This document shows, one piece after another, positions 1-64,000 of a stretch of DNA of 64,000 bases (positions are counted from its first letter, which is position 1; each line of letters starts with the position of its first letter). The stretch comes from Bacteroidota bacterium. Its GTDB lineage: Bacteria; Bacteroidota; Bacteroidia; Chitinophagales; LD1. The DNA lies in NCBI GenBank assembly GCA_947479455.1, contig CANJZE010000009.1:1-64000 (forward strand), read 5' to 3'. Below the pieces are notes generated by a model. It was not told the origin of the DNA and did no database searches. It saw only the letters and a list, made by a program, of their open reading frames with translations. The position numbers and the translations under genes are program-made.

Positions 1-3000
1 AACGATTCAGGGATTCCTGCTTCAGGAATATTATCTCCCTTAACGATAGCTTCGTAAGTTTTTGCACGACCGATGATATCATCAGATTTAACGGTAAGCA
101 ATTCCTGAAGAATGTTTGCAGCACCGTATGCTTCGAGTGCCCAAACCTCCATTTCTCCAAAACGCTGACCCCCGAACTGTGCTTTACCTCCGAGTGGTTG
201 CTGTGTAATGAGCGAGTAAGGTCCGATAGAACGCGCGTGCATTTTATCATCAACCATGTGTATCAGTTTTATCATGTAAATGATACCCACTGTGGTTTCC
301 TGGTCAAAACGCTCACCTGTTTCACCATCATATAAGTAAGTAGAACCTAGTTCAGGTAAACCCGCTTTCTTGATGTACGATTGAATTTCATCCAATGATG
401 CACCGTCAAAAATTGGCGTTGCAAAACGAACACCCAACTTTTGTCCTGCCCAAGCCAAAACGGTTTCGTAAATCTGTCCAAGGTTCATACGCGAAGGTAC
501 TCCTAGTGGATTCAATACGATATCAACCGGAGTTCCATCCTCGAGGAACGGCATATCTTCTGAACGAACGATACGAGCCACAATACCTTTATTACCGTGA
601 CGGCCCGCCATCTTATCTCCTACTTTCAACTTACGCTTCTTAGCAATGTAAACCTTCGCCAGTTTCAATACACCTGCAGGTAATTCATCACCAATGCTGA
701 TGTTGAATTTCTCGCGTTTGTATTTACCCAACTCTTCGTTTGCACGCATGTTGTAGTTGTGCAACATAATTTTCACCAGCTTATTCGTGTCTTCGTCCTT
801 AGTCCAGTTATTACCATCGGTAACACTGAAATCTAAATCAGCCAACACACGTGAAGTGAACTTAGTTCCTTTGCTAATCAGTTCTTCTTTGTAGATGGTC
901 TGAATGCCGGTAGTTACTTTTCCGCTGAGGATACTCATCATTTTGTCAATAAGGAGCGACTTCATATCAGCCGTTTTCTTTTCGAAATCCTTATCGAGTT
1001 TTTCAATCAAGGTCTTCTCTTTCAATTTCGAAGTCTTATCCTTCTTAGCACGTTGGAAAAGGCGTTTTGAAATAACCATACCTTCAACAGATGGCGGAAC
1101 CTTCATAGAAGCATCCTTCACATCACCTGCTTTATCACCGAAGATTGCGCGAAGCAATTTCTCTTCCGGTGTTGGGTCAGTTTCTCCCTTCGGAGTAATT
1201 TTACCAATCAGGATATCACCTTCCTTAACACGTGCACCTACACGAATAATTCCGTTCTCGTCCAAATCTTTGGTGGCTTCTTCACTCACGTTCGGAATAT
1301 CCTGGGTTAATTCTTCTTCACCCAATTTGGTATCGCGCACTTCCATTTCAAATTCCTCTACGTGAATTGAAGTGAAAATATCATCACGAACTACTCTTTC
1401 AGAAATTACAATTGCATCCTCAAAGTTGTAACCCTTCCATGGCATAAACGCCACTTTTAAGTTAGCACCCAAAGCCAATTCACCGCCTTGTGTTGCAAAT
1501 CCTTCGCAAAGTGTATCGCCTTTTCTTACGCGCTGTCCTTTACGAACAACCGGTTTAAGGTTCACACAAGTGCTCTGATTCGTTTTCATGAACTTAGGCA
1601 AGTTGTAAGTTACCTTATCGTCTTTGAAAGAAACCAATTTCTCTTCTTCGGTTCTTTCATACTTAACTATAATTTGATTGGCATCTACATATTCTACCAC
1701 ACCTTCTCTTTCGGCATTGATAAGATTACGTGAGTCAACAGCCACCTTGCCTTCTAACCCTGTTCCTACAATAGGAGCCTGTGGTTTCAACAATGGCACT
1801 GCCTGACGCTGCATGTTCGAACCCATCAATGCACGGTTAGCATCATCATGCTCTAAGAACGGAATCAATGAAGCTGAAACTCCTACGATTTGATTCGGAG
1901 CCACATCCATATAATTCACTTCGGTAGGAGCAAGAATAGGGAAGTCGCCCTGATAACGCGATTTGATTTTATCTGTCTTGAAGTTTCCTTTCTCATCCAT
2001 CGCAATGTTCGATTGCGCAATTCTCACTGTATCTTCTTCTTCAGCGGTTAAAAAATCAACTTTGCCTTTCAGGTTCACTCTTCCGCCATCTACCTTACGG
2101 TAAGGCGTTTCAATGAATCCCATTTTGTTCACCTTAGCATGAACACAAAGCGTTGAAATCAAACCGATGTTCGGACCTTCCGGTGTTTCGATAGTGCAAA
2201 GACGACCGTAGTGCGAATAATGCACGTCACGAACCTCAAAGCCTGCGCGCTCACGCGAAAGACCACCGGGTCCTAAAGCTGATACACGTCTCTTATTGGT
2301 AATTTCGGCAAGAGGATTAGTCTGGTCAAGGAACTGAGAAAGTTGTGAAGTTCCGAAGAATGAATTGATAACCGAAGAAAGAGTTCTTGCGTTAATCAAA
2401 TCAACCGGAGTAAATACTTCATTATCGCGCACGTTCATACGCTCACGAATGGTTCTTGCCATACGAGCCAAACCAACACCAAACTGAGAATACAACTGCT
2501 CACCTACAGTGCGCACACGTCTGTTGCTCAAGTGGTCAATATCATCAATTTCCGCTTTCTGATTAGAAAGGTTCACGAGATATTTAACGATATGAATAAT
2601 GTCGGTTTTGGTAAGAACGCGCGTATCCATATCAATATCCAACTCGAGTTTTTTATTGATTTTGTAACGACCTACTTCTCCTAAATCGTAACGTTTATCG
2701 CTAAAGAATAATTTTTCAATAATTCCACGCGCTGTTTCTTCATCAGGTGGTTCAGAACCACGCAATTGTTTATAGATATGATTCAACGCCTCAATTTCTG
2801 AGTTTGAAGTATCTTTATTAAGGGTGTTGAAGATGATAGAGTAATCAGCTGTTTGAGAATCTTTATGAACAAAGATGCTCTTAACGCCAGAGTCCAGAAT
2901 CAAACTGATGTTTTCTTCGTCAACAATAGTATCGCGCTCGAGCAATACTTCGTTACGCTCAATAGAAACCACTTCACCGGTATCCTCATCCACAAAATCT

Positions 3001-3758
3001 TCCATCCATGTTTTAAGAACACGTGCGGCTAATTTTCTGCCCTTTGCTTTTTCGGCACTGCGTTTAGTAACTTCAATTTCATCGGCCAAATCAAACAAGG
3101 TCAAAATATCTTTATCGGTATCGTAACCTACGGCACGCAACAACATAGTAACCGGGAATTTCTTCTTACGGTCAATGTATGCATACATTACGTTATTGAT
3201 ATCGGTTGCAAACTCCATCCATGCTCCCTTGAAAGGAATAACGCGGGCAGAATAAATCTTCGTTCCGTTAGGGTGAAGCGACTGACCGAAGAACACTCCC
3301 GGGCTACGGTGCAATTGCGAAACAATTACGCGCTCAGCGCCATTAATAATGAAGGTTCCTTTCGGAGTCATGTAAGGAATATTGCCCAAGAACACATCTT
3401 GCACAACAGTATTAAAGTCAATGTGCTCAGGGTCGTTACACGAAAGTTTCAACTTTGCTTTCAAAGGAACGCAATAAGTTAAACCTCTTTCCACACATTC
3501 TTCCATAGAATAGCGTGGGGGGTCAACGAAATAATCAATGAACTCTAACTGGAAAATACTGCGCGTGTCCGAAATTGGAAAATTTTCCATGAATACACGG
3601 TGCAAGCCTTCTTTAACGCGGTTTTCAGGAGTGGTTTCTAACTGAACAAATTCTTTATAAGTTTCTAATTGAATGTCGAGCAAATCGGGTTGTTCGTCAG
3701 GAAGTTTAATTTTCCCGAAGTTAATTCTCTCAGCATTTTTTTTCAGAATTTCTGCCAT
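1..3758 (-). CDS. rpoB: DNA-directed RNA polymerase subunit beta, 3' end cut by window edge
   Basis: Catalytic beta subunit of RNA polymerase. Reading from ATG at 3758 (protein begins [20 protein letters not shown]) gives 1252 uninterrupted codons. Family hallmarks seen include the rifampicin-region stretch [16 protein letters not shown] followed by [14 protein letters not shown] and [12 protein letters not shown]. At the left edge the frame reads [17 protein letters not shown], which is close to the usual C-terminus, so only about 20 residues and any following rpoC are missing. A promoter lies at 3905-3935, leaving a leader of roughly 145 nt. Unusually, the gene upstream is a TonB receptor reading in the same direction and not rplL; the ribosomal genes rplJL that normally precede rpoB are absent. 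Product call is certain. Confidence 0.98.
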
Positions 3759-3904
3759 GTGTAGCTAGGTTTGATGTAGTTAACTAATCTCCAAAATATA
3801 CAATGAAAACACGAAGGTTTTTGTTTCTTAAAAAGGAACTAAAACCCTAATAATTTGAGCATTGTAATCGTAAAATTTTGGAACCGGTTTTGCAAAACGG
3901 AGTG

Positions 3905-3935
3905 CAAAGATAGTTTTCGAACTAAGACTTCCAAA
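3905..3935 (-). promoter_or_regulatory. Bacteroidota-type promoter for rpoB
   Basis: On the minus strand the -33 element TTTG (plus 3932-3935) is followed after exactly 19 bp by the -7 element TATCTTTG (plus 3905-3912). This matches the TTTG-N19-TAnnTTTG consensus of Bacteroidota primary sigma promoters. It sits about 147 nt before the rpoB start, in the only sizeable gap on that side. Confidence 0.75.
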
Positions 3936-4054
3936 TGTTTGGTGAGGTTTTTGAGAAAGGGATGAAACCACTCAATTACTTGCGATGGGTTTCTACAAAA
4001 TAGGTCCACTTAAACCGGATGAATCGATTTTAAGACTTAAACTTTCTTTCAAGT

Positions 4055-6439
4055 TTACATAGCCACCATTCTCTTTGCCGCATTCTGAGCGGATGTTGAA
4101 CTGTTTGAGCCCCCAAAATTAACTACCAACTGAACCGTATACGAGCGCGGCTTATCGGGTTTGGCAACACGAATTGCGTAGTTAGAGTTCATTACATTTT
4201 TAACGAGGAAGTTAAGCGAAACATTTCTGTTGATGTCGTATCCAGCTCGTAGGTCCCAAATAAAATCTCCTTTGTTGCGATTCTCTCTTCGAATACGATT
4301 GATATCTGGAATGAAGATTCCAAATACTTTATCAATCTGACCCATGTAGCTATAATATTGGAATGAAGTGCCAAAGTGAATTTTGTTGATGAAAATAAAA
4401 TCGAAATCAGCTTTGAACGTGTGCGGGTTTCTGTATCGCAGCATACCGGCAGTTACCGAATCCCAATCGTGATCAGATTTTGCGGTAGGCAACGAGAAGT
4501 GAGTGAATGCATCCAGTATAAAATTCCCAACTTTCGCGTTTCTTTTTGCTGCGCCATACATGGTATCGTTCAAATCTACTCCGTAGAAATAAGTATAGCC
4601 AAACATGGTGGTGAAATCAACGGGACCAATTTTGCCTTCGCCATAAGCCGAGAGTTCCCAGCCAAATATACGGGCGCGCGCCACGTTTTGCGATTGGAAA
4701 TAAAGGTGGGTGTTGTAGTTGGAATCCAACTCCACATTGAATTTAAATTCAATCATGTTTCTGAACTCAGTCCAAAAAACCACGGCATCTAAATAGCCTA
4801 GCCAGTTGCCAATTTTTAAACTGCGTTTGTAACCAAGTTCAGCAGTAAAACCACTTTCAGGATTGATATGTGCATTCGGTCTAATTTCAATTCCCGCTAA
4901 CTGATACACCACAAACCGCTCTCCAATGCTCGGCACTCGAAACGACTGGCCAAACGATGCGCGGATGTAATTATATTTTCTGATTTCGAAATTAAACCCG
5001 GCACGGAAAACGGGAATGGTGGGGGTGATTGCACTGTCAAGCCGCACAAATTCTTCGCGCACACCCGCGCTAAATGTTAGCCATTTGTAATTTACTTCGC
5101 CCTGCAAAAATCCGCCTCCAAAATCGGCTTTATGATGCCCTAGTGTTCCATCCTTTATTATCCAATGTTCGTTGTTAACACCGCAAAGAATACGACCGAT
5201 TTTTCCGAAGTCATGACGAAATTGATACTCGGCACGATATATCCAGAAATCAGTTTCTCCATCTATACTATTCTGTCGGTAAATTCTTCCGTAAATTTTG
5301 TGCTGATTATTCTTCTTGTCTACGTATCGAATTTTGGGGTCAATGTAAGCGTGAAAATACCGTTCGTTTAAAGTAACTCCCGAAGCAGCTAAATATGGAT
5401 GAGCGGCATCTAACCAATAAAACTGAAATCCGCTTTTGCGGTAAAGAAGATTGGCAGAAATTTCAAGTGTTAAGCGTTTCAGCTTGGCGGGTTGCCAACG
5501 AATTTTAGAACTGAAACGCGCAAAGTGGTCATACTCCGACTGCAAATGACTTTGGCTACCCTGCATCATGCCGCTGATAACAAAATCGACCGCACCGAAT
5601 TTTTGCTTGTGCAAAAAGCTTACGCCCATAGTGTTCGGGTTCTGAAAAACCTTTCCATCGCGTTTCCACCAGCGGAACGAATCAACGGGCGGCTTGTCCA
5701 TGCCCTCATAAAACACCGTGAACTTGGTAACGGGTGTATCGCGCGCATAAGCCGTGGTTACATTAATAACTCCGTTCAAAGCCGATGAACCGTACTGCAC
5801 CGATGAAGCACCCTTGTTCACCTCCATCTGCTCAATGTTTTCAACCGGAATAAAAGGCCATTCAATATCGCCACGGTCGGCTGTCATGAGCGGCATTTCA
5901 TCAATCACGAGCATTACACGGCTACCCGAACCATAGGCGTAACCGCTTCCTCCGCGAATACTCATTTGCCCGTCAAGCACCGTAACACCCGGAATTTTAG
6001 TAACCGCCTGTTGCAGGTTCGTAATGTTATTACTCTCGAGCATACGCGGCTTAATAACATCTACAGACTGCGTAGCTTTTTGTAATTTGATTCCCACTTT
6101 GTTTTCGCCCACCACAATGGTTTGCAATTCCACCGGGCCGCCACCCATAGTCTTGTTGAGTATTTTGAGTTCGCCATCCTTCACCGTAAAATTTTGTGTA
6201 TCGGCTTTCATGCCGAGGTAGCTGATAACGAGAATCACATCACCGGGAGTCGCCTTCAATTCATAGTTTCCCTGGGCATCGGTTACGGTGCCATTGCTGG
6301 GCAGCTGTACCACGTTAGCGCCTTCGAGCAACTCGCCTGTTTTACCGTCCTTAATAGTGCCACGAACGGTGGCAGTTTGAGCAAATGATATAGAAACGAA
6401 CGACAGAAATAATATAATAGAAAAAGAAAATTTACGCAT
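4055..6439 (-). CDS. TonB-dependent outer-membrane receptor with carboxypeptidase-regulatory-like N-terminal domain
   Basis: 794 aa. Start at 6439 (MRKFSFSIILFLSF) was chosen because it begins a classic signal peptide ending SFAQ; the frame stays open further upstream but that part runs into the divergent neighbour. Order: signal peptide 1-21; CarboxypepD_reg-like beta-sandwich about 23-105 (TATVRGTIKDGKTGELLEGA); plug domain about 120-230 with SIRGGSGYAYGSGSRVMLVIDEMP and NKGASSVQYGSSALNGVINV; then a 22-strand-type barrel to the C-terminus, which ends in an unusual Ser/Ala/Asn-rich tail. It should import a siderophore, vitamin or oligomer using the TonB system; substrate unknown. No SusD partner is adjacent, so a SusC-type glycan role is less likely. 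It lies directly upstream of rpoB in the same direction. Confidence 0.9.
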   Translation of the reverse strand: MRKFSFSIILFLSFVSISFAQTATVRGTIKDGKTGELLEGANVVQLPSNGTVTDAQGNYELKATPGDVILVISYLGMKADTQNFTVKDGELKILNKTMGGGPVELQTIVVGENKVGIKLQKATQSVDVIKPRMLESNNITNLQQAVTKIPGVTVLDGQMSIRGGSGYAYGSGSRVMLVIDEMPLMTADRGDIEWPFIPVENIEQMEVNKGASSVQYGSSALNGVINVTTAYARDTPVTKFTVFYEGMDKPPVDSFRWWKRDGKVFQNPNTMGVSFLHKQKFGAVDFVISGMMQGSQSHLQSEYDHFARFSSKIRWQPAKLKRLTLEISANLLYRKSGFQFYWLDAAHPYLAASGVTLNERYFHAYIDPKIRYVDKKNNQHKIYGRIYRQNSIDGETDFWIYRAEYQFRHDFGKIGRILCGVNNEHWIIKDGTLGHHKADFGGGFLQGEVNYKWLTFSAGVREEFVRLDSAITPTIPVFRAGFNFEIRKYNYIRASFGQSFRVPSIGERFVVYQLAGIEIRPNAHINPESGFTAELGYKRSLKIGNWLGYLDAVVFWTEFRNMIEFKFNVELDSNYNTHLYFQSQNVARARIFGWELSAYGEGKIGPVDFTTMFGYTYFYGVDLNDTMYGAAKRNAKVGNFILDAFTHFSLPTAKSDHDWDSVTAGMLRYRNPHTFKADFDFIFINKIHFGTSFQYYSYMGQIDKVFGIFIPDINRIRRENRNKGDFIWDLRAGYDINRNVSLNFLVKNVMNSNYAIRVAKPDKPRSYTVQLVVNFGGSNSSTSAQNAAKRMVAM

Positions 6440-6565
6440 GGGGTTACATTTGGTTCTCCAATGTGGACGCAATGTAAAAAAATATTTTGCGTAAAAAACG
6501 CAGTGTAAAACATGGTGTGGGCAGTCAAGAACAATAACGAAAACACTTATTACTTTCACTCCACG

Positions 6566-7213
6566 ATGGAACAAACACAAATTTTTCGTCAGCGGTTTCG
6601 TGAGGAGTTTATTACGAAGAACTATTCGGGCAAACTGCATTTTGTTTTCATTACGCTTTGGTGCGCGGCAGGTATTAGCGTTTGTGTTTTCAATATTCAT
6701 GCGCCTACATGGAAACAACTGCTCGTTATTCCGCTTACCTTTCTTTACACCAATCTGTTTGAATATTTCGGGCACCGCTATCCTATGCACCACCGTTACC
6801 AACCACTCAAGGCGGTTTTTAAACGCCATACTTTACAGCACCATCATTTCTTTACGAATGAAAACATGAACTGCGACAGCATCAACGATTTTAAAATCAT
6901 TCTCTTTCCGCCTGTGCTGCTCATTTTCTTTTCGTTGTTTTTCGTAGCGCCTGTTTTTGCGCTGGTCTATCATTTCTTTTCGCTCAATGCCGCTTTAATT
7001 TATGTGGCTACCACGCTGGCTTACTATCTCAATTACGAATGGCTTCACCTGGCTTACCATTTGCCCGAAACAAATTTCATTTACAAAATTCCGTTTTTGA
7101 AAACGCTTCGAATGCTGCACCATGAGCATCACAACCTCAAAGAAATGGACAAATACAATTTCAATATTTCGTATCCCGTTTTTGATTTTGTGTTTGGCAC
7201 GTTGCGCAAATAA
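6566..7213 (+). CDS. Fatty acid hydroxylase / sterol desaturase superfamily membrane protein
   Basis: 215 aa, or 233 aa if the in-frame ATG at 6512 is used; 6566 (MEQTQIFRQRF) is preferred because the extra N-terminus is low-complexity and crowds the divergent TonB gene. Four histidine clusters typical of the di-iron hydroxylase superfamily are present: HRYPMHHR, HTLQHHHFF, EWLHLAYHLPE and MLHHEHHNL. Two hydrophobic blocks (about 25-60 and 105-150) flank them, as expected for an integral membrane enzyme that hydroxylates or desaturates lipid chains. Substrate cannot be told; candidates include fatty acids, carotenoids or membrane amino lipids. Ends 109 bp before a convergent gene, with a strong palindrome between. 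Confidence 0.8.
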   Translation: MEQTQIFRQRFREEFITKNYSGKLHFVFITLWCAAGISVCVFNIHAPTWKQLLVIPLTFLYTNLFEYFGHRYPMHHRYQPLKAVFKRHTLQHHHFFTNENMNCDSINDFKIILFPPVLLIFFSLFFVAPVFALVYHFFSLNAALIYVATTLAYYLNYEWLHLAYHLPETNFIYKIPFLKTLRMLHHEHHNLKEMDKYNFNISYPVFDFVFGTLRK

Positions 7214-7266
7214 AAACCGCCACCGAATTACTTCAGCAGCGGCTAACTGAACTCAAAAAAAATGGG

Positions 7267-7320
7267 TTTGCCATCCTGAGCTTGTCGAAGGATGCGCTTC
7301 GACAAGCTCAGCACGACAAA
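7267..7320. repeat. Dispersed palindromic repeat, copy 1
   Basis: Near-perfect inverted repeat: arms 7267-7290 and 7297-7320 with a 6-nt loop, core CTGAGCTTGTCGAAG and its complement, with a few mismatches near the outer ends. It lies between two convergent genes, so as RNA it forms a hairpin at both 3' ends and may act as a bidirectional terminator. The same element recurs at 61133-61194 and 63640-63702, with a degenerate half copy near 24829. Confidence 0.85.
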
Positions 7321-7322
7321 TT

Positions 7323-9851
7323 TTAATTCACCACCACCATTTTCTTTGTAACCCTGCTTTTTCCATTCAAGAGCATGCTACACAAATAAATTCCCGATGA
7401 AAGCGCATTTGAATTTGCTGGCAGCGAATAATTTCCGGCTTCAAATTTTTGGTTGCACACAGTTTGCAACAGATGTCCGCTCAAATCATAAAATTCAATT
7501 TTTACCACCGCGGTTTTTTCAGTTTCAAACTTCACTGCAATTTCATTTCCCGATTTTATAATCGGAAAATCTTTGAGTGAGAAATTATTTTCCAGTGATG
7601 TTGCGGTAACAGCCGAAGGATCTTCGCCCGTAATTTCTCTACGCCAGATTCCTCTGCCATAACTCGAAGCCTCTAAAAACATTTTACCGTTAATGGCACT
7701 GCTATCCACTGCTTCAAGCCCCGTAATATCCATACCATTGGGCCAACCATTTACCCAACGTGTCCAGACATTTGTTCCCACAATAGTTCTAAAGACACCA
7801 AAGCGATAGGTGCCCACGAAAACTTCATTTGGATTGTAAGGATTATTCGCCAAACAATTAATGCGCATACCACGCGGAAGATTTCCGCTGATGTCAATCC
7901 AATCGGTAATACCTATATCGCTGTTCATATACACTTTGCCTGCTGAATCACCGGAAACAGTAAAGGCGTATGAGATGTCGTTGTTGAAATATGCAGTGGC
8001 TACACCGTATTGCTCTGTGTTATCAAAAGGCAAGTTGTGAGATATGTTATACCAAAAAGTATTGGTGCGGTCGCGGATATAAATTTTTTCGGTGCTGGCT
8101 GCGGGCATGCTCACCAAAATATTTTGCAAGTCGTCAGCCGTGTTTCTATTGCCTAAAGCATAATGCCAAATGTCATTGGTAAATTCATTTCCGGTATTTA
8201 CAGCCGACCAATTGTATAAACTATCGCGCTTGAAAAGTTGTTTGAAACCTTTTACATAAGCTCCGTTTTTGGCGGGTGAAGAACCCGAAGTGCCTCGTTC
8301 ATATTTTGGTAAGTACCAACCTGAAGGAGTTATACCGGGAACGCTTGTGCCGGTCCACGAATTTCCCCCATTGAAAGAATGAGCAAGCGATTGGTTGTAG
8401 TGTGTCATTACATCCTGCTCATAAGCCGGATTTATTCCGCACGAAAATCCATCGCCTCCAATATTCCATTTCCAAATCCATTTTCCTCCCGAAAACTTAT
8501 GCGTTACGGTTCCATTATCTTGCAAAGAGCCAATGATTGCCTGTGGGTAATAATCGCATAAGTCGTAACTGTAAAACTGCGATACCGGTAAATAATTTAG
8601 TGAGCTGTTCATAGTAGCTCCGTTATCGTACGACACAAACAATCCTCCATCGTTAGCATCGAGCAAACTACCATCGCTTTGCCAGGCAAAACCATGATGG
8701 TCATGATGCCCATCGGCACCTTGTCCTTCATAAAAATCAATTCCGTTTACGCTACGCGAAATATCACCGGCTCCAATAATTACCATATTGGCATCAGTTG
8801 GGTTTATAGTAATGCAGTTGTTGTAGTAGCCCTGATTCCAGTGAATGGAAAATGTATCTACCACTCCCAGATAATTAGTAATGTGGCAGCGGTTCCAGCT
8901 TCCCCCCCAATCAAGTGATTTGTAAATCTGCGTTTCATTTAACCCGGTGATAATACATGTGAAAAGAATATTTGGCGAAGAAGGTGCCACCGTTAAACAA
9001 GTATGTCCAAATCCAATTGGTGGAGAGCTGAGATAATTAAAATTGGTACCTGCATCGGTTGAAAGAAAAAAACCTCCGCCTATTCTGCACGCATAAACTG
9101 TATCGGGATGCTGCGGATTAAAAGCAAAGTCGGTAACATCGCCACTTAGTCTCGAATTCCACGTGTATCCCCCATCGGTTGAGCGAAATAAGCCACTTGA
9201 TGATGCGGCAAAAACAGTATCGGGATGTTCGGGGTTGAATAAAACCTTATGATAACATAATGGAACCGGATACGAGGTATTTGTTTGCTCCCAATGAAGT
9301 CCGCCATCGTAGGTTATAAATAGCCCAACACCGGCATTTGCCCCGGGCTCCCCGGTGCCGGCAATCATAGTATCCAAATGTCCGGGATAAATATCGAAAG
9401 CAGGAACATCGCCAATAGGTAAATCTCCTTGCAGCGATTCAGCAATAATTTGTCCGTTTATATTCTTCATATTCCACAAGCCACCGGTACCTGTACTTAC
9501 ACGAATACCCAGGTCTTCCGGATTTTGAGGGTTGAACGCTTGAACACAACGTGCCCGCCCGCAAAAATTTACATTGCTGGTTACAATCATCGTGTCGGGT
9601 CCAATAAACTCCCAACTGTTTACGGAGCGGTCATATTTATCGGTGGGCATTTGTTCCACCTGATGCAAAACAGAATAAAACTGAGGTGCCGAGAATTGAA
9701 AGTTTTCGTCAGGAAAACGCGCGTGACTTTCACCTTGTTCACCTCCTCCTTCATTTTCCGTTTCATCTCTCTCTGTCATTAAACCGTTTTTAAGAAAGTT
9801 GCTGCCCGCTGCTACTATAAAAAGCAGAAACAGGAATAGATACTTTTTCAT
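7323..9851 (-). CDS. Secreted beta-propeller (BNR/sortilin-like) protein with T9SS type A sorting domain
   Basis: 842 aa. Start at 9851 (MKKYLFLFLLFIVAAG) begins the signal peptide; an in-frame upstream codon would add 17 polar residues. Residues about 60-740 carry repeated propeller motifs such as SSGLFRSTDGGYTWNS, GGFFLSTDAGTNFN and YKSLDWGGSWNR, typical of VPS10/sialidase-like BNR blades. The last about 80 residues form a type A T9SS sorting domain (FYDLSGHLLQTV, SGIYLCSMLLNG, VTKKMVVVN). It should be exported by Sec, then across the outer membrane by T9SS and left on or released from the surface. A second protein of this class is encoded at 33828-36962. Enzymatic activity, if any, is not evident. 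Confidence 0.85.
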   Translation of the reverse strand: MKKYLFLFLLFIVAAGSNFLKNGLMTERDETENEGGGEQGESHARFPDENFQFSAPQFYSVLHQVEQMPTDKYDRSVNSWEFIGPDTMIVTSNVNFCGRARCVQAFNPQNPEDLGIRVSTGTGGLWNMKNINGQIIAESLQGDLPIGDVPAFDIYPGHLDTMIAGTGEPGANAGVGLFITYDGGLHWEQTNTSYPVPLCYHKVLFNPEHPDTVFAASSSGLFRSTDGGYTWNSRLSGDVTDFAFNPQHPDTVYACRIGGGFFLSTDAGTNFNYLSSPPIGFGHTCLTVAPSSPNILFTCIITGLNETQIYKSLDWGGSWNRCHITNYLGVVDTFSIHWNQGYYNNCITINPTDANMVIIGAGDISRSVNGIDFYEGQGADGHHDHHGFAWQSDGSLLDANDGGLFVSYDNGATMNSSLNYLPVSQFYSYDLCDYYPQAIIGSLQDNGTVTHKFSGGKWIWKWNIGGDGFSCGINPAYEQDVMTHYNQSLAHSFNGGNSWTGTSVPGITPSGWYLPKYERGTSGSSPAKNGAYVKGFKQLFKRDSLYNWSAVNTGNEFTNDIWHYALGNRNTADDLQNILVSMPAASTEKIYIRDRTNTFWYNISHNLPFDNTEQYGVATAYFNNDISYAFTVSGDSAGKVYMNSDIGITDWIDISGNLPRGMRINCLANNPYNPNEVFVGTYRFGVFRTIVGTNVWTRWVNGWPNGMDITGLEAVDSSAINGKMFLEASSYGRGIWRREITGEDPSAVTATSLENNFSLKDFPIIKSGNEIAVKFETEKTAVVKIEFYDLSGHLLQTVCNQKFEAGNYSLPANSNALSSGIYLCSMLLNGKSRVTKKMVVVN

Positions 9852-9961
9852 GGTTTTGAATTTAGTTGAAGCAAATGTGCTCTTGTTACCAACCGAACAC
9901 AAGGGAAAAAATTTGATTTTTTAGGTTTCGGAATCTGCCGCAGGGTTTTATCTTGCGAACA

Positions 9962-11461
9962 ATGGATGCACTGCACGAACTTATTAAATCACTTACTCCT
10001 TCCGAAAAGGGATACTTCAAAAAGGCGGCTTCACGGTTTGAAGGAACTGACGGAAACAATTATTTGAAGTTGTTCGATGCCATAGAAGTACTACGCGAAT
10101 ACGATGAAGCACAACTGAAGAAAGATTTTAAAGGAAAGAAGTTTTTGAAACAGTTTTCAGTGGCAAAAAATTATTTGTATGAAAGCATTTTAAAATCGCT
10201 CACGGCATATCATGCTGAAGAACATATTGAGGCGAAAGTCTTTGCGCTCTTTTCGCAAACACAAATTCTGATTGATAAAGGGCTTTATCCGCAAGCGTTT
10301 AAAATTCTCACCAAAGGAATTTCAATTGCCGATGAACATGAACTCTTTGGTTTGCGATTTCAACTTCACTTGCTCGAACGCAAAATTTATTTGCTGCAAC
10401 CTTTCGACAAGGAAGCACATTATCCCGTTGAAACGCTGATTGAGACAAACAGAAAAACAGCAGACTTGCTGAACAACTATACTAAGTTTCTGGAACTTCA
10501 TTACCAACAACGCGCACTCATTAGCGAATCATACATTGTAAAAGACAGCGAACGAAAAACCGCTCACCAAAAAATTTATAATGAAACAGAAAAGCAAAAC
10601 AGTGCATCGCTGAGTGCAAAAATTATTCAAAGCGATATACGCATCAATTATTTTTCATCAAAAGCCGATTACGCAAATTCCTATAAGCAGATAGAAGAGT
10701 CGTTGCGGCTGGTAAAAAAACATCCTTACTTCAATCAATACGAACAAATTTCTTCGGTTATTCTTTACGACCTGTTATTGACCGATGCTTTGCGCACTGG
10801 CAATATGAAAGCGTTTGAAAAACACTTGAAAGATTTTAAAAAGCTCGAAATAAAAACCGAGCCCGTAAAAATTTCAGCCCATTTAAGTTATGCGCGTTTT
10901 GCTTTAGTGTATTACGATTATAAAAACGACAAAGCGCAGTTGATGAAACTGGTGGATGAAACCGAGAGTGCCATCAAAACTTACGGAGCAAAAATCAGAA
11001 AGGATTTACACCTCGGGGTTATCATTGCTTTCACTTCGGGTTTATTAGAGTATGGTGAATACAGCCGCGTGCTCGACTGGATTGAACTTTACAAACAGTA
11101 TCCGAAAATTGATCGCCACTACGATTTTCAGGGAGTGCTGTTGTTGTTTCAATTAATGGCACATTACGAGTTGAACAATCTTGAGTTCGTACATAACATT
11201 CTTGAGAACGTGGAATATTTTTTAAAGAAGAACAAACAGAAATCAAAGTTTGAAGAAATAGTTTTGCGCGGGTTCAAAAACCTTTGTGTGATTACCGAAA
11301 AAGAAAAGCTACATAAAAATCTGAAAAATTATCTCGAAGAAATAAATCAGTATCTGCAATCAGATTCAGCGGTTCGCAATAACGTGGCGCTGCCGATTTT
11401 TGAAGCGTTTATTAAAAGTAAACTTGAACACAAAGCGTATCATGCTTTTATGGGAAGATAA
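9962..11461 (+). CDS. Uncharacterised alpha-helical repeat protein
   Basis: 499 aa, start ATG 9962 (MDALHELIKSLTPSEKGYFKK). A TTG three codons earlier is possible. No signal peptide or membrane segment; rich in Lys, Glu and Leu with repeating amphipathic helices (for example YPQAFKILTKGISIADEHEL), giving a TPR-like solenoid look from about residue 75 to the end. Probably a cytoplasmic protein-protein scaffold. The motif LTPSEKGYFKK at the N-terminus is one I associate with conserved hypothetical proteins of Bacteroidota but not with a known function. A -7-like TATCTTG lies only a few bases before the ATG, which would give a nearly leaderless mRNA. It faces the secreted cargo gene divergently and ends 2 bp before a convergent GH92 gene. 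Confidence 0.7.
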   Translation: MDALHELIKSLTPSEKGYFKKAASRFEGTDGNNYLKLFDAIEVLREYDEAQLKKDFKGKKFLKQFSVAKNYLYESILKSLTAYHAEEHIEAKVFALFSQTQILIDKGLYPQAFKILTKGISIADEHELFGLRFQLHLLERKIYLLQPFDKEAHYPVETLIETNRKTADLLNNYTKFLELHYQQRALISESYIVKDSERKTAHQKIYNETEKQNSASLSAKIIQSDIRINYFSSKADYANSYKQIEESLRLVKKHPYFNQYEQISSVILYDLLLTDALRTGNMKAFEKHLKDFKKLEIKTEPVKISAHLSYARFALVYYDYKNDKAQLMKLVDETESAIKTYGAKIRKDLHLGVIIAFTSGLLEYGEYSRVLDWIELYKQYPKIDRHYDFQGVLLLFQLMAHYELNNLEFVHNILENVEYFLKKNKQKSKFEEIVLRGFKNLCVITEKEKLHKNLKNYLEEINQYLQSDSAVRNNVALPIFEAFIKSKLEHKAYHAFMGR

Positions 11462-11463
11462 GT

Positions 11464-13656
11464 TTACCAACTCTTCTTAGGCTTCCCTCCCATTTCAAAC
11501 TCCAGTTTTCCTCCGTTAATAATATCGCCATGATGCAGAAACGGTTCGTTCAGAATTTTTCCATTGAGTGAAACGGATTGGATGTAGATGTTTTTCTTCG
11601 AAACATTGTGAGCTGTTATTTCAAATTTGTTTTCACCAAAATGAATTGTTGCTTTAGTAAACAGCGGAGTGCCGATAGCATAAACATCGGTGCCCGGAGT
11701 AACGGGATAAAACCCGAGCGAACTGAAAACATACCAGGCACTCATTTGCCCGCAGTCGTCATCGCCATCCATACCATCGGGATTGTTGCGGTATAAAAAC
11801 CTGCGGTTAAGATTAACCATGTATTGCGTGCGCCACGGCTGACCCACGTAATCATACAGATACGTGTAATGATGCCCCGGCTCGTTCATGTGTATGTAAT
11901 GCACGCCCCGGAAATTCTGATTCAACTTTTTAATGAAGTTTTCTTTGCCGCCCATCAAATCAATCAAGCCGGGAATATCATTTTGCGCTCCGAATAAATA
12001 CGTCCACGGGCTGCCTTCGGTAAAACCCCTGCGGGTGTCTTTGTTCCAGGTGCCATCAGCTTTGCGCGGAGCCATCATACCGGTGGCGGGGTTGTAAACG
12101 TTTTGGTAATTCTTGCTGCGCATCATCAGCATATCATAATCATCCAACTTGCCGTTTGCCTTGGCTACCTGCGCCACACAAAAATCATCATACGCACCTT
12201 CAATAGTATTAGAAACCGATTCGTTGGTTTTGTCTACGGGCACATAGCCAAGTTTTTTACACCAATACAAACCGGCACGCGCCTCAATAAAAGTAAAAGG
12301 CGCGCGGTCAGCCCACCGGTTCACACTATCATTACCCGATGGCACCATGGCATCTTTCATACACGCCTCGTACGCTTTCTGTAAATCGAAACCCTTTACG
12401 CCTTTCACCACCGCATCGGCAATAACGGCATCGGCATGTGTGCCAATCATAATGCCTGTGTAGGTAGGGTTAGGCCACTTGGGCATATAGCCGCCTTCTT
12501 CATACATCTGCACCAAGCTCTGCACCATACCTGGTACATGCTCGGGTGCGGTAAGAATGAGCAGCGGGTGCTCGGTACGGTAAGTATCCCAAAGCGAGTA
12601 ATCGTTGTAAGAAACACCGCTGTGAATTTTATCATCAAACGCGCTGTAGTAGCGACCATACTCCGAAAATGTGCGTGGAAATAATAGCGTATGATACATG
12701 GCGGAATAGAAAATTCCTTTCTGTCTTTTGGTGGCTTCAATTTCCAATCGGCTCAAATAATTATTCCATTGCTGTTTGGTTTCATCAGCAACTACTTCAA
12801 AACCTTTGTCAGCAATTTCATTCTGCAAATTTTCGCGCGCCTGTTCAATACTGATGAAAGAAGTGGCAACGGTTGCCTGAACGTGTTTGCTGTTCTTAGC
12901 AAAACGAACCCATGCCCCGCAGGCATCGGCAGTTTGTTGGGTGCTGTCTTGCTTCAACTCTTCGTTCTCATAAACACCGAATGATTCAAAGGCTTCGCTA
13001 AACTGAATAACAAAATAGCCTTTGAAGTTAGGCAGAGGCGGACCGAGAAGAGAAGATTGACGGTCTTTATTCCAACCAATAATTTCTTTCTCATCAGGAT
13101 TGATTTTTATCCAACCTGCTGAATCGTTTCGTTCACTGGCTTCAACAAAAACAGATGGCGTCTCGTTTTTTGGGAAATCAAACTTCAGCATACCGCAGCG
13201 TGCCGTGGCGGTCATTTCTGTTTTAATCTTCTTTAGTTTTTGCGTAATCAAACTAACTGAGTAAGAATATGGTTTTGATTTTTCAAAACCATGCGAGAAG
13301 TAATACGTGCGCCTTAATGATTTTGATTTCCGCTTACCGATAACTGGCTTTAGCGTTACGTGTCCATAATCGCCCATCCACATTGCAGGTTTATGCGAAG
13401 CGCGGAAACCGCGAATGCGCGTATCGAAATAATTATACAACGGAACAGCAATGCGGCTCTTGCGCGTTACGGGTGTCCAGTGCGTCATTCCAAATGGCGG
13501 AGTTACAAACGGAGTAGTTCTGCCGTAAAGAAAAAGACCTTTAGTGCCAATGAGGGGATTAACTAAATCAGCAAGAGAAGTGGATTGAGAAAAAGAAATA
13601 AGGATAAAGAAGAAACAGAAAACAAAAATGATGAAACGAGATAAAACTTTGTTCAT
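11464..13656 (-). CDS. Glycoside hydrolase family 92 alpha-mannosidase, secreted
   Basis: 730 aa, typical for GH92. Start ATG 13656 overlaps the upstream TGA stop by one base (TGATG), suggesting translational coupling. Signal peptide about 1-24 (FIIFVFCFFFILISFSQ). N-terminal beta-sandwich about 30-250 (LVNPLIGTKG; FVTPPFGMTHWTP), then an (alpha/alpha)6 barrel with family signatures SLWDTYRTEHPLL, YEEGGYMPKWPNP, NEPGHHYTYLYDYVGQPWRTQ and DDDCGQMSAWYVFSSLGFYPV. GH92 enzymes are calcium-dependent exo-acting alpha-mannosidases acting on alpha-1,2/1,3/1,4/1,6 linkages. Likely periplasmic or surface; releases mannose from glycans. No polysaccharide-utilisation partners are adjacent. Confidence 0.93.
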   Translation of the reverse strand: MNKVLSRFIIFVFCFFFILISFSQSTSLADLVNPLIGTKGLFLYGRTTPFVTPPFGMTHWTPVTRKSRIAVPLYNYFDTRIRGFRASHKPAMWMGDYGHVTLKPVIGKRKSKSLRRTYYFSHGFEKSKPYSYSVSLITQKLKKIKTEMTATARCGMLKFDFPKNETPSVFVEASERNDSAGWIKINPDEKEIIGWNKDRQSSLLGPPLPNFKGYFVIQFSEAFESFGVYENEELKQDSTQQTADACGAWVRFAKNSKHVQATVATSFISIEQARENLQNEIADKGFEVVADETKQQWNNYLSRLEIEATKRQKGIFYSAMYHTLLFPRTFSEYGRYYSAFDDKIHSGVSYNDYSLWDTYRTEHPLLILTAPEHVPGMVQSLVQMYEEGGYMPKWPNPTYTGIMIGTHADAVIADAVVKGVKGFDLQKAYEACMKDAMVPSGNDSVNRWADRAPFTFIEARAGLYWCKKLGYVPVDKTNESVSNTIEGAYDDFCVAQVAKANGKLDDYDMLMMRSKNYQNVYNPATGMMAPRKADGTWNKDTRRGFTEGSPWTYLFGAQNDIPGLIDLMGGKENFIKKLNQNFRGVHYIHMNEPGHHYTYLYDYVGQPWRTQYMVNLNRRFLYRNNPDGMDGDDDCGQMSAWYVFSSLGFYPVTPGTDVYAIGTPLFTKATIHFGENKFEITAHNVSKKNIYIQSVSLNGKILNEPFLHHGDIINGGKLEFEMGGKPKKSW

Positions 13657-14921
13657 CACTCCTCTGCTTTCAATTGAATGTTCACCAATTCAATTCGTTT
13701 ATCGCTGGCGCGCAGAATTTTTAAATGAAAATGGTCTAAATCAATTTTGGTTCCCGGCTCTGGAATATCTTCAAACACGCTGATGATATAACCCGATAAA
13801 GTGGTGTATTCTCCTTCAGGAATTCCGAGATCGTATTCGTTATTCAGATAATCTACTTCCAGTCTTCCTGCAAAAACAAATTCCGTTTCCGAAATTTTCT
13901 TCTCGGTCATATCTTCTTCATCATGCTCATCGGCTATTTCACCAAAAATTTCTTCCATCAAATCTTCCAGTGTAATAATGCCCGCAGTGCCACCGTATTC
14001 GTCTACTACCCAGGCAATGTTTTTTCGTTCGCGAATAAACTGCAACATCAAATCGCGCGCGGTCATACTTTCAGGCACTACCATGAGCGGACGAATAATC
14101 TGTTTGATAGATTCGAAACTTTTGAGCAAATCGAAATGATGAATATAGCCAAGGAGTTTGTCCATGGTTTCATCATACACAATCAAGCGTGATAGTTTTG
14201 TTTCAATAAACTTCTTCTTCAAATCTTCTTTGCTATCTAAAAAATCAATCCCCACAATTTCAGGACGCGGCACCATACAGCTTCGCACTTTTACATCTTT
14301 GAGGTAAAGTGCTTTCTCGAAAATTTCTGAATTCAAATGGTCAGCTTCGTCCTTGCCGCCTTCATCGGTAACAGCCGTTTCCTTTACTAAGTATTCCAAA
14401 TCCTCCTTGGTAAATGACTGACGACCTTCCAACAATTCGGTGCGGGTAATTTTTGTAATCAACCAACGAGAAATGTTGTGAAACAATTTCGATAATGGTT
14501 GAAGCGGTAGGTAAAACAGATATTTTGCAGGGAAAGCAAACCACAAGAGAGTTTGGTCTGAGTTCACCCGAAACAAAATCTTGGGAATCAGTTCACCAAA
14601 AACTAATATGATAAAAGTGGTAAACACCGTTTGCACCACTAGTAAACGAATTTCGTTTTCGGGTAGAAAGTGAAAGTGTTCGTGTGTAAAATAGTTGGCG
14701 TTCACGCTACCAAAAAGAACCAATGAAATATTCAAGCCAATCAGCATAGTGCTGATAAACTGCGAAGGATGGTCATTGAAGTCGGCAATAATGCGCGCAG
14801 CCGATGAACCTTTTTCTTTCAGCAATTCAATGCGCAGTTTATTGGCAGAAACAAAAGCAATTTCAATTCCCGAAAAAAAGGCAATAAGAAGAAGCGCAAT
14901 AAACAGAACGAAGATTTCCAT
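13656..14921 (-). CDS. CNNM/CorC (hemolysin C) family membrane protein with CBS pair
   Basis: 421 aa. DUF21/CNNM transmembrane domain about 1-175 (MEIFVLFIALLLIAFFSGIEIAFVSANKL; several hydrophobic helices), CBS-domain pair about 200-320 (VKVRSCMVPRPEIVGID; ENKIAW-type VDEYGGTAGIITLEDLMEEIFGEI) and CorC_HlyC C-terminal domain about 335-421. Family members transport or regulate Mg2+/Co2+; in gliding Bacteroidota the related GldE supports GldD. The assignment between ion efflux and GldE-like function cannot be made from sequence. It is co-transcribed with the GH92 gene through a one-base overlap, an unexpected functional pairing. Bulk of evidence: strong domain match, weak function. Confidence 0.88.
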   Translation of the reverse strand: MEIFVLFIALLLIAFFSGIEIAFVSANKLRIELLKEKGSSAARIIADFNDHPSQFISTMLIGLNISLVLFGSVNANYFTHEHFHFLPENEIRLLVVQTVFTTFIILVFGELIPKILFRVNSDQTLLWFAFPAKYLFYLPLQPLSKLFHNISRWLITKITRTELLEGRQSFTKEDLEYLVKETAVTDEGGKDEADHLNSEIFEKALYLKDVKVRSCMVPRPEIVGIDFLDSKEDLKKKFIETKLSRLIVYDETMDKLLGYIHHFDLLKSFESIKQIIRPLMVVPESMTARDLMLQFIRERKNIAWVVDEYGGTAGIITLEDLMEEIFGEIADEHDEEDMTEKKISETEFVFAGRLEVDYLNNEYDLGIPEGEYTTLSGYIISVFEDIPEPGTKIDLDHFHLKILRASDKRIELVNIQLKAEE

Positions 14922-15051
14922 TGGTTACGGAAAGTATAAAAAGATTGTCATGTGCTTAAATTCTGTTGATACAAACAAGGGTAGTTTGCATTGTCTCCCG
15001 CTAAAAAAGCGGGATGAAACATACGGTCTATTGTCTGCAGTCTGTATTTCA

Positions 15052-17691
15052 TCAATCCGGTTCTCTTCCCAAAATGATTCTGAACTCACCGTATTTTGCA
15101 AAAATGTTGTTGCCGGCTTTAGGCGATAGTCCGAATTTGTCGCGGTCTAGTCCTAAACCATAATCGAAACCAAGTAAACCAAACATAGGTAAGAACACGC
15201 GCACACCCGCACCAAATGATTTAGCTAAATCGTAAGGCTTGTATTCGCGAATACCTGTCCAGTAATTTCCGGCATCAGCAAAAAGCAAAGCGTAAATAGT
15301 TGCCGATTGATTCAACGAAATTGGATAACGTAACTCCATCGAGAACTTGTTATAGATAGGCGCACCCCCTTGCGGGGTAACCACCGGATAACCGCGGAAC
15401 GAAACAATATCGCGACCTAATTGTGTTCCCGCATTTTGATTGCTTAAACCATCGCCACCAAACTCCACCCGCTCAAATGGTGAGTAACCCACACGCTTGT
15501 TATACACGCCAAGGAACGCCATGTTAGCCGATGCCTTAAACACTAAATTTTTCCAGATTGGTGTATACCATTCAAATGCAAGTTTCCATTTGTGGAACTC
15601 CACAAATTTGTAACGTTCAGCCGCTGGCAATGCCGGGTCTTCGTAATTCAATTCTTTACGCGAGTTGAACATTAAAGAGTAAGGCAGTGTGAACTTTCCT
15701 TGCACCATAAAATAAATTCCGCGGTTGTAAAAAGTAGGTGCAGCTAATTCGCGCGAATCGCGTGAAACCGTCAACTGCAAATTCAAATTGGTAGAACGTC
15801 CATTGCTGAAAACAAAGAAGGTGCTGTAGTTATCCAAAATGTAATGCTGAAACTCCAAACCTATTTCTGCGGTGAAAAAATCATCGGGCCATTTCAAGCG
15901 GGTGCCTAGACCCACATATAAACTGGTAGAAAAATACTTGCCAATAATTTTTGTGTAGTCGTACGGGTTAAGCGAGTTAGCGCGCAAACGGTTAAACGCA
16001 ATACTGAGCGATTGCGGTTTCTTACCACCTAACCAAGGTTCAGTAAACGAAACACTATATGATTGAAACGCTCTTCCGTTTGAGTTAGCGCGAATACCCA
16101 AACGCTGACCATCGCCCGATGGAAGCGGTGTCCATGCTTTTTTATCAATAATATTTTTGAGAGAGAAGTTGGTAAAGTTTACACCGAGTGTTCCGAATAA
16201 ACCACCCGAGTTAGTAGAAGTAGCAGCACCACCGTAACCGGCAGAAAGTTCCAACTGGTCACTAGGTTTTTCTACTACGCGGTATTCAATATCCACCGTT
16301 CCTTTTTCAGGATTTGGAATGGGCACCACATCTAATTGCGCAGGGTCGAAATAACCGAGGTTAATGATTTCGCGTTGCGAACGAATCAAATCGGTTCGGC
16401 TGAATTTGTTTCCCGGCAACGTGCGCAATTCTCTCCGAATAACTTTCTCATTTGTTTTGGTGTTCCCCAAAATTCGCACTTCATTAATGGTGGCCTGTGC
16501 GCCTTCGTTAATACGTAATTCTATATCTATTGAATCGCCTACTACCGTTACTTCTAAAGGTGTTACACTGAAAAACAAATAACCATCATCCATATAAAGC
16601 GAACTCAAGTCGCCTCCATTCGGATTCATAAAAATTCTTTCATCCAAAGTTTTTTGGTTATAAACTTCACCACGTTTAATGTTCACGATTTTTGCAAGTA
16701 CAGAATCGGCATACTTGGTATTTCCATTGAAGAAGATGTTTCGGAAATAATATTTCTTGCCCTCGCTCACATAAATATCAATATTCATGTTTTTCGGGTC
16801 TGCCATGGTAATGGTATCTCGTAGAATATGCGCATCTCGAAAACCTTGGCTGTTGTAAAAGTCAACAATCTTGCGCTTGTCTTCTTCATAATCGTCTTTC
16901 TTAAACTTCGATGTTTTGAAAACATTGAGGTTGATATGACGCTCGGCATAATCCTTCGCGCGCATTACCGAAAGGTTTCCGATAATCTGATACCATTTTA
17001 CGGTAATAGAATCGCGAGCAAAATTTTTCCTGAATTGAAACAAACCATCTAAATCGAATTTGATTTTCTCGTGTGTCTCTTTCATCTGGCGTTTCAACTT
17101 TGCTTCAGGTACCTCATGGCTTCCGTAAATATTGATATGGTCAATCTTTACCTTGCTTCCTTTATCCACCGAAATACGAACCAGCACACTGTTTACTAAA
17201 AGCGAATCTTTAAACTCCTTCACATCCACATGCACATCTAAAAATCCTTTGTCGATGTAATAATTCTTTACCGTGTTAATGGTAATAGCGCGCATGTTGT
17301 CGGTAAAAATACTTCCCGCGCGTAGGTCGAGTTTCTTTTTCAGCTCATCGCCATCACTGCTCTTCACTCCTCTTATAGAGTAACGCGAAATACGCGGCCG
17401 CTCTTCAACATGAATCACCAAATAAATTTTTCCGGTCTCAATTTTTGAAGCATCAATTGAAATATTGGTGAAAAGTTTTTGACGCCAAAGTGCTTTAATG
17501 GCTTTTGGAATTTGCTCTCCGGGAATTTTGATTTTGTCGCCTTTTGCCAAACCCGAAAGTGTGGTGAGGATATGGGCATCCAAAAATTTTGCACCTTCTA
17601 TTTTTACATCAGCAATTTCATATTCGCCTCCATTGCTGTAATCAAAAGATTGTTTTTCGACTTGTGAAAACACAAAGAGCTGCACTAACAA
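15052..17691 (-). CDS. bamA: Outer-membrane protein assembly factor BamA
   Basis: Essential Omp85 insertase of the outer membrane. From TTG 17691 the protein is 879 aa: five POTRA domains about 20-425 (for example YEIADVKIEGAKFLDAHIL, INEVRILGNTKTNEKVIRRE) followed by a 16-strand barrel with the loop-6 region VSFRGYPVVTPQGG and a C-terminal barrel strand. No ATG exists in frame. The frame stays open upstream to 17724 and encodes LKKSFILPLL, which with the following residues forms a textbook signal peptide; the real start is therefore probably the CTG at 17716-17718, or ATT at 17701-17703. Gene order PorG-like, uppS, bamA is conserved in Bacteroidota; the usual downstream skp/ompH genes are missing here. 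Confidence 0.95.
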   Translation of the reverse strand: MLVQLFVFSQVEKQSFDYSNGGEYEIADVKIEGAKFLDAHILTTLSGLAKGDKIKIPGEQIPKAIKALWRQKLFTNISIDASKIETGKIYLVIHVEERPRISRYSIRGVKSSDGDELKKKLDLRAGSIFTDNMRAITINTVKNYYIDKGFLDVHVDVKEFKDSLLVNSVLVRISVDKGSKVKIDHINIYGSHEVPEAKLKRQMKETHEKIKFDLDGLFQFRKNFARDSITVKWYQIIGNLSVMRAKDYAERHINLNVFKTSKFKKDDYEEDKRKIVDFYNSQGFRDAHILRDTITMADPKNMNIDIYVSEGKKYYFRNIFFNGNTKYADSVLAKIVNIKRGEVYNQKTLDERIFMNPNGGDLSSLYMDDGYLFFSVTPLEVTVVGDSIDIELRINEGAQATINEVRILGNTKTNEKVIRRELRTLPGNKFSRTDLIRSQREIINLGYFDPAQLDVVPIPNPEKGTVDIEYRVVEKPSDQLELSAGYGGAATSTNSGGLFGTLGVNFTNFSLKNIIDKKAWTPLPSGDGQRLGIRANSNGRAFQSYSVSFTEPWLGGKKPQSLSIAFNRLRANSLNPYDYTKIIGKYFSTSLYVGLGTRLKWPDDFFTAEIGLEFQHYILDNYSTFFVFSNGRSTNLNLQLTVSRDSRELAAPTFYNRGIYFMVQGKFTLPYSLMFNSRKELNYEDPALPAAERYKFVEFHKWKLAFEWYTPIWKNLVFKASANMAFLGVYNKRVGYSPFERVEFGGDGLSNQNAGTQLGRDIVSFRGYPVVTPQGGAPIYNKFSMELRYPISLNQSATIYALLFADAGNYWTGIREYKPYDLAKSFGAGVRVFLPMFGLLGFDYGLGLDRDKFGLSPKAGNNIFAKYGEFRIILGREPD

Positions 17692-17765
17692 TAAGGGGAG
17701 AATGAAGGACTTTTTCAGGAGGGTTTAGTTTTAGTTTTTATCTCAACTTTATTTTTTGAGGAAGC

Positions 17766-17818
17766 ATGGAATGATGGAATAATGGATTTTTGAAACATCC
17801 AACATTCCATTCTTCCAT
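17766..17818. repeat. Long imperfect inverted repeat between uppS and bamA
   Basis: Arms of 22 nt at 17766-17787 and 17797-17818 built on ATGGAAT/TGGAAT words, about five mismatches, 9-nt loop, abutting the uppS stop codon. It could fold in the uppS-bamA transcript as an attenuator or mRNA-stability hairpin. No T-run follows on the minus strand, so a simple intrinsic terminator is less likely. Confidence 0.65.
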
Positions 17819-18565
17819 TTATCCATTCTTTATCTGCTCGCTTGTTTTACCAAATCTGCGTTCGCGGTTTTGAAATTCTATCACTGCTTTATACAATTCT
17901 TCTTTATTGAACTCGGGCCAAAACACATCCGTAAAATAAAACTCCGCATAGGCTAATTGCCACAACAAGAAATTACTTACCCGCTTCTCTCCGCTAGTTC
18001 TTATCAGCAATTCCGGGTCGGGTCTTCCCGCTGTGTACAAATTCTCGCTGATGAGATTTTCATTGATATCGTGCAGTGTTGTTTCTCCGCTTTGCACTTT
18101 CAACGCAATTTGTTTCACTGCACGCACCATTTCATTTTTTGCTCCGTAGCTCAATGCCAAAATCAATTCCATTCGTTTGCAATGCGAAGTCTTTTCAATG
18201 GCCTCTCGCAACTCCTTCGCTACCCCTTTTGGCAATGAATCGATATCGCCAATGGCACCGAGGCGAATATCATTTTTCAAAAGCGTTTTCAATTCTCCGT
18301 TAATCGTTTTTAACAGCAGGGTCATCAGTGCACTTACTTCCAATTGCGGACGATTCCAGTTCTCGGCACTGAACGCATACATGGTTAAGTATTCAACTCC
18401 CAACTCGGCACATGCCTCGGCAGTTTCGCGCACCGCATTTACTCCGTTGGTATGACCGAAAATGCGATTCTTACCCTTCTGCTTTGCCCAACGCCCGTTG
18501 CCATCCATAATCACAGCAATGTGCTTGGGCAGTCGGGTTAAATCTATTTGTTCTTTCAAACTCAC
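17819..18565 (-). CDS. uppS: Isoprenyl transferase (undecaprenyl diphosphate synthase)
   Basis: 248 aa, standard for cis-prenyltransferases. Condenses isopentenyl diphosphate onto farnesyl diphosphate to make the C55 carrier lipid for peptidoglycan and surface glycans. Catalytic motif HIAVIMDGNGRWA with Asp21; FAENW-type segment TMYAFSAENWNRP; C-terminal substrate motif RTSGEKRVSNFLLWQLAYAE with the FTDVFWPEF end. Cytoplasmic/membrane-associated. Sits between the PorG-like gene and bamA, a classic Bacteroidota arrangement. A -7-like TATCTTCG (plus 18673-18680) lies about 108 nt upstream of the start. Confidence 0.97.
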   Translation of the reverse strand: MSLKEQIDLTRLPKHIAVIMDGNGRWAKQKGKNRIFGHTNGVNAVRETAEACAELGVEYLTMYAFSAENWNRPQLEVSALMTLLLKTINGELKTLLKNDIRLGAIGDIDSLPKGVAKELREAIEKTSHCKRMELILALSYGAKNEMVRAVKQIALKVQSGETTLHDINENLISENLYTAGRPDPELLIRTSGEKRVSNFLLWQLAYAEFYFTDVFWPEFNKEELYKAVIEFQNRERRFGKTSEQIKNG

Positions 18566-18743
18566 GCGAACGATTAAACGCTGTTTACGATTATTATTTT
18601 ATGCTTCGCAATGATTAACGGATAAAGGCAGTTGATTACACCAATAAAACAGAAAAAATTTTGAAGCGGGGGCGAAGATATTAAAAGAGGGCAGGGAAAG
18701 AAGCTATTCATTTTGCAGTGAACTGCGAACCGTCAACCGTCAA

Positions 18744-19592
18744 CTATCTATACGTTCCATTCGGACTTGGGCACTGCACTTTCATAATAGTGTATGAAAT
18801 AGTAATGCCGCCCATAAGGTAGTCATCGAACTTACCCGATTGCCCGCGCTGGTAGCCGGGGGTTCCTGCTTTTTCACCGCCATGTTCGGCAGAGCGATCA
18901 GAAAGGGCAGCCGCCAAACCCGTAGAGCCACCGGGCAAGGAAGCATAGCTTGGATAGTTGCCGCTAACATCATCTAAATAATCGGTAAACGTTTTGCGCA
19001 CACCTGCTTCAATAGCAATGTTCCAGTTTCGTTTAAACGAAAACTTAAACCCACCAACAATAGGAATGGCGAAACTATAAAGACGATATTTTTTTACACC
19101 TGAATAACTCGGGTCGTTTTGTCCTTCGGTGCCGAGCGGTTGCAGATAATACCACTTGCCTTTGTATTCCGCCTTCGGATTAAAAAAGAAAAGTGTAACT
19201 CCTGTGCCTATATAAGGAGTCCACCAATGTTTTCCTTTTGCGTTGGCTTTGTCGTACTTGAAAAAGTTGAACTCAATAATAGAAGTAAGGTCAAAGATGT
19301 CGGTTTTGAAAGAGAGATTTCTTTTTTGATTCCATGCATCGCTGTTTACTTCATCTTTAAACTCGGCAGTACCCCAACTAAACATAGTGCGCCACGCTCC
19401 ACGGTATTTAATATTGTAACGGTAAAAAACTCCTGCGCCAGGTCGTGCATACTTGAACGATGATTTGGTGTTAAGGTCACCAAAATAATTGGTCATGCCT
19501 CCCCATAGGCCTATTTCATGTATCTGCGCATCCGCAGTTTGTAGGAACAAAATTGACAGTAGAACTAAGCAGTATGGAGAAACCTTTTTCAT
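18744..19592 (-). CDS. PorG-like DUF6089 family outer-membrane beta-barrel protein
   Basis: 282 aa. Start 19592 (MKKVSPYCLVLLSIL) gives a signal peptide ending in TADAQ; an in-frame upstream extension is unlikely. Begins after cleavage with IHEIGLWGGMTNYFGDLN, then alternating aromatic beta strands, a glycine/serine-rich loop around 215-260, and a final strand. In Porphyromonas gingivalis the homologous PorG, an outer-membrane component of T9SS, is encoded just before uppS and bamA, as here. The three T9SS cargo proteins in this window fit that role. Family call rests on N-terminal motif and synteny. Confidence 0.72.
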   Translation of the reverse strand: MKKVSPYCLVLLSILFLQTADAQIHEIGLWGGMTNYFGDLNTKSSFKYARPGAGVFYRYNIKYRGAWRTMFSWGTAEFKDEVNSDAWNQKRNLSFKTDIFDLTSIIEFNFFKYDKANAKGKHWWTPYIGTGVTLFFFNPKAEYKGKWYYLQPLGTEGQNDPSYSGVKKYRLYSFAIPIVGGFKFSFKRNWNIAIEAGVRKTFTDYLDDVSGNYPSYASLPGGSTGLAAALSDRSAEHGGEKAGTPGYQRGQSGKFDDYLMGGITISYTIMKVQCPSPNGTYR

Positions 19593-19674
19593 TTTTCGAG
19601 GGCGCGAAGAAACTATTAACGGAGGAAAAAGCAAAATGTTGTTTGGGAAGGTTAGCTAAGAGCAAAAATATAGC

Positions 19675-21147
19675 TTAGTTGCGCTTGTAGTTACATGGAA
19701 CGAAAGTAACTGATGTATCTTTCAATACATATTCAGGAAGATCGTGACCGAAAACGGCTATTTTCTTGCCGGACATTTTCAACTTATTAAAATCATCTTC
19801 TGTCAAATAGGGATACGCTGTGTACCCGCTATAAAACATACAGTCAATCTCTTCGAACTGGTTACAAAATGCAATTACGTAATCACCATTTAATAGGCGA
19901 GGTAAATCTTTGTAAATATCATTTGTATTGTCAGCAGTATTTTGCAGAAACTTACCCCAGTACATTTCCGGGTTTCTCCAATGGTCATCTGAAATTTTAC
20001 TAATGTTCAAATTTCTAAAAAGGAGAATTGCGAGTGACATAAAAACAAGGCAAAGTTGGAGCATATTTTTCTTGGAAAATTTTGACCATACAAACTCAAC
20101 AGCCACGCCCATTATAAGAAAGAATAGAGGGGCAACAGGCATCACAAATGAAGTCATCTTTGTTTGTGCCAAACTAAAGAAAAGATAAAATAAGATTGCC
20201 ATAAACACTAGAGGCACTGCCAACGAATACTTAGTTCTCTTTACTAAAACTATAATCGCCCCGAAAAAAATTAGCAGTTGGAGTTGAGAAAAATTATTTC
20301 TGATTTCATTCCAATAGAAGAGAAACGGGCCGCCATGATTTTCTATGACTTCGGAAAAATGTTTTGCATTGAAAGCATACTCAAATTTAGCTTCCGTTGG
20401 AAAATGCGTTAAAATAAAAAACTGCCAGGGGGCCGCGATCAGAAAAGTGATGCAAAGGGCTAGCAGAGTATTGAAAAGAGTTTCTTTTCTGAAAAAGTTT
20501 TTCTGAATAAAAAACCGGTAAAAAGCAAAGCCCGAATACACCAACAAGGCCGTTACCCATTTGATTAATATCCCACAACCAGCAAATAAACCCATAAGCA
20601 GCAACCACCATTTGTTGTTTGACCTTTCAAATTCTATCCATGACCAGATCGAAAGAATCACATAAAACATAAACGCCACATCGTTATGTTCTACCTGCTG
20701 TTTTCCGCTCACATGTTCCAATATAAAATTGTTTGAAGCCATAAGAACCGCTGCAACAAAACCCACATTCTCATTAAATATCAATTTACCTATTCTGAAT
20801 AACACCAACACTAGGATTGACACCATAATCGCAGAAGGAACACGAATGGCGATTTCGCTAACACCTAAAATCTTTATAGCTATTGCCATTTGCCATAAGA
20901 ACAACGGCTGTTTATGAAGCCAAATGTGATTACCTGACCAATTTTTAAAATCATAAGGAAGAATTGGAGTTTTGTATAGCGTTGGTTTAAAAGGGTTGTC
21001 TAACATATTTTTGGCTACCAATGCATGAAAACGCTCATCCCAACTATTGAGAAATGGGTCCAAATGGATATAGAAATAGTTTAAAAGCAAACTGGCTAAA
21101 AACAAAAAAGCAAGAGCCTCAAAATTTTTCTTTTTCGCAAACAACAA
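19675..21147 (-). CDS. GT39/PMT-family membrane glycosyltransferase (ArnT-like)
   Basis: 490 aa from TTG 21147. Polytopic GT-C fold: about 11-12 hydrophobic helices. First periplasmic loop has the catalytic acidic pair in LNSWDERFHALVAKNML (Asp37/Glu38) and the following NHIWLHKQPLFLWQMAIAIK, the hallmark PMT_2 region where a lipid-linked sugar is bound. It transfers a sugar from a polyprenyl-phosphate donor onto lipid or protein outside the membrane. No in-frame ATG precedes the conserved part: a TAG lies six codons upstream. A short ATG-started reading frame overlaps in another frame (21119-21262), so either the TTG is used by coupling or a one-base shift in a T6 run splits the gene. It is inserted in the otherwise conserved nadK-porG interval. 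Confidence 0.85.
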   Translation of the reverse strand: MLFAKKKNFEALAFLFLASLLLNYFYIHLDPFLNSWDERFHALVAKNMLDNPFKPTLYKTPILPYDFKNWSGNHIWLHKQPLFLWQMAIAIKILGVSEIAIRVPSAIMVSILVLVLFRIGKLIFNENVGFVAAVLMASNNFILEHVSGKQQVEHNDVAFMFYVILSIWSWIEFERSNNKWWLLLMGLFAGCGILIKWVTALLVYSGFAFYRFFIQKNFFRKETLFNTLLALCITFLIAAPWQFFILTHFPTEAKFEYAFNAKHFSEVIENHGGPFLFYWNEIRNNFSQLQLLIFFGAIIVLVKRTKYSLAVPLVFMAILFYLFFSLAQTKMTSFVMPVAPLFFLIMGVAVEFVWSKFSKKNMLQLCLVFMSLAILLFRNLNISKISDDHWRNPEMYWGKFLQNTADNTNDIYKDLPRLLNGDYVIAFCNQFEEIDCMFYSGYTAYPYLTEDDFNKLKMSGKKIAVFGHDLPEYVLKDTSVTFVPCNYKRN

Positions 21148-21262
21148 AAAACCGATAAAGAACTAGGCAAACCGAAAAAAGCAAACTATGGTTGCTAAAT
21201 AGCACGGGATTGAAATGGATAATTTCTTTAAAATAGTTGCAAATCACTTTCAGTAGCTCCAT
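21119..21262 (-). CDS. Short reading frame overlapping the 5' end of the GT39 gene
   Basis: 47 aa (MELLKVICNYFKEIIHFNPV...), ending 29 nt inside the GT39 gene in a different frame. A hydrophobic stretch (LLFSVCLVLYRFF) is present. If one T were removed from the T6 run near 21146-21151, this frame would fuse smoothly with the GT39 protein. It may be the true N-terminus of a frameshifted gene, or a leader peptide whose translation couples to the TTG start. Weak evidence either way. Confidence 0.35.
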   Translation of the reverse strand: MELLKVICNYFKEIIHFNPVLFSNHSLLFSVCLVLYRFFVVCEKEKF

Positions 21263-21286
21263 AGTTTGATAATGTTTGACTTAGTA

Positions 21287-22159
21287 TCAATTCCTCTGGT
21301 CACTACCCCAGTTCAGTTTTGTTTTAAGAGCGGTAAGGAAACTTTGGTCGGTGAGGCGGATGATGTTAGCGCAGAAGGGAGCTTTTTTAACTGCTAACTG
21401 AAAAGAAGAATCAATGGCTTTGTAACGCGCATCGAGGGTGCAGAGGAAACTGTCGCCTCTTCCGGTAATTTCAAATGAAAGCACGGCTTCATCGCTCACC
21501 ACCATTGGGCGCACATTTAAATTATGTGGTGCCACAGGAGTAATTACAAAATTGCCGCTGGTAGGATACAAGATTGGGCCGCCACAACTGAGTGAATAGC
21601 CGGTTGAGCCCGTAGGTGTCGAAACAATTACACCATCGGCCCAATAAGTATTCAGCAGTTCGCCATTCAAATAAGCGTTTACGGTAATCATACTGCTTTG
21701 GTCTCTACGTTGAATGGTCATATCGTTGAGCGCAATGTTGTCGTCAAACAACGGCTTGTTGCATTGCAGTTGCAGCAAGGTTCGTTTGTCAATCATATAA
21801 CTGCCGCTGGCAATAGCGTTTACCGCTGCATGAATTTGCTCTCTTCCTAAACTTGCTAAAAATCCCAAGCGGCCAAAGTTGATTCCTAGAATAGGAATTT
21901 CTGATTCTTTTATCATGACCACAGCATCCAGAATAGTTCCATCGCCACCCATGCTGAATACTACTTCGGTGTTCGATTTTATTTCATCAAAACTTTCGAA
22001 ACTATCCGCACTTACGTTTAGTTTCAATTCCGCTTGCAACAGTTGAAGAAATTTTTTCTCCACCGTAAATTTCATTTTTTTCTTTTCGAGCAAATCGAAA
22101 AGCTCTTGCGCGTGTGGTGCGTTGCTTTTGTTGAAGGTTTTTCCGTAGATAGCAATCAT
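21287..22159 (-). CDS. nadK: NAD kinase
   Basis: 290 aa; phosphorylates NAD to NADP in the cytoplasm. Start ATG 22159 (MIAIYGKTFNK). Diagnostic motifs: GGDGT at 71-75, ILGINFGRLGFLA just after, the substrate-binding NDMTIQR region and PTGSTGYSLSCGGPI. Length normal. In many Bacteroidota nadK neighbours the DUF6089-uppS-bamA group and a CBS-domain protein, which matches the present order apart from the inserted GT39 and DUF5686 genes. Confidence 0.96.
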   Translation of the reverse strand: MIAIYGKTFNKSNAPHAQELFDLLEKKKMKFTVEKKFLQLLQAELKLNVSADSFESFDEIKSNTEVVFSMGGDGTILDAVVMIKESEIPILGINFGRLGFLASLGREQIHAAVNAIASGSYMIDKRTLLQLQCNKPLFDDNIALNDMTIQRRDQSSMITVNAYLNGELLNTYWADGVIVSTPTGSTGYSLSCGGPILYPTSGNFVITPVAPHNLNVRPMVVSDEAVLSFEITGRGDSFLCTLDARYKAIDSSFQLAVKKAPFCANIIRLTDQSFLTALKTKLNWGSDQRN

Positions 22160-22167
22160 GCGGCTAA

Positions 22168-22195
22168 GTTAATAGTGAATAGTTAATAGTGAATG
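22168..22195. repeat. Two-copy 14-bp tandem repeat
   Basis: GTTAATAGTGAATA repeated twice (second copy ends in G), 8 bp upstream of nadK. Related words occur at 33810-33835. Short simple repeat of no clear function. Confidence 0.6.
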
Positions 22196-22256
22196 GTAAT
22201 TGCAAATTTGGTTTTTCCCTTCGTCACATTGTCACACCGTCACTGTTGTCGCTTTG

Positions 22257-24788
22257 CTAAAATCCCGGTTGAAACGCCAGTTTGATTCCCCAGTTCTGTC
22301 CACCGCTGTTTCGATAAGTAGCGCGCCATAAAAAATCTACCCGAAACAAATACGCAATGTTTTCAATGCCGAAACCTAATTCAATATAAGGAACAGGACC
22401 AGGCGCATGGAGTTCAGCGGGCACCACTAGCACATCCGCATTTCGTTTACTGAAACTTCCAATCAAGCTTTTGAAAATGATAACCTCACGCAATTTTAAC
22501 TTATTGAAGCCCGGAATTTTGTTGAAGAGAAAGCCGTTGAAGTGATGTTCTACCCAAAGCTGCGCGTATTGGTCGCTTATAAATTCAAACTCGCGCAAGA
22601 GGTTGTAGTTGTATTTATCGAGAAGAATTCCAAGGTTTCCTTGTGTGAGATAGCACGCGGTATAAGGTGCTTTGCCAAATATTTTTCCGGCTTTGAACGA
22701 AAAGTTGGTGTGCCCAATAGGCGAAACAATTCGTTGCTTCAGAATAAAGTGAAGTGTTTGGTAATTGAAATAATCGCGTTCCATATTTACCATACCAAAG
22801 GAATAACGAAGACTTAGCACCGGATATTTAGTGGTTTGAAAATAACGATAGAAAGCACCCACGAAATATAAATCCTTGTACGAGTAACGCGTGTCGAGCA
22901 TAAACTCGGTAACATTAAAATTGTGAACATGATGCATCTCTTCGTTTTGCTTGCGTATGAAATCGCTAACACCCGGAATTTCATAGTAGATTTTATCGTT
23001 AATCGTGAAAGTGGTAGATAAATCGCGCACCCATTCTTTTTCGTAAGAAATTTGCGCTTCACGCACCTTCATAATTTTATTCAGCGTGCGTCCGCTAATG
23101 AGCGTAATGATATTATCGAAGGTTAGTAATGTTTGATTTTCATCTTGACCCGGTACACGCATGTCATACCTATACATGGCTTCGAGCGATTGCCATCTTT
23201 CATTTTTACGCGGCAAAGCAAATCGCGTTAGCGCCAGATATTTGAAGTCGCGGTCCTTTAAACCATAAGCCATATAACCGGTGAAATAAAATTTGCGCAA
23301 AAAATTGTTTGCCGGAGTACCTCGGTGCTGATAACGAACATTGGTTTCAAAACCAAAACGAACGCGCCAGCCTTCTACATTATTCCGGCTGCCAAAATTT
23401 AACACACGACCAAAGCTAATAGGTCCGGCATCGGCATACGCAGCGGTAAAAAACCGCCCAAACCATTCATACGTTTTCCAGGCTTTCACCTTTTTCATGG
23501 TATCCGAAATTTCGAAAACTCGTACCTGAGATTGATTTAATTTTTCAAAGCGCGCTGTATCCCAAAACTCTTTGCTCATGTTGCGAGCACTATCGGCCAT
23601 TATTGTTTCTTCTAATCCTTTAAACAGAGAATCGGGGAATAGGACGTTGGCTTCAAAATTTCTTTTCTCTACCAGTTTTTCCACAAGCAAACCGATTCTG
23701 TTTTTCTTTTTAAAAATAGAACCCACACTTTGCATTTGTTCGCGGTTCTTCATCCAAAATTTTTCATCCACCAAGGTATAATCTAAATGCGCGTTGTATT
23801 CGTTAATGAAATTGAGATTTGCTTTTTCGTTAGGTTTAAAAAATATACTGCGAATGGCCCATGTGGCAGAGTCTATCCATGCGAAGCCTTTTAGTGCTAA
23901 ATCTTCTTTTGTTTTACCAACGAAATGAATTTTATAGGAAACACGATCTTCGATTTTTTGTGTATCGGTAACATAAAAGTAGTACGTATTTAAAGCACCA
24001 GGGGCAAAAGGGGCATTGAAATAAGTTTTAGCGAAGTAGTAGAGATTGTCATACGCATCCGTTTCGCGAAACTCGTAGTTTGCCAAACTTACTGCAGCTG
24101 GATTATCAATGCCTGTCATGTGTTCGGCTTTTACAAAGGTGCGCATCTGCTTTTTCGGATGCAAACGATAATAGACATCACTAATGGTTTCTTTGATTAT
24201 ACCAGGAATAAATTTAGAACCTTCACTAGTGGTATCGGTATTTTCAAAGACAAAGCGAAATGGTTTAAACAGAAAAAAATTGATGAGTTTTGGTCCGGGA
24301 TTTAATAAAGAGATTTCAAGTTTGTCGTAGTTTTCGTAATGATAACTATACGAGGCGCCCACCCTATTTTGATTTTTGTGTTTAAGCACTTGATAAAAAA
24401 CATAATTAGCTGTAGTATCAATTTCGCGCTTGCGCTTTTTGCCGGCTTTCACAGTTATTTCCACCAATTTCAATTCCTCGGAACCCATTACAACATTTAA
24501 TTCTTGAGTGCCTCCACGTTTTACACGAATGTTTCTTGAACCATAACCCAAGTAAGAAAACACGATAGAATCAACTTTTTCTATGCTTCGAATATTGAAC
24601 TCCCCTTTAGGGTTAGTCATTGTGGCTTTAGGCACACCACCATACAATCGCACGTTCACATAGCCCAACGGTTCTTTTGTTTTGGCATCGCTTACTTTGC
24701 CAAAAATTTCTGTGTTGATATTAGTTTGTGCAACAGAAGTTTGAGTAATAAAAAAAAACAAGAAGAAGAAAAATAGTTGAGCCCTCAT
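22257..24788 (-). CDS. DUF5686 outer-membrane protein with carboxypeptidase-regulatory-like domain
   Basis: 843 aa. Signal peptide about 1-20 (LFFFFLFFFITQTSVAQ), then a CarboxypepD_reg-like beta-sandwich about 25-105 (EIFGKVSDAKTKEPLGYVNV, FSYLGYGSRNIRVK). A middle helical/beta part includes YQVLKHKNQNRVGASYSYHYENYDKLEI, typical of DUF5686, and the rest is a predicted beta-barrel with many aromatic strands ending AFQPGF. Such proteins are common in Bacteroidota outer membranes; function unknown, though the domain layout resembles receptors without a TonB plug. Ends 97 bp upstream of nadK and may share its transcript. Confidence 0.78.
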   Translation of the reverse strand: MRAQLFFFFLFFFITQTSVAQTNINTEIFGKVSDAKTKEPLGYVNVRLYGGVPKATMTNPKGEFNIRSIEKVDSIVFSYLGYGSRNIRVKRGGTQELNVVMGSEELKLVEITVKAGKKRKREIDTTANYVFYQVLKHKNQNRVGASYSYHYENYDKLEISLLNPGPKLINFFLFKPFRFVFENTDTTSEGSKFIPGIIKETISDVYYRLHPKKQMRTFVKAEHMTGIDNPAAVSLANYEFRETDAYDNLYYFAKTYFNAPFAPGALNTYYFYVTDTQKIEDRVSYKIHFVGKTKEDLALKGFAWIDSATWAIRSIFFKPNEKANLNFINEYNAHLDYTLVDEKFWMKNREQMQSVGSIFKKKNRIGLLVEKLVEKRNFEANVLFPDSLFKGLEETIMADSARNMSKEFWDTARFEKLNQSQVRVFEISDTMKKVKAWKTYEWFGRFFTAAYADAGPISFGRVLNFGSRNNVEGWRVRFGFETNVRYQHRGTPANNFLRKFYFTGYMAYGLKDRDFKYLALTRFALPRKNERWQSLEAMYRYDMRVPGQDENQTLLTFDNIITLISGRTLNKIMKVREAQISYEKEWVRDLSTTFTINDKIYYEIPGVSDFIRKQNEEMHHVHNFNVTEFMLDTRYSYKDLYFVGAFYRYFQTTKYPVLSLRYSFGMVNMERDYFNYQTLHFILKQRIVSPIGHTNFSFKAGKIFGKAPYTACYLTQGNLGILLDKYNYNLLREFEFISDQYAQLWVEHHFNGFLFNKIPGFNKLKLREVIIFKSLIGSFSKRNADVLVVPAELHAPGPVPYIELGFGIENIAYLFRVDFLWRATYRNSGGQNWGIKLAFQPGF

Positions 24789-24828
24789 TCGTTTTTGCGA
24801 GCGGCTAAAATAGAAGAATTGATGAGGG

Positions 24829-24857
24829 CACTTCGACTGGACTCAGTGTGACATTTC
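24829..24857. repeat. Degenerate half copy of the dispersed palindromic repeat
   Basis: CACTTCGACTGGACTCAG followed by TGTGACATTTC resembles the right arm of the repeat (CTTCGACAAGCTCAGCATGA then CATTTT) seen at 63680-63705 with substitutions. It lies between two same-strand genes, just after the CBS gene stop in transcript order. Confidence 0.45.
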
Positions 24858-24859
24858 TT

Positions 24860-25522
24860 TTAAACATTCAGATAACGCATCAGCAAATCGTAGCGGTCTT
24901 TCATGTCTTCGGCATATTCGGCATCGTTGTAAACCGATGTTACTACGTATTCATAGCGTTCAAAGGCGGCAAGGATTCCTGAAACTTCGGTGGTGTTTAG
25001 CTTGATGGTGATTTCAGCTTTTTGTTCACGCTGGTTGATGTTGGTATATAAGCAAAGAATTTCGGCATCATTTTCTTCTACAATTCGCGCCACTTCTGAA
25101 AGTGAATAATCTTTCACCGCTACTTCTAATTCTAAAATTCCACCGGCATCTTTTACTGAATTTAAAACTGCAAAAGCACGCAGGCAACTTTCTGCCGAAA
25201 TCATTCCAAGATATTTGTGGTCGTCATTAATTACAGGAACCACGCGCACATTATATTCCAATGCCGATTTCATAACATCAAAAATATGTGCCGAATCTTT
25301 AACCGAAGGTTTGCGAAATATTTGTGTGAAATTTTTTAACGGTTGATTGAGATGCTTCATATTGATGACATCTTCCATTGTTACCAAGCCGACATAACTG
25401 TTACCATCCACCACCGGAAGTTGGCTCACGTTGTATTCATGCATGGCAAGCAATACCTGTTCGCCTGTATCATCTAAATGCAACGGAGGAATGGAGTGTG
25501 ATATGAGGTCTGGTGCTATCAT
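24860..25522 (-). CDS. CBS-domain protein
   Basis: 220 aa, soluble. Start ATG 25522. Two CBS domains about 1-60 (MIAPDLISHSIPPLHLDDTGEQ; VDGNSYVGLVTMEDVI) and 75-130 (VRVVPVINDDHKYLGMISAESCLRAF), followed by an ACT-like C-terminal region about 138-215. CBS pairs bind adenosine nucleotides and regulate partner enzymes or transporters. Often found near nadK and the bamA block in Bacteroidota; partner unknown. Confidence 0.85.
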   Translation of the reverse strand: MIAPDLISHSIPPLHLDDTGEQVLLAMHEYNVSQLPVVDGNSYVGLVTMEDVINMKHLNQPLKNFTQIFRKPSVKDSAHIFDVMKSALEYNVRVVPVINDDHKYLGMISAESCLRAFAVLNSVKDAGGILELEVAVKDYSLSEVARIVEENDAEILCLYTNINQREQKAEITIKLNTTEVSGILAAFERYEYVVTSVYNDAEYAEDMKDRYDLLMRYLNV

Positions 25523-25632
25523 TTTCGTGTTCTTAAATAGTTAGACGAATAAAACATTTAAAAGGTTGAGGTAGTGTTCTGCTATTCCTTGTTTTTTACA
25601 ATTCTATGACAATTCACTAAACGCAAAAATCT

Positions 25633-26391
25633 TCACCCATTCTTTTTCAAAAACCCGTCCAATATTTTATTGAACTGTTCGGGCTGCTCCATCATGGCAG
25701 CATGTCCGCATTGATGAATTATGTGTAACTCGGCATTGGGCAATAATTTCCGAAATTCTTCACCTACAAACGCTGGTGTAATAACATCTTCCTTGCCCCA
25801 TATTAAGCATACAGGCAAATTCATTTTCAGGATTTCATCGCGCAAGTTATGGCGAAGAGCTGACTTTGCCATAACTACTAAACGAATCGCTTTTGCGCGG
25901 TCGTTTACAATTTCAAAAACTTCATCGGTCAATTCTTTAGTTGCCAAACCAGGATTAAAGAACGTACCTTCAGTTTTCTTCTTCACGTATTCATAATCGC
26001 CTTTGCGCGGATAGGTATCACCCAATGAATTTTCGAACAAACCCGAACTGCCGGTGAGTGTCATGGTTTTTACTTTCTCGGGTTTTCGCAAACAATACAT
26101 TTGCGCAATGTGACCGCCTAACGAATTTCCAATTAAATGAACCTTCGAGTATTTTTTGTGCTCAATAAACTCATCAATGTAATCCACCATTCCGGTTACG
26201 GTGGTTTGGTCTAACTCCAAATCGTATAGAGGTAAAAGAGGAATAGCAACTTTGTATTGCGGAGAAAAATAAGTGATGAGTTCGTTGAAGTTACTGAGTG
26301 CCCCGAACAAACCATGCAACAAAACAATTGCTTCGCCTTCACCTTCTTCGCAATAATGGAAACGTTGTTCGTGCTTTATTTCAAAACTCAT
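25633..26391 (-). CDS. Alpha/beta hydrolase
   Basis: 252 aa, cytoplasmic, no signal peptide. Oxyanion-hole motif LLHGLFG at 25-31, nucleophile elbow GNSLGG with Ser90, acid in IWGKEDVITP and catalytic His in HQCGHAAMMEQPE near the C-terminus: a complete catalytic triad. Resembles carboxylesterases or BioH/MhpC-like C-C hydrolases; substrate unknown. Upstream CGAAAGTA (minus-strand TACTTTCG, 26412-26419) is a plausible -7 box 21 nt before the start. Confidence 0.88.
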   Translation of the reverse strand: MSFEIKHEQRFHYCEEGEGEAIVLLHGLFGALSNFNELITYFSPQYKVAIPLLPLYDLELDQTTVTGMVDYIDEFIEHKKYSKVHLIGNSLGGHIAQMYCLRKPEKVKTMTLTGSSGLFENSLGDTYPRKGDYEYVKKKTEGTFFNPGLATKELTDEVFEIVNDRAKAIRLVVMAKSALRHNLRDEILKMNLPVCLIWGKEDVITPAFVGEEFRKLLPNAELHIIHQCGHAAMMEQPEQFNKILDGFLKKNG

Positions 26392-26491
26392 TCATAAAAT
26401 TTCGTTCGTGACGAAAGTAATTTTTTGAAGAGAAAATAAAATTGCGTTTACGTTGAGGAATATGAACAGCGGGTTTTGTTTGTCTGAATAA

Positions 26492-27058
26492 CTAACCAAT
26501 GTATTCAAACCAATTCTTCATTAACTGCAAACCGTGTGGTGTGAGAATAGATTCAGGATGAAACTGTACGCCTGCAATTTTCAAAGTAGGATGTTCAATA
26601 GCCATTACTTCATTTTCTTTTGTAGTAGCGGTTATCTGCAATTCTGTTTTTTCGAGTTCGGTAAGTATTAACGAATGATAACGCATAACAGCAAATTCGT
26701 CAGGCAGGTTTTTGAAGAGATAGCTGTTGTTGTGAGTGATGACTGAAGTTTTTCCGTGCACCGGCTTTATTGCTTTCACCAACTTCGCTCCGAAAAATTC
26801 TCCGATTGCCTGATGACCGAGGCAGATGCCGAGGATTGGTTTTGTTTGATGAAAGCGTTCGATGAACTTCATCGTTACTCCAGCTTCATGCGGAGTTTTT
26901 GGACCGGGAGAAATTATTGCAGAAGAGAAATTGAGTTGTTCAATTTCATCTAAACTCATTTCATCGTTGCGGATAACGCGGCATTCTTTTCCGCATTGCA
27001 AAATATAATCGCGCAGGTTGTAAGTGAAGGAGTCGTAGTTGTCGAGTAATAAAACCAT
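26492..27058 (-). CDS. pabA: Anthranilate/aminodeoxychorismate synthase component II (glutamine amidotransferase)
   Basis: 188 aa class I glutamine amidotransferase. Start ATG 27058 (MVLLLDNYDSFTYNL). Catalytic Cys79 in GICLGHQA, His167 and Glu169 in QFHPES. It supplies ammonia from glutamine to chorismate-using partners PabB or TrpE. No trp genes or pabB lie nearby, so folate (PabA) use is a little more likely than tryptophan use; TrpG cannot be excluded. The amphibolic enzyme serves both in some bacteria. Confidence 0.88.
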   Translation of the reverse strand: MVLLLDNYDSFTYNLRDYILQCGKECRVIRNDEMSLDEIEQLNFSSAIISPGPKTPHEAGVTMKFIERFHQTKPILGICLGHQAIGEFFGAKLVKAIKPVHGKTSVITHNNSYLFKNLPDEFAVMRYHSLILTELEKTELQITATTKENEVMAIEHPTLKIAGVQFHPESILTPHGLQLMKNWFEYIG

Positions 27059-27068
27059 AAATACATTT

Positions 27069-27100
27069 TAACCACAGAGGAGCACAGAGTTGCACAGAGA
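27069..27100. repeat. CACAGAG-type intergenic repeat
   Basis: ACCACAGAGG, GCACAGAGT and GCACAGAGA in a row, three near-copies of a nonamer between cvpA and pabA. Words of this type are widespread short intergenic repeats in bacteria; no function inferred. Confidence 0.55.
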
Positions 27101-27122
27101 ATAAAGAGCAAATAATTCTGCG

Positions 27123-27644
27123 TTACTTAATTCCAAACAGTTCATCAAATTTTCCAAACGTGTCTTTAAACATAGGAACCACCGAGCCCGAAACTTCCAT
27201 CACTTTTGGAGCGAGGTTGGAAATGTATGGATACACATGCGAGGTTTCTTTCTGCTTTGCAGGTACCACATCTAAGCGGTTCAAAAACCAAATGAACACG
27301 CACAGCACATACAAGCCCACGAGCGAATGAAGTATGCCCCCAAAAATCTGATTGAACAGATTCATGGAAAATGATTTGAGAATTTGTTCCAATCCCCAGC
27401 CTATCAGTTTCATTAAACCAACTACCAAGGCTAGCACTAAAACAAAAGCAATGATGGCGAGTGTTTTGGGTTCAAGGTGAGCAAAACCATGCAACAGATT
27501 CACCATCATGTAGCTGAACTTGAGTGCAGCTACAATACCGAGGAACCAGCCGAGAATGGAGAAGAGCGAATAGATAATTCCGTTTTTATAGCCCTGGTAA
27601 AAACCAAGGGCAACGAAAATTAAAAAGAGGATGTCGAAAACCAT
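27123..27644 (-). CDS. CvpA family membrane protein
   Basis: 173 aa with four hydrophobic helices (about 2-22, 27-47, 62-85, 100-122) and a charged C-terminal tail. The N-terminus MVFDILFLIFVALGFYQGYKNG matches the CvpA/colicin V production family start. Family members sit in the inner membrane and affect biofilm, envelope homeostasis or secretion; biochemical role is unsettled. Located upstream of pabA on the same strand. Confidence 0.85.
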   Translation of the reverse strand: MVFDILFLIFVALGFYQGYKNGIIYSLFSILGWFLGIVAALKFSYMMVNLLHGFAHLEPKTLAIIAFVLVLALVVGLMKLIGWGLEQILKSFSMNLFNQIFGGILHSLVGLYVLCVFIWFLNRLDVVPAKQKETSHVYPYISNLAPKVMEVSGSVVPMFKDTFGKFDELFGIK

Positions 27645-27649
27645 GGATT

Positions 27650-27681
27650 AAAGTTCAAAGTTCAAAAATCAAAGTTCAAAG
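27650..27681. repeat. AAGTTCAAAG short repeats
   Basis: Three close copies of AAAGTTCAAA in 32 bp between yqeY and cvpA. Spacing is too short and irregular for a CRISPR array. Confidence 0.5.
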
Positions 27682-27683
27682 AA

Positions 27684-28133
27684 TTAAACCAACAAACTCT
27701 TAACGGTATCTGCCACTAATTTATTATCTGCTTTGCCGGCTAATTGTTTGCTTACGATGCCCATTACCTTGCCCATTTCTTTTTGAGTGGTAGCGCCCGA
27801 AGTGGCAATAGCCGCTTTTACAATTTCCACCACTTCGGCTTCGCTCATCATAGCGGGTAAATATTTTTCAATTACTGCAGCTTCTTCTTTTTCCTTATCT
27901 ATTAAATCCTGACGATTGGCTTTTTCAAACTCAGTAATAGAATCTCTGCGCTGCTTCACCATCTTCTGCAACATCTGCACTTCTTTTTCAGGGCTAATAA
28001 TTCCGTTTGCGCCTTTTTCGGTTTTGGCTTTAATTATTTCGCTTTTAATGGCGCGCACTGCCCGCAGGCGCGCTTCGTCTTTAGCCATCATGGCGGCTTT
28101 AATATCGTTGTTAATTGTTTCTTCGAGTGCCAT
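27684..28133 (-). CDS. GatB/YqeY domain-containing protein
   Basis: 149 aa, the family's standard length. Start ATG 28133 (MALEETINNDIKAAMMAKDEARLRAVR) chosen; the frame is open further upstream but that part is intergenic in nature. Helical YqeY domain similar to the tail of the GatB amidotransferase subunit (KQRRDSITEFEKANRQDL; KEMGKVMGIVSKQLAGKAD). Thought to bind tRNA or assist misacylated-tRNA handling; function unproven. Minus-strand TACTTTCG box at 28153-28160 lies about 20 nt before the start. Confidence 0.92.
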   Translation of the reverse strand: MALEETINNDIKAAMMAKDEARLRAVRAIKSEIIKAKTEKGANGIISPEKEVQMLQKMVKQRRDSITEFEKANRQDLIDKEKEEAAVIEKYLPAMMSEAEVVEIVKAAIATSGATTQKEMGKVMGIVSKQLAGKADNKLVADTVKSLLV

Positions 28134-28303
28134 AGTTTTAAAATTTATGAGGCGAAAGTAGAAAAAAACAGAACTGATAAATTTAGGTTTCGCGCTTCCA
28201 GAGTTTCGTCTCGAAACCTTAGCGAGTGAATTGCTGAATCCACACGCCCTGCTGAAACACAAACAGAGCGTTGGCATTGTTTAAATTTTCCCTTCTTCGC
28301 CCC

Positions 28304-29131
28304 ATGTCTCTTTTCATCGCATCTTTAAATTCAGGTAGTAACGGTAATTGCTATTATATAGGCAATGAGCGTGAAGCCGTGTTGGTAGATGCGGGCATCA
28401 GTTGCCGCGAAACCGAAAAGCGCATGGCTAAACTAGGGCTCGCGATGGGCAACGTAAAAGCCATTTTTGTTTCGCATGAGCATGGCGACCATATAGGTGG
28501 CTTGCCTATGCTCGCAAAAAAATACAAGCTGCCTGTTTATATAAGCGCGGCTACGCTTCGCAGCAGCGGAATGATTTTGCTGAAGGATTTGGTGCGCGAT
28601 ATTACCACCGCACCGGTAAGCATAGGTGCGCTGCGCGTAACGGCTTTTGAAAAACTGCACGATGCAGCCGACCCTTACAGTTTTATTATTGAAGGCAACG
28701 CAGTAAAAATTGGTGTGCTCACCGATATGGGTAAAGTGTGTAAACAAACGATTCATTATTTCCGCCAGTGCCATGCGGTTTTTTTGGAAAGCAATTACGA
28801 TGAAGAAATGTTGGAGAAGGGCGGCTATCCGCAACGGCTGCAACAACGCATTCGTGGCGGCAAGGGGCATTTATCAAACTTTGAAGCACTCGATTTGTTT
28901 GTGGGGCACCGCGCACCGTATTTGAGTCATTTACTTTTGTCGCATCTTTCGGAACATAACAACAGCCCCGAAGTGGCGCTCGATGTATTCAGTGTGTTTG
29001 CCGATGAATTAACTATTGCTGTGGCTTCGCGCTATCAGGAAAGTCCCGTTTATCATATTCAGCAGAATGAAAATTTATCTGCGAATAAAAATCTCGTGCC
29101 GTTTCATACGGTGCAGTATGAGTTGTTTTAA
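28304..29131 (+). CDS. MBL-fold metallo-hydrolase (YycJ/WalJ-like)
   Basis: 275 aa. Start ATG 28304 (MSLFIASLNSGSNGNCYYIG); an upstream in-frame codon would add 11 residues. Metal-binding SHEHGDH motif near residue 60, further His/Asp ligands in VLTDMG and LLSHLSEHNNSPE. The opening SLNSGSNGNCYYIGNE and VDAGISCRETEKR are typical of the YycJ/WalJ group of beta-lactamase-fold nucleases implicated in DNA repair or cell-wall signalling. Divergent from yqeY across 170 bp holding both promoters. Confidence 0.9.
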   Translation: MSLFIASLNSGSNGNCYYIGNEREAVLVDAGISCRETEKRMAKLGLAMGNVKAIFVSHEHGDHIGGLPMLAKKYKLPVYISAATLRSSGMILLKDLVRDITTAPVSIGALRVTAFEKLHDAADPYSFIIEGNAVKIGVLTDMGKVCKQTIHYFRQCHAVFLESNYDEEMLEKGGYPQRLQQRIRGGKGHLSNFEALDLFVGHRAPYLSHLLLSHLSEHNNSPEVALDVFSVFADELTIAVASRYQESPVYHIQQNENLSANKNLVPFHTVQYELF

Positions 29132-29134
29132 TAA

Positions 29135-29254
29135 GTACCTTTTGCGCGGCAACGCATTGCCAAAGGATTGAAAGATGCCGATGAAGGCCGGCTAAAATCG
29201 TGGAAAGAAGTGAAATCGAAATTGACAAAACGAATTCAATCAAAAGCAAAATAA
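29135..29254 (+). pseudogene. Remnant of an antitoxin-like gene (C-terminal tail only)
   Basis: Immediately after the MBL gene stop, a frame encodes VPFARQRIAKGLKDADEG then RLKSWKEVKSKL and a Lys-rich tail, ending TAA at 29252-29254. The run GL-D--EGR--SWEEVK is typical of the C-terminus of small RelB/CopG-like antitoxins. There is no start codon and a stop sits directly upstream, so only the 3' third survives. It neighbours two other small genes of toxin-antitoxin flavour. Confidence 0.5.
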
Positions 29255-29255
29255 A

Positions 29256-29510
29256 TTACTCTTCGATTTGAGTTTTCAGCAAACCGTTTACTGATAAATC
29301 TTCGTCCACATCGGGCCAATGAATACCATAGCCACCGGGAGAAACAACAAAATTTTCGCGTGCTGCTTGTGATGCATTAGCAAGCGTTTTAGAAATACTA
29401 TTTATTTCAAAACGGTATTCTTTGCCTTCAAATTGAATAAGCAGAAAATTTCCTTTTACCGTTACCGCGTTTTTACTGCTTACTGTTTTCGGTTTTCGAA
29501 TTGTTTCCAT
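29256..29510 (-). CDS. DUF2442 small protein
   Basis: 84 aa, start ATG 29510. The C-terminal part GGYGIHWPDVDEDLSVNGLL is the DUF2442 signature; the middle (LLIQFEGKEYRFEINSIS) fits the same fold. DUF2442 genes are typically paired with a DUF4160 gene, as here, where the upstream partner overlaps by 31 nt. The pair is suspected to be a toxin-antitoxin-like module, but activity is not shown. Intact here while its partner is frameshifted. Confidence 0.8.
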   Translation of the reverse strand: METIRKPKTVSSKNAVTVKGNFLLIQFEGKEYRFEINSISKTLANASQAARENFVVSPGGYGIHWPDVDEDLSVNGLLKTQIEE

Positions 29511-29733
29511 TGGTCTATGATATATTCAAAGTGTTCAAAAATAATTTTACGTACATCCTTTTTGTCTTTCGAATCCATATTGTGTGAATAAGCTTCGCTT
29601 ATTTCAAAGATACTTTCATCGAGCCAAAACTTTGCTTCCATTTCTGCTTTTTGCACATGAATATGCACCGGCTCATTGTTTCGTTAGCGAAAAAATAAAA
29701 TCTCCATCCCGCAATGAGTAATATCGTTGGCAT
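29480..29733 (-). pseudogene. DUF4160 gene disrupted by a one-base frameshift
   Basis: The N-terminal part MPTILLIAGWRFYFFANE reads from ATG 29733; the continuation NEPVHIHVQKAEMEAKFW through the C-terminus FENRKQ reads in another frame to 29480. Joining them at about 29676-29680 by adding one base restores a standard 84-aa DUF4160 protein (usual form FFANEGNEPIHIHVQK). So one base is missing, by mutation or sequencing error. Overlaps the DUF2442 gene by 31 nt. Confidence 0.82.
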
Positions 29734-29737
29734 TGTG

Positions 29738-29752
29738 TTGCTAAGGTAGCAA
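29738..29752. promoter_or_regulatory. Palindrome before the DUF4160 start, possible operator
   Basis: TTGCTAAGGTAGCAA: perfect 6-bp arms with a 3-bp centre, 5 bp upstream of the DUF4160 ATG. Position and symmetry would suit an autoregulatory binding site, as in many toxin-antitoxin operons. No further evidence. Confidence 0.3.
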
Positions 29753-29816
29753 ACAATTAATTTCTCTATAGGATTTCCTCTCTTCTGCATTTCCTAAATT
29801 TCTTCACCTTAGCGCC

Positions 29817-31163
29817 ATGCAAAAAAACATAACCATAGTAGGTGCAGGTTTGGTTGGGTCAATGCTCGCATGTTATCTTTCTAAGCGTGGGCACAATGTA
29901 AATGTGTATGAGCGCAGAGGTGATATGCGCAAAGTAGGCTACTTGGGCGGTCGCTCTATCAATTTGGCGTTGAGCCACAGAGGATGGAAAGCGTTGAAGA
30001 AAATTGGTTTGGCAGAAGGGGTAGAAAAAATTGCTATTCCCATGCGCGGAAGAATGATTCACGATTTGCAAGGCAATACGCAACTGATTCCTTACGGCAA
30101 AGACGGACAGAGTATTTACTCTGTTAGTCGTGGCGATTTGAATCGCATAATGGTAGAAGAAGCCGATAAATTCGATGGTGTAAATTTTTTCTTCGACCAT
30201 CGTTGTTCAAAAATTGATTTCGAAAAAAACAAACTGGTTTTTGAAAAACCGAATGGAGAAGAAGTGCCACAGAACGATACAGAAATAATTTTCGGAGCCG
30301 ATGGTGCGTATAGCGAGGTGCGTTACAAAATGCAAATCACCCCCAACTTCAATTTGCATCAGCAACATGAACCTTATGGCTACAAAGAGTTGCATATTCC
30401 TGCAAGCAAAACGGGCGAGCATCAGTTAGAAAAAAACGCATTACACATTTGGCCCCGAGGCAATTTTATGATGATTGCCCTTCCGAATATGGATGGAAGC
30501 TTTACGGTTACCCTTTTCAATTCGTTTGAAGGAGAAAACTCTTTTGGTGAATTGACAAGCAATGAATTGGTGAAAAATTTTTTTACTGATTTTTTTCCTG
30601 ATGCCGTTCCGCTAATGCCCGAACCTGAAAAAACATTTTTCGAAAACCCTACTTGCTCTTTGGTTACTATTCGCTCTTATCCGTGGAAATACAAACACGC
30701 CTGTTTAATTGGCGATGCGGCTCATGCTATTGTTCCCTTTTACGGACAGGGAATGAACTGCGGTTTTGAAGATGTGATTGAATTGGATGAAATTCTCACT
30801 GGCACAGATAACTGGGATGAAGCGCTCAATAAATTTCAACAACAACGCAAACCAAATACAGATGCCATTGCGGCTCTTGCGTTGCATAACTACATTGAGA
30901 TGCGCGACCTTAGCGGCAGAAAAGATTTTCAATTGCGCACGCAAATTGAAAAGAAGATTGCTGAAAAGTTCGGCAACAAATTCATGACGCATTATGCGAT
31001 GGTTACTTTCAGCGACCTATCGTATTCCGAAGCGCAACAACGCGGTGCAAAACAAAACGAACTGCTCGACAAAATAATGGCCCTGCAAAACATTGAAGAG
31101 AAATGGGACAGCGAAGAGGTTCGGCAAATGGCAGAAGATTGGATAGCAACCAATCTTTCTTAA
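29817..31163 (+). CDS. kmo: Kynurenine 3-monooxygenase
   Basis: 448 aa FAD- and NADPH-dependent enzyme that hydroxylates L-kynurenine to 3-hydroxykynurenine, a step toward quinolinate/NAD or tryptophan breakdown. Start ATG 29817. FAD-binding GAGLVGS at 8-14; KMO-specific ERRGDMRKVGYLGGRS followed by INLALSHRG; YSVSRGDLNRIMV; second FAD motif GDAAHAIVPFYGQGMNCGFE. C-terminal helical region about 380-448 is as in bacterial KMOs. No other kynurenine-pathway gene is in the window. Nearby nadK is not evidence of linkage. Confidence 0.95.
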   Translation: MQKNITIVGAGLVGSMLACYLSKRGHNVNVYERRGDMRKVGYLGGRSINLALSHRGWKALKKIGLAEGVEKIAIPMRGRMIHDLQGNTQLIPYGKDGQSIYSVSRGDLNRIMVEEADKFDGVNFFFDHRCSKIDFEKNKLVFEKPNGEEVPQNDTEIIFGADGAYSEVRYKMQITPNFNLHQQHEPYGYKELHIPASKTGEHQLEKNALHIWPRGNFMMIALPNMDGSFTVTLFNSFEGENSFGELTSNELVKNFFTDFFPDAVPLMPEPEKTFFENPTCSLVTIRSYPWKYKHACLIGDAAHAIVPFYGQGMNCGFEDVIELDEILTGTDNWDEALNKFQQQRKPNTDAIAALALHNYIEMRDLSGRKDFQLRTQIEKKIAEKFGNKFMTHYAMVTFSDLSYSEAQQRGAKQNELLDKIMALQNIEEKWDSEEVRQMAEDWIATNLS

Positions 31164-31175
31164 CTTATGTATCTG

Positions 31176-31183
31176 TATCTTTG
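31176..31183 (+). promoter_or_regulatory. -7 element TATCTTTG before the subtilase gene
   Basis: Perfect TAnnTTTG box 12 nt before ATG 31196 (33 nt before the in-frame ATG 31217). The -33 region shows only TTTC at about the expected place. If used, the leader is very short for 31196, which mildly favours 31217 as the start. Confidence 0.5.
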
Positions 31184-31195
31184 TCTTATCATTAA

Positions 31196-33316
31196 ATGAA
31201 TTTGTCAAAACGATTTATGCGCAAATCTGTTTCGTTATTTTTTACGCTCTGCTTTTTGTTCACCGCAACAAAATCGATTGCTCAATTTATTGAAGTCGAC
31301 AATCGAGTGCTGAATGAATTCATTGTGATGCTACAACCAGCGCATTCAATAGATGCCTTGCTGCAAAACACCACATCACTTAAAGTAAAAGAAGTGCTTT
31401 CACCACGTATGAATATTTATTTGCTCGAAAGAAATTCAACAGAAACGCCTGAACAATTTTTGCTTTCGCTTAAACTAAACGAACACGTAAAACTTGCGCA
31501 GTTCAATCACATCGGTATAAAAGAACGTTCGCTAATTCCTAACGACTCCTATTTCAATCAGCAATGGAATATGTTCAACACAGGTCAAAGTGGTGGATTG
31601 CCCGGTGCCGATATTCAGGCAACAGATGCATGGGCAATCAATCACGATGCAGTAACCTGTGCGGGTGATTCGGTGGTGATTGCTATAGTTGACGGCACTA
31701 TTGATTTGAATCATGAAGACGTAAATTTTTTCACGAACCACAATGAAATTCCCGGTAATAGTATTGACGATGACGGCAACGGATACATTGATGATGTAAA
31801 CGGCTGGAATTCTTCTCAAAACAATGGGAACGTGCAGGGCAATAACGACCACAGTATGCATTTGGCAGGAATTGCAGCAGCAAAAGGTAATGATAGTTTA
31901 GGTGTGGCAGGTGTATGCTGGGGGGCAAAAATAATTCCCGTGGTATATGGAGCCACTACCGAAAGCAACGTGGTGAAAGCTTATGATTATGTGCGCGAAA
32001 TGCGTTTGCTATATAATACCACTTTCGGAACAAAAGGCGCGTATATCGTTGCCACCAACTCTTCGTTTGGAGTTGATTTTGGTGAACCTTCCTCCTATCC
32101 TATTTGGTGCGCCATGTATGATTCAATGGGCTATGTTGGAATTTTGAGTGCTACGGCCACTGCTAACCTAAACATTGATGTAGAAACTCAAGGCGATATG
32201 CCCACTACTTGTCCGAGTAATTATTTGATAGCGGTTACAAATACCACACGAAGCGACACGCGCAATTCAGGTGCTGCATATGGCAAAACCAGTATTGATT
32301 TAGGCGCACCCGGAACGCAAGTTTTTTCAACCTATCACGCCAATCAATACAACGTGATGTCGGGCACATCAATGGCCACCCCGCATATTGCCGGTACTGT
32401 TGCTGCTATGTATTCGGCTGCGTGTTGCGGACTGATTGATTATTCCTATGAGCATCCAGAAGAAGCTGCTTTACTAATTCGCGATTATATTTTGCAAGGT
32501 GCAGAATGGATTTCATCCATGAATAATGTAACCACTACCAACGGACGATTGAATTTATACCGCGCCATTGTGAATCTCAATAAATACAATTGCGACTCGT
32601 GCGATTTCAGTATTGGCATCAACAAAACGGCTATTACTTGCAAAAACAGAAATGATGGTATGTTGAGCGTAGCAATTGATTCGGGGAGTTCTTCGGTTTA
32701 TTCTATTCTTTGGTCAGACTCTTCTTCGAATACAATTCTTACAAATCAGAGCCAAGGTTTTTACAATGTTACGGTGACCGATGGTAACGGTTGTTCGCGT
32801 TTTGCTTCTGCCGAATTGCATCATCCCGATTCTGTAATTATTAGCAATGTAACTTTCGTTCCAGCCGACTCTACAAACGCAGGAGCTATTCACATAGGCG
32901 CTTTTGCTTTCAACGAACAATTGATGTATTCAATTGATGGAGTTAATTATCAGCAAAATGCCACGTTCAGTATTCCTACAAATGGAAATTATACGGTGTA
33001 TGTGCGAAATACTTCGGGATGTGTGGTGCAGCAAAATGTTTTGGTTAGTTCTGTGGAAGAGTTGCAAGTTGCGGGTTACGAGTTGAAGGTTTATCCGAAT
33101 CCTGTTAGTGATGAGTTAACCGTTTACAGTTTACAGTTTACAGCAGAGAAAACAACCCTTCAAATATTTGATGCAACGGGAAGAAAAATTGTTGAAGCAA
33201 TTCCGGTAACTTCAAACTTTAAACAGCAAACAGCAAACTTTGCCAGCGGAATTTATTTTCTCTCCACCGAATCATGGCACCAAAAACTCACCCGCAGATT
33301 TGTGGTGAATAAATAA
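31196..33316 (+). CDS. Secreted S8 (subtilisin-like) serine protease with T9SS sorting domain
   Basis: 706 aa from ATG 31196; ATG 31217 (MRKSVSLFFTLCFLF) also gives a good signal peptide ending KSIAQ. Prodomain-like region about 31-110, catalytic domain about 115-445: Asp166 in IVDGTID, His222 in HSMHLAGI, oxyanion Asn288 in ATNSSFG, Ser392 in SGTSMATPHIAG. The Asp and His motifs depart from the usual DTG and HGTHVAG forms but keep the triad. Then an SprB-repeat-like segment (ILWSDSSSNTILTNQSQGFY, VTDGNGC) and a type A T9SS CTD from about 625 (VYPNPVSDEL; SGIYFLSTE; RRFVVNK). A surface or extracellular protease. Confidence 0.93.
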   Translation: MNLSKRFMRKSVSLFFTLCFLFTATKSIAQFIEVDNRVLNEFIVMLQPAHSIDALLQNTTSLKVKEVLSPRMNIYLLERNSTETPEQFLLSLKLNEHVKLAQFNHIGIKERSLIPNDSYFNQQWNMFNTGQSGGLPGADIQATDAWAINHDAVTCAGDSVVIAIVDGTIDLNHEDVNFFTNHNEIPGNSIDDDGNGYIDDVNGWNSSQNNGNVQGNNDHSMHLAGIAAAKGNDSLGVAGVCWGAKIIPVVYGATTESNVVKAYDYVREMRLLYNTTFGTKGAYIVATNSSFGVDFGEPSSYPIWCAMYDSMGYVGILSATATANLNIDVETQGDMPTTCPSNYLIAVTNTTRSDTRNSGAAYGKTSIDLGAPGTQVFSTYHANQYNVMSGTSMATPHIAGTVAAMYSAACCGLIDYSYEHPEEAALLIRDYILQGAEWISSMNNVTTTNGRLNLYRAIVNLNKYNCDSCDFSIGINKTAITCKNRNDGMLSVAIDSGSSSVYSILWSDSSSNTILTNQSQGFYNVTVTDGNGCSRFASAELHHPDSVIISNVTFVPADSTNAGAIHIGAFAFNEQLMYSIDGVNYQQNATFSIPTNGNYTVYVRNTSGCVVQQNVLVSSVEELQVAGYELKVYPNPVSDELTVYSLQFTAEKTTLQIFDATGRKIVEAIPVTSNFKQQTANFASGIYFLSTESWHQKLTRRFVVNK

Positions 33317-33338
33317 ATTCGCCAACTTAATTGCCTGC

Positions 33339-33803
33339 ATGATGCTTAGAAAAACAGTTATTGGTTTCGTTTTTATGCTACTGGGGTTTGCTGCTTTTCC
33401 GCAGGTAAAAAATCATTTTACTAAAAAGGAGATGAAAAAAAATCCTGTTTGGGTGGGGATGATAAAGGATGAACACGTCAATTATTTCGAAGCGCTTAAA
33501 GCATTTGAATTGTATTTCACCGCGCATAAATTTCCGGTTATGGAAGAAGAGGAGATGGGGCGCAATGAAAAATTGAAAGAGCGTATTTTAAAAAGCGAAG
33601 CGAAATACAAAAAGAAAAAACGCAAAGAAGTGATTGAACCAAATGCTTTGGAAAAAGAAAAACATGAACAAACAAAACTTGCCTTCGAAGTAAAACGCTT
33701 TAACCATTGGGAAATGCAAACCCGCCCGTTTGTAAAAGAAGATGGAAGTATAATGAGTGCCGAAGAGCAAATGAAAGTTTGGAAAGAATCGAAAGGTGAG
33801 TGA
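33339..33803 (+). CDS. Small secreted protein of unknown function
   Basis: 154 aa; ATG 33339 or 33342. Signal-peptide-like N-terminus (LRKTVIGFVFMLLGFAAF), then a highly charged, Lys/Glu-rich helical protein (KSEAKYKKKKRKEVIE) without cysteines or recognisable domain. Probably periplasmic. It lies 22 bp after the protease and 24 bp before the second propeller cargo, suggesting co-transcription. TAAATTCG at 33314-33321 resembles a -7 box. Confidence 0.7.
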   Translation: MMLRKTVIGFVFMLLGFAAFPQVKNHFTKKEMKKNPVWVGMIKDEHVNYFEALKAFELYFTAHKFPVMEEEEMGRNEKLKERILKSEAKYKKKKRKEVIEPNALEKEKHEQTKLAFEVKRFNHWEMQTRPFVKEDGSIMSAEEQMKVWKESKGE

Positions 33804-33827
33804 AAAGTAAATAGCGAATAGCCAATA

Positions 33828-36800
33828 GTGAAATATAAATCCCGTTTCCGCTTTCCAATAATTTTCTTACTGTTTTTGAGTAGCAGTTATTTTTCGTGCG
33901 CTCAAATCCTCGGCAATTGGTCATTGACAGGCCCTTCAAAATTTCCTACAAATATCACCGGACAAGTGAATGGCATGGGACGAGTTTCTCAACTAAAATT
34001 TCATCCTACTAATCCGAATAAAGTTTACGCAGTAAGCGCTACAGGAGGTTTGTGGACGAGCAATAACAGTGGCACTTCGTGGAATTTTACCGGCACCGAT
34101 AATTTACCGCAGCTTTCATTCGCAAGTGTGTGTATTGATTACACTAACGATTCAATTTTATATCTCGGTGGTGGCGATGCAAATTATTATAGCCGTAGTT
34201 TGTTTGCTGTTGGAAAAAGTACCGATGCGGGAGCCACTTGGGTTGCAGCTAACACAGGCATTGGAAATCGTTTAGTGATTGAAATGCTGATGTCGCCTAT
34301 TGACCATAACGTAATTATTGCGGCTACCGATGATGGAATTTTTAAAAGCTATGATGGCGGTGTTAACTGGGTAGAGAAATATGCAACTGAAAGTTTCACA
34401 GACATGGTTTACAAAGCCGTGGCAAACTCTTCTATCATTTACGCGGTAAGTTTCAAACAAATTTTTCGTTCCACAGATTTAGGCGAAACATGGACCACGC
34501 TCACTAATGGCGTAACCATTCCTAACGGTGATGGTGAAGGAATGCGATTAGCAGTAACACCTGCTGATACCAACAGAGTTTATGTAGCTATGATTGCGAA
34601 CCGCGGAAATATTTTGCGCTCAGATGATGGTGGCGATTCGTGGCTCACCGTAAAAAATGATTTCGATACAAGTTTGGTGGGCTATGCCATTGACGAAGAT
34701 GGGCAAGGCAATTATAATTTTACGTTGATCGCGCATCCTCAACATCCCGATTGGTTATTTCTTTCAGCACATTGTCATTGGCGTTCGCTCGATGGCGGTT
34801 ACAGCTGGAAAAAACTCACGAACTGGTGGACGAATTGCCATACTGATATGCACGACTATGAATTTAATCCTGCAAATCCCGATGAGTTATTGAGTGCCAA
34901 TGATGGTGGAGTTTGGACAAGCAGCGACACAGCACAAACGTGGAATGCGAAATGTGATTTTTTGAGCAACACTGAATTTTATCATGCTGGCCAAAGTAAT
35001 TTGCATAGAGGATTGATGGACGGGGGAACGCAAGACAATGGCGAGCTTTACATGAGTAATTACAATTGGTTCACCAATCGTGGTGGCGACTGGACAACCA
35101 AAATTGCTTTCGATTTTCTTTCTTCCGATTACTGTTATGAAATTGCAGAAGGCACACGAAGAGGATTGACGGGTGGAGAAACCAATTTAAATTTCCCTTT
35201 CACACCTGATAACACAGTGGAATTAGAATTTACTCCTGATGCTCCGCAAACTTGCTTTGCATCGTTTGATGACTTGTGGCGAACTGACACGCTAGCTTCA
35301 AACAATATTGTTTGGCAAAAAATTTCGAACATCGGCATTCAATTGTTTGATATTGCTTCTATTCCCGGCAATGCGAACATTCTATATGCCGTAACCAATA
35401 ACAAACGACTATACAGAACCGATAATGCGCTCGATGCAAATCCAACATGGGCTGGTCCGTTTACTCTTCTAACTGGAACAAATGTTTACGCAAGCATTGC
35501 AACAATTGGCAGCGATACAAATGTGGTTTACGTTTCGTGCAACAATAAAATTTATCGCTCTTCAACTAAAGGAAGTACCTGGGTAAACGTTACACTCAAC
35601 CTTCCAACCACCAACATCAAAAAAATTGTGCATGATGTTTATAGCACCGATGAATCTATTTATGCGCTTGTAGGAAACGCTGTTTGGTTTAAGAACAATA
35701 CCATGAGCAGTTGGGTGAATTATACTTTCGGTTTACCAACGATAGCACAGTCGCGCGATTTACTGCTTTTTAATAACGGAACTTCTAACGCAGTGCTTCG
35801 CGTTTCATTTTTCGGAAGAGGAATTTGGGAAACGCCTCTATATTCAACACCCATTTGCGCTCCATCCGATTCAAGTTTTGCAACAAATATCACCATGAAT
35901 TCCGCTTTGCTGAATTGGACTGCTTCGGGTAACGGAAACTATGTTCTTGTTTACAAAGCACTCAATGCCATAAAATGGGATACCGTAAATGTTTCGTCAA
36001 ATTCTTTTTCGCTTAGCGCGCTTTCTCCGGATTCAAAATATGTTTTCCGTGTGCAAACCCGTTGCAACGGAAATTATTACAGCGGCTTTTCATTGCCTTG
36101 TGTTTTCACTACAGCGTGCGAACCTATTCCAACGCAATGGAGTCATGAAGATATTGGAACCGTTGGTGTGCCCGGTGATGTGTGTTATGATTCGCCAACA
36201 CAAACCTATCGCATGATTGGTTCGGGAAAAGATATTTGGGATTACGAAGACCATTTTCATTACATGTATATGCGTGTGCATGGCGATGTAACCATGACCG
36301 CCTATTGCGAAAGTATAGAAGATATTTACGAATGGTCGAAAGCCGGGCCAATGATTCGCGAAGTGCTGGATAGTAATTCACTACATGCTATGATGGCAAT
36401 AACTCCAGGTAATGGTGCGGCATTTCATCGCAGAAACAATAACACCAGTTACACCGCTAATTATAACGACACCAGTTTTCACGCTCCGCTTTGGTTGCGC
36501 ATGGCACGCGTTGGCAATTCGTTTACGGGTTCTGTTTCGCCCGACAATATAACTTGGACAGATATTCATACCTCTACCATTACAATGCCCGACACTACTT
36601 TTATTGGCCTGGCACACACCAGCCATATTGATGCATTGCTCAGTAATAGCGTGTTTAAATTCATTGATATTTCTCCCGCTTCTGCTGTAATTACCAGAAT
36701 AGAAAATTTACAACAAACAGATTTTGATTTTGAAATTTTTCCGAATCCTGCTAATGAAGAGTTGATGGTTCGCGGTTCCCAATTTGCGGAAAGAAAAACC

Positions 36801-36962
36801 TTGCTCGAAGTTTTTGATGTGGCCGGAAGAAAAATTTATTCGGCAATGCCAACAACTGCTTTTTTTAAACTAAGAACTTCAAATTTTTCAAATGGAATTT
36901 ATTTTCTGGAAGTAAAAACGGGAAATACTTCTGCTGTGAAAAAATTTGTGGTGGCGCATTAA
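33828..36962 (+). CDS. Secreted multidomain beta-propeller protein with Fn3-like domain and T9SS sorting domain
   Basis: 1044 aa from GTG 33828 (MKYKSRFRFPIIFLLFLSSS), which is needed for the signal peptide. Residues about 30-620: sortilin/BNR-type propeller with repeats such as GGLWTSNNSGTSWNFT, DGIFKSYDGGVNWVEK, ILRSDDGGDSWLTV. About 620-710: fibronectin-III-like (SALLNWTASGNGNYVLVYKA). About 715-930: DUF1349/concanavalin-like beta-sandwich (DYEDHFHYMYMRVHGDVTMT; SKAGPMIREVLD). C-terminal T9SS type A domain (IFPNPANEEL; NGIYFLEVKTGN; KKFVVAH). Likely a surface-exposed carbohydrate-active or adhesive protein. Shares propeller type with the 7323-9851 product. Confidence 0.85.
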   Translation: MKYKSRFRFPIIFLLFLSSSYFSCAQILGNWSLTGPSKFPTNITGQVNGMGRVSQLKFHPTNPNKVYAVSATGGLWTSNNSGTSWNFTGTDNLPQLSFASVCIDYTNDSILYLGGGDANYYSRSLFAVGKSTDAGATWVAANTGIGNRLVIEMLMSPIDHNVIIAATDDGIFKSYDGGVNWVEKYATESFTDMVYKAVANSSIIYAVSFKQIFRSTDLGETWTTLTNGVTIPNGDGEGMRLAVTPADTNRVYVAMIANRGNILRSDDGGDSWLTVKNDFDTSLVGYAIDEDGQGNYNFTLIAHPQHPDWLFLSAHCHWRSLDGGYSWKKLTNWWTNCHTDMHDYEFNPANPDELLSANDGGVWTSSDTAQTWNAKCDFLSNTEFYHAGQSNLHRGLMDGGTQDNGELYMSNYNWFTNRGGDWTTKIAFDFLSSDYCYEIAEGTRRGLTGGETNLNFPFTPDNTVELEFTPDAPQTCFASFDDLWRTDTLASNNIVWQKISNIGIQLFDIASIPGNANILYAVTNNKRLYRTDNALDANPTWAGPFTLLTGTNVYASIATIGSDTNVVYVSCNNKIYRSSTKGSTWVNVTLNLPTTNIKKIVHDVYSTDESIYALVGNAVWFKNNTMSSWVNYTFGLPTIAQSRDLLLFNNGTSNAVLRVSFFGRGIWETPLYSTPICAPSDSSFATNITMNSALLNWTASGNGNYVLVYKALNAIKWDTVNVSSNSFSLSALSPDSKYVFRVQTRCNGNYYSGFSLPCVFTTACEPIPTQWSHEDIGTVGVPGDVCYDSPTQTYRMIGSGKDIWDYEDHFHYMYMRVHGDVTMTAYCESIEDIYEWSKAGPMIREVLDSNSLHAMMAITPGNGAAFHRRNNNTSYTANYNDTSFHAPLWLRMARVGNSFTGSVSPDNITWTDIHTSTITMPDTTFIGLAHTSHIDALLSNSVFKFIDISPASAVITRIENLQQTDFDFEIFPNPANEELMVRGSQFAERKTLLEVFDVAGRKIYSAMPTTAFFKLRTSNFSNGIYFLEVKTGNTSAVKKFVVAH

Positions 36963-37004
36963 ACTTTCTCCCGCTTCAAAACTTCTCTCCTTTATATTCG
37001 CCCC

Positions 37005-38699
37005 ATGCAAAAGCGCTGGGCAATCAAAAAAACCGATGAACAAAAAGTAACTACACTTCAACAAGAGTTGAAAGTGCATCGAGTGCTTTGCAAGCTATTG
37101 ATGCAGCGTGGAGTTGAAACCTATGAGCAGGCAAAGAAATTTTTTCGTCCCGAGTTGAGCGATTTACATGACCCATTTCTGATGAAGGATATGGACAAAG
37201 CCATCAACCGAATAAACGAAGCCATTGCGAGCAACGAAAAAATTTTGATTTACGGTGATTACGATGTGGATGGAACAACTGCAGTAGCAACTGTGTTTTC
37301 CTTCTTCAAAGAATTTCATCCCAACATAGATTACTACATACCGAATCGTTATACCGAAGGTTATGGTATTTCAATAAAAGGAATTGATTTTGCTGCGGAG
37401 AATAATTTTACCCTCATCATCGCTCTCGATTGCGGAATAAAAGCGAATGACAAAATTGATTATGCGAATGGGAAAAAGATAGACTTTGTCATTTGCGATC
37501 ATCACAATCCCGGAGAGGAGATTCCGAATGCCGTTGCAGTACTTGACCCAAAAAGAAATGACTGCCTATATCCTTTCAAAGAATTAAGCGGCTGCGGAAT
37601 TGGTTTCAAATTGATTCAGGCTTTTAGTTTGCAAAACGGAATTCCATTGGAGAAATGTTATCAATCTCTCGATTTAGTTTGTGTGAGTATAGGCAGCGAT
37701 ATAGTTTCTATGAGCGGAGAAAACAGAACACTCGCCTGGTTCGGTTTACAAAAATTAAATTCAGAAAATGCAAGTAGTGGTTTAAAACGACTAAAAGAAA
37801 TTGCAGGAGTTCAAAAACAAATGAGCATTGATGATGTGGTTTTTATTCTCGGTCCGCGCATAAACGCTGCAGGAAGAATGGACGAAGCCATGCACGCAGT
37901 AAAACTTTTAGTTAGTGACGAAATAGATTTAGAAGGAGAAGAAAAAGCATTTCAACTCAACCGCTTCAACAACGACCGCAAAGATTTAGATAGAAATATT
38001 ACTGCTCATGCTTTAGAAATAATTGCGAGCAATGAAAATTTAGTAAAACGAAAAACCACTGTACTTCAACATCCCGATTGGAACAAAGGAGTAATCGGTA
38101 TTGTTGCTTCGCGTTTGACCGATACTTATTACCGCCCAACAATTATTCTTACTGAAAGTGATGGTAAACTCGCAGGTAGTGCGCGTTCAGTAAAAGGTTT
38201 CGATTTATATGAAGCCATTTACGATTGCCGCGAACACCTCATTCAGTTTGGCGGTCATAAATTTGCTGCAGGCATGACCATGTACAAAGAAAATTTTGAA
38301 GCTTTCTCCAATCAATTTGAAAAAGTAGTGAGCGAAAGAATTACACCCGAGCAATTGATTCCTGAATTAGAAATTGATGCAGAGTTAGAATTAGAAGATA
38401 TCACTCCAAAGTTTTACAGCATTCTCGAACAGATGGCGCCCTTTGGCCCTGATAATATGAAACCGGTGTTTGTAACGCGCGGTGTACGCGACAGTGGCTG
38501 GAGCAAAATTGTAAAAGAAGAACACATCAAATTCTCTTTAAAGAAAAAAGACAATACCAATATTGATGGAATCGGTTTTGGAGTGGCTCAAAAATACTCT
38601 TTAGTAAAAAGCGGAGCATTCGACATCGCTTATCAAATCACCGAAAATGTTTGGAACGATAAAGTTAGTTTGCAAATGATGGTGAAGGATGTGAGCTAG
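37005..38699 (+). CDS. recJ: Single-stranded-DNA-specific exonuclease RecJ
   Basis: 564 aa 5'-3' ssDNA exonuclease of the DHH phosphoesterase family used in recombination and repair. Metal motifs: DYDVDG at 85-90, DCG near 142, DHHNPGEEIPNA at 165, LSGCGIGFKL, followed by the DHHA1 domain with GRINAAGR-type GPRINAAGRM and FGGHKFAAGMTM, and an OB domain about 460-560. Start ATG 37005 follows TATATTCG by 4 nt, hinting at a near-leaderless mRNA. Length is typical. Confidence 0.97.
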   Translation: MQKRWAIKKTDEQKVTTLQQELKVHRVLCKLLMQRGVETYEQAKKFFRPELSDLHDPFLMKDMDKAINRINEAIASNEKILIYGDYDVDGTTAVATVFSFFKEFHPNIDYYIPNRYTEGYGISIKGIDFAAENNFTLIIALDCGIKANDKIDYANGKKIDFVICDHHNPGEEIPNAVAVLDPKRNDCLYPFKELSGCGIGFKLIQAFSLQNGIPLEKCYQSLDLVCVSIGSDIVSMSGENRTLAWFGLQKLNSENASSGLKRLKEIAGVQKQMSIDDVVFILGPRINAAGRMDEAMHAVKLLVSDEIDLEGEEKAFQLNRFNNDRKDLDRNITAHALEIIASNENLVKRKTTVLQHPDWNKGVIGIVASRLTDTYYRPTIILTESDGKLAGSARSVKGFDLYEAIYDCREHLIQFGGHKFAAGMTMYKENFEAFSNQFEKVVSERITPEQLIPELEIDAELELEDITPKFYSILEQMAPFGPDNMKPVFVTRGVRDSGWSKIVKEEHIKFSLKKKDNTNIDGIGFGVAQKYSLVKSGAFDIAYQITENVWNDKVSLQMMVKDVS

Positions 38700-38753
38700 A
38701 GTATTTTGATTTATTAAATTGATTCCGCTTTTTATAGAAAAAATAAATTGAAC

Positions 38754-39650
38754 ATGGGAAACGAAAATATTATCACTAGAATGAAAAATCTGTTCAAGCA
38801 AACTAAACCTGAAGTTGTCTCTGCACATAGCACTAATGTTGGCGCTTTTTACGATTCCACCACTTCAAAATTTATGGAAGTATATGGCGAAGTGATTCAG
38901 GCATTCCGCACTACCGATGTAAAAGTTTATCTCGATTACACCATAGAAAATGCAGAGCTGAAAGACGGACAAAAAATTCTGGATGCAGGTTGTGGTGTAG
39001 GTGGACCGGCTTCGTATTTCGCTGAAAAATTGAATGTTCAAGTGGAAGGAATTACTGTTTCAGAAGTACAGGTTCAAAAATCGAAAGAGATTATTGCCAG
39101 CAAAAAATTAAAAGGAATCGTTAATATTCAGCAAGGCGATTACCATAGAATAGATGAAATTTTTGGTTCCAATATATTTGACCGAGTAATTTTTCTTGAA
39201 TCGTTCGGGCACTCTGATAACAAATCACTTCTTATAGAAAAAGCATTCAAAGTTTTAAAACCCGGTGGCATTCTTTACATCAAAGATTTATTTAAGCGCG
39301 AACACCCCAACGAAGAAGATGGAAAAAAAATTGACCGCATTATCAATGAAATAAATAAAGCATACTGCTATCACGTAGCTGACTTGCACGAAGTATTGGC
39401 GGCTATGCGCAGATTAAATTTCATTCTTCTTTTCGTAAAAACTCCTGAAGTTAAAGTTGGCGAATTCGAACACCTTACTATCTCTAACGATTTTCAAAAC
39501 CTCTTCGACATTGCAAAAATTATTTCGTGGGAGGACTATGTTTTTCCGATAGATTTTTATGAAATAAAAGTGATGAAGCCGCCTTTCGACATGAATAAAG
39601 AGAAGCACTTGTATTTCTTAAATCGTCCCGAAGCGGTTACTCAGCTTTAG
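38754..39650 (+). CDS. SAM-dependent class I methyltransferase
   Basis: 298 aa, ATG 38754. Rossmann motif I LDAGCGVGGPASYFAEKLN at about 76; motif II VEGITVSEVQ; post motif FDRVIFLESFGH and LKPGGILYIKDLF. The GCGVGGPA form and ESFGH resemble sterol/tocopherol-type C-methyltransferases and phosphoethanolamine or small-molecule methyltransferases. No signal peptide. Sits 42 bp before the UbiA-family gene on the same strand, so lipid or prenyl-linked substrate is plausible. First gene of the accessory locus. Confidence 0.85.
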   Translation: MGNENIITRMKNLFKQTKPEVVSAHSTNVGAFYDSTTSKFMEVYGEVIQAFRTTDVKVYLDYTIENAELKDGQKILDAGCGVGGPASYFAEKLNVQVEGITVSEVQVQKSKEIIASKKLKGIVNIQQGDYHRIDEIFGSNIFDRVIFLESFGHSDNKSLLIEKAFKVLKPGGILYIKDLFKREHPNEEDGKKIDRIINEINKAYCYHVADLHEVLAAMRRLNFILLFVKTPEVKVGEFEHLTISNDFQNLFDIAKIISWEDYVFPIDFYEIKVMKPPFDMNKEKHLYFLNRPEAVTQL

Positions 39651-39692
39651 GCCAATTGATATATTTAGATTGGCAAATGTAGCCCCCGCAAA

Positions 39693-40838
39693 ATGGAAAA
39701 CAACAAAGGATTTTTTCGAATCAATGATTGGTGGAAGAGCAAAGCCGCTCTGCTCATGGGGATTGTTTATCTGTTTACTGCCTGGTATACTATTTCGTTT
39801 CAACATTTTATATCCCTCGCTTTGCTTTCCATTACGACCATTTCGGGTTTCGCTTCAATGGGCTATTTGATCAATGATTTTTTTGACAGAAAAAAAGATT
39901 TTGCCGCTGGTAAGCAAAATTTTTTGCTGAACAAATCTGCTTTAATTATTTCCTTTCTGTTTCTTCTGTCTTCTATATTTTTATTTCTGCCTTGGTTCAA
40001 ACTTCCATTCAACCAGTTTTCTATAACATTGATTTTTGTAGAAATCTTTTTTTTGCTTGTTTATTCTTTACCTCCCATTCGTTTAAAAGAAAAGGGACTG
40101 AGTGGTGTTTTCGCGGATGCTTTGTATGCACATAGCATTCCTGTGATACTTGCAGGATATACCTTTTCATTAGCTGCAAACCATACCTTCGAGGCAGTTC
40201 CGGTAATGTTTCTCTTTTTATGGCAAATAGCAATGGGAATAAGAAATATTTTACTTCACCAACATAACGACACTTCACTTGATTCAAAAGTTGGGAACAA
40301 GACTTGGGTAATTCAATCGACCGAAGCCACTTTTCATAGACAAATAAAAACAGTCTTGATTGCTGAAATTTCTCTAAGCCTTATTTTTTTTCTGCTTCTA
40401 TCCTATCAAGTTTCGATATTTTTGAGTGTGGTTTTAGCAATTGTTTTCTTTACCCTCATGGCAACTATTCGTTTTAAAGAAAACGGAATTAAACAAATGC
40501 TTCTTAGCCAATCCAGGTATTTTCCAAATGCGTTGTATGAAAAATGGATGCCTGCGATAATCTTATTTTCACTTGGTTTCAGCAATCCATATTTCTGGCT
40601 CATTCTTTTTTTACACACCGCCCTCTTTAATTTTGAAGCCTATCTTGAAATTTTTGCTTTGCTAAATATTTATGGTATTCGCTTGTACTGGCAAGGCAAA
40701 CGCATACCACTTCGCGCTGTGCTTTCACTTTTCATCAATCATTTCATCTACTACATTTTCCGCTTATTCGGAGTAAACCTGAAAAAGGAAAATCTATCTG
40801 CTCTGGAGTACATCAACCGTAAACAGAAGGATAAATAG
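39693..40838 (+). CDS. UbiA-family prenyltransferase-like membrane protein
   Basis: 381 aa, about eight to nine transmembrane helices. First aspartate-rich motif NDFFDRKKD at 61-69 fits the NDxxDxxxD diphosphate-binding motif of UbiA enzymes; a second, weaker acidic region is VFADALYAHSIPVILAG with YSLPPIRLK before it, as in UbiA proteins. These enzymes move a prenyl chain onto an acceptor, including polyprenyl transfer to phosphoribose. Longer than most UbiA proteins because of a roughly 90-residue C-terminal extension. Stop is 6 bp before asnB, indicating one operon. Confidence 0.8.
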   Translation: MENNKGFFRINDWWKSKAALLMGIVYLFTAWYTISFQHFISLALLSITTISGFASMGYLINDFFDRKKDFAAGKQNFLLNKSALIISFLFLLSSIFLFLPWFKLPFNQFSITLIFVEIFFLLVYSLPPIRLKEKGLSGVFADALYAHSIPVILAGYTFSLAANHTFEAVPVMFLFLWQIAMGIRNILLHQHNDTSLDSKVGNKTWVIQSTEATFHRQIKTVLIAEISLSLIFFLLLSYQVSIFLSVVLAIVFFTLMATIRFKENGIKQMLLSQSRYFPNALYEKWMPAIILFSLGFSNPYFWLILFLHTALFNFEAYLEIFALLNIYGIRLYWQGKRIPLRAVLSLFINHFIYYIFRLFGVNLKKENLSALEYINRKQKDK

Positions 40839-40844
40839 ACAGCC

Positions 40845-42629
40845 ATGTGTGGAATTGTTGGTCAGATAAATTTTCAAAAAACAATTGAACGAACTGCGTT
40901 CATTACGATGCGCGATACGCTTGCACATCGCGGACCAGATGATGCCGGTGCTGTTTTTTTTGAAAATGATTCCATTGCGCTAGCCCACCGTAGACTTTCT
41001 TTTCTCGATTTAAGCGAAGCGGGCAGACAGCCAATGTGCAATGCAGATGGAACTGTTTGGATTACTCTCAATGGCGAAATCTACAATTACATTGAACTTC
41101 GTAATGAATTATTGAAACTGAATTACCGTTTCAAAACCGCAACGGACACCGAAGTTATTATACATGGATATGAAGCATGGGGAACGGAAATTATTTCGAG
41201 GCTGAAAGGAATGTTTGCTTTTGGATTGCTTGATTTAAAAACCAATCAACTTCTCCTTGCACGCGATACCTTTGGCATTAAACCCCTTTACTACTATGAA
41301 AACAATGGGCAATTCATTTTTGCCTCTGAGCTAAAAGCAATTTTAAAATGCAGCGCTGTAAAACGCGAAATTGATTTCACCTCGTTTGCCGATTATTTTA
41401 TTTACCGCTACGTGCCTTCTCCAAAAAGCATTTGGAAAAATATTTCCAAACTTCCTCCAGCACATTTTTTGATTTTTGATTACAAAAAAAACACTACTGA
41501 ACTTACTGAATATCGTCATCTAAAATTCGATTCAAAGAAAATAAACGAACAGGATTTAGTTTCAGAAGTTGGGAAAATGCTTGAACAATCAGTGAGCATT
41601 CACGCGCGAAGCGATGTGCCTATCGGTTCATTTTTAAGTGGCGGTTATGACAGCTCAGCTATAGTTTACTACTTAACCAAACTTGGTTACAAGCCCGAAA
41701 CTTTTTCAATTGGCTTTAAAGATTGGCAAAACAGCGAACATCATTTTGCAGAACTAGTTGCAAACCATTTAAAAGTCCCTCACAATGTTACACTCGCTAC
41801 AAATGAAACACTCGACCTACTCGACATAATGCCTGATGTTTATGACGAACCAATCGCTGACATTTCAATTTTGCCAACATGGTTGGTTAGCCATTCTGCT
41901 GTACAAAAAGTAAAAGCAGTAATGAGTGGCGAAGGAGCCGATGAGTTATTTGGTGGCTATACCTGGCAAAAAGAATTTTACAACTTGAACAAAGCAGTGC
42001 CTGCTTTGAAAAAAATTACAAATAAAGTTTTGGGCAAAAGCAGTGTCGATTCCGTTGCATTTTATTCCAACGCTATGGCTATGGGAAAATTCGATGGTAA
42101 TGAATTGAAGCAAATGCTTCACCCCGATTTTCATTCCTCAATTCCAAAAGATAGTGATTGGTTCTATCGAAAAAACTTCAATTCAAACCTTTCTCTTGTC
42201 AAATCGCTTCAGCAATTAGATATAAAATGTTTTATGGGAGAACTCGTGCTTACAAAAATTGACCGCGCTACTATGGCGAACTCTTTGGAAGCGCGGGTTC
42301 CTTTTCTTGATTATGATTTATTTGAGAAGTTGTTACAAGTGAAAGAGAATATTTATTTCAAACCCGAAACCACTAAATTTATTTTGCATGAAAATATTGC
42401 CGGGCATTTGCCCGCATCTATATTAGAAAGAAAGAAACAGGGCTTCGTAGGACCCGATGAGTTTTACATGAGTATAGAGCGTTACAAAAATATTTTAGAT
42501 CATGCAGCTCTAATTCGTGATGGAATAGTTAGAGAGGAATATTATGTGCGCTTACTTAACGATAAAGACCATTGGCGACTTTGGAAATTAGCAGTGATGG
42601 AAAATTGGTATAAACGATGGACAACTTAA
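40845..42629 (+). CDS. asnB: Asparagine synthase (glutamine-hydrolysing)-type amidotransferase
   Basis: 594 aa. N-terminal class II glutaminase with Cys2 (MCGIVGQINF), HRGPDD, RRLSFLDLS and NGEIYNY; C-terminal synthetase with PP-loop FLSGGYDSSAI (Tyr replacing the common Leu or Val), GEGADELFGGY and a C-terminal helical part. Housekeeping AsnB makes asparagine, but members inside glycan clusters (WbpS-like) amidate sugar carboxylates. Here it overlaps the next glycosyltransferase gene by 13 nt and follows a UbiA gene by 6 bp, so a cluster-specific amidation role is likely. Confidence 0.88.
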   Translation: MCGIVGQINFQKTIERTAFITMRDTLAHRGPDDAGAVFFENDSIALAHRRLSFLDLSEAGRQPMCNADGTVWITLNGEIYNYIELRNELLKLNYRFKTATDTEVIIHGYEAWGTEIISRLKGMFAFGLLDLKTNQLLLARDTFGIKPLYYYENNGQFIFASELKAILKCSAVKREIDFTSFADYFIYRYVPSPKSIWKNISKLPPAHFLIFDYKKNTTELTEYRHLKFDSKKINEQDLVSEVGKMLEQSVSIHARSDVPIGSFLSGGYDSSAIVYYLTKLGYKPETFSIGFKDWQNSEHHFAELVANHLKVPHNVTLATNETLDLLDIMPDVYDEPIADISILPTWLVSHSAVQKVKAVMSGEGADELFGGYTWQKEFYNLNKAVPALKKITNKVLGKSSVDSVAFYSNAMAMGKFDGNELKQMLHPDFHSSIPKDSDWFYRKNFNSNLSLVKSLQQLDIKCFMGELVLTKIDRATMANSLEARVPFLDYDLFEKLLQVKENIYFKPETTKFILHENIAGHLPASILERKKQGFVGPDEFYMSIERYKNILDHAALIRDGIVREEYYVRLLNDKDHWRLWKLAVMENWYKRWTT

Positions 42630-43849
42630 GCGGAAGCGAAATGACAAACACGAGCCAAAAAATATTTGTTTTCGTAGTGTGTGGTACGCAAGCTCATATT
42701 GAAACATTACACCTCTCGTTGCAAGCAATTCGTAAATTTTCAAAAAACGAAATTTGGATACTTACCGATACAAGCCGGAACGAAATTTCAATTCATCATG
42801 CCAAAATTATTGATGTAAAAACTCCTAGCGAATTCAATCATCATCAAGCGAGCATTTATTTGAAAACCGGCATTCATAAATTTTTACCCACTAGTAATTC
42901 CTACTGCTATCTCGACACCGATGTAATTGCACTTAACCCAGGAGTAGATGAAATTTTTGAGCATTACAAATCACCTATTACTTTTTGCACCGATGTTACA
43001 AAGCTGAATAAGTTTAGTCCCTTTGCGGTAAATTGTACTTGCCTCGCTAATTTTGAGCTTGATAAAACGCTTCCTGCATTTTATGACAGAGAATTTACAG
43101 AAACTGTTTTACCTCAAATTGAATTTATTGACCGCAGCATTCATGAAATTGAACGAAGAGTTGCAGCTACTAAAGAATCAAAATGGGTTTATCACTTACA
43201 TAAACTCAAGTATTGGTTGGGTGGAAAGTTTTATGTTCTGGATAAAGACTATATGTTGGAAAAGGATACAGGTTTATGGTTCACAACAGCAGGCAAACGT
43301 TTAAAATATGAAGCCACCGAAAAAGATGTGGTCGCATACATTCAAAACAAAACCGATTTCCGTTTCAATCCATCAACCAATCAATGGTACCGCAGAGACG
43401 GCTCTTCAGTTTCGCAGTTGTACTGCAATCACTTGCAAGAAAAAATTCAAAACAAATTTAGCATTGCTATTTCACCCGATGATTGGCAACACTGGAACGG
43501 AGGTGTTTTTTTATTTGACGACAATTCGCATGATTTTTTAAACTGCTGGCATGAAATGACCTTGCAGATTTTTAAAGATAAAAACTGGCGCACACGCGAC
43601 CAAGGCACGCTGGCCGCCACTGTTTGGAAATTTAATTTGCAGAACCATTTCACCTTGCGGCTGTCATTTAACTTTATTGCCGACTACGAATTGCCATTAG
43701 CGCATTACTACGGTAATTTGAAATTTAGAACAGCAGGGAGTGAAAAAATAATAGCACCTCATTTTGTACATGTGTATAAAAACTGGGGAGATATGAATTG
43801 GCAAGTTTGGAAAGATATTTTCAATCATATTTCGCAAAATGGCAAGTGA
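42617..43849 (+). CDS. Putative nucleotide-sugar glycosyltransferase (GT-A, GT8-like)
   Basis: 410 aa from ATG 42617 (or 402 aa from ATG 42641). DTD at 100-102 within SYCYLDTDVIALNPGVDEIF is the metal/nucleotide-sugar site; later WNGGVFLFDD and RTRDQGTLAATVW are typical of GT8-like enzymes, with HFVHVYKNW near the end. Residues 165-270 hold a long insertion with YWLGGKFYVLDKDYM and NQWYRRDGSSVSQ. Cytoplasmic. Overlaps asnB by 13 nt and the next gene by 11 nt. Confidence 0.72.
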   Translation: MDNLSGSEMTNTSQKIFVFVVCGTQAHIETLHLSLQAIRKFSKNEIWILTDTSRNEISIHHAKIIDVKTPSEFNHHQASIYLKTGIHKFLPTSNSYCYLDTDVIALNPGVDEIFEHYKSPITFCTDVTKLNKFSPFAVNCTCLANFELDKTLPAFYDREFTETVLPQIEFIDRSIHEIERRVAATKESKWVYHLHKLKYWLGGKFYVLDKDYMLEKDTGLWFTTAGKRLKYEATEKDVVAYIQNKTDFRFNPSTNQWYRRDGSSVSQLYCNHLQEKIQNKFSIAISPDDWQHWNGGVFLFDDNSHDFLNCWHEMTLQIFKDKNWRTRDQGTLAATVWKFNLQNHFTLRLSFNFIADYELPLAHYYGNLKFRTAGSEKIIAPHFVHVYKNWGDMNWQVWKDIFNHISQNGK

Positions 43850-44642
43850 AGAAAATAAAGTAAACGCCCTTTGGATAGGTAAGCAATTAAGCAAACTTGA
43901 ATTGCTTACACTTCATTCGTTTATTGCACATGGTCATTCGTTTAAATTGTGGTTATATGACGAATTGGAAAATGATTTGCCAGAAAGCATAGAAATAGGT
44001 GATGCTTCGGTTATCATTCCACGTGAAAAAGTTTTTTCCTATCGCAACCAAAATTCTTTTGGGCACGGCAAAGGAAGTTATGCGGGGTTCTCTGATATTT
44101 TCAGATATAAACTTTTGCATGAACATGGTGGCTGGTGGGTAGATATGGATATCACCTGTTTGAAAAATTTTGATTTCGATGCTCCATATATTTTTCGAAA
44201 TCATCATGAGTTAAACGTAGTTGGTAATGTAATGAAGTGTCCGAAAAATTCGGAGTTAATGAAAGCGTGCTATGAAGAAGCTATAGACCAAGTGAACGAA
44301 CACAATACCGACTGGCACAAACCCATTGATATACTAAACCATAACATTAAACGGCTTGGTCTTGAAAATTATGTAATGCATAACATTAGCAATCCTGACC
44401 ACTGGGATGAAACGCGGAAATATTTTTCAGAAAAAAATGATTTACCTGCCGATTGGTTTTTTGTTCACTGGCAAAACGAAGAGTTGCGCTCGCGCGATAT
44501 TTCTAAAAACGATTTTTTTTACCGCTCAGCCGCGGCTCGTTTAGCAGCGCATTATAATCTGTTTCAAATGCCCGATAGTTTTTGGCAGAAAACAATTAAT
44601 ACCATTCAACATTCAGAGTTTATACGGATACTTGTGCCATGA
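43839..44642 (+). CDS. DXD-motif glycosyltransferase (GT32/Gly_transf_sug-like)
   Basis: 267 aa. Begins VNALWIGKQLSKLELLTLHSF, then FSDIFRYKLLHEHGGWWVDM and the DMD site (102-104), the standard arrangement of the sugar-binding region of GT32-type enzymes; late HWQNEELR matches the family tail. Transfers a hexose or similar from a nucleotide donor. Coupled to the genes on either side by 11-nt and 4-nt (ATGA) overlaps. Confidence 0.85.
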   Translation: MASEENKVNALWIGKQLSKLELLTLHSFIAHGHSFKLWLYDELENDLPESIEIGDASVIIPREKVFSYRNQNSFGHGKGSYAGFSDIFRYKLLHEHGGWWVDMDITCLKNFDFDAPYIFRNHHELNVVGNVMKCPKNSELMKACYEEAIDQVNEHNTDWHKPIDILNHNIKRLGLENYVMHNISNPDHWDETRKYFSEKNDLPADWFFVHWQNEELRSRDISKNDFFYRSAAARLAAHYNLFQMPDSFWQKTINTIQHSEFIRILVP

Positions 44643-46192
44643 TATTAAGTGCCGACTTATTAAAAGCTTACAACCAAACACGTTCAGGCAACAGCAAATC
44701 GCTGGCTTGCCATGCTCCTTTTGTCAATTTAAACTTTGAGCAAAACGGCAATGTGCGCGCCTGCTGTTATAACACTACGCATATCTTGGGTAAGTGGCCC
44801 GAAAATTCTATTGCCGAAATTTGGCAGGGCAAAAAGGCGAATGAATTGCGCCAGTATATTCAGCAAAATAATTTTGGTGGCGGTTGCACAGAGTGCGGCA
44901 AAATGATAGAGGTTGGCAATTACCAAGGTGTGCGCGCTAAGTATTACGATGAGTTTTCGAGCAGTTTTTTTTCTTCTCCAATTGAAAAAATAAAAACAGC
45001 ACTCACCGGCAAATTGGGTTGGCCGAAGGTGATGGAGTTTGAGTTGAGCAACGAATGCAATTTGGAATGTGTAATGTGCAATGGTTATTTTTCTTCGAGC
45101 ATTCGCAAGAACCGCGAAAAGTTACCGCCTATTCCTTCGCCTTATAACGACAAATTTGTGGATGAACTCGAACCGTTTATTCCGCATTTAACCGATGCCA
45201 AATTTTTAGGAGGTGAGCCGTTTATGATTGAAATTTATTTGCGCATTTGGGAGCGCATTCGCAAAATCAATCCGAACATTCGCATTCACATAACCACCAA
45301 CGGAACGTTTTTAAATAATAGAGTAAAGGAATTATTGGAAGGTTTGCGGGCAGGCATTATCCTTTCGATAGATTCGGTGAATCGCGAAACCTATGCTAAA
45401 ATAAGAGTGAACGGCAACTTTGATAAGGTGATGGAGAACCTCGAATATTTTCGCGATTACACGCAGCGCAAAAAGACTTTTCTTTCCATTGCCGCTTGTC
45501 CTATCACCCTCAATTGGCAGGAACTTCCGCAACTGCTTACTTTTTGTTTGGAAAAAAATGTGGCGTTGTATTTCAATGCCGTGTTTTCGCCACAGGCTTT
45601 GTCGCTACGCGAGCAAACACCCGAGTATTTGCAAAACGTAATATCCTTTTTAGAAAAAAACCCTGCGCCTGCTTCTTCTAAACATGCTCAATCTCCCGAG
45701 CAGTTGAGCATAAATGCTTACAAAGATTTTATTCACCTGCTCAAAGGCTGGCATCAGGAAAAACAAAGCTGGAACGAAATGGAACAGCGCACCGCCAGTG
45801 CGGTGAAAGAAAATGCTTCCTCTACTTATTCGTTCAATTTTACGGGTGAACCGCTAACCGATATTCGTTACCTGATTGGCGAAATAAAAAACTCGCAAAA
45901 CACTGAAGACCGCGAAAAGCTGATACAACTGCAACAGCATTTGCAAAATAAATTTACAGCCCTGCCTACCGAAAAATTGTGGGAAGGCCTGCTCTGCTAT
46001 TTTACCGAAAAGGAGGCCACCGAAGCCCTGCAAGAGAAAATAAAAAAAGTAGCCGACATGATAAACACCCACGTGCAAAAAAACAAAGTGCTGGTGCAAT
46101 TGGTCATCTTTCCTCCCCAAAGCCTTTCGCTGTTTTTAAAAGAAATGCCTTTTGAAAGCCTTGCCGAAAATCTGATGCGGCATTTTAGCTGA
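44639..46192 (+). CDS. Radical SAM protein with N-terminal twitch-like cysteine region (paralog A)
   Basis: 517 aa. Core 4Fe-4S site CNLECVMC: Cys140, Cys144, Cys147; GGEP motif KFLGGEPFM; ITTNGT and ILSIDSVN barrel strands. Before the core, Cys24 (CHAPFVNL), Cys42/Cys43 and Cys83/Cys86 (GCTECG) form a SPASM/twitch-like auxiliary cluster region, here at the N-terminus and not the C-terminus. Residues 330-517 are helical and specific to the family. Shares FELSNECNLECVMC and SSSIRKNREKLPPIP with the two downstream paralogs. Starts at an ATGA overlap with the glycosyltransferase; ends with an 8-nt tail-to-tail overlap with paralog B. Substrate unknown. Confidence 0.85.
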   Translation: MILSADLLKAYNQTRSGNSKSLACHAPFVNLNFEQNGNVRACCYNTTHILGKWPENSIAEIWQGKKANELRQYIQQNNFGGGCTECGKMIEVGNYQGVRAKYYDEFSSSFFSSPIEKIKTALTGKLGWPKVMEFELSNECNLECVMCNGYFSSSIRKNREKLPPIPSPYNDKFVDELEPFIPHLTDAKFLGGEPFMIEIYLRIWERIRKINPNIRIHITTNGTFLNNRVKELLEGLRAGIILSIDSVNRETYAKIRVNGNFDKVMENLEYFRDYTQRKKTFLSIAACPITLNWQELPQLLTFCLEKNVALYFNAVFSPQALSLREQTPEYLQNVISFLEKNPAPASSKHAQSPEQLSINAYKDFIHLLKGWHQEKQSWNEMEQRTASAVKENASSTYSFNFTGEPLTDIRYLIGEIKNSQNTEDREKLIQLQQHLQNKFTALPTEKLWEGLLCYFTEKEATEALQEKIKKVADMINTHVQKNKVLVQLVIFPPQSLSLFLKEMPFESLAENLMRHFS

Positions 46193-47651
46193 GCTTACTC
46201 AACATTCTGTTTTCAAATTCTTCTACCAGGCTGTTGGTGCTTCGCCCAATCATTTGCTGGTAAAAAATACTGGCGGGTACTTCGGCTATGGCTTTGTAAA
46301 ACTCTACCGATGGGTTACGTTCGGTAATCGTTGCGCCCAGCAGGTTGGCTTTATCAAATAGGTTTTGCAGTTTGTATTGTTTTTGGTCTTCGCCTTCGTT
46401 AAAGGTGGCGTACACATATTCGTGCATCTTTTTTTCAAACAGCTTTTTAGCATCGGCTTCGGTGAGCGTTTCGTTCACTTGAATTTCGCTTTCGGTGCGC
46501 TCGCGCGCTTCGGTTACCCAGTTTTTAATTTGCACGCCTACTAAGTTTTTGTAGATGCCAATATTGTAAGCCGAAAGCGAACCGCCTTTATCTTCTTTCG
46601 AAAACTGCACGGCATTTAGTTGCTCATATAGTTTCGAAAGTTCTTCGTAAGGCAAAGCCCAAATGCTCCACTCCACCGGGCGGTGAATGGTATTGAACCA
46701 GATATTGATGTTGTGTTTGTTTACAAAGCGAATGAACTCGGGCATCTCGTGCCAGTTGTTGCGCATGGGGTTCACCATCAGGCACATGGTGCGGTTGTTC
46801 TCTTTGGTATATGCCCGATAGAAAAGAAAATTTTCCATCACTCTGTCAAAGTGCGCATTCACACGAATGGTTTCATAAATATCGGGCGTAAGCGAATCGA
46901 GCGAAAAATTGATGTGAATGTTGAGCTTGTTCAACCACTCTTTCACTTTGTAGTTCATCACCGTGCCATTGGTGGCAATGGTAATTTTTAATTTCGGATT
47001 TAGTTTTTCAACCTTCGCAAAAATTTTAAAAACTTCATTGATTAAAAACGGCTCACCTCCATTAAAGCGCAACTCTTTTAAGTGTGGAATAAATTCGCCT
47101 AACTGTTCTACAAAATTATCGTCATACGCATTTTTCATGGCGGGCAACCGCTCTCTGTTTTTGCGAATGCTCGAAGAGAGTTCGCCAATACACATCACAC
47201 ATTCCAGGTTGCAGGTGTTGCTCAATTCCAACTCCATCATGCTCGGGTATTCTGCCGGCTCGTTTACATCATATGCCTTTGCCAACACCGAAGTGTAATT
47301 GCCGCCCTGCAAATTTTTCAAACACACATTGCACTTGTTAGTTAAATCATACTGCAACAAATGCTTGCGGAGCGATTGGTATTTTTCGCCAAACCAAATT
47401 TCGCGAATAGACTTTTGCGGATACGAATCGGGGTCAATAAACGTGAGCCAGCAAGGAGCACAATCGCCATGCACATTAAAATACATGTTGGTGAAAGGAG
47501 CGTGGCAAATATGATTAGTAACCGGTTTGCCACGGCTTACATTATACTCAGCAATAACGGCAGAACTTAAACCCGGGCCTTCAGGTTTTGCCTGCATCAC
47601 ATGGTATTTACTAAGCAGTTGGTAAACAAAATTTTTCATTGGGTTAATCAT
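46185..47651 (-). CDS. Radical SAM protein with N-terminal twitch-like cysteine region (paralog B)
   Basis: 488 aa. N-terminal cysteines 49 (CHAPFTNM), 64, 67 (DCAPCW), 107 and 110 (CNVC), then core Cys147, Cys151, Cys154 in CNLECVMC, RFNGGEPFLI, ITIATNGTVMN and INFSLDSLTPDIYETI. C-terminal 190 residues helical. Clearly paralogous to 44639-46192 and 47651-49144. ATG 47651 overlaps the upstream TAA by one base. Convergent with paralog A. Confidence 0.85.
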   Translation of the reverse strand: MINPMKNFVYQLLSKYHVMQAKPEGPGLSSAVIAEYNVSRGKPVTNHICHAPFTNMYFNVHGDCAPCWLTFIDPDSYPQKSIREIWFGEKYQSLRKHLLQYDLTNKCNVCLKNLQGGNYTSVLAKAYDVNEPAEYPSMMELELSNTCNLECVMCIGELSSSIRKNRERLPAMKNAYDDNFVEQLGEFIPHLKELRFNGGEPFLINEVFKIFAKVEKLNPKLKITIATNGTVMNYKVKEWLNKLNIHINFSLDSLTPDIYETIRVNAHFDRVMENFLFYRAYTKENNRTMCLMVNPMRNNWHEMPEFIRFVNKHNINIWFNTIHRPVEWSIWALPYEELSKLYEQLNAVQFSKEDKGGSLSAYNIGIYKNLVGVQIKNWVTEARERTESEIQVNETLTEADAKKLFEKKMHEYVYATFNEGEDQKQYKLQNLFDKANLLGATITERNPSVEFYKAIAEVPASIFYQQMIGRSTNSLVEEFENRMLSKLS

Positions 47652-49144
47652 TAAACACTTTTCGGAATCATGCTAATCATTAAACGAACTTCGTCTACCG
47701 ATTTATCTTTAATTGTTTCAATCACCTGTTGAAAGCCCGCACGCGTAATAAGGAAGTACACCTTTTTTTTCGAGTCTTCGGTATGCGAATCTAAAATGGC
47801 GTTGAGTTTTTCTACCAAATTGTTTTTAGGGAAAGTAGTTTCAAACTCGGGGTTAGCGGCATACATTTCATTCAGCCATTGATGAAAATCATGTTCAGAA
47901 ACCGATTGCTCATGGGCTTCGTTGGTTTCTACCTTCACCGGAATATTTTCTGATTTGTTACCTACAAATTCATACTCGTGATATTTTTTGGTTTCAGAAT
48001 GCAGAATATACTCATCTAAAAAACTCTTGTAGTCTTCAAAACATTTGGCGTTGTGGCGTTCCTTCTGCGATAACTTTGGAAACGAAAACTGGTCCATATA
48101 GGCGCGCACTTTTTGCAATTCTTCTTTGGTGCAATCGGTCAAGGCAAAGCGAATGGGTCGCTCCAGGTAGCTCACATATATGTAAGCATTCATTTCGTTG
48201 CAAAGATTAAGCACCAATGGAAACTGCTCCCAATTATCTTTCTGCACCGTAAAACTCAACGAGAGATGTTTGCCTTTGCGCGTGCATATTTCGCTAAAGC
48301 GTTTAATGTTCTCCATCAACTTTTCGTGGATGGTGTTTTTGCGAATGCGCTCTAATTTTTCTTTGTCCACTGCATCAATAGACACCGCCATATCAAAATT
48401 CAGGTCTTCGAGCAGGCGTTCTATTTTATTGTTCCAATGGCTACCGTTGGTAATTACAAATAGGTCGAGTTTCGGATTCAACTCTTTTACCTTTTCCCAA
48501 ATTTTGTAATACACCGGAATAAGAAAAGGCTCACCGCCATAAAATTTGGCCTCCTTCAAATGCGGAATATATTTTTCCAATTGGGTTACAAAAGCATCGT
48601 CATAAGGCGTGGGAATAGGCGGCAGTTTATCTCTGTTTTTGCGAATGCTGCTACTTACTTCACCGGCACACATCTGGCATTCTAAATTACACTCGTTGCT
48701 TATTTCAAACTCAAACACCTGCGGATAAATGGCATCGGTATTCGCATAGTATTTATCGAACACCAAAGGGCGAAGATTGGTGAACTTGCCTTTGTCAAAA
48801 AAATATTTGCAGTGGCGGCAACCATAATCGAGGTCGTTGTTAAACATGTGGGCGCGAAGTTTTTTGGCTTCGGCACCGTTCCATATTTCATCAATAGAAT
48901 TTTGCGGATAGTTACCCAACTGCACATCGCGATTGTAGCCGCACACAAACACCTGCCCGCGAAACGAAAAAGTTAAACTGGTAAAAGGCAGGTAACAGAA
49001 AACAGGCTTTGCCCCGTTAGGTCTAAACTTATTATATTGATTATACTGCTTTCGGTCGAGCGGATTATAGCCATCTTCAATAGCCGTGCTGAATTTTTTA
49101 TCTAACTGAAAAGAAGTTTTTATGGACTCCAAAAAATTAATCAT
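47651..49144 (-). CDS. Radical SAM protein with N-terminal twitch-like cysteine region (paralog C)
   Basis: 497 aa. Cys50 (CYLPFTSL), Cys68 (FVCGYNR), Cys109 and Cys112 (CRHC) precede core Cys152, Cys156, Cys159 in CNLECQMC; then SSSIRKNRDKLPPIP, KFYGGEPFLI, FVITNGSHWN and MAVSIDAVD. C-terminal helical domain as in its paralogs. Follows the SGNH gene with a 4-nt ATGA overlap and precedes paralog B with a one-base overlap, so the three minus-strand genes form one tightly coupled operon. Confidence 0.85.
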   Translation of the reverse strand: MINFLESIKTSFQLDKKFSTAIEDGYNPLDRKQYNQYNKFRPNGAKPVFCYLPFTSLTFSFRGQVFVCGYNRDVQLGNYPQNSIDEIWNGAEAKKLRAHMFNNDLDYGCRHCKYFFDKGKFTNLRPLVFDKYYANTDAIYPQVFEFEISNECNLECQMCAGEVSSSIRKNRDKLPPIPTPYDDAFVTQLEKYIPHLKEAKFYGGEPFLIPVYYKIWEKVKELNPKLDLFVITNGSHWNNKIERLLEDLNFDMAVSIDAVDKEKLERIRKNTIHEKLMENIKRFSEICTRKGKHLSLSFTVQKDNWEQFPLVLNLCNEMNAYIYVSYLERPIRFALTDCTKEELQKVRAYMDQFSFPKLSQKERHNAKCFEDYKSFLDEYILHSETKKYHEYEFVGNKSENIPVKVETNEAHEQSVSEHDFHQWLNEMYAANPEFETTFPKNNLVEKLNAILDSHTEDSKKKVYFLITRAGFQQVIETIKDKSVDEVRLMISMIPKSV

Positions 49145-50433
49145 TCGTGCATCATTTTAGCGGTGTCCAAAGTAGTGAATATTTCGGGATAGAATTTTTG
49201 CAAACCGGCATAAACTCCTTTAGCCATAACCGCGTAACCGGTAGCGTTGTGATGACCATCTTTGGGCCAGTAATAACTTTCGGTTGTGTTTTTATTCATG
49301 CCAATTGAATCGCGATAGTATGGCAGTAAATCAAATCGTTTGAAAACAGAAATGGTATCTACCATGTTTTCGAAGAAAGAAAAATTGCACAGATAAGTAT
49401 TGTCCACTACCTCACTGCGTTCGGGTTTTTTCAAGAGCAGAATTTTTAGGTGGTGCTGCTTTGCCAATAACGCTATGCGTTGAAAAACCTCGTTCCATTT
49501 TGGTTGCAAAAAATGGAGTCGTGCTTCTTTCTCTTTTTCAGTTAAAAAAAAGTTGGTGTGCGTTACCCCAAAAACAGAATTAGCCACCAAGCGAAAAATA
49601 TAACTGGCGGCATAAAGCCACTCCCAGGATGGACCGTGCAGAGCTTGCCAATAGCCATCTTTAAAACGCTCCAGTCCTCCTCGAGTTAGAAAATCTGCTG
49701 TGAAGTCAAAAGAGGTGTAGGTAATCACGGCTGCATTTGGTTTTAGTTCGAAACCAATGTCTTCCATTTGCTTAACCGTAAAGCCAGGGTCGCTACCACA
49801 CACACCAAAGTTTTGAATCAACATATTTTGTGCAGTAGCATTGTTCTTTAAAATTTGGCGAAGCAACGAAGGATAACTGGAATCTTGCGGAGCACCATCA
49901 CCTTCGGTAAACGAATCGCCATAGGTTTGAATCAAAATTTTAGCCGTGTCTTTCTTCACTTCAAAATCGGCATCGCGAAAACCAAAATTATTGCGCAGGC
50001 GCGCAAACTTATACTCGGGCGTTTGCAAAAATGGAATGAAGTAAGGTTGAATGATAAAGTCCACATCATAGTTTTTGTGCGGATAAACTGAAATGTATTT
50101 ACTGCTTCTTCCCTCCATGTAGGAGCCGCCCACACCTTTCACGCGCAAAAATATTTCGGCTGATACAAGACATAAATAGAAACTGCCAAACAGCAAAGCG
50201 GTATTTATACAGGTTTCTTTTTGCCACGCAAAAACTGCCCCCAGCAAGGCAATACTACCGGCTAAAAATAAACCCAGCGAAAAAAAAAACACCGAACAAT
50301 GCAAGGCACCAAAGGCGGCTAAAGGCATTTGAAAACGTAGATAAAGCAACGATAAACCCAATGCTCCAGCCAAGAGCGTGAACAGAGAACTTTTTTTTGG
50401 ATGAGAACGGAGCAAAGAAATTAAGGAGTGCAT
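49141..50433 (-). CDS. Membrane-anchored SGNH/GDSL hydrolase-like protein (paralog 1)
   Basis: 430 aa. Three or four hydrophobic helices in the first 97 residues, then an extracytoplasmic SGNH domain: block I YGDSFTEGDGAP (Ser174), block II-like NFGVCGSDPGF, block III YTSFDFTADFLTRGGLERF, block V WPKDGHHNATGY with the Asp-His pair. Block III lacks the expected catalytic Asn (SFD), so the oxyanion hole is altered. Such proteins hydrolyse or transfer acyl esters on surface sugars. First gene of the operon with radical SAM paralogs C and B. Confidence 0.8.
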   Translation of the reverse strand: MHSLISLLRSHPKKSSLFTLLAGALGLSLLYLRFQMPLAAFGALHCSVFFFSLGLFLAGSIALLGAVFAWQKETCINTALLFGSFYLCLVSAEIFLRVKGVGGSYMEGRSSKYISVYPHKNYDVDFIIQPYFIPFLQTPEYKFARLRNNFGFRDADFEVKKDTAKILIQTYGDSFTEGDGAPQDSSYPSLLRQILKNNATAQNMLIQNFGVCGSDPGFTVKQMEDIGFELKPNAAVITYTSFDFTADFLTRGGLERFKDGYWQALHGPSWEWLYAASYIFRLVANSVFGVTHTNFFLTEKEKEARLHFLQPKWNEVFQRIALLAKQHHLKILLLKKPERSEVVDNTYLCNFSFFENMVDTISVFKRFDLLPYYRDSIGMNKNTTESYYWPKDGHHNATGYAVMAKGVYAGLQKFYPEIFTTLDTAKMMHE

Positions 50434-50479
50434 AGAAAGATGATTTCAAAAAAAACAGCCACGGCAAAATAGGAATTAT

Positions 50480-50487
50480 CAAATGTA
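50480..50487 (-). promoter_or_regulatory. -7 element candidate for the SGNH-radical SAM operon
   Basis: Minus-strand TACATTTG (plus CAAATGTA), a full TAnnTTTG match 46 nt before ATG 50433. No clear TTTG is seen at the -33 position, so the call rests on one box. Confidence 0.4.
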
Positions 50488-50529
50488 AAAAACACCACGC
50501 GTTGCTTAGTCTTTGTTGCTTCTTGCAGA

Positions 50530-51656
50530 ATGGGAAGAATAAATCTTTTGCACAGTAGTTCTAAATACAGTCTTAGCGCAAAACTCTATTATTTTCGGGC
50601 GGTGCGCAAAAATTTCATTCTCTTCGTAGGTGCTCTGTGTTTTTTTCTTCTGCTTGCAGAAATGGGCTTTCGATATAACGGCAAATATTTCAGCTACACT
50701 GAAAGGACGAACACCAGCCACTACGTTTCACCTTACAATGCCCAATATGAAACTTGGTATCACGTATTTCCCGCACATTCAGTAATCAATAAACCTGGAA
50801 AAGAATTTACGGTTTCCTGGACTGCCAACAACGAAGGACTTAACGACCATGATTTTTTAGTGGCTAAAAAAGGCATTAGAATAATTGTGCTGGGCGATAG
50901 TTTTATTGAGGTATAGGGGCAACAGCTGACAGCACTTTGACCAAACAACTTTATACTTTATTGAAAAGCCGCTTGGATACAACCATTGAAGTATGGAACG
51001 CAGGCATTTCAGGGGCTGACCCTTTTTATGAATATCGTTTGTTTAAAGATAAGCTCTTAAAATATCAGCCTGACTTGGCAGTACTAGTGCTGAACTCTAC
51101 CGATATACACGAAGTAACAGTACGGGGTGGTTTTGAAAGATTCATGCCCGATACAACAGTTCGCTATAATCCCGAGCCGTGGTTTGTGCCGCTCTATGCC
51201 CATAGCATATTGGTGAGGCGATTGGTGCATGATTGTTTTCATTATAACATATCGCTATCCAAAAGTGCAGATGCTGAGAAGGAAGCAAAAGTTGCAAACG
51301 GAAAATTGTTTGAAGTGATAGATAGTTTCAGAACTGTTTGTAATGAAAAAAATATTCAGTTACTTTTTGTTTCCCATGCCTTTGGGGGAGAACTGGCAGG
51401 TAATTTACCTTACGAAATGTTGCCGATGATGGGTTATTGCCGTACAAATAAAATTCCGTTTGTTGATACCCGGCAAAAATTTATTGACTATGGAATTGAT
51501 TCGTCAAACTGGCAAAATATACAGTGGCCAATAGACGGACACTACAATAATCGAGGGTACAACTATCTGGCTAAAAGTATTTCTACCGAAGTGTTACAAA
51601 AAATTAGTCCGCTCATTGATTCTTTAGTAGCAAAAAATAAATCACTTTTACGGTAA
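50530..51656 (+). pseudogene. SGNH hydrolase-like gene broken by a one-base frameshift (paralog 2)
   Basis: Two frames together make one SGNH protein of about 375 aa. Frame 1, ATG 50530 to stop 50914-50916: one membrane helix (FILFVGALCFFLLLAEMGF), then VLGDSFIEV where block I breaks. Frame 2 from 50913 resumes IGATADSTLTKQLYTLLKS, then NAGISGADPF, NSTDIHEVTVRGGFERF and block V WPIDGHYNNRGYNYLAKS to 51656. Adding one G before 50911 restores GDSFIEGIGA. Smaller than its paralogs, with one anchor helix. Loss of function or a sequencing error; the reading frame is otherwise intact. Confidence 0.85.
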
Positions 51657-51703
51657 AAATACCCTTACGTATATTACAGAAACTCCAAGCAGACAACGGC
51701 TAA

Positions 51704-52975
51704 ATGACAGAAAAAAAAACAAGAATTCTTCCATCTCTTAACCTCAATAAGGGGTTGGATATTGAAATTCTAATACCCTATCCTTGGTTGCTCATATTGG
51801 CAAGTATTCCATATTTACTTTGGGAAATTTATTGGGCAAAAAAGGTAGGGTATCCTTGTATTAAATGGCACACTCATGTGGCGGTTTACTATTACGGCTG
51901 GTTGTTTTTCTATTTGGGCTTATACTTTTTCAACCATTGGTTCCCTCTAAAAAACTATAGGCGGTATCTAACAATATTCACTTCGGTTTTCATTACCTTG
52001 GGTATTGTAGAAGCCCTGTTAGTTGGCGTAGGTAAGGGAGATACTTATTCAGAGCATATTTCGGCAGGTTATTATTCTATGTATAATTCTACCCATGAGC
52101 AGTACTACCGATTGCATGACCCCAATCAGGTTTATTACATTGTAAGAAATGAGTTTAAGCATTATCGAAAATCGAATTCGCTTGGTTATGCTGATTCAGA
52201 ATGGACAAAGCCAAAAAAGAAAAATGAAAAACGTATTGCCTGCTTTGGCGATTCGTTTACCGAGGGAGTGGGTGCTCCTTTTGATTCTACTTATCCAGCA
52301 GTGTTGCGAAATCTATTACAGCTAAACGACACTAACCTCACAGTGCTTAATTGTGGTATTTCTGGCGATGACCCCTGTGTAAATTACATGAACTACCGCG
52401 ACCGTGTGGCAATTTTTAAACCTGATATTATAGTGCAAACACTTTCGTGTAACGATATGAATACCGACATAGCCACTAAAGGCGGCTTAGAAAGATTTTT
52501 GCCCAATGGCAAAATGCAATTAAAGCAAGCTCCATGGTGGGAACCCATTTTTGCTTTATGTTATGTAAGTCGTTTGTTTTTCGATGTGTTGGGCTATAAT
52601 GATTTGTTGCTTCGCGTTCCGTTTTCGTCAGCGCAAAAAGAAGAACTAAACAACAAAGCCATTGAAACATTTACGGCTTATGCCGCAGAAGCCAAAAAAC
52701 AAGGAGCTATTTTGTTGGTGGTGCTACAACCTAATATGTTCGATTACTACCAAAAGAAATATGAATACGATTTAAGCCCTGTTGTGAAACATCTCAACCG
52801 TTTAGAAAATGTAAAAGTCTTTGACTTACTCCCGTATTATGAAAATGAATTTTTGCATCATGAAGATGAAATCAAACAATTTTACTGGAAACAAGATGGG
52901 CACCACAACCCTAGTGGTTATGCGCTTATGGCACGAGGAATAAAACATGGATTAGACTCACTTTGCTTGAAATAA
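51704..52975 (+). CDS. Membrane-anchored SGNH/GDSL hydrolase-like protein (paralog 3)
   Basis: 423 aa. Three hydrophobic helices in about residues 25-108, then SGNH domain: CFGDSFTEGVGAPFDSTYP (Ser184), NCGISGDDPCVNY, block III LSCNDMNTDIATKGGLERFL with Asn present, DLLPYYENEF and block V WKQDGHHNPSGYALMARG. All catalytic positions are present. Probably an O-acyl esterase or acyltransferase acting on a surface polymer. Stop is 4 bp before the next gene. Confidence 0.82.
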   Translation: MTEKKTRILPSLNLNKGLDIEILIPYPWLLILASIPYLLWEIYWAKKVGYPCIKWHTHVAVYYYGWLFFYLGLYFFNHWFPLKNYRRYLTIFTSVFITLGIVEALLVGVGKGDTYSEHISAGYYSMYNSTHEQYYRLHDPNQVYYIVRNEFKHYRKSNSLGYADSEWTKPKKKNEKRIACFGDSFTEGVGAPFDSTYPAVLRNLLQLNDTNLTVLNCGISGDDPCVNYMNYRDRVAIFKPDIIVQTLSCNDMNTDIATKGGLERFLPNGKMQLKQAPWWEPIFALCYVSRLFFDVLGYNDLLLRVPFSSAQKEELNNKAIETFTAYAAEAKKQGAILLVVLQPNMFDYYQKKYEYDLSPVVKHLNRLENVKVFDLLPYYENEFLHHEDEIKQFYWKQDGHHNPSGYALMARGIKHGLDSLCLK

Positions 52976-52979
52976 AAAA

Positions 52980-54524
52980 ATGAAACTACCACTACTTTAT
53001 TTTTCAATTGCCATTACCCTTACCTGTTTTTTACTAGCACCGGGTGTGTGGTGGGGCGATTCGCTAAATGCCTATATTCAAAGTGTAAGCGGTATTTACG
53101 GTGCGGCTCAACCGGTTTTTATGGCACTGTTTTTAAAATGTACGCGCTTTTTTCTGCCCGGTTCTTTACTTCCGTTTTTGATTTTTGTTACCCTCTATTT
53201 TGCAGGCTTTGCCCTACTTATTTTTTATTTAATTAAAAACAAATACCTCGCTCCTGTACTGTTTTTTAGCTTTAGTTTTTGTCCGCTCTTGTTCGCTAAC
53301 ATAGGCGTTATTCAAACGGAATCATTTCAACTGGCTTTACTTTCAGCATTTATAGCCCTCACCGTTTTGTTCTATAGATATGAAGGGGTGCATCGCAAAA
53401 AATATTTTGCAGGCTTGGTTGTATTGCTTGGTCTATTTTCTTTAGTGCGGTACGACACCTTACACATATCGCTGTTACTTTCCTACTGGTTGGGCTACAC
53501 TTGGGTTAAAAAGCACAACCGCAAAGTGATTTTTATTACGGCTGGTCTTTTTTTTATTTTTAAAATAAGTGCAACATTTTTAGATAGCTTAGTAAACATA
53601 CCGCAGGAGCTTAAACCCGAAATGAGAAACTCGTTATTAGTAGCCGACATAGCCGCCATATCTGCCCAAAGCAAAACCAATTACATACCTGATTACTGTT
53701 GGCAACCAGTAATTCCTAACAAGGAACGAACTGTAGAGAAAATAATTTACGGGCAAAATAATTGGAGCAATTCTTTCTATTCTTATATCTACAATATTGA
53801 CCCTTCGATAGGGCTTTTTACTTACAGCACCTCTTCGCATACCGAGGAACTTTTTATGACTTGGTTTAAAGTAGTGGCTAAACATCCCTTCTTATTTTTT
53901 AAGTACCACCTTACCGTATTTTCATACCTTGTTTTCAATGATAATTTCAACATGGGTATTTGGAGCGGGTTGAAAGATTCTCATGTAAATCACAGCCGCT
54001 TGTTAATAGAAAAAAATGAAGCTGTAGATTCTTTTTTAGTAAAACACAGCAATAGGTTTGCTTACCGTAATGGGAATTTGTTTTTTGACAAGGATGATAC
54101 ACCCATAACACCAAAGGAAGAAAACGCGCTATTACAACTGGCAGGCAACCGAAGAGCCGCAGATGTGGTATGGATGAAATGGTATTCTTACATACCTGCC
54201 AAAACATACAACACCGCTAACTCTATAGCCGAAAAGTATGTCAATCCCTCTTTTGAACTTTTCAAATGGTACTTTAGGGGGCTGTGTATGCTGGCTCCTT
54301 ATTTTCTTGCGCTGGTAATCTTTTTGTTTTACGCACCTTGGCTAAAGCGGGGGTACTATCGCTTTACCTATATCCTGTTATGCTGTTGCGGCATTGTCCA
54401 TTTGCTGTTGCGCTTATTAATACTTACGGACCCTGTGTATCGCTTTGGAATGCTTACGATTCTGTTTGCGTTTTTTGCTTTTGTTATTTTGGTAGCAGAT
54501 AAACTGAACAAGCAAACGGCATGA
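52980..54524 (+). CDS. Polytopic membrane protein, GT-C glycosyltransferase-like
   Basis: 514 aa with about ten to twelve hydrophobic helices. N-terminal loop GVWWGDSLNAYIQSVSGIYG carries an acidic residue where GT-C enzymes place their catalytic Asp; after helix 7 there is a large non-membrane domain (about 225-430). Final helices include FYAPWLKRGYYRF and a tail VADKLNKQTA. Resembles polyprenyl-phosphate-dependent mannosyl/arabinosyltransferases in layout, but no family signature is decisive. Overlaps the following SGNH gene by 4 nt (ATGA). Confidence 0.6.
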   Translation: MKLPLLYFSIAITLTCFLLAPGVWWGDSLNAYIQSVSGIYGAAQPVFMALFLKCTRFFLPGSLLPFLIFVTLYFAGFALLIFYLIKNKYLAPVLFFSFSFCPLLFANIGVIQTESFQLALLSAFIALTVLFYRYEGVHRKKYFAGLVVLLGLFSLVRYDTLHISLLLSYWLGYTWVKKHNRKVIFITAGLFFIFKISATFLDSLVNIPQELKPEMRNSLLVADIAAISAQSKTNYIPDYCWQPVIPNKERTVEKIIYGQNNWSNSFYSYIYNIDPSIGLFTYSTSSHTEELFMTWFKVVAKHPFLFFKYHLTVFSYLVFNDNFNMGIWSGLKDSHVNHSRLLIEKNEAVDSFLVKHSNRFAYRNGNLFFDKDDTPITPKEENALLQLAGNRRAADVVWMKWYSYIPAKTYNTANSIAEKYVNPSFELFKWYFRGLCMLAPYFLALVIFLFYAPWLKRGYYRFTYILLCCCGIVHLLLRLLILTDPVYRFGMLTILFAFFAFVILVADKLNKQTA

Positions 54525-55909
54525 AAAAAATATTACGTCAGTTAGCGGGGCAACTCTTTCTTATCGCCAGCATACTGGTGATAAGTTTATTCCTGTTTGT
54601 AGGGCTAATGAATTGGCATATTGACGGTTTAGTTGTAGCGGAGAAAACCATCTTTCTTGACTTGCTCAACAGCACGAAATATATATTCAACCATGCTTAT
54701 TGGTTCCACACAATTTTGTTCTATCTGCTCATGGTTTATGGAATATGGTCGCTGTTCAAGAACTATTTATTGCCCTCTGTTCTTAGCATAGGAAAGAAAC
54801 ACAAAGACAATACGCTCAAGGTGTTTGTTTTCTTATTTCTGATAATCTTGCTTACCTCCGCATTGGTCATAAAAGAAATGCAAATGCAACGCTTGGGGTT
54901 TTATGCCGGCAGTCGTTTTGGTGGAAATAATTTTTCATTGGAGCATCCCGCCATATCATGGGAATTAACTGCCGATGAAAGAGGAATGGTTTATTACGAT
55001 GCCGATTCTGCAGTAAGAATTGCTAAGCGTTTAGGTTTGGTAGTCAACAGGCAAGGGTTTGCTAATCCATTTAATTTTGACCGAAACACTATTGATTCGC
55101 TTTGCCAAACTACTGCAAATCGAAAGAAGAAAAAACTTTTTTTTGGCGATTCATTTCTGCAAGGTATAGGAGCTTCGAAGCAAGAAAATACTTTTATTGA
55201 GCTATACCGCCAACACAATCCAAACGAAATAGTGTGTTCTTTTGGCATTGGTGGTAACGACCCTGTTCAATATAGATTAGCCGCAGAAAAATTTATTCCT
55301 GAGTTAATGCCTGATGAAGTAAATGTTATGTTCTGCGGCTGGAATGATATTATTTTTTTGGATCGAAAACCTCTGCCACATTTGCCCTCGCTTACCTACA
55401 TAGATGGTGTTGGCTTCATTCATAACTATATTTTTTCGGGATTATCACCCTTCGATACTTTAGCCCTTCAGCCGGATACAGCTTATCGTTTATACCGCCA
55501 AAAATATTCTTTGCAAACCAGATCCGATATGCTGTCGGTAGTGTGTAGGCAAACTATTATCACCTCTCAACTCTACTTTCAGTTTCATCCCCAGCACTTA
55601 TATCCTCGGCAATTTGCTGACGATTCATTGGCTACCTACCGAAATCTAAAGCGGATTAAAACCTTAGCAGATTCTGTAGGCGCAAATTTTACGATTGCCT
55701 TTATTCCCACACCGCCAATGAAAAACCATACCATTATGGATTATGAGCAACATTTTAAATGGGCGTTTGGTGACTTATGGCAGAATGTATCTTTCTGTTC
55801 TCAGAGTACAATAATCGAGAGCGATTGCTCATCAACTGTGGATTGGCATTTCAATGATAAAGGGCAAATTAAGTTTGCCGATTTCCTGCAAAAAACATTA
55901 AAGCATTAG
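54521..55909 (+). CDS. Membrane-anchored SGNH/GDSL hydrolase-like protein (paralog 4, divergent)
   Basis: 462 aa. Helices at about 10-30, 62-80 and 100-118; SGNH domain with FFGDSFLQGIGASK (Ser211), FGIGGNDPVQY, block III CGWNDIIFLD (Asn present), and block V DWHFNDKGQIKFADFL with Asp-x-His. More distant from paralogs 1-3: it lacks the RGGLERF segment and uses DWH where they have DGHHN. Likely esterase/acyltransferase on an exported substrate. Last gene of the block, followed by a terminator. Confidence 0.78.
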   Translation: MKKILRQLAGQLFLIASILVISLFLFVGLMNWHIDGLVVAEKTIFLDLLNSTKYIFNHAYWFHTILFYLLMVYGIWSLFKNYLLPSVLSIGKKHKDNTLKVFVFLFLIILLTSALVIKEMQMQRLGFYAGSRFGGNNFSLEHPAISWELTADERGMVYYDADSAVRIAKRLGLVVNRQGFANPFNFDRNTIDSLCQTTANRKKKKLFFGDSFLQGIGASKQENTFIELYRQHNPNEIVCSFGIGGNDPVQYRLAAEKFIPELMPDEVNVMFCGWNDIIFLDRKPLPHLPSLTYIDGVGFIHNYIFSGLSPFDTLALQPDTAYRLYRQKYSLQTRSDMLSVVCRQTIITSQLYFQFHPQHLYPRQFADDSLATYRNLKRIKTLADSVGANFTIAFIPTPPMKNHTIMDYEQHFKWAFGDLWQNVSFCSQSTIIESDCSSTVDWHFNDKGQIKFADFLQKTLKH

Positions 55910-55923
55910 CGCAATAGCAAACC

Positions 55924-55954
55924 AATAAGTGGAACTTATTGCGTTTATTTTTTT
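55924..55954 (+). terminator. Intrinsic terminator after the SGNH/GT-C operon
   Basis: AATAAGT-GGA-ACTTATT stem (55924-55940) followed by GCG and a run of T residues to 55954. It lies in the 35-bp gap between convergent genes and overlaps the 3' end of the oxygenase gene. Confidence 0.65.
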
Positions 55955-56775
55955 CGAAACCAATCTTTAATTCCCAACAAAACACTGGCGGCATTATCAT
56001 TCATTCCGAAAAGTCTTTTCAGATAGGTGTAACCAAAAAGCAGTTTGTTGTCGACCCAGTTGGGCAGTGCCTTTAATCCATCTCCGGGGCGCGTTCTGTA
56101 TTTTGTAGAAAGCACAGGGTTGCTTTTTTCAGTTTGGGTATAGTAGTAAAGTGCTATTGATTTTCTTGTTTCGTTTTCGGGGCAAAGTAACGGTTCGGGA
56201 AAACCGTGAAACGAAATTTCGGTGGTATTAAAAACAATTAAACGATTAAAAAGTGGGGCTATTTTTTTTTCACAGCGTTTCATATCGGCACTCCAAAATT
56301 CTAAATCACCTCGATACTCATCCTTCCAGTTTTTATTCAGATAGAGTAAAATATTTAGCCGTCTTTGTAAATGATTAAACCGAGGATGAGTAGAAAAATC
56401 TGCATGCATATTCAAGTATCCACCGCGTTCCGACAAATGAATGCCGGCACCTTCCAAACTTATATCAGGCAATAGATTTTCGATACCGGTAAGTTTTTCC
56501 AAGAACTCAATAACCGGTTGAGTATGCATAAATTGAATGAAGCCTAAAATGGAAGTTGGTATTTGCTCTGTGGCGTTTAACCCGTGTTTATTCTCGTTGA
56601 AGTGACGGTAGTGTATCCAACCTTTTTTCAGCGCAGTGGTCGGAAACTCTTGAAGCAATTGGTTGACCTCCTGCTCTGGTAAAAAATTGTCTATTGCAAT
56701 GTGTGGAAACGGCTGGGCAGAAATATATTGATGGTGAAGGTCGGCTATCTTAGAGTTCCACTTTTCAATATCCAT
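55945..56775 (-). CDS. 2-oxoglutarate/Fe(II)-dependent oxygenase
   Basis: 276 aa, soluble. Double-stranded beta-helix with iron ligands His124 and Asp126 (NMHADFSTHP) and His190 (SFHGFPEP); Arg204 (TRKSIALYYY) for 2-oxoglutarate. N-terminal PFPHIAIDNFLPEQEV is typical of prolyl-4-hydroxylase-like family members found in glycan and natural-product clusters. It likely hydroxylates a sugar, amino acid or lipid made by this locus. Divergent from a radical SAM gene, sharing a 79-bp promoter gap. Confidence 0.87.
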   Translation of the reverse strand: MDIEKWNSKIADLHHQYISAQPFPHIAIDNFLPEQEVNQLLQEFPTTALKKGWIHYRHFNENKHGLNATEQIPTSILGFIQFMHTQPVIEFLEKLTGIENLLPDISLEGAGIHLSERGGYLNMHADFSTHPRFNHLQRRLNILLYLNKNWKDEYRGDLEFWSADMKRCEKKIAPLFNRLIVFNTTEISFHGFPEPLLCPENETRKSIALYYYTQTEKSNPVLSTKYRTRPGDGLKALPNWVDNKLLFGYTYLKRLFGMNDNAASVLLGIKDWFRKK

Positions 56776-56810
56776 TTTTTTAGTGCGGAAAATATTTTTA
56801 AGCCGCCTTT

Positions 56811-56831
56811 CAAATGTATTTTTTAAGTTTG
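56811..56831. promoter_or_regulatory. Divergent promoter pair between the oxygenase and a radical SAM gene
   Basis: Minus-strand TACATTTG (56811-56818) and plus-strand TAAGTTTG (56824-56831) are both full TAnnTTTG matches, only 5 bp apart. A TTG lies 22 bp upstream of the minus box (plus 56841-56843); the plus box has no clear -33 partner. The plus box supports ATG 56855 as the radical SAM start. Confidence 0.55.
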
Positions 56832-56854
56832 ATAATTATACAACAATACCTTTC

Positions 56855-58129
56855 ATGAACATTAGAAGTAGGCTACAGCACTTTTTTACTCCTCGACTTT
56901 TCAATGGCAAAAAGCTATTAACAGACTCTACCGTTTTTTGTATGGCTCCTTGGATACAACTGCATGCGCAAACCAATGGCAAAGCGGCTCCGTGTTGTAT
57001 GTCGGCTGTTTATGACGGCAACGAAATTGGCGATTTAATGACGAACCCCAATTTAGAAGCCGTTTGGAATTCGTCCAACATGAAACAGTTGCGTGTGAAC
57101 ATGCTGAGTGGTAAGCAAAGCACCATCTGCAATAATTGCTACGCGCACGAGCGCATAGGCAAAACAAGCGAACGTGGTACATACAACAGAGATTTTGTGC
57201 GCTACTACGAGCGTGTAAAACAAACCTTGCCCGATGGCACATTAACCGAACGAAATGTACCGGTTATTGACTTACGGTTTTCTAACAAGTGCAATTACAA
57301 ATGCAGAATATGTAGCAGTGAATACAGCACGCTATGGTATGAAGAAGAAGTAAAATTAGGATTGAACCCTCCTCAAAAAGAAATGAAATTGGTAGCTGAT
57401 GAAAAGGCTTTTTGGGAATCGTTTAAAAATATGTTGCCAGGGGTTGAGCGGTTACACTTTGCCGGTGGAGAGCCTTTGTTTATGGATGAACACTATGAAG
57501 TGCTGGAGCATTTAATTGCTATTGGCAAAACCGATATTAATCTTACCTACAACACAAATTTTTCTACCCTTCGTTATAAAAAGCACAACATAACCGAACT
57601 ATGGAACAAGTTCCGCCAAGTAGATGTATGGGCTAGTTTAGATGGCATGGGCGCGCAGGGCGACTATCATCGCAAAGGTCAACGTTGGTCGAAAATAGAA
57701 GAAAACATTCGCGAGATTCAGAAAGAATGCAAGACCGTGTTTTTTGGAGTGAATGCAACGGTGAGCATCTTCAATGTGTTGCACATACCAGCATTTTATA
57801 AGCATTTAGTAGAAAATAATTTTGTATCTGCCGAAAGAGTAAATCTGTATCCCCTTTATTCTCCTCCTGTTTTTTGTATAACCAACCTTGCCCCAAAACT
57901 GAAACAACAGGTTATAACGGATTACGAAACTTTTGAAAACACATATCTGAAACTATTTCCTGCAAACATCCCTATCAAGAATCATGCAAAAGCAATGGTT
58001 ACCTTGCTGCTGTCGAAGGATGATAATCTGAAAACAGAATTTCAACAAAAAATAAATGCTGTAGATGAAATTAGAGGCGAAAAATTTTTAGCAGTTTTTC
58101 CCGAGTTACAAGAAATGATGGTGGGTTAA
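56855..58129 (+). CDS. Twitch domain-containing radical SAM protein
   Basis: 424 aa from ATG 56855; an upstream GTG would add 24 residues but would start before the -7 box. N-terminal twitch-like cysteines: Cys29 (FCMAPWIQLHAQTNGKAAPC), Cys47/Cys48, Cys92/Cys95 (CNNC). Core Cys146, Cys150, Cys153 in CNYKCRIC; HFAGGEPLFM; NLTYNTNFS; VWASLDGMGAQGDYHR. I recognise this as the twitch radical SAM family with the auxiliary cluster domain N-terminal. Shares order, not close sequence, with paralogs A-C. Substrate unknown. Confidence 0.9.
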   Translation: MNIRSRLQHFFTPRLFNGKKLLTDSTVFCMAPWIQLHAQTNGKAAPCCMSAVYDGNEIGDLMTNPNLEAVWNSSNMKQLRVNMLSGKQSTICNNCYAHERIGKTSERGTYNRDFVRYYERVKQTLPDGTLTERNVPVIDLRFSNKCNYKCRICSSEYSTLWYEEEVKLGLNPPQKEMKLVADEKAFWESFKNMLPGVERLHFAGGEPLFMDEHYEVLEHLIAIGKTDINLTYNTNFSTLRYKKHNITELWNKFRQVDVWASLDGMGAQGDYHRKGQRWSKIEENIREIQKECKTVFFGVNATVSIFNVLHIPAFYKHLVENNFVSAERVNLYPLYSPPVFCITNLAPKLKQQVITDYETFENTYLKLFPANIPIKNHAKAMVTLLLSKDDNLKTEFQQKINAVDEIRGEKFLAVFPELQEMMVG

Positions 58130-58171
58130 TTAATAATACAGGAACTAATAAAGATTGCTAGCATTTGAATT

Positions 58172-60043
58172 TCAAAAAGCTCCTTCCTTTATACTGCCTT
58201 TTTGTTTTACGTTGTTGAGTTTCATTTGGTGAGTAATGCGAGATGAAAGTTCTTCCGAAGGAACAGAGTCCAAATCAGAAAGCATAGAAGTTATATCTGC
58301 TTTCAACGAAAGACCATAAATAATTTTTTCTGGGTAAAAAATGGAAGAAGCTTTTACTACTTCCAAAATTTTAGTTTTGTATAACTCTAATTTTTCTGCT
58401 TGCTCGTTAAGGCTTCTGCCATTCGCATGTTCTAAATGATTTTTTATTTTTTCGAAAAGTTTTTTGCGCAGTTCATCTGCGGTTCCTGTAACTTCTAGCT
58501 CCAATGTATTGTTATTGTGTACTACACTTTTATACTTTGAGTAGCGATTGTTTCTCTTTTCTACACCTAAAATATGCAACACCTTTTTAAAGCCGGTTAA
58601 AGGTACGGTTGTTCCCTCTAATTCAGCCCAACAATCGAGCAGAAACTCTTTGTCCTGTTTGGTCCAAGTGGCAAAATATTTTACATACAGTGGGTCGCCA
58701 AAGTGATAAGAAAAATTTCCTTTCCGCGCTTTCCGCGTGGTTTCCAAAACATCAATAAGGAGTAGAAAACGTTCCTTTCTTTTTTGAAGTGTGCTCACCT
58801 CACTTGCCCAATTCCATTGCTTATTATCAAAATATGTTATTACGCCTGGGCGATCGTGTAGGTATTTTGCGTTGGGTCCAAAAGTATTAGCGGTAACGTG
58901 GCTTAGTACATTTGGATTTTTGATAAACCAATTCAACGTCTCTTCAAAATTTTTATCGGTTTCGGTTGGGTAACCGTAAATAATCCAGCTCTCGGTTTTT
59001 ATACCCGCATCGCCAAAAAGGCGACAGGTTTTGTCGGCATCGTCATAGCGGGATGATTTTCCCATAGCGTGTTGCACATCGGTAGAAAAACTTTCTACCC
59101 CAAGTGACACGCGCGACATGCCGCTTCTGCGCAATTTATTTACATAGGGTTGTGTCAGCATTTTTTCTACGCGCGTTCCATAAACGCTCCAAGGCATTAC
59201 CAAACCTTCTGCAATGGTAAGGTCGCAGTATTCTTCTAATTGCTTAAATGTAACGTGCGAAATGAGCGAGTCGTCATTAAACATGTATTCGGTAATGCCA
59301 TACTGTTTTACATTTCGTTTCAATTCTTCAAAAACTAAACGACCTTGTCGAGTGCGTTGCGTTAAATGGTTCCACTTGTTTTCGCAGTAATTGCAATTTA
59401 AAACACAACCTCTTGAAAACAGAATGGGCAGGCGTCCGTTGCAAGGGTAAGCGCGAACATCAAAATCTGTAAAATCGGGTAGTGGAATGGTGTTAATGTT
59501 TTGTTGCAAACCTGGTCCGGTATAGTAAACCGAGCCATCGGTTTTTTGCAACCATACTTGTTTTACTTTGTGTATGTCGCCTTTTTCTTCAATGCACTTT
59601 ACAAAATCAACCAATAAATTTTCGCCTTCGCCTTCAATAATATAATCGCTGAATTTATAAACCTGTTCAATGTTATCCTGGTTCTCGCGCGTTAAACTTG
59701 GACCGCCCGAAACTATAACCACATTGGGCAAAAGGTTCTTTACTTCCCTGGCAACAAGTGCAGTATTCTTTGTATTGGATACGAGCAAACTGAAACCCAC
59801 TATATCGGGTTTTTGGTCAGCAATCTGTTTCGCCCAGTTTTTATAAAGTTCAGGGTGCGTAGCAATATATTCTTCAGCAGGCACATCGCCCAGAGCCGAA
59901 ACCATCATCGGTCGAAATTGAATAGAGAAATCTATACAAGTACAATCGTACCCCGCCTGCGCTAAGCTGGATTTAAGAAATGCCAAAGCTAAGGGTGGAG
60001 TTTGCGAATCCCAAACTGGGGCTAAAGCAAGAACTACTTTCAT
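58172..60043 (-). CDS. B12-binding-domain radical SAM protein
   Basis: 623 aa. Start ATG 60043 (MKVVLALAPVWDSQTPPLAL) fits the family; the open frame upstream is not conserved-looking. Rossmann-like cobalamin-binding-type domain about 1-150 (IVGFSLLVSN; VIVSGGPSLT; YIIEGEGENLLVDF) without an evident DxHxxG cobalamin ligand motif. Radical SAM core Cys213, Cys217, Cys220 (SRGCVLNCNYC), YMFNDDSLI, SLGVESFS and IYGYPTET. C-terminal region about 400-623 is of unknown fold. Family members methylate or rearrange unactivated carbons in natural products and lipids. Confidence 0.88.
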   Translation of the reverse strand: MKVVLALAPVWDSQTPPLALAFLKSSLAQAGYDCTCIDFSIQFRPMMVSALGDVPAEEYIATHPELYKNWAKQIADQKPDIVGFSLLVSNTKNTALVAREVKNLLPNVVIVSGGPSLTRENQDNIEQVYKFSDYIIEGEGENLLVDFVKCIEEKGDIHKVKQVWLQKTDGSVYYTGPGLQQNINTIPLPDFTDFDVRAYPCNGRLPILFSRGCVLNCNYCENKWNHLTQRTRQGRLVFEELKRNVKQYGITEYMFNDDSLISHVTFKQLEEYCDLTIAEGLVMPWSVYGTRVEKMLTQPYVNKLRRSGMSRVSLGVESFSTDVQHAMGKSSRYDDADKTCRLFGDAGIKTESWIIYGYPTETDKNFEETLNWFIKNPNVLSHVTANTFGPNAKYLHDRPGVITYFDNKQWNWASEVSTLQKRKERFLLLIDVLETTRKARKGNFSYHFGDPLYVKYFATWTKQDKEFLLDCWAELEGTTVPLTGFKKVLHILGVEKRNNRYSKYKSVVHNNNTLELEVTGTADELRKKLFEKIKNHLEHANGRSLNEQAEKLELYKTKILEVVKASSIFYPEKIIYGLSLKADITSMLSDLDSVPSEELSSRITHQMKLNNVKQKGSIKEGAF

Positions 60044-60140
60044 TGGTTGCAAAATATTATCAGTAAAGATGAAAAAAAATATTGCATAATGTAGTAGTGA
60101 ATGAAAGTCACTACAGTCACAATTAGCGGATAGGAAAATT

Positions 60141-60383
60141 AATTTCGAATTTGATTTGCACGAACTCACTAAGAGCACTGACGCGCTGCCAAATTACTCA
60201 ACCATTGACTTGTTGTCTTACTATCGCGATTCGCTGCACATCAACAGCAAAAATTGTAGCGAATATTTTTGGAAGCAAGATGGCCACCACAATGCAAAGG
60301 GATATGAAGCAATGGCAAAGGCGATTTTTGCCAGTGTAAGAATGGAAGTGGCGAAGAAGATAAAAGAGAAATCAAGAAAATGA
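60141..60383 (+). pseudogene. 3' fragment of an SGNH hydrolase-like gene (paralog 5)
   Basis: An open frame with no proper start encodes FDLHELTKSTDALPNY, then IDLLSYYRDS and block V WKQDGHHNAKGYEAMAKA, ending TGA 60381-60383. The intact paralogs have the same elements in their last 80 residues (DLLPYYRDS, WPKDGHHNATGY). Membrane helices, GDS and Asn blocks are missing, so this is a truncated copy at the edge of the locus. Confidence 0.8.
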
Positions 60384-60599
60384 TTTTATCTCAATTCTTC
60401 TACTCCGGTTATTTACCTCTATAGTTTTGAAAGATTAATATTTTGTGCTGTTTGTTTAAAGGGCCTTAAAGGGGAAAGTGCTAACGCTTTGTAGGAAAAA
60501 TTTGAAGTATTCTTATCGCAAGCCATTGGCTCGCGACCCAAAACAAGGCTCAGTAAAAGTTCCCGTCTAGCACAGCAAAGGTCAAGATGGCAAAATATT
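60384..60599. other. Gene-poor gap beyond the accessory locus
   Basis: 216 bp with no convincing reading frame, RNA or repeat on either strand. It follows the truncated SGNH copy and may be decayed sequence. Confidence 0.4.
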
Positions 60600-61007
60600 T
60601 CACTCCTGCTTTACATTCTGCACACCGGGCAGCCGCACACTTGGGTAAATGCGGGTAACGCCATCTTTAGTAATGGTTTTTACACGGTAGTAAATATCAT
60701 TGGCAAAGGGCATGGGATAAGTATCTTTTTTTGAAAGCACCACGGTATCATTGGCCGAATCATTAAACTTTATGTATTTGCACTGACTAAAATTGAGTTG
60801 TTGATTATCGCTGCGCTCAATTAATACACTTTCATATTGCGAAGCTTTAATAAAATACAAAGCAATGGTTACACTTTGTTCCCCTCGGGAAACCTCTATG
60901 GCCAGTTCATCATCGGCTGATTTCAAAAAAAAATCGGGCGCTTGCGAAAACACTGTATTGAAACCTACCGCACAACAACAAAAAACAAGAAGCCAAGCCT
61001 TTTTCAT
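60600..61007 (-). CDS. Small exported protein of unknown function
   Basis: 135 aa; start ATG 61007 (MKKAWLLVFCCCAVGFNTVF) gives a signal peptide ending VFSQ. Mature part about 115 residues with beta-rich pattern (QSVTIALYFIKASQYESVLI; DIYYRVKTITKDGVTRIYPS). The phrase YRVKTITKDG-TRIYPSVRL resembles Fn3-like strands before T9SS tails, but no sorting domain follows. Probably periplasmic. Confidence 0.65.
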   Translation of the reverse strand: MKKAWLLVFCCCAVGFNTVFSQAPDFFLKSADDELAIEVSRGEQSVTIALYFIKASQYESVLIERSDNQQLNFSQCKYIKFNDSANDTVVLSKKDTYPMPFANDIYYRVKTITKDGVTRIYPSVRLPGVQNVKQE

Positions 61008-61132
61008 GGGTGGTGAAATTGAAAACATTAAAATGATAATTATAACCGAATGGAAAGGTAAAAATCAGAACGGAGAGGAAAATATACTATGGGTCTCCGG
61101 TAGTAGAAACCTAAGTTGAGGCCAAAGAATAT

Positions 61133-61194
61133 TGTCTCCCTGAGCTTGTCGAAGGGTGTTCAAGGAAAGATGCTTCGACAAGCTGCCAATGACA
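61133..61194. repeat. Dispersed palindromic repeat, copy 2
   Basis: Left arm TGTCTCCCTGAGCTTGTCGA, right arm from ATGCTTCGACAAGCTGCCAA to TGACA; central spacer about 20 nt. The right arm has diverged (GCTGCCA for GCTCAGC). Located just after the 61208-62068 gene in transcript order. Confidence 0.75.
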
Positions 61195-61207
61195 TTTTAC
61201 TTCGGGG

Positions 61208-62068
61208 TTAAAACCCTATAGCAAAACCTAAATTACTAAACACTTTTGAATCCCAGCCCGAGCGGTGAACGGTGTAAGTGCCGTAAGCATCCTGCTCTTG
61301 GAAAAATCCTTCGTAGCGATTGGTTCTCCACGTAGCATTCAAATTCAAATTGAAATTAACGCGCCCTTTGGTATTGAACTTAACCCCAAAACCCACAGCC
61401 GCTAAAGGACCGCCCTTGCTTCCATTACCTCGCCCTGAAAACATAGACGAGCTGTTAGGGTGAGCCGCATAACCGGCTTCGAGATAATAGAACGGAGTAA
61501 TTTTTTTGCGAAGAATATCGCCCGAGTAGCGCACATAAAGCGGTAGATAAACGCCATCGCTGCCGTGGCATCCACTGGCGCTAAACATATTTGGATGACC
61601 GAAATTAACTCCACGCTCAAACGAAACACGGTCGGCTCCTATTCCTATACCTATAAAACCAAAGCGACCAAATTTTGCTCCGTTCACCAAACGAATACTC
61701 GCGTTGTTAATGCCCGCGCGAAACTCAATCATCATAAAGTGTCCGCGTTTTTTTAAGTAGCCCGGCACGGTGTCGCGCATCATGCGCCCGTGCATAAAAG
61801 GCGAGTGCATATCCATAGGATGTGCCACGCGCGGTGCATTAGGCGACTGCCATTTTTCTTCCTTGGTTATTTTTTCAATCTCGGCAACGATTACAGTGAA
61901 AATGCTGCCGCCCGCAATTTGAATTTTGTAAGTTACGTTAGGCACTTGTTCAATAATAGTTCCGCGATAAGTGTTTCCGTTTTTAAGATAGAGCACGTCT
62001 TCCATATTGTTTTGAGCAAAGCCGGTAGCAAAACAGAAGAGCAGAATTAGCACAAAGAATTTTTTCAT
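61208..62068 (-). CDS. Putative outer-membrane beta-barrel protein
   Basis: 286 aa from ATG 62068 (MKKFFVLILLFCFATGFAQ); ATG 62077 is an alternative. After the signal peptide comes an LKNG-type small beta domain (DVLYLKNGNTYRGTIIEQVP; FTVIVAEIEKITKEE) of about 50 residues, a linker rich in His/Met/Pro (HPMDMHSPFMHGRMMRD), then beta strands typical of an 8-10-strand barrel ending SNLGFAIGF. The His/Met linker could bind metal, an inference only. No named family recognised beyond an outer-membrane porin-like look. Confidence 0.65.
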   Translation of the reverse strand: MKKFFVLILLFCFATGFAQNNMEDVLYLKNGNTYRGTIIEQVPNVTYKIQIAGGSIFTVIVAEIEKITKEEKWQSPNAPRVAHPMDMHSPFMHGRMMRDTVPGYLKKRGHFMMIEFRAGINNASIRLVNGAKFGRFGFIGIGIGADRVSFERGVNFGHPNMFSASGCHGSDGVYLPLYVRYSGDILRKKITPFYYLEAGYAAHPNSSSMFSGRGNGSKGGPLAAVGFGVKFNTKGRVNFNLNLNATWRTNRYEGFFQEQDAYGTYTVHRSGWDSKVFSNLGFAIGF

Positions 62069-62191
62069 GGTTGACATAATTTTCAATTTTATTTTACAAA
62101 GATGAGGAATGAATCCAAGAAACGCTGAAATGAGGAATTATTGTGACTATTTAGTTAAGATAGATTTACTTTGAGCCATAAAATTGAGACT

Positions 62192-63046
62192 ATGTCAATA
62201 GTAATTAAGAAAACAGGAGTAGCGGGAGCGGGTGCCATGGGCGCGGGAATTGCACAGGTATTTGCACAGGCAAATTTAGCAGTGGTATTGTTTGATGTAA
62301 ATGCCGCGCAGTTAGAAAAAGCAAAAACAGAAATCGAAAAGAATCTAGCCTTCGCGGTTTCGAAAAGTAAAATTTCGGAAGCCGATAAAACTGCTGCCTT
62401 ATCGCGGATTGTTTTTTCTGCCGATATCAATTCATTGAAATCTGATTTAATTGTTGAAGCGATTGTAGAAAAATTAGATGCCAAACGCGAGTTGTTTCAA
62501 AAGCTTGCGGAAATTAATTCTGCTGAAACAATTTTAGCAACAAACACTTCTTCTATTCCTGTTACGCGAATAGCAAAAGATGTTTCGAATCCACAGCGCG
62601 TGGTGGGTATGCACTTTTTTAATCCTGCTCATTTAATGAAACTGGTGGAAGTAATTTCGGGAGTTGAAACTTCTGCTGAAGTTGCCGAAACCATTAAACA
62701 GCTTTCCCTAACTATTGGCAAAACGCCTATTATGTGTAAGGACTCACCGGGTTTTATTGTGAACCGGGTGGCTCGACATTATTATGTAGAGAGTTTAAAA
62801 ATGCTCGAAGAAAAAGTGGCGAGCAATGAAACCATTGATGCCTTAATGGAAAGCGTAGGTTTTAAAATGGGTCCTTTTAAATTGATGGACCATGTAGGCA
62901 ACGATATCAACTTTGCAGTTACTTCTTCGCTCTATGAATCATTTCATCAGGATGCAAAGTTTCGTCCTTCGCGCATTCAGCAGCAAAAAGTTGATGCTGG
63001 GCATCTCGGTAAAAAAACAGGAAAAGGATTTTACGACTACCTGTAA
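62192..63046 (+). CDS. 3-hydroxyacyl-CoA (3-hydroxybutyryl-CoA) dehydrogenase
   Basis: 284 aa; start ATG 62192 (MSIVIKKTGVAGAGAMGAGI), a TTG seven codons earlier is less likely. NAD-binding GAGAMGAG at 12-19 with Asp35 after VVLF; catalytic-loop ATNTSSIPV and MHFFNPAHLMKLVEV with His141; GFIVNRV and HLGKKTGKGFYDY at the end. Single-domain form, as in PaaH/Hbd enzymes used in fatty-acid, phenylacetate or butanoyl-CoA metabolism. Monocistronic by layout. Confidence 0.94.
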   Translation: MSIVIKKTGVAGAGAMGAGIAQVFAQANLAVVLFDVNAAQLEKAKTEIEKNLAFAVSKSKISEADKTAALSRIVFSADINSLKSDLIVEAIVEKLDAKRELFQKLAEINSAETILATNTSSIPVTRIAKDVSNPQRVVGMHFFNPAHLMKLVEVISGVETSAEVAETIKQLSLTIGKTPIMCKDSPGFIVNRVARHYYVESLKMLEEKVASNETIDALMESVGFKMGPFKLMDHVGNDINFAVTSSLYESFHQDAKFRPSRIQQQKVDAGHLGKKTGKGFYDYL

Positions 63047-63112
63047 ACCTGTTTTCAACTTTTCAAATTCATTCGAACTTCTATTTTCGCACCCTCTGAA
63101 AAAGTGAAAGAG

Positions 63113-63130
63113 TGTCGGCTTTTGCCGACA
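63113..63130. other. Perfect hairpin upstream of tRNA-Leu
   Basis: TGTCGGC-TTTT-GCCGACA, 7-bp stem with a T4 loop, 16 bp before the tRNA. It could end the dehydrogenase transcript, though no T-run follows, or separate it from the tRNA precursor. A TATTTTCG box at 63082-63089 is a possible tRNA promoter element. Confidence 0.5.
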
Positions 63131-63145
63131 AGGTCTGCGAAAAAA

Positions 63146-63227
63146 GCCCGGGTGGCGAAACTGGTAGACGCGCTCGTTTCAGGTGCGAGAGCCGCAAGGT
63201 GTGTGGGTTCGAATCCCTTCCCGGGCA
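63146..63227 (+). tRNA. tRNA-Leu (CAG anticodon)
   Basis: 82 nt. Acceptor GCCCGGG pairs perfectly with CCCGGGC; D-arm GGCGAAACTGGTAGACGC; anticodon loop TTCAGGT gives CAG; variable arm present; T-loop GGGTTCGAATCCC. The T-stem has a T-T mismatch at its fourth pair. CCA is not encoded. The last 17 bases plus the next base are repeated exactly at 63557-63574. Confidence 0.95.
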
Positions 63228-63228
63228 C
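63211..63228. repeat. Left 18-bp direct repeat (tRNA 3' end)
   Basis: GAATCCCTTCCCGGGCAC inside and just past tRNA-Leu; identical to 63557-63574. Acts as the attL-like boundary. Confidence 0.85.
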
Positions 63229-63229
63229 A

Positions 63230-63260
63230 AAAACGGTTGGATAAATTCCAACCGTTTTTT
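63230..63260 (+). terminator. Intrinsic terminator after tRNA-Leu
   Basis: AAAACGGTTGGA (63230-63241), 5-nt loop, perfect complement (63247-63258), followed by further T residues. It ends the tRNA transcript and lies inside the candidate element, so the element brings its own terminator. Confidence 0.85.
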
Positions 63261-63274
63261 ATTAAACCGAAAAT

Positions 63275-63535
63275 ATGTTTACAGTTTACGTGTTGAAGAG
63301 TTTAAATTCAGGAAAGCATTACGTTGGCTTTACCGAAAACATGCAGCGTAGACTACGAGAACATAATGCAGGAAAATCAAAATTTACATCAGGGCACTTA
63401 CCGTGGAAAATAATTTATACCGAAGAAGTTACAGACAGAATACTTGCCAGAGAACGCGAGAAATATTTGAAAACTGCCGCAGGCAAAAAATTTCTTAGCC
63501 ACAAAATTAACAGTGGGGGTTCCCTGCCCGACTGA
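63275..63535 (+). CDS. GIY-YIG family nuclease (URI-type)
   Basis: 86 aa, the size of stand-alone GIY-YIG domains. VYV at 4-6 and YVG at 16-18 form the signature; conserved Arg in MQRRLREHN and Glu in AREREKYLK complete the active site. Protein ends in GGSLPD, whose codons are part of the imperfect hairpin before the right repeat. It may cut DNA to promote spread of the surrounding element; stand-alone members can also act in repair. ATG 63275 follows the terminator by 14 bp. Confidence 0.92.
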   Translation: MFTVYVLKSLNSGKHYVGFTENMQRRLREHNAGKSKFTSGHLPWKIIYTEEVTDRILAREREKYLKTAAGKKFLSHKINSGGSLPD

Positions 63536-63556
63536 CTGCGTTAGCGGTCAGGCAAG

Positions 63557-63574
63557 GAATCCCTTCCCGGGCAC
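63557..63574. repeat. Right 18-bp direct repeat (tRNA 3' end copy)
   Basis: GAATCCCTTCCCGGGCAC, identical to the 3' end of tRNA-Leu but with no tRNA around it. Followed by TTTTC. The attR-like boundary of the candidate element. Confidence 0.85.
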
Positions 63575-63579
63575 TTTTC

Positions 63580-63615
63580 AATTAGCTAATTAGCCAATGT
63601 GCTGATTAGCTAATT
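63580..63615. repeat. Inverted repeat AATTAGCTAAT
   Basis: Perfect 11-bp arms at 63580-63590 and 63605-63615 with a 14-nt loop, followed by T residues; terminator-like. Immediately after the right direct repeat, this may be the original 3' flank of the tRNA gene. Confidence 0.6.
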
Positions 63616-63639
63616 TTGTTTTGAGCGAAAAGACATCGT

Positions 63640-63702
63640 TGTCACCCTGAGCTTGTCGAAGGGTTGTTATTCGAAAGATGCTTCGACAAGCTCAGCATGA
63701 CA
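63640..63702. repeat. Dispersed palindromic repeat, copy 3
   Basis: Outer TGTCA/TGACA ends, cores CTGAGCTTGTCGAAG and CTTCGACAAGCTCAG intact in both arms, two mismatches over 22-nt arms, spacer about 20 nt. The best-preserved long copy in the window. Confidence 0.85.
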
Positions 63703-63724
63703 TTTTATTTTCAACGGCTAAAAA

Positions 63725-63758
63725 CAAAAGAGGAAAACATTTCTGTTGTCCTCTTTTG
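63725..63758 (-). terminator. Intrinsic terminator for the right-edge gene
   Basis: CAAAAGAGGA (63725-63734) pairs with TCCTCTTTTG (63749-63758), extended inward with one mismatch. On the minus strand the stem ends in TTTTGTTTTT. It is about 54 nt past the stop of the gene at 63812. Confidence 0.75.
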
Positions 63759-63811
63759 TAATTGCTACGACCTGCCGCTATTTATTGCTGCTATTTTTTT
63801 ACGACTACTTA

Positions 63812-64000
63812 CTACGCCACTCTTCGGTGTCCAATCCAAACAAAACGTTTATTTACATACTCAGGATTAGTGAACGAAGCGTTACCCGCTGGGTTACCAC
63901 CCGTAACGTGAAAATCACTAAAGCCCGCGTGTTGGTTTACCCAAATCATTCCTATAAGATTTAGTGACACAGGAGCAAAAACACTTTCCAGTTCTTCAGT
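63812..64000 (-). CDS. C-terminal part of an unrecognised protein, cut by the window edge
   Basis: 63 sense codons less the TAG stop at 63812-63814, reading in from the right edge: TEELESVFAPVSLNLIGM, IWVNQHAGFSDF, HVTGGNPAGNASFTNP, EYVNKRFVWIGHRRVA. The composition looks like real protein, and a terminator follows. Gly/Asn/Phe-rich, possibly from a beta-structured or enzyme domain. No family recognised. Plus-strand frames over this region are shadows. Confidence 0.55.
   Translation of the reverse strand, partial: TEELESVFAPVSLNLIGMIWVNQHAGFSDFHVTGGNPAGNASFTNPEYVNKRFVWIGHRRVA

Follow-up and report, generated by a model that had tools for sequence, protein, structure and literature searches.

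Background

O-polysaccharide loci with an ABC exporter, in which Wzm is accompanied by the ATPase Wzt, offer one point of comparison for the locus analyzed here: some of its relatives carry Wzm/Wzt next to the core genes, the glycosyltransferases GT1 and GT2 are paired or fused, and the fold of GT1 is similar to that of WbbM. In contrast, the contig that contains the window (the whole 64,000-nucleotide stretch of DNA under study) lacks an ABC2-type permease (no ABC2_membrane match), and to our knowledge, UbiA, the radical SAM proteins R1-R3 and the AsnB clade found here are not part of known Wzm/Wzt O-polysaccharide pathways. MBOAT/SGNH modules of the AlgIJ and DltBD type mediate acyl transfer; the membrane SGNH proteins of the locus similarly keep Ser, Asp and His, and its closest relative has an MBOAT gene, whereas an MBOAT partner is missing from the window's contig.

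Two further systems resemble parts of the locus. Kelly et al. 2024 (PMC11127046) describe a three-component addition of pentofuranose with a UbiA-family enzyme encoded beside a GT-C in O-antigen loci; a UbiA-family enzyme in a glycan locus, the idea of a lipid-linked donor and a GT-C are common to both. Among small-molecule radical SAM enzymes, BtrN, a dehydrogenase of butirosin biosynthesis (PMC6231123), has a four-Cys twitch comparable to that of R1-R3, and the core of the latter is closest to BlsE.

Results and discussion

Gene content and organization of the locus

All gene classes that the earlier note had named in the locus (positions 38754 to 60383; Table 1) were recovered with Pfam and NCBIfam profiles, motifs and topology, including five radical SAM genes, four of the N-twitch type (R1-R4) and one B12-binding (R5). 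The reported short overlaps, 1 to 13 nt, agree with those measured: 13 nt for AsnB/GT1, 11 for GT1/GT2, 8 for R1/R2, 4 each for GT2/R1, R3/S1 and GTC/S4, and 1 for R2/R3; the remaining intergenic gaps are at most 96 nt long. The SGNH set needed revision: the four membrane genes S1-S4 stand, but S2 is frameshifted and split in two ORFs (50530-50916 and 50937-51656), being either a pseudogene or an assembly error, and a fifth, at the end of the locus, is only a decayed 3' end. The start of R5 was moved by comparison with orthologues, the ORF being about 45 codons too long at the 5' end. The 20 proteins scanned, encoded between positions 37005 and 62086 of the window, include no sugar-nucleotide enzyme.

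Table 1. Genes of the locus, with window coordinates and the basis of assignment
Feature	Position	Strand	Basis of assignment
MT, class I SAM methyltransferase, CMAS/UbiE-like	38754..39650	+	PF02353 3.9e-18; first core gene
UbiA-type integral membrane enzyme	39693..40838	+	PF01040 4.9e-11
AsnB-type glutamine amidotransferase	40845..42629	+	TIGR01536 455 bits, cut-off 267
GT1, GT-A glycosyltransferase	42617..43849	+	DTD motif; predicted GT-A/GT8-like fold
GT2, GT32/Caps_synth-like glycosyltransferase	43839..44642	+	PF04488 1.4e-6, PF05704 2.5e-6; DMD motif
R1, N-twitch radical SAM protein	44639..46192	+	NF033640 181 bits, cut-off 170
R2, N-twitch radical SAM protein	46185..47651	-	convergent with R1; NF033640 163 bits
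R3, N-twitch radical SAM protein	47651..49144	-	NF033640 169.5 bits
S1, membrane-anchored SGNH protein	49141..50433	-	PF13472 8.3e-4, below cut-off; alignment to S3
S2, SGNH gene with frameshift at GDS block	50530..51656	+	called by motif
S3, membrane-anchored SGNH protein	51704..52975	+	PF13472 5.4e-14
GTC, membrane protein	52980..54524	+	nine hydrophobic segments by hydropathy; likeness to GT-C in topology alone
S4, divergent membrane SGNH protein	54521..55909	+	GDS, DWHFN; alignment A4 with S3
OG, 2OG-Fe(II) oxygenase	55945..56775	-	PF13640 4.8e-16
R4, N-twitch radical SAM protein	56783..58129	+	NF033640 371 bits
R5, B12-binding radical SAM protein	58172..~60043	-	PF02310, PF04055
SGNH gene remnant (decayed 3' end)	60156..60383	+	44% to S1 over 75 aa

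Recurrence of a conserved core

The left part of the locus forms a conserved core with the order MT-UbiA-AsnB-GT1-GT2-R1> <R2<R3. Eighteen further genomes of the family carry an R3 orthologue (57-97% identity), and 16 of them have the R1><R2<R3 arrangement. GT1/GT2 or their fusion lie beside the core in 15, UbiA in 13 (several contigs end inside the core), and an MT orthologue adjoins UbiA in 12; AsnB belongs to the core in seven and is absent in 11, some of them cut by contig ends. Parts of the core are also found in other Bacteroidota, in a MAG labelled Planctomycetota and on a plasmid of a cultured methanotroph; the gene row on the Methylomagnum ishizawai plasmid includes R1, AsnB, UbiA, a GT1-GT4 fusion, Wzm, Wzt, MT, PhyH and a polyprenyl synthetase. 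The recurrence of the core order in many genomes implies that this gene set is more than a chance assembly.

Of 75 named loci that were chosen by R similarity, 15 of them shorter than 12 kb, 46 encode one or more of UbiA, R-type AsnB, GT1/2 and MT. In the subset of 50 loci kept out of model training, 27 have one or more core partners close to the R gene (17 have at least two), whereas the stretch covered contains none in 23; the 20 control stretches, each 20 kb long, have no core partner at all. The expectation of the earlier note that the genes co-occur elsewhere thus holds for the left half, which is found together across labelled phyla. In a phylum-wide sample of 391 other genomes, from each of which no more than four candidates were scored, R was not matched in any genome at E 1e-50 and UbiA was matched in five at 1e-40; this sample is useless for co-occurrence and suggests rarity. 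The literature search gave no published description of the set, which the earlier note had likewise not recognized as a described pathway; the gene set recurs among bacteria yet is undescribed.

Predicted functions of UbiA, AsnB and the glycosyltransferases

Both Asp-rich motifs of UbiA, N[D/E]xxDxxxD and RNxxxHxxxDxxxD, are kept, with N61, D65, D69, D193 and D197 invariant in the 17 rows of alignment A2, and the closest solved relatives of this profile are DGGGP synthase (1.6e-6) and chlorophyll synthase (2.2e-5), UBIAD1 being also matched. By its motifs and its relation to characterized members, UbiA is predicted to fit the prenyl-diphosphate transferases; its donor may be a prenyl diphosphate, given that two lineages encode polyprenyl synthetases close to R1. 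PcrB (GGGP synthase), considered as a partner of a DGGGP-synthase-like UbiA, is present in 28 of 30 relatives including one with no R match and is therefore uninformative. GT1 is fused to GT2 in 12 distinct loci and UbiA to GT2 in one, and a UbiA paralogue in the genome under study is a UbiA-GT4 fusion; these fusions tie UbiA to sugar transfer. The membrane ORFs beside UbiA in two other loci (two ORFs and one, respectively) matched no Pfam family.

Some of these features bear on a different role of UbiA, that of a polyprenyl phosphoribose synthase that would supply a lipid-linked pentofuranose donor to a periplasmic GT-C, as in Kelly et al. 2024. The neighborhood of a UbiA-family enzyme and a GT-C in O-antigen loci is a precedent in that report (PMC11127046), the first Asp motif is shared with the window UbiA, and the window has a GT-C-like gene. 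However, the window UbiA also keeps the second DxxxD motif, and profile A2 retrieved no phosphoribosyltransferase chain up to an E-value of 10, in a search of chains that may not include Rv3806c; the polyprenyl synthetases near R1 hint at the other donor. Unlike in that system, none of the 20 window proteins scanned is a HAD phosphatase, MatE matches fall on three other contigs and none on the window's contig, and GTC lies outside the conserved core. We consider a phosphoribose pathway unlikely.

AsnB begins with MCG, keeping the catalytic Cys, and belongs to a 20-row clade of R-linked AsnBs (support 100/100) that is separate from the paralogues tested; a second AsnB lineage occurs in five other R loci. 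GT1 matched no family in the Pfam search, and a PDB sequence search gave only acyl carrier protein chains (E 0.004-0.005), which we judged to be chance matches. Its AF2 model (pLDDT 90.7) matches glycogenin (VIA Z 18.5, rmsd 3.1, 216 aligned) and WbbM (VIA Z 17.6, rmsd 3.5, 240 aligned), along with many other GT8-like proteins.

An exchangeable right half

The right half of the locus is exchanged between near relatives, and this exchange is serotype-like. The locus is thus not one fixed pathway, as the earlier note had it, and instead consists of a conserved core (MT to R3) and an exchangeable right half. Among the 18 related genomes, R4 is present at 53% identity or more in six and R5 in five; an S1-like gene adjoins R3 in seven, the closest relative among them; GTC, S2 and S4 have few relatives beside the core, and the 2OG gene has none. 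A partial relative of GTC (45%) is located beside R3 in one genome. GTC itself has no match in Pfam, NCBIfam or PDB, and its relative in another locus belongs to no Pfam family.

This variability, together with the apparent lack of R4 and of R5 in the vicinity of R3 in the majority of the 18 relatives, would suit two unrelated halves, a glycan cassette beside an independent SGNH/radical SAM island. Such an arrangement is at odds with the overlap of S1 with R3 and the adjacency of an S1-like gene to R3 in over a third of these genomes, as well as with the neighborhood search for R and SGNH genes proposed in the earlier note, which located SGNH genes in 27 of the 75 R loci (13 of the 50 untrained) and in none of the 20 controls. 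We regard it as improbable, slightly more so than the phosphoribose pathway.

S1 scores 20 bits with PF13472 against a cut-off of 33 and retains GDS and DGHHN in alignment A4, in the 24 rows of which, S2 not being among them, the SGNH residues S184, D398 and H400 are invariant; S2 and S4 have no Pfam match. The closest relative has an FkbH-ACP-VOC-MBOAT insert flanked by R4 and R5, and SGNH genes occur in its vicinity; the final gene of this insert (312 residues), considered as another SGNH gene, had no Pfam match and was rejected as such. Acyl transfer, put forward in the earlier note, draws on this context, but the MBOAT matches in the genome under study are on four contigs other than that of the window.

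Radical SAM proteins with the twitch before the core

R1 and R4 exceed the NF033640 cut-off, whereas R2 falls short by 7 bits and R3 by 0.5; NF033640 (twitch domain-containing radical SAM protein) is a subfamily model whose output gives neither function nor genetic context. In the R profile, the twitch (positions 38-108; single-domain E-value 1.2e-5) precedes the radical SAM core (135-243; 0.039), and the BtrN-type order, with the twitch after the core, is not encountered. All four twitch Cys, invariant in 24 rows, align with those of BtrN (residues 183-257), and R1-R3 resemble a BtrN in circular permutation; they also differ from BtrN and BlsE in having a variable helical C-terminal region and in the presence of three paralogues in a row. 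BtrN is not in the VIA table, which is no evidence against the likeness. An AF2 model of R2 has a pLDDT of 89.3. The best Foldseek match of the core is BlsE (2.6e-7), but this match is uninformative on the substrate because the peptide enzymes SuiB, SkfB and anSME score almost equally; the radical SAM fold does not reveal the substrate.

A RiPP cluster, in which radical SAM/SPASM maturases, an AsnB-type cyclase, the 2OG enzyme and the B12-radical SAM protein would act on a peptide, is highly unlikely: twitch radical SAM proteins are present, and AsnB (lasso-cyclase model, 219 bits, cut-off 525), the 2OG gene (YhhC model, 29 bits, cut-off 150) and R5 (RiPP C-methyltransferase as best model, 118 bits, cut-off 282) do match RiPP models, but all far under the cut-offs, the small gaps in the locus (the largest 96 nt) leave little room for a precursor peptide gene, relatives have genes for GT-A enzymes, Wzm/Wzt and sugar enzymes in the neighborhood, and the R twitch best matches that of BtrN, the butirosin dehydrogenase (PMC6231123).

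Phage contigs carry R-type genes too, and the stretches covered there contain no match to UbiA, AsnB, MT or a separate GT1/GT2; accordingly, R genes can serve elsewhere. Among named phage records, R3 matches 40, all from Vibrio phages, at about 25% identity, none reaching 80% coverage. The companion gene of viral R2 genes, called SGNH by motif, was rejected (1.2% probability in profile comparison; DUF6071 weakly in Pfam). A PADLOC run on 10 window proteins matched R1-R4 to viperin models (E 1e-7 to 2e-15), MT to mads_2 (2.5e-19) and R5 to PDC-M51A (3e-12), in shared fold regions only; no further part of a defense system was seen, so a role in anti-phage defense is unlikely.

Polysaccharide export and the proposed pathway

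Wzm, Wzt and PhyH are encoded in 12, 16 and 15 of the 75 R-related loci, and in 7, 9 and 4 of the 50 untrained ones, respectively. In some relatives, the core lies beside genes for Wzm/Wzt, carbamoyltransferase, DegT, epimerase and PhyH. Pfam checks of one member each bear out Wzm, PhyH, carbamoyltransferase, the GT2 family, Gfo/Idh, epimerase and DegT; Wzt is recovered as ABC_tran, with Wzt_C below cut-off, a WbpG-like neighbor gained no support, and another neighbor is presumably a nitrilase. The genome under study has its own Wzm/Wzt pair on one of the contigs with an MBOAT match, in a locus with no R, UbiA, GT1/2 or MT match.

We put the probability at roughly 60% that the locus directs biosynthesis of a surface glycan (O-polysaccharide or glycolipid), its core being conserved and its exchangeable half devoted to decoration. 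The modified, surface-displayed lipid-linked glycan or metabolite of the earlier note finds partial support in partner co-occurrence, the polysaccharide ABC exporter in some loci and the UbiA-GT fusions; its product, amidated group and radical reactions are predictions. From gene content, order, co-occurrence, fusions and the conservation of folds and motifs, we infer every substrate, the order of reactions and the product, as follows. UbiA would prenylate an acceptor or charge a lipid carrier in some other way, and GT1 and GT2 would act as a pair to add sugars in the cytoplasm. AsnB may convert a carboxylate into an amide; R1-R3, as enzymes of the BtrN/BlsE sort, may act on sugar carbons by oxidation or rearrangement, the four-Cys cluster accepting the electrons; and MT may be responsible for capping or methylation. 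The product would then be exported, in some relatives by Wzm/Wzt encoded within the locus, and the variable half (membrane SGNH proteins, GT-C, 2OG enzyme, R4 and R5) would provide species-specific substituents.

A more specific version is rather unlikely, if somewhat less so than a phosphoribose pathway: the product would belong to a new class of surface glycolipids or polysaccharides, in which UbiA would join the sugar unit directly to a prenyl chain rather than to undecaprenyl diphosphate, by analogy with DGGGP synthase acting on glycerol phosphate. The sugars would be amidated, and oxidized by the permuted BtrN-like trio, and the cassette would have spread across phyla, in one case with a plasmid.

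Conclusions

If correct, the proposed reading would define an envelope pathway that combines radical chemistry on sugars with a UbiA-family enzyme tied to glycosyltransferases by fusion, and lipid-linked sugars would gain a further biosynthetic route. It would also introduce a new domain order, with the twitch before the core, for radical SAM dehydrogenase-like proteins. Taishania pollutisoli CZZ-1 and Methylomagnum ishizawai RS11D-Pr, neither of which is known to be a pathogen, have genome records under their names and make the pathway testable.

Organization and conservation of the locus

The locus consists of a conserved core and a variable half. The core comprises genes for a methyltransferase (MT), a UbiA-like prenyltransferase, an AsnB-type amidotransferase, two glycosyltransferases (GT1 and GT2) and the N-twitch radical SAM enzyme R1, followed on the opposite strand by its homologs R2 and R3 (hereafter, R denotes any such gene). 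The earlier note had treated the whole as a single locus and suspected a surface glycan; the suspicion is sound, and it is the unity that gives way to this division. A scan of the window found every gene that had been named, with operon-like spacing: overlaps of 1 to 13 nt, as described previously, and gaps of no more than 96 nt. The frameshift that splits the SGNH gene S2 lies in the GDS catalytic block and may reflect either a genuine pseudogene or an assembly error. No paper on this gene set was found in the open-access collection searched, from which most subscription journals are missing.

Features and gene contents of the analyzed loci
Feature	Position	Strand	Content
Whole locus, window	38754-60383		Conserved core and variable half
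S2	50530-51656		Split SGNH gene
R5 (B12-binding radical SAM)	start near 60043 (corrected)
Terminal remnant	60156-60383		Mere 3' remnant of a further SGNH gene
Window, S1 to R5			S2, S3, GTC (GT-C-like), S4, OG (2OG-Fe(II) oxygenase), besides R4
Closest relative (G015), S1 to R5			One S4-like gene, two S3-like genes (45-54%), R4
G015, R4 to R5			FkbH, ACP, VOC, MBOAT, 312-residue protein
Related genome G017, variable half			GT2-family enzyme, GT9, PMT-like GT-C
UbiA-GT4 fusion, own genome (contig C6)	L153:5751-8060	-	769 residues
L151, Taishania pollutisoli CZZ-1			Wzm, R1, three PhyH, Wzt, MT, UbiA, AsnB
L111			Wzm, Wzt, R1, UbiA, GT1, AsnB
L110, labeled Kuenenia (Planctomycetota)			Polyprenyl synthetase, sulfotransferase, R1, UbiA, AsnB, GT1
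L127, labeled Neomarinimicrobiota			Wzm, Wzt, two R1, GT1, AsnB (second lineage)
L260, Methylomagnum ishizawai plasmid pRS11DPr1		all genes in one direction	Polyprenyl synthetase, R1, AsnB, UbiA, GT1-GT4 fusion, Wzm, Wzt, MT, PhyH

An R3 match is present in 35 of the 60 relatives searched; 18 of these matches, each the best in its genome, come from further members of the family and show 57-97% identity. Mapping of gene order up to 40 kb around these matches (the R3 of G023 being taken from the initial search) recovered the R1> <R2<R3 arrangement in 16 of the 18. Upstream of this trio, with several contigs ending inside the cassette, we identified UbiA in 13 genomes, MT in 12, GT1/GT2 or their fusion in 15 (fused, with 667-703 residues, in 8 of these) and AsnB in 7 (incomplete in one). 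The core proteins of the window and G015 are 80-98% identical. Genes for PhyH-like dioxygenases cluster near the core in relatives (L040, L042, L051, L052 and others), with 49 copies across 12 mapped genomes, one member being confirmed by Pfam.

Between S1 and R5, R4 is the only gene common to the window and G015. This pattern is similar to serotype switching, with gene exchange between conserved ends.

Association of the core genes beyond the family

A search of genome contigs with R alone yielded 272 relatives, of which the best 80 gave 75 loci; core partners (UbiA, R-type AsnB, GT1/2 or MT) were detected with family-built models, and 50 of the loci were outside the training of these models. 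Within this sample of the best 80 of 272, at least one partner was found in 46 of the 75 loci, 15 of which are under 12 kb, and in 27 of the 50 untrained loci, 17 of these having two or more; the remaining 23 untrained loci have no partner, which is evidence against a strict cassette. None of the 20 control stretches (20 kb each, from five related genomes) contains a core partner, and one holds the ABC polysaccharide exporter genes Wzm/Wzt. Because the controls are mostly not polysaccharide loci, the association exceeds chance but is not thereby placed above a shared functional theme. The genome's own Wzm/Wzt locus, on contig C23, has no match to R, UbiA, GT1/2 or MT. The co-occurrence of SGNH and R genes had been proposed earlier as a check: among the same best 80 of 272, SGNH genes are present in 27 of the 75 loci and 13 of the 50 untrained ones, compared with 0 of 20 controls, and the Ser, Asp and His residues are invariant in 24 alignment rows.

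Distant loci combine the partners in different ways (see the table; the MAG taxon labels, Kuenenia and Neomarinimicrobiota, are possibly wrong), and GT1 and GT2 are absent from the L151 stretch. In a tree with a long-branch warning, 20 rows of R-linked AsnBs group as one clade (support 100/100) that excludes five own-genome paralogs and one of G009, and a second lineage, found in five other R loci, is also supported at 100/100. In the reverse direction, 26 UbiA matches score above 300 bits, counting the own genome; 19 have an R match no more than 20 kb away and 7 have none that near, for a model trained on many of these matches. Across 30 order-level genomes, strong UbiA matches occur in 3 of 3 with a strong R match, two of which supplied rows to the UbiA model, versus 2 of 27 without (Fisher ~0.0025, calculated by hand and uncorrected for kinship).

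Fusions include GT1-GT2 in 12 distinct loci, UbiA-GT2 in L103 and, in the own genome, a UbiA paralog (226 bits with the A2 model) joined to a GT4 enzyme, for which Pfam detected the GT4 part alone. Two small membrane ORFs adjoin the latter gene, and a similar-sized pair lies next to UbiA/AsnB of L151.

Predicted activities

Both Asp motifs of UbiA are invariant in the alignment. Among proteins of solved structure, DGGGP synthase and chlorophyll synthase come closest; a predicted prenyl-diphosphate transferase is the favoured assignment. The published alternative, polyprenyl phosphoribose synthase, is accompanied by a phosphatase domain of the HAD family and a flippase of the MATE family (PMC11127046); there was no HAD phosphatase match among the 20 window proteins scanned and no MATE flippase match on the window's contig.

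The CxxxCxxC motif and four N-terminal cysteines are invariant in 24 R sequences. The N-terminal part of the R profile aligns to residues 183-257 of BtrN, its C-terminal twitch, and the core to BtrN 26-129, indicating a permuted domain order (whole-sequence E-value 8.7e-11; single stretches 1.2e-5 and 0.039). For a confident AF2 model of R2 (pLDDT 89.3), the best Foldseek match was BlsE, and in VIA viperin, BlsE, MoaA, SuiB and SkfB were tied at Z of about 13. For BtrN and anSME, a contribution of the auxiliary clusters to oxidation of the radical intermediate has been proposed (PMC6231123); given this proposed role and the likeness in twitch and fold, sugar oxidation by the radical SAM trio is plausible by analogy.

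Viral and plasmid homologs

A search of IMG/VR produced 311 R2-type matches, the best 80 of which were taken as loci. Arrays of N-twitch radical SAM genes occur on viral contigs of up to 230 kb (e.g., L204, L239 and L206). Among the best 80 of 311, one array member is mostly 41-51% identical to R2; an R2-type gene is followed by a gene of 264-299 codons in 27 loci (with a 4-nt overlap in 23), a B12-binding radical SAM gene is present in 29, and 24 have both. L206 bears UvsY-, helicase- and SbcD-like genes, a T4-like recombination set, so that at least this contig is phage-like, of the T4 kind. L180 (IMGVR_UViG_3300014202_001517), with high-scoring R3, R2, R1 and a GT fusion, is alone among the best 80 of 311 in having a GT1/GT2, UbiA, AsnB or MT match, and appears to be bacterial despite its viral listing.

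On the M. ishizawai plasmid, R1 shows 40% identity across 71% of the window R1, and AsnB reaches merely 383 bits with the core AsnB model. A polyprenyl synthetase is encoded near R1 in two lineages (L260 and L110), a proximity that is merely suggestive because such synthetases are present in all 6 records and all 14 control genomes searched. Two transposase genes flank the plasmid core and exporter on one side. The presence of the core together with the exporter on a plasmid with transposases suggests that the cassette moved between phyla.
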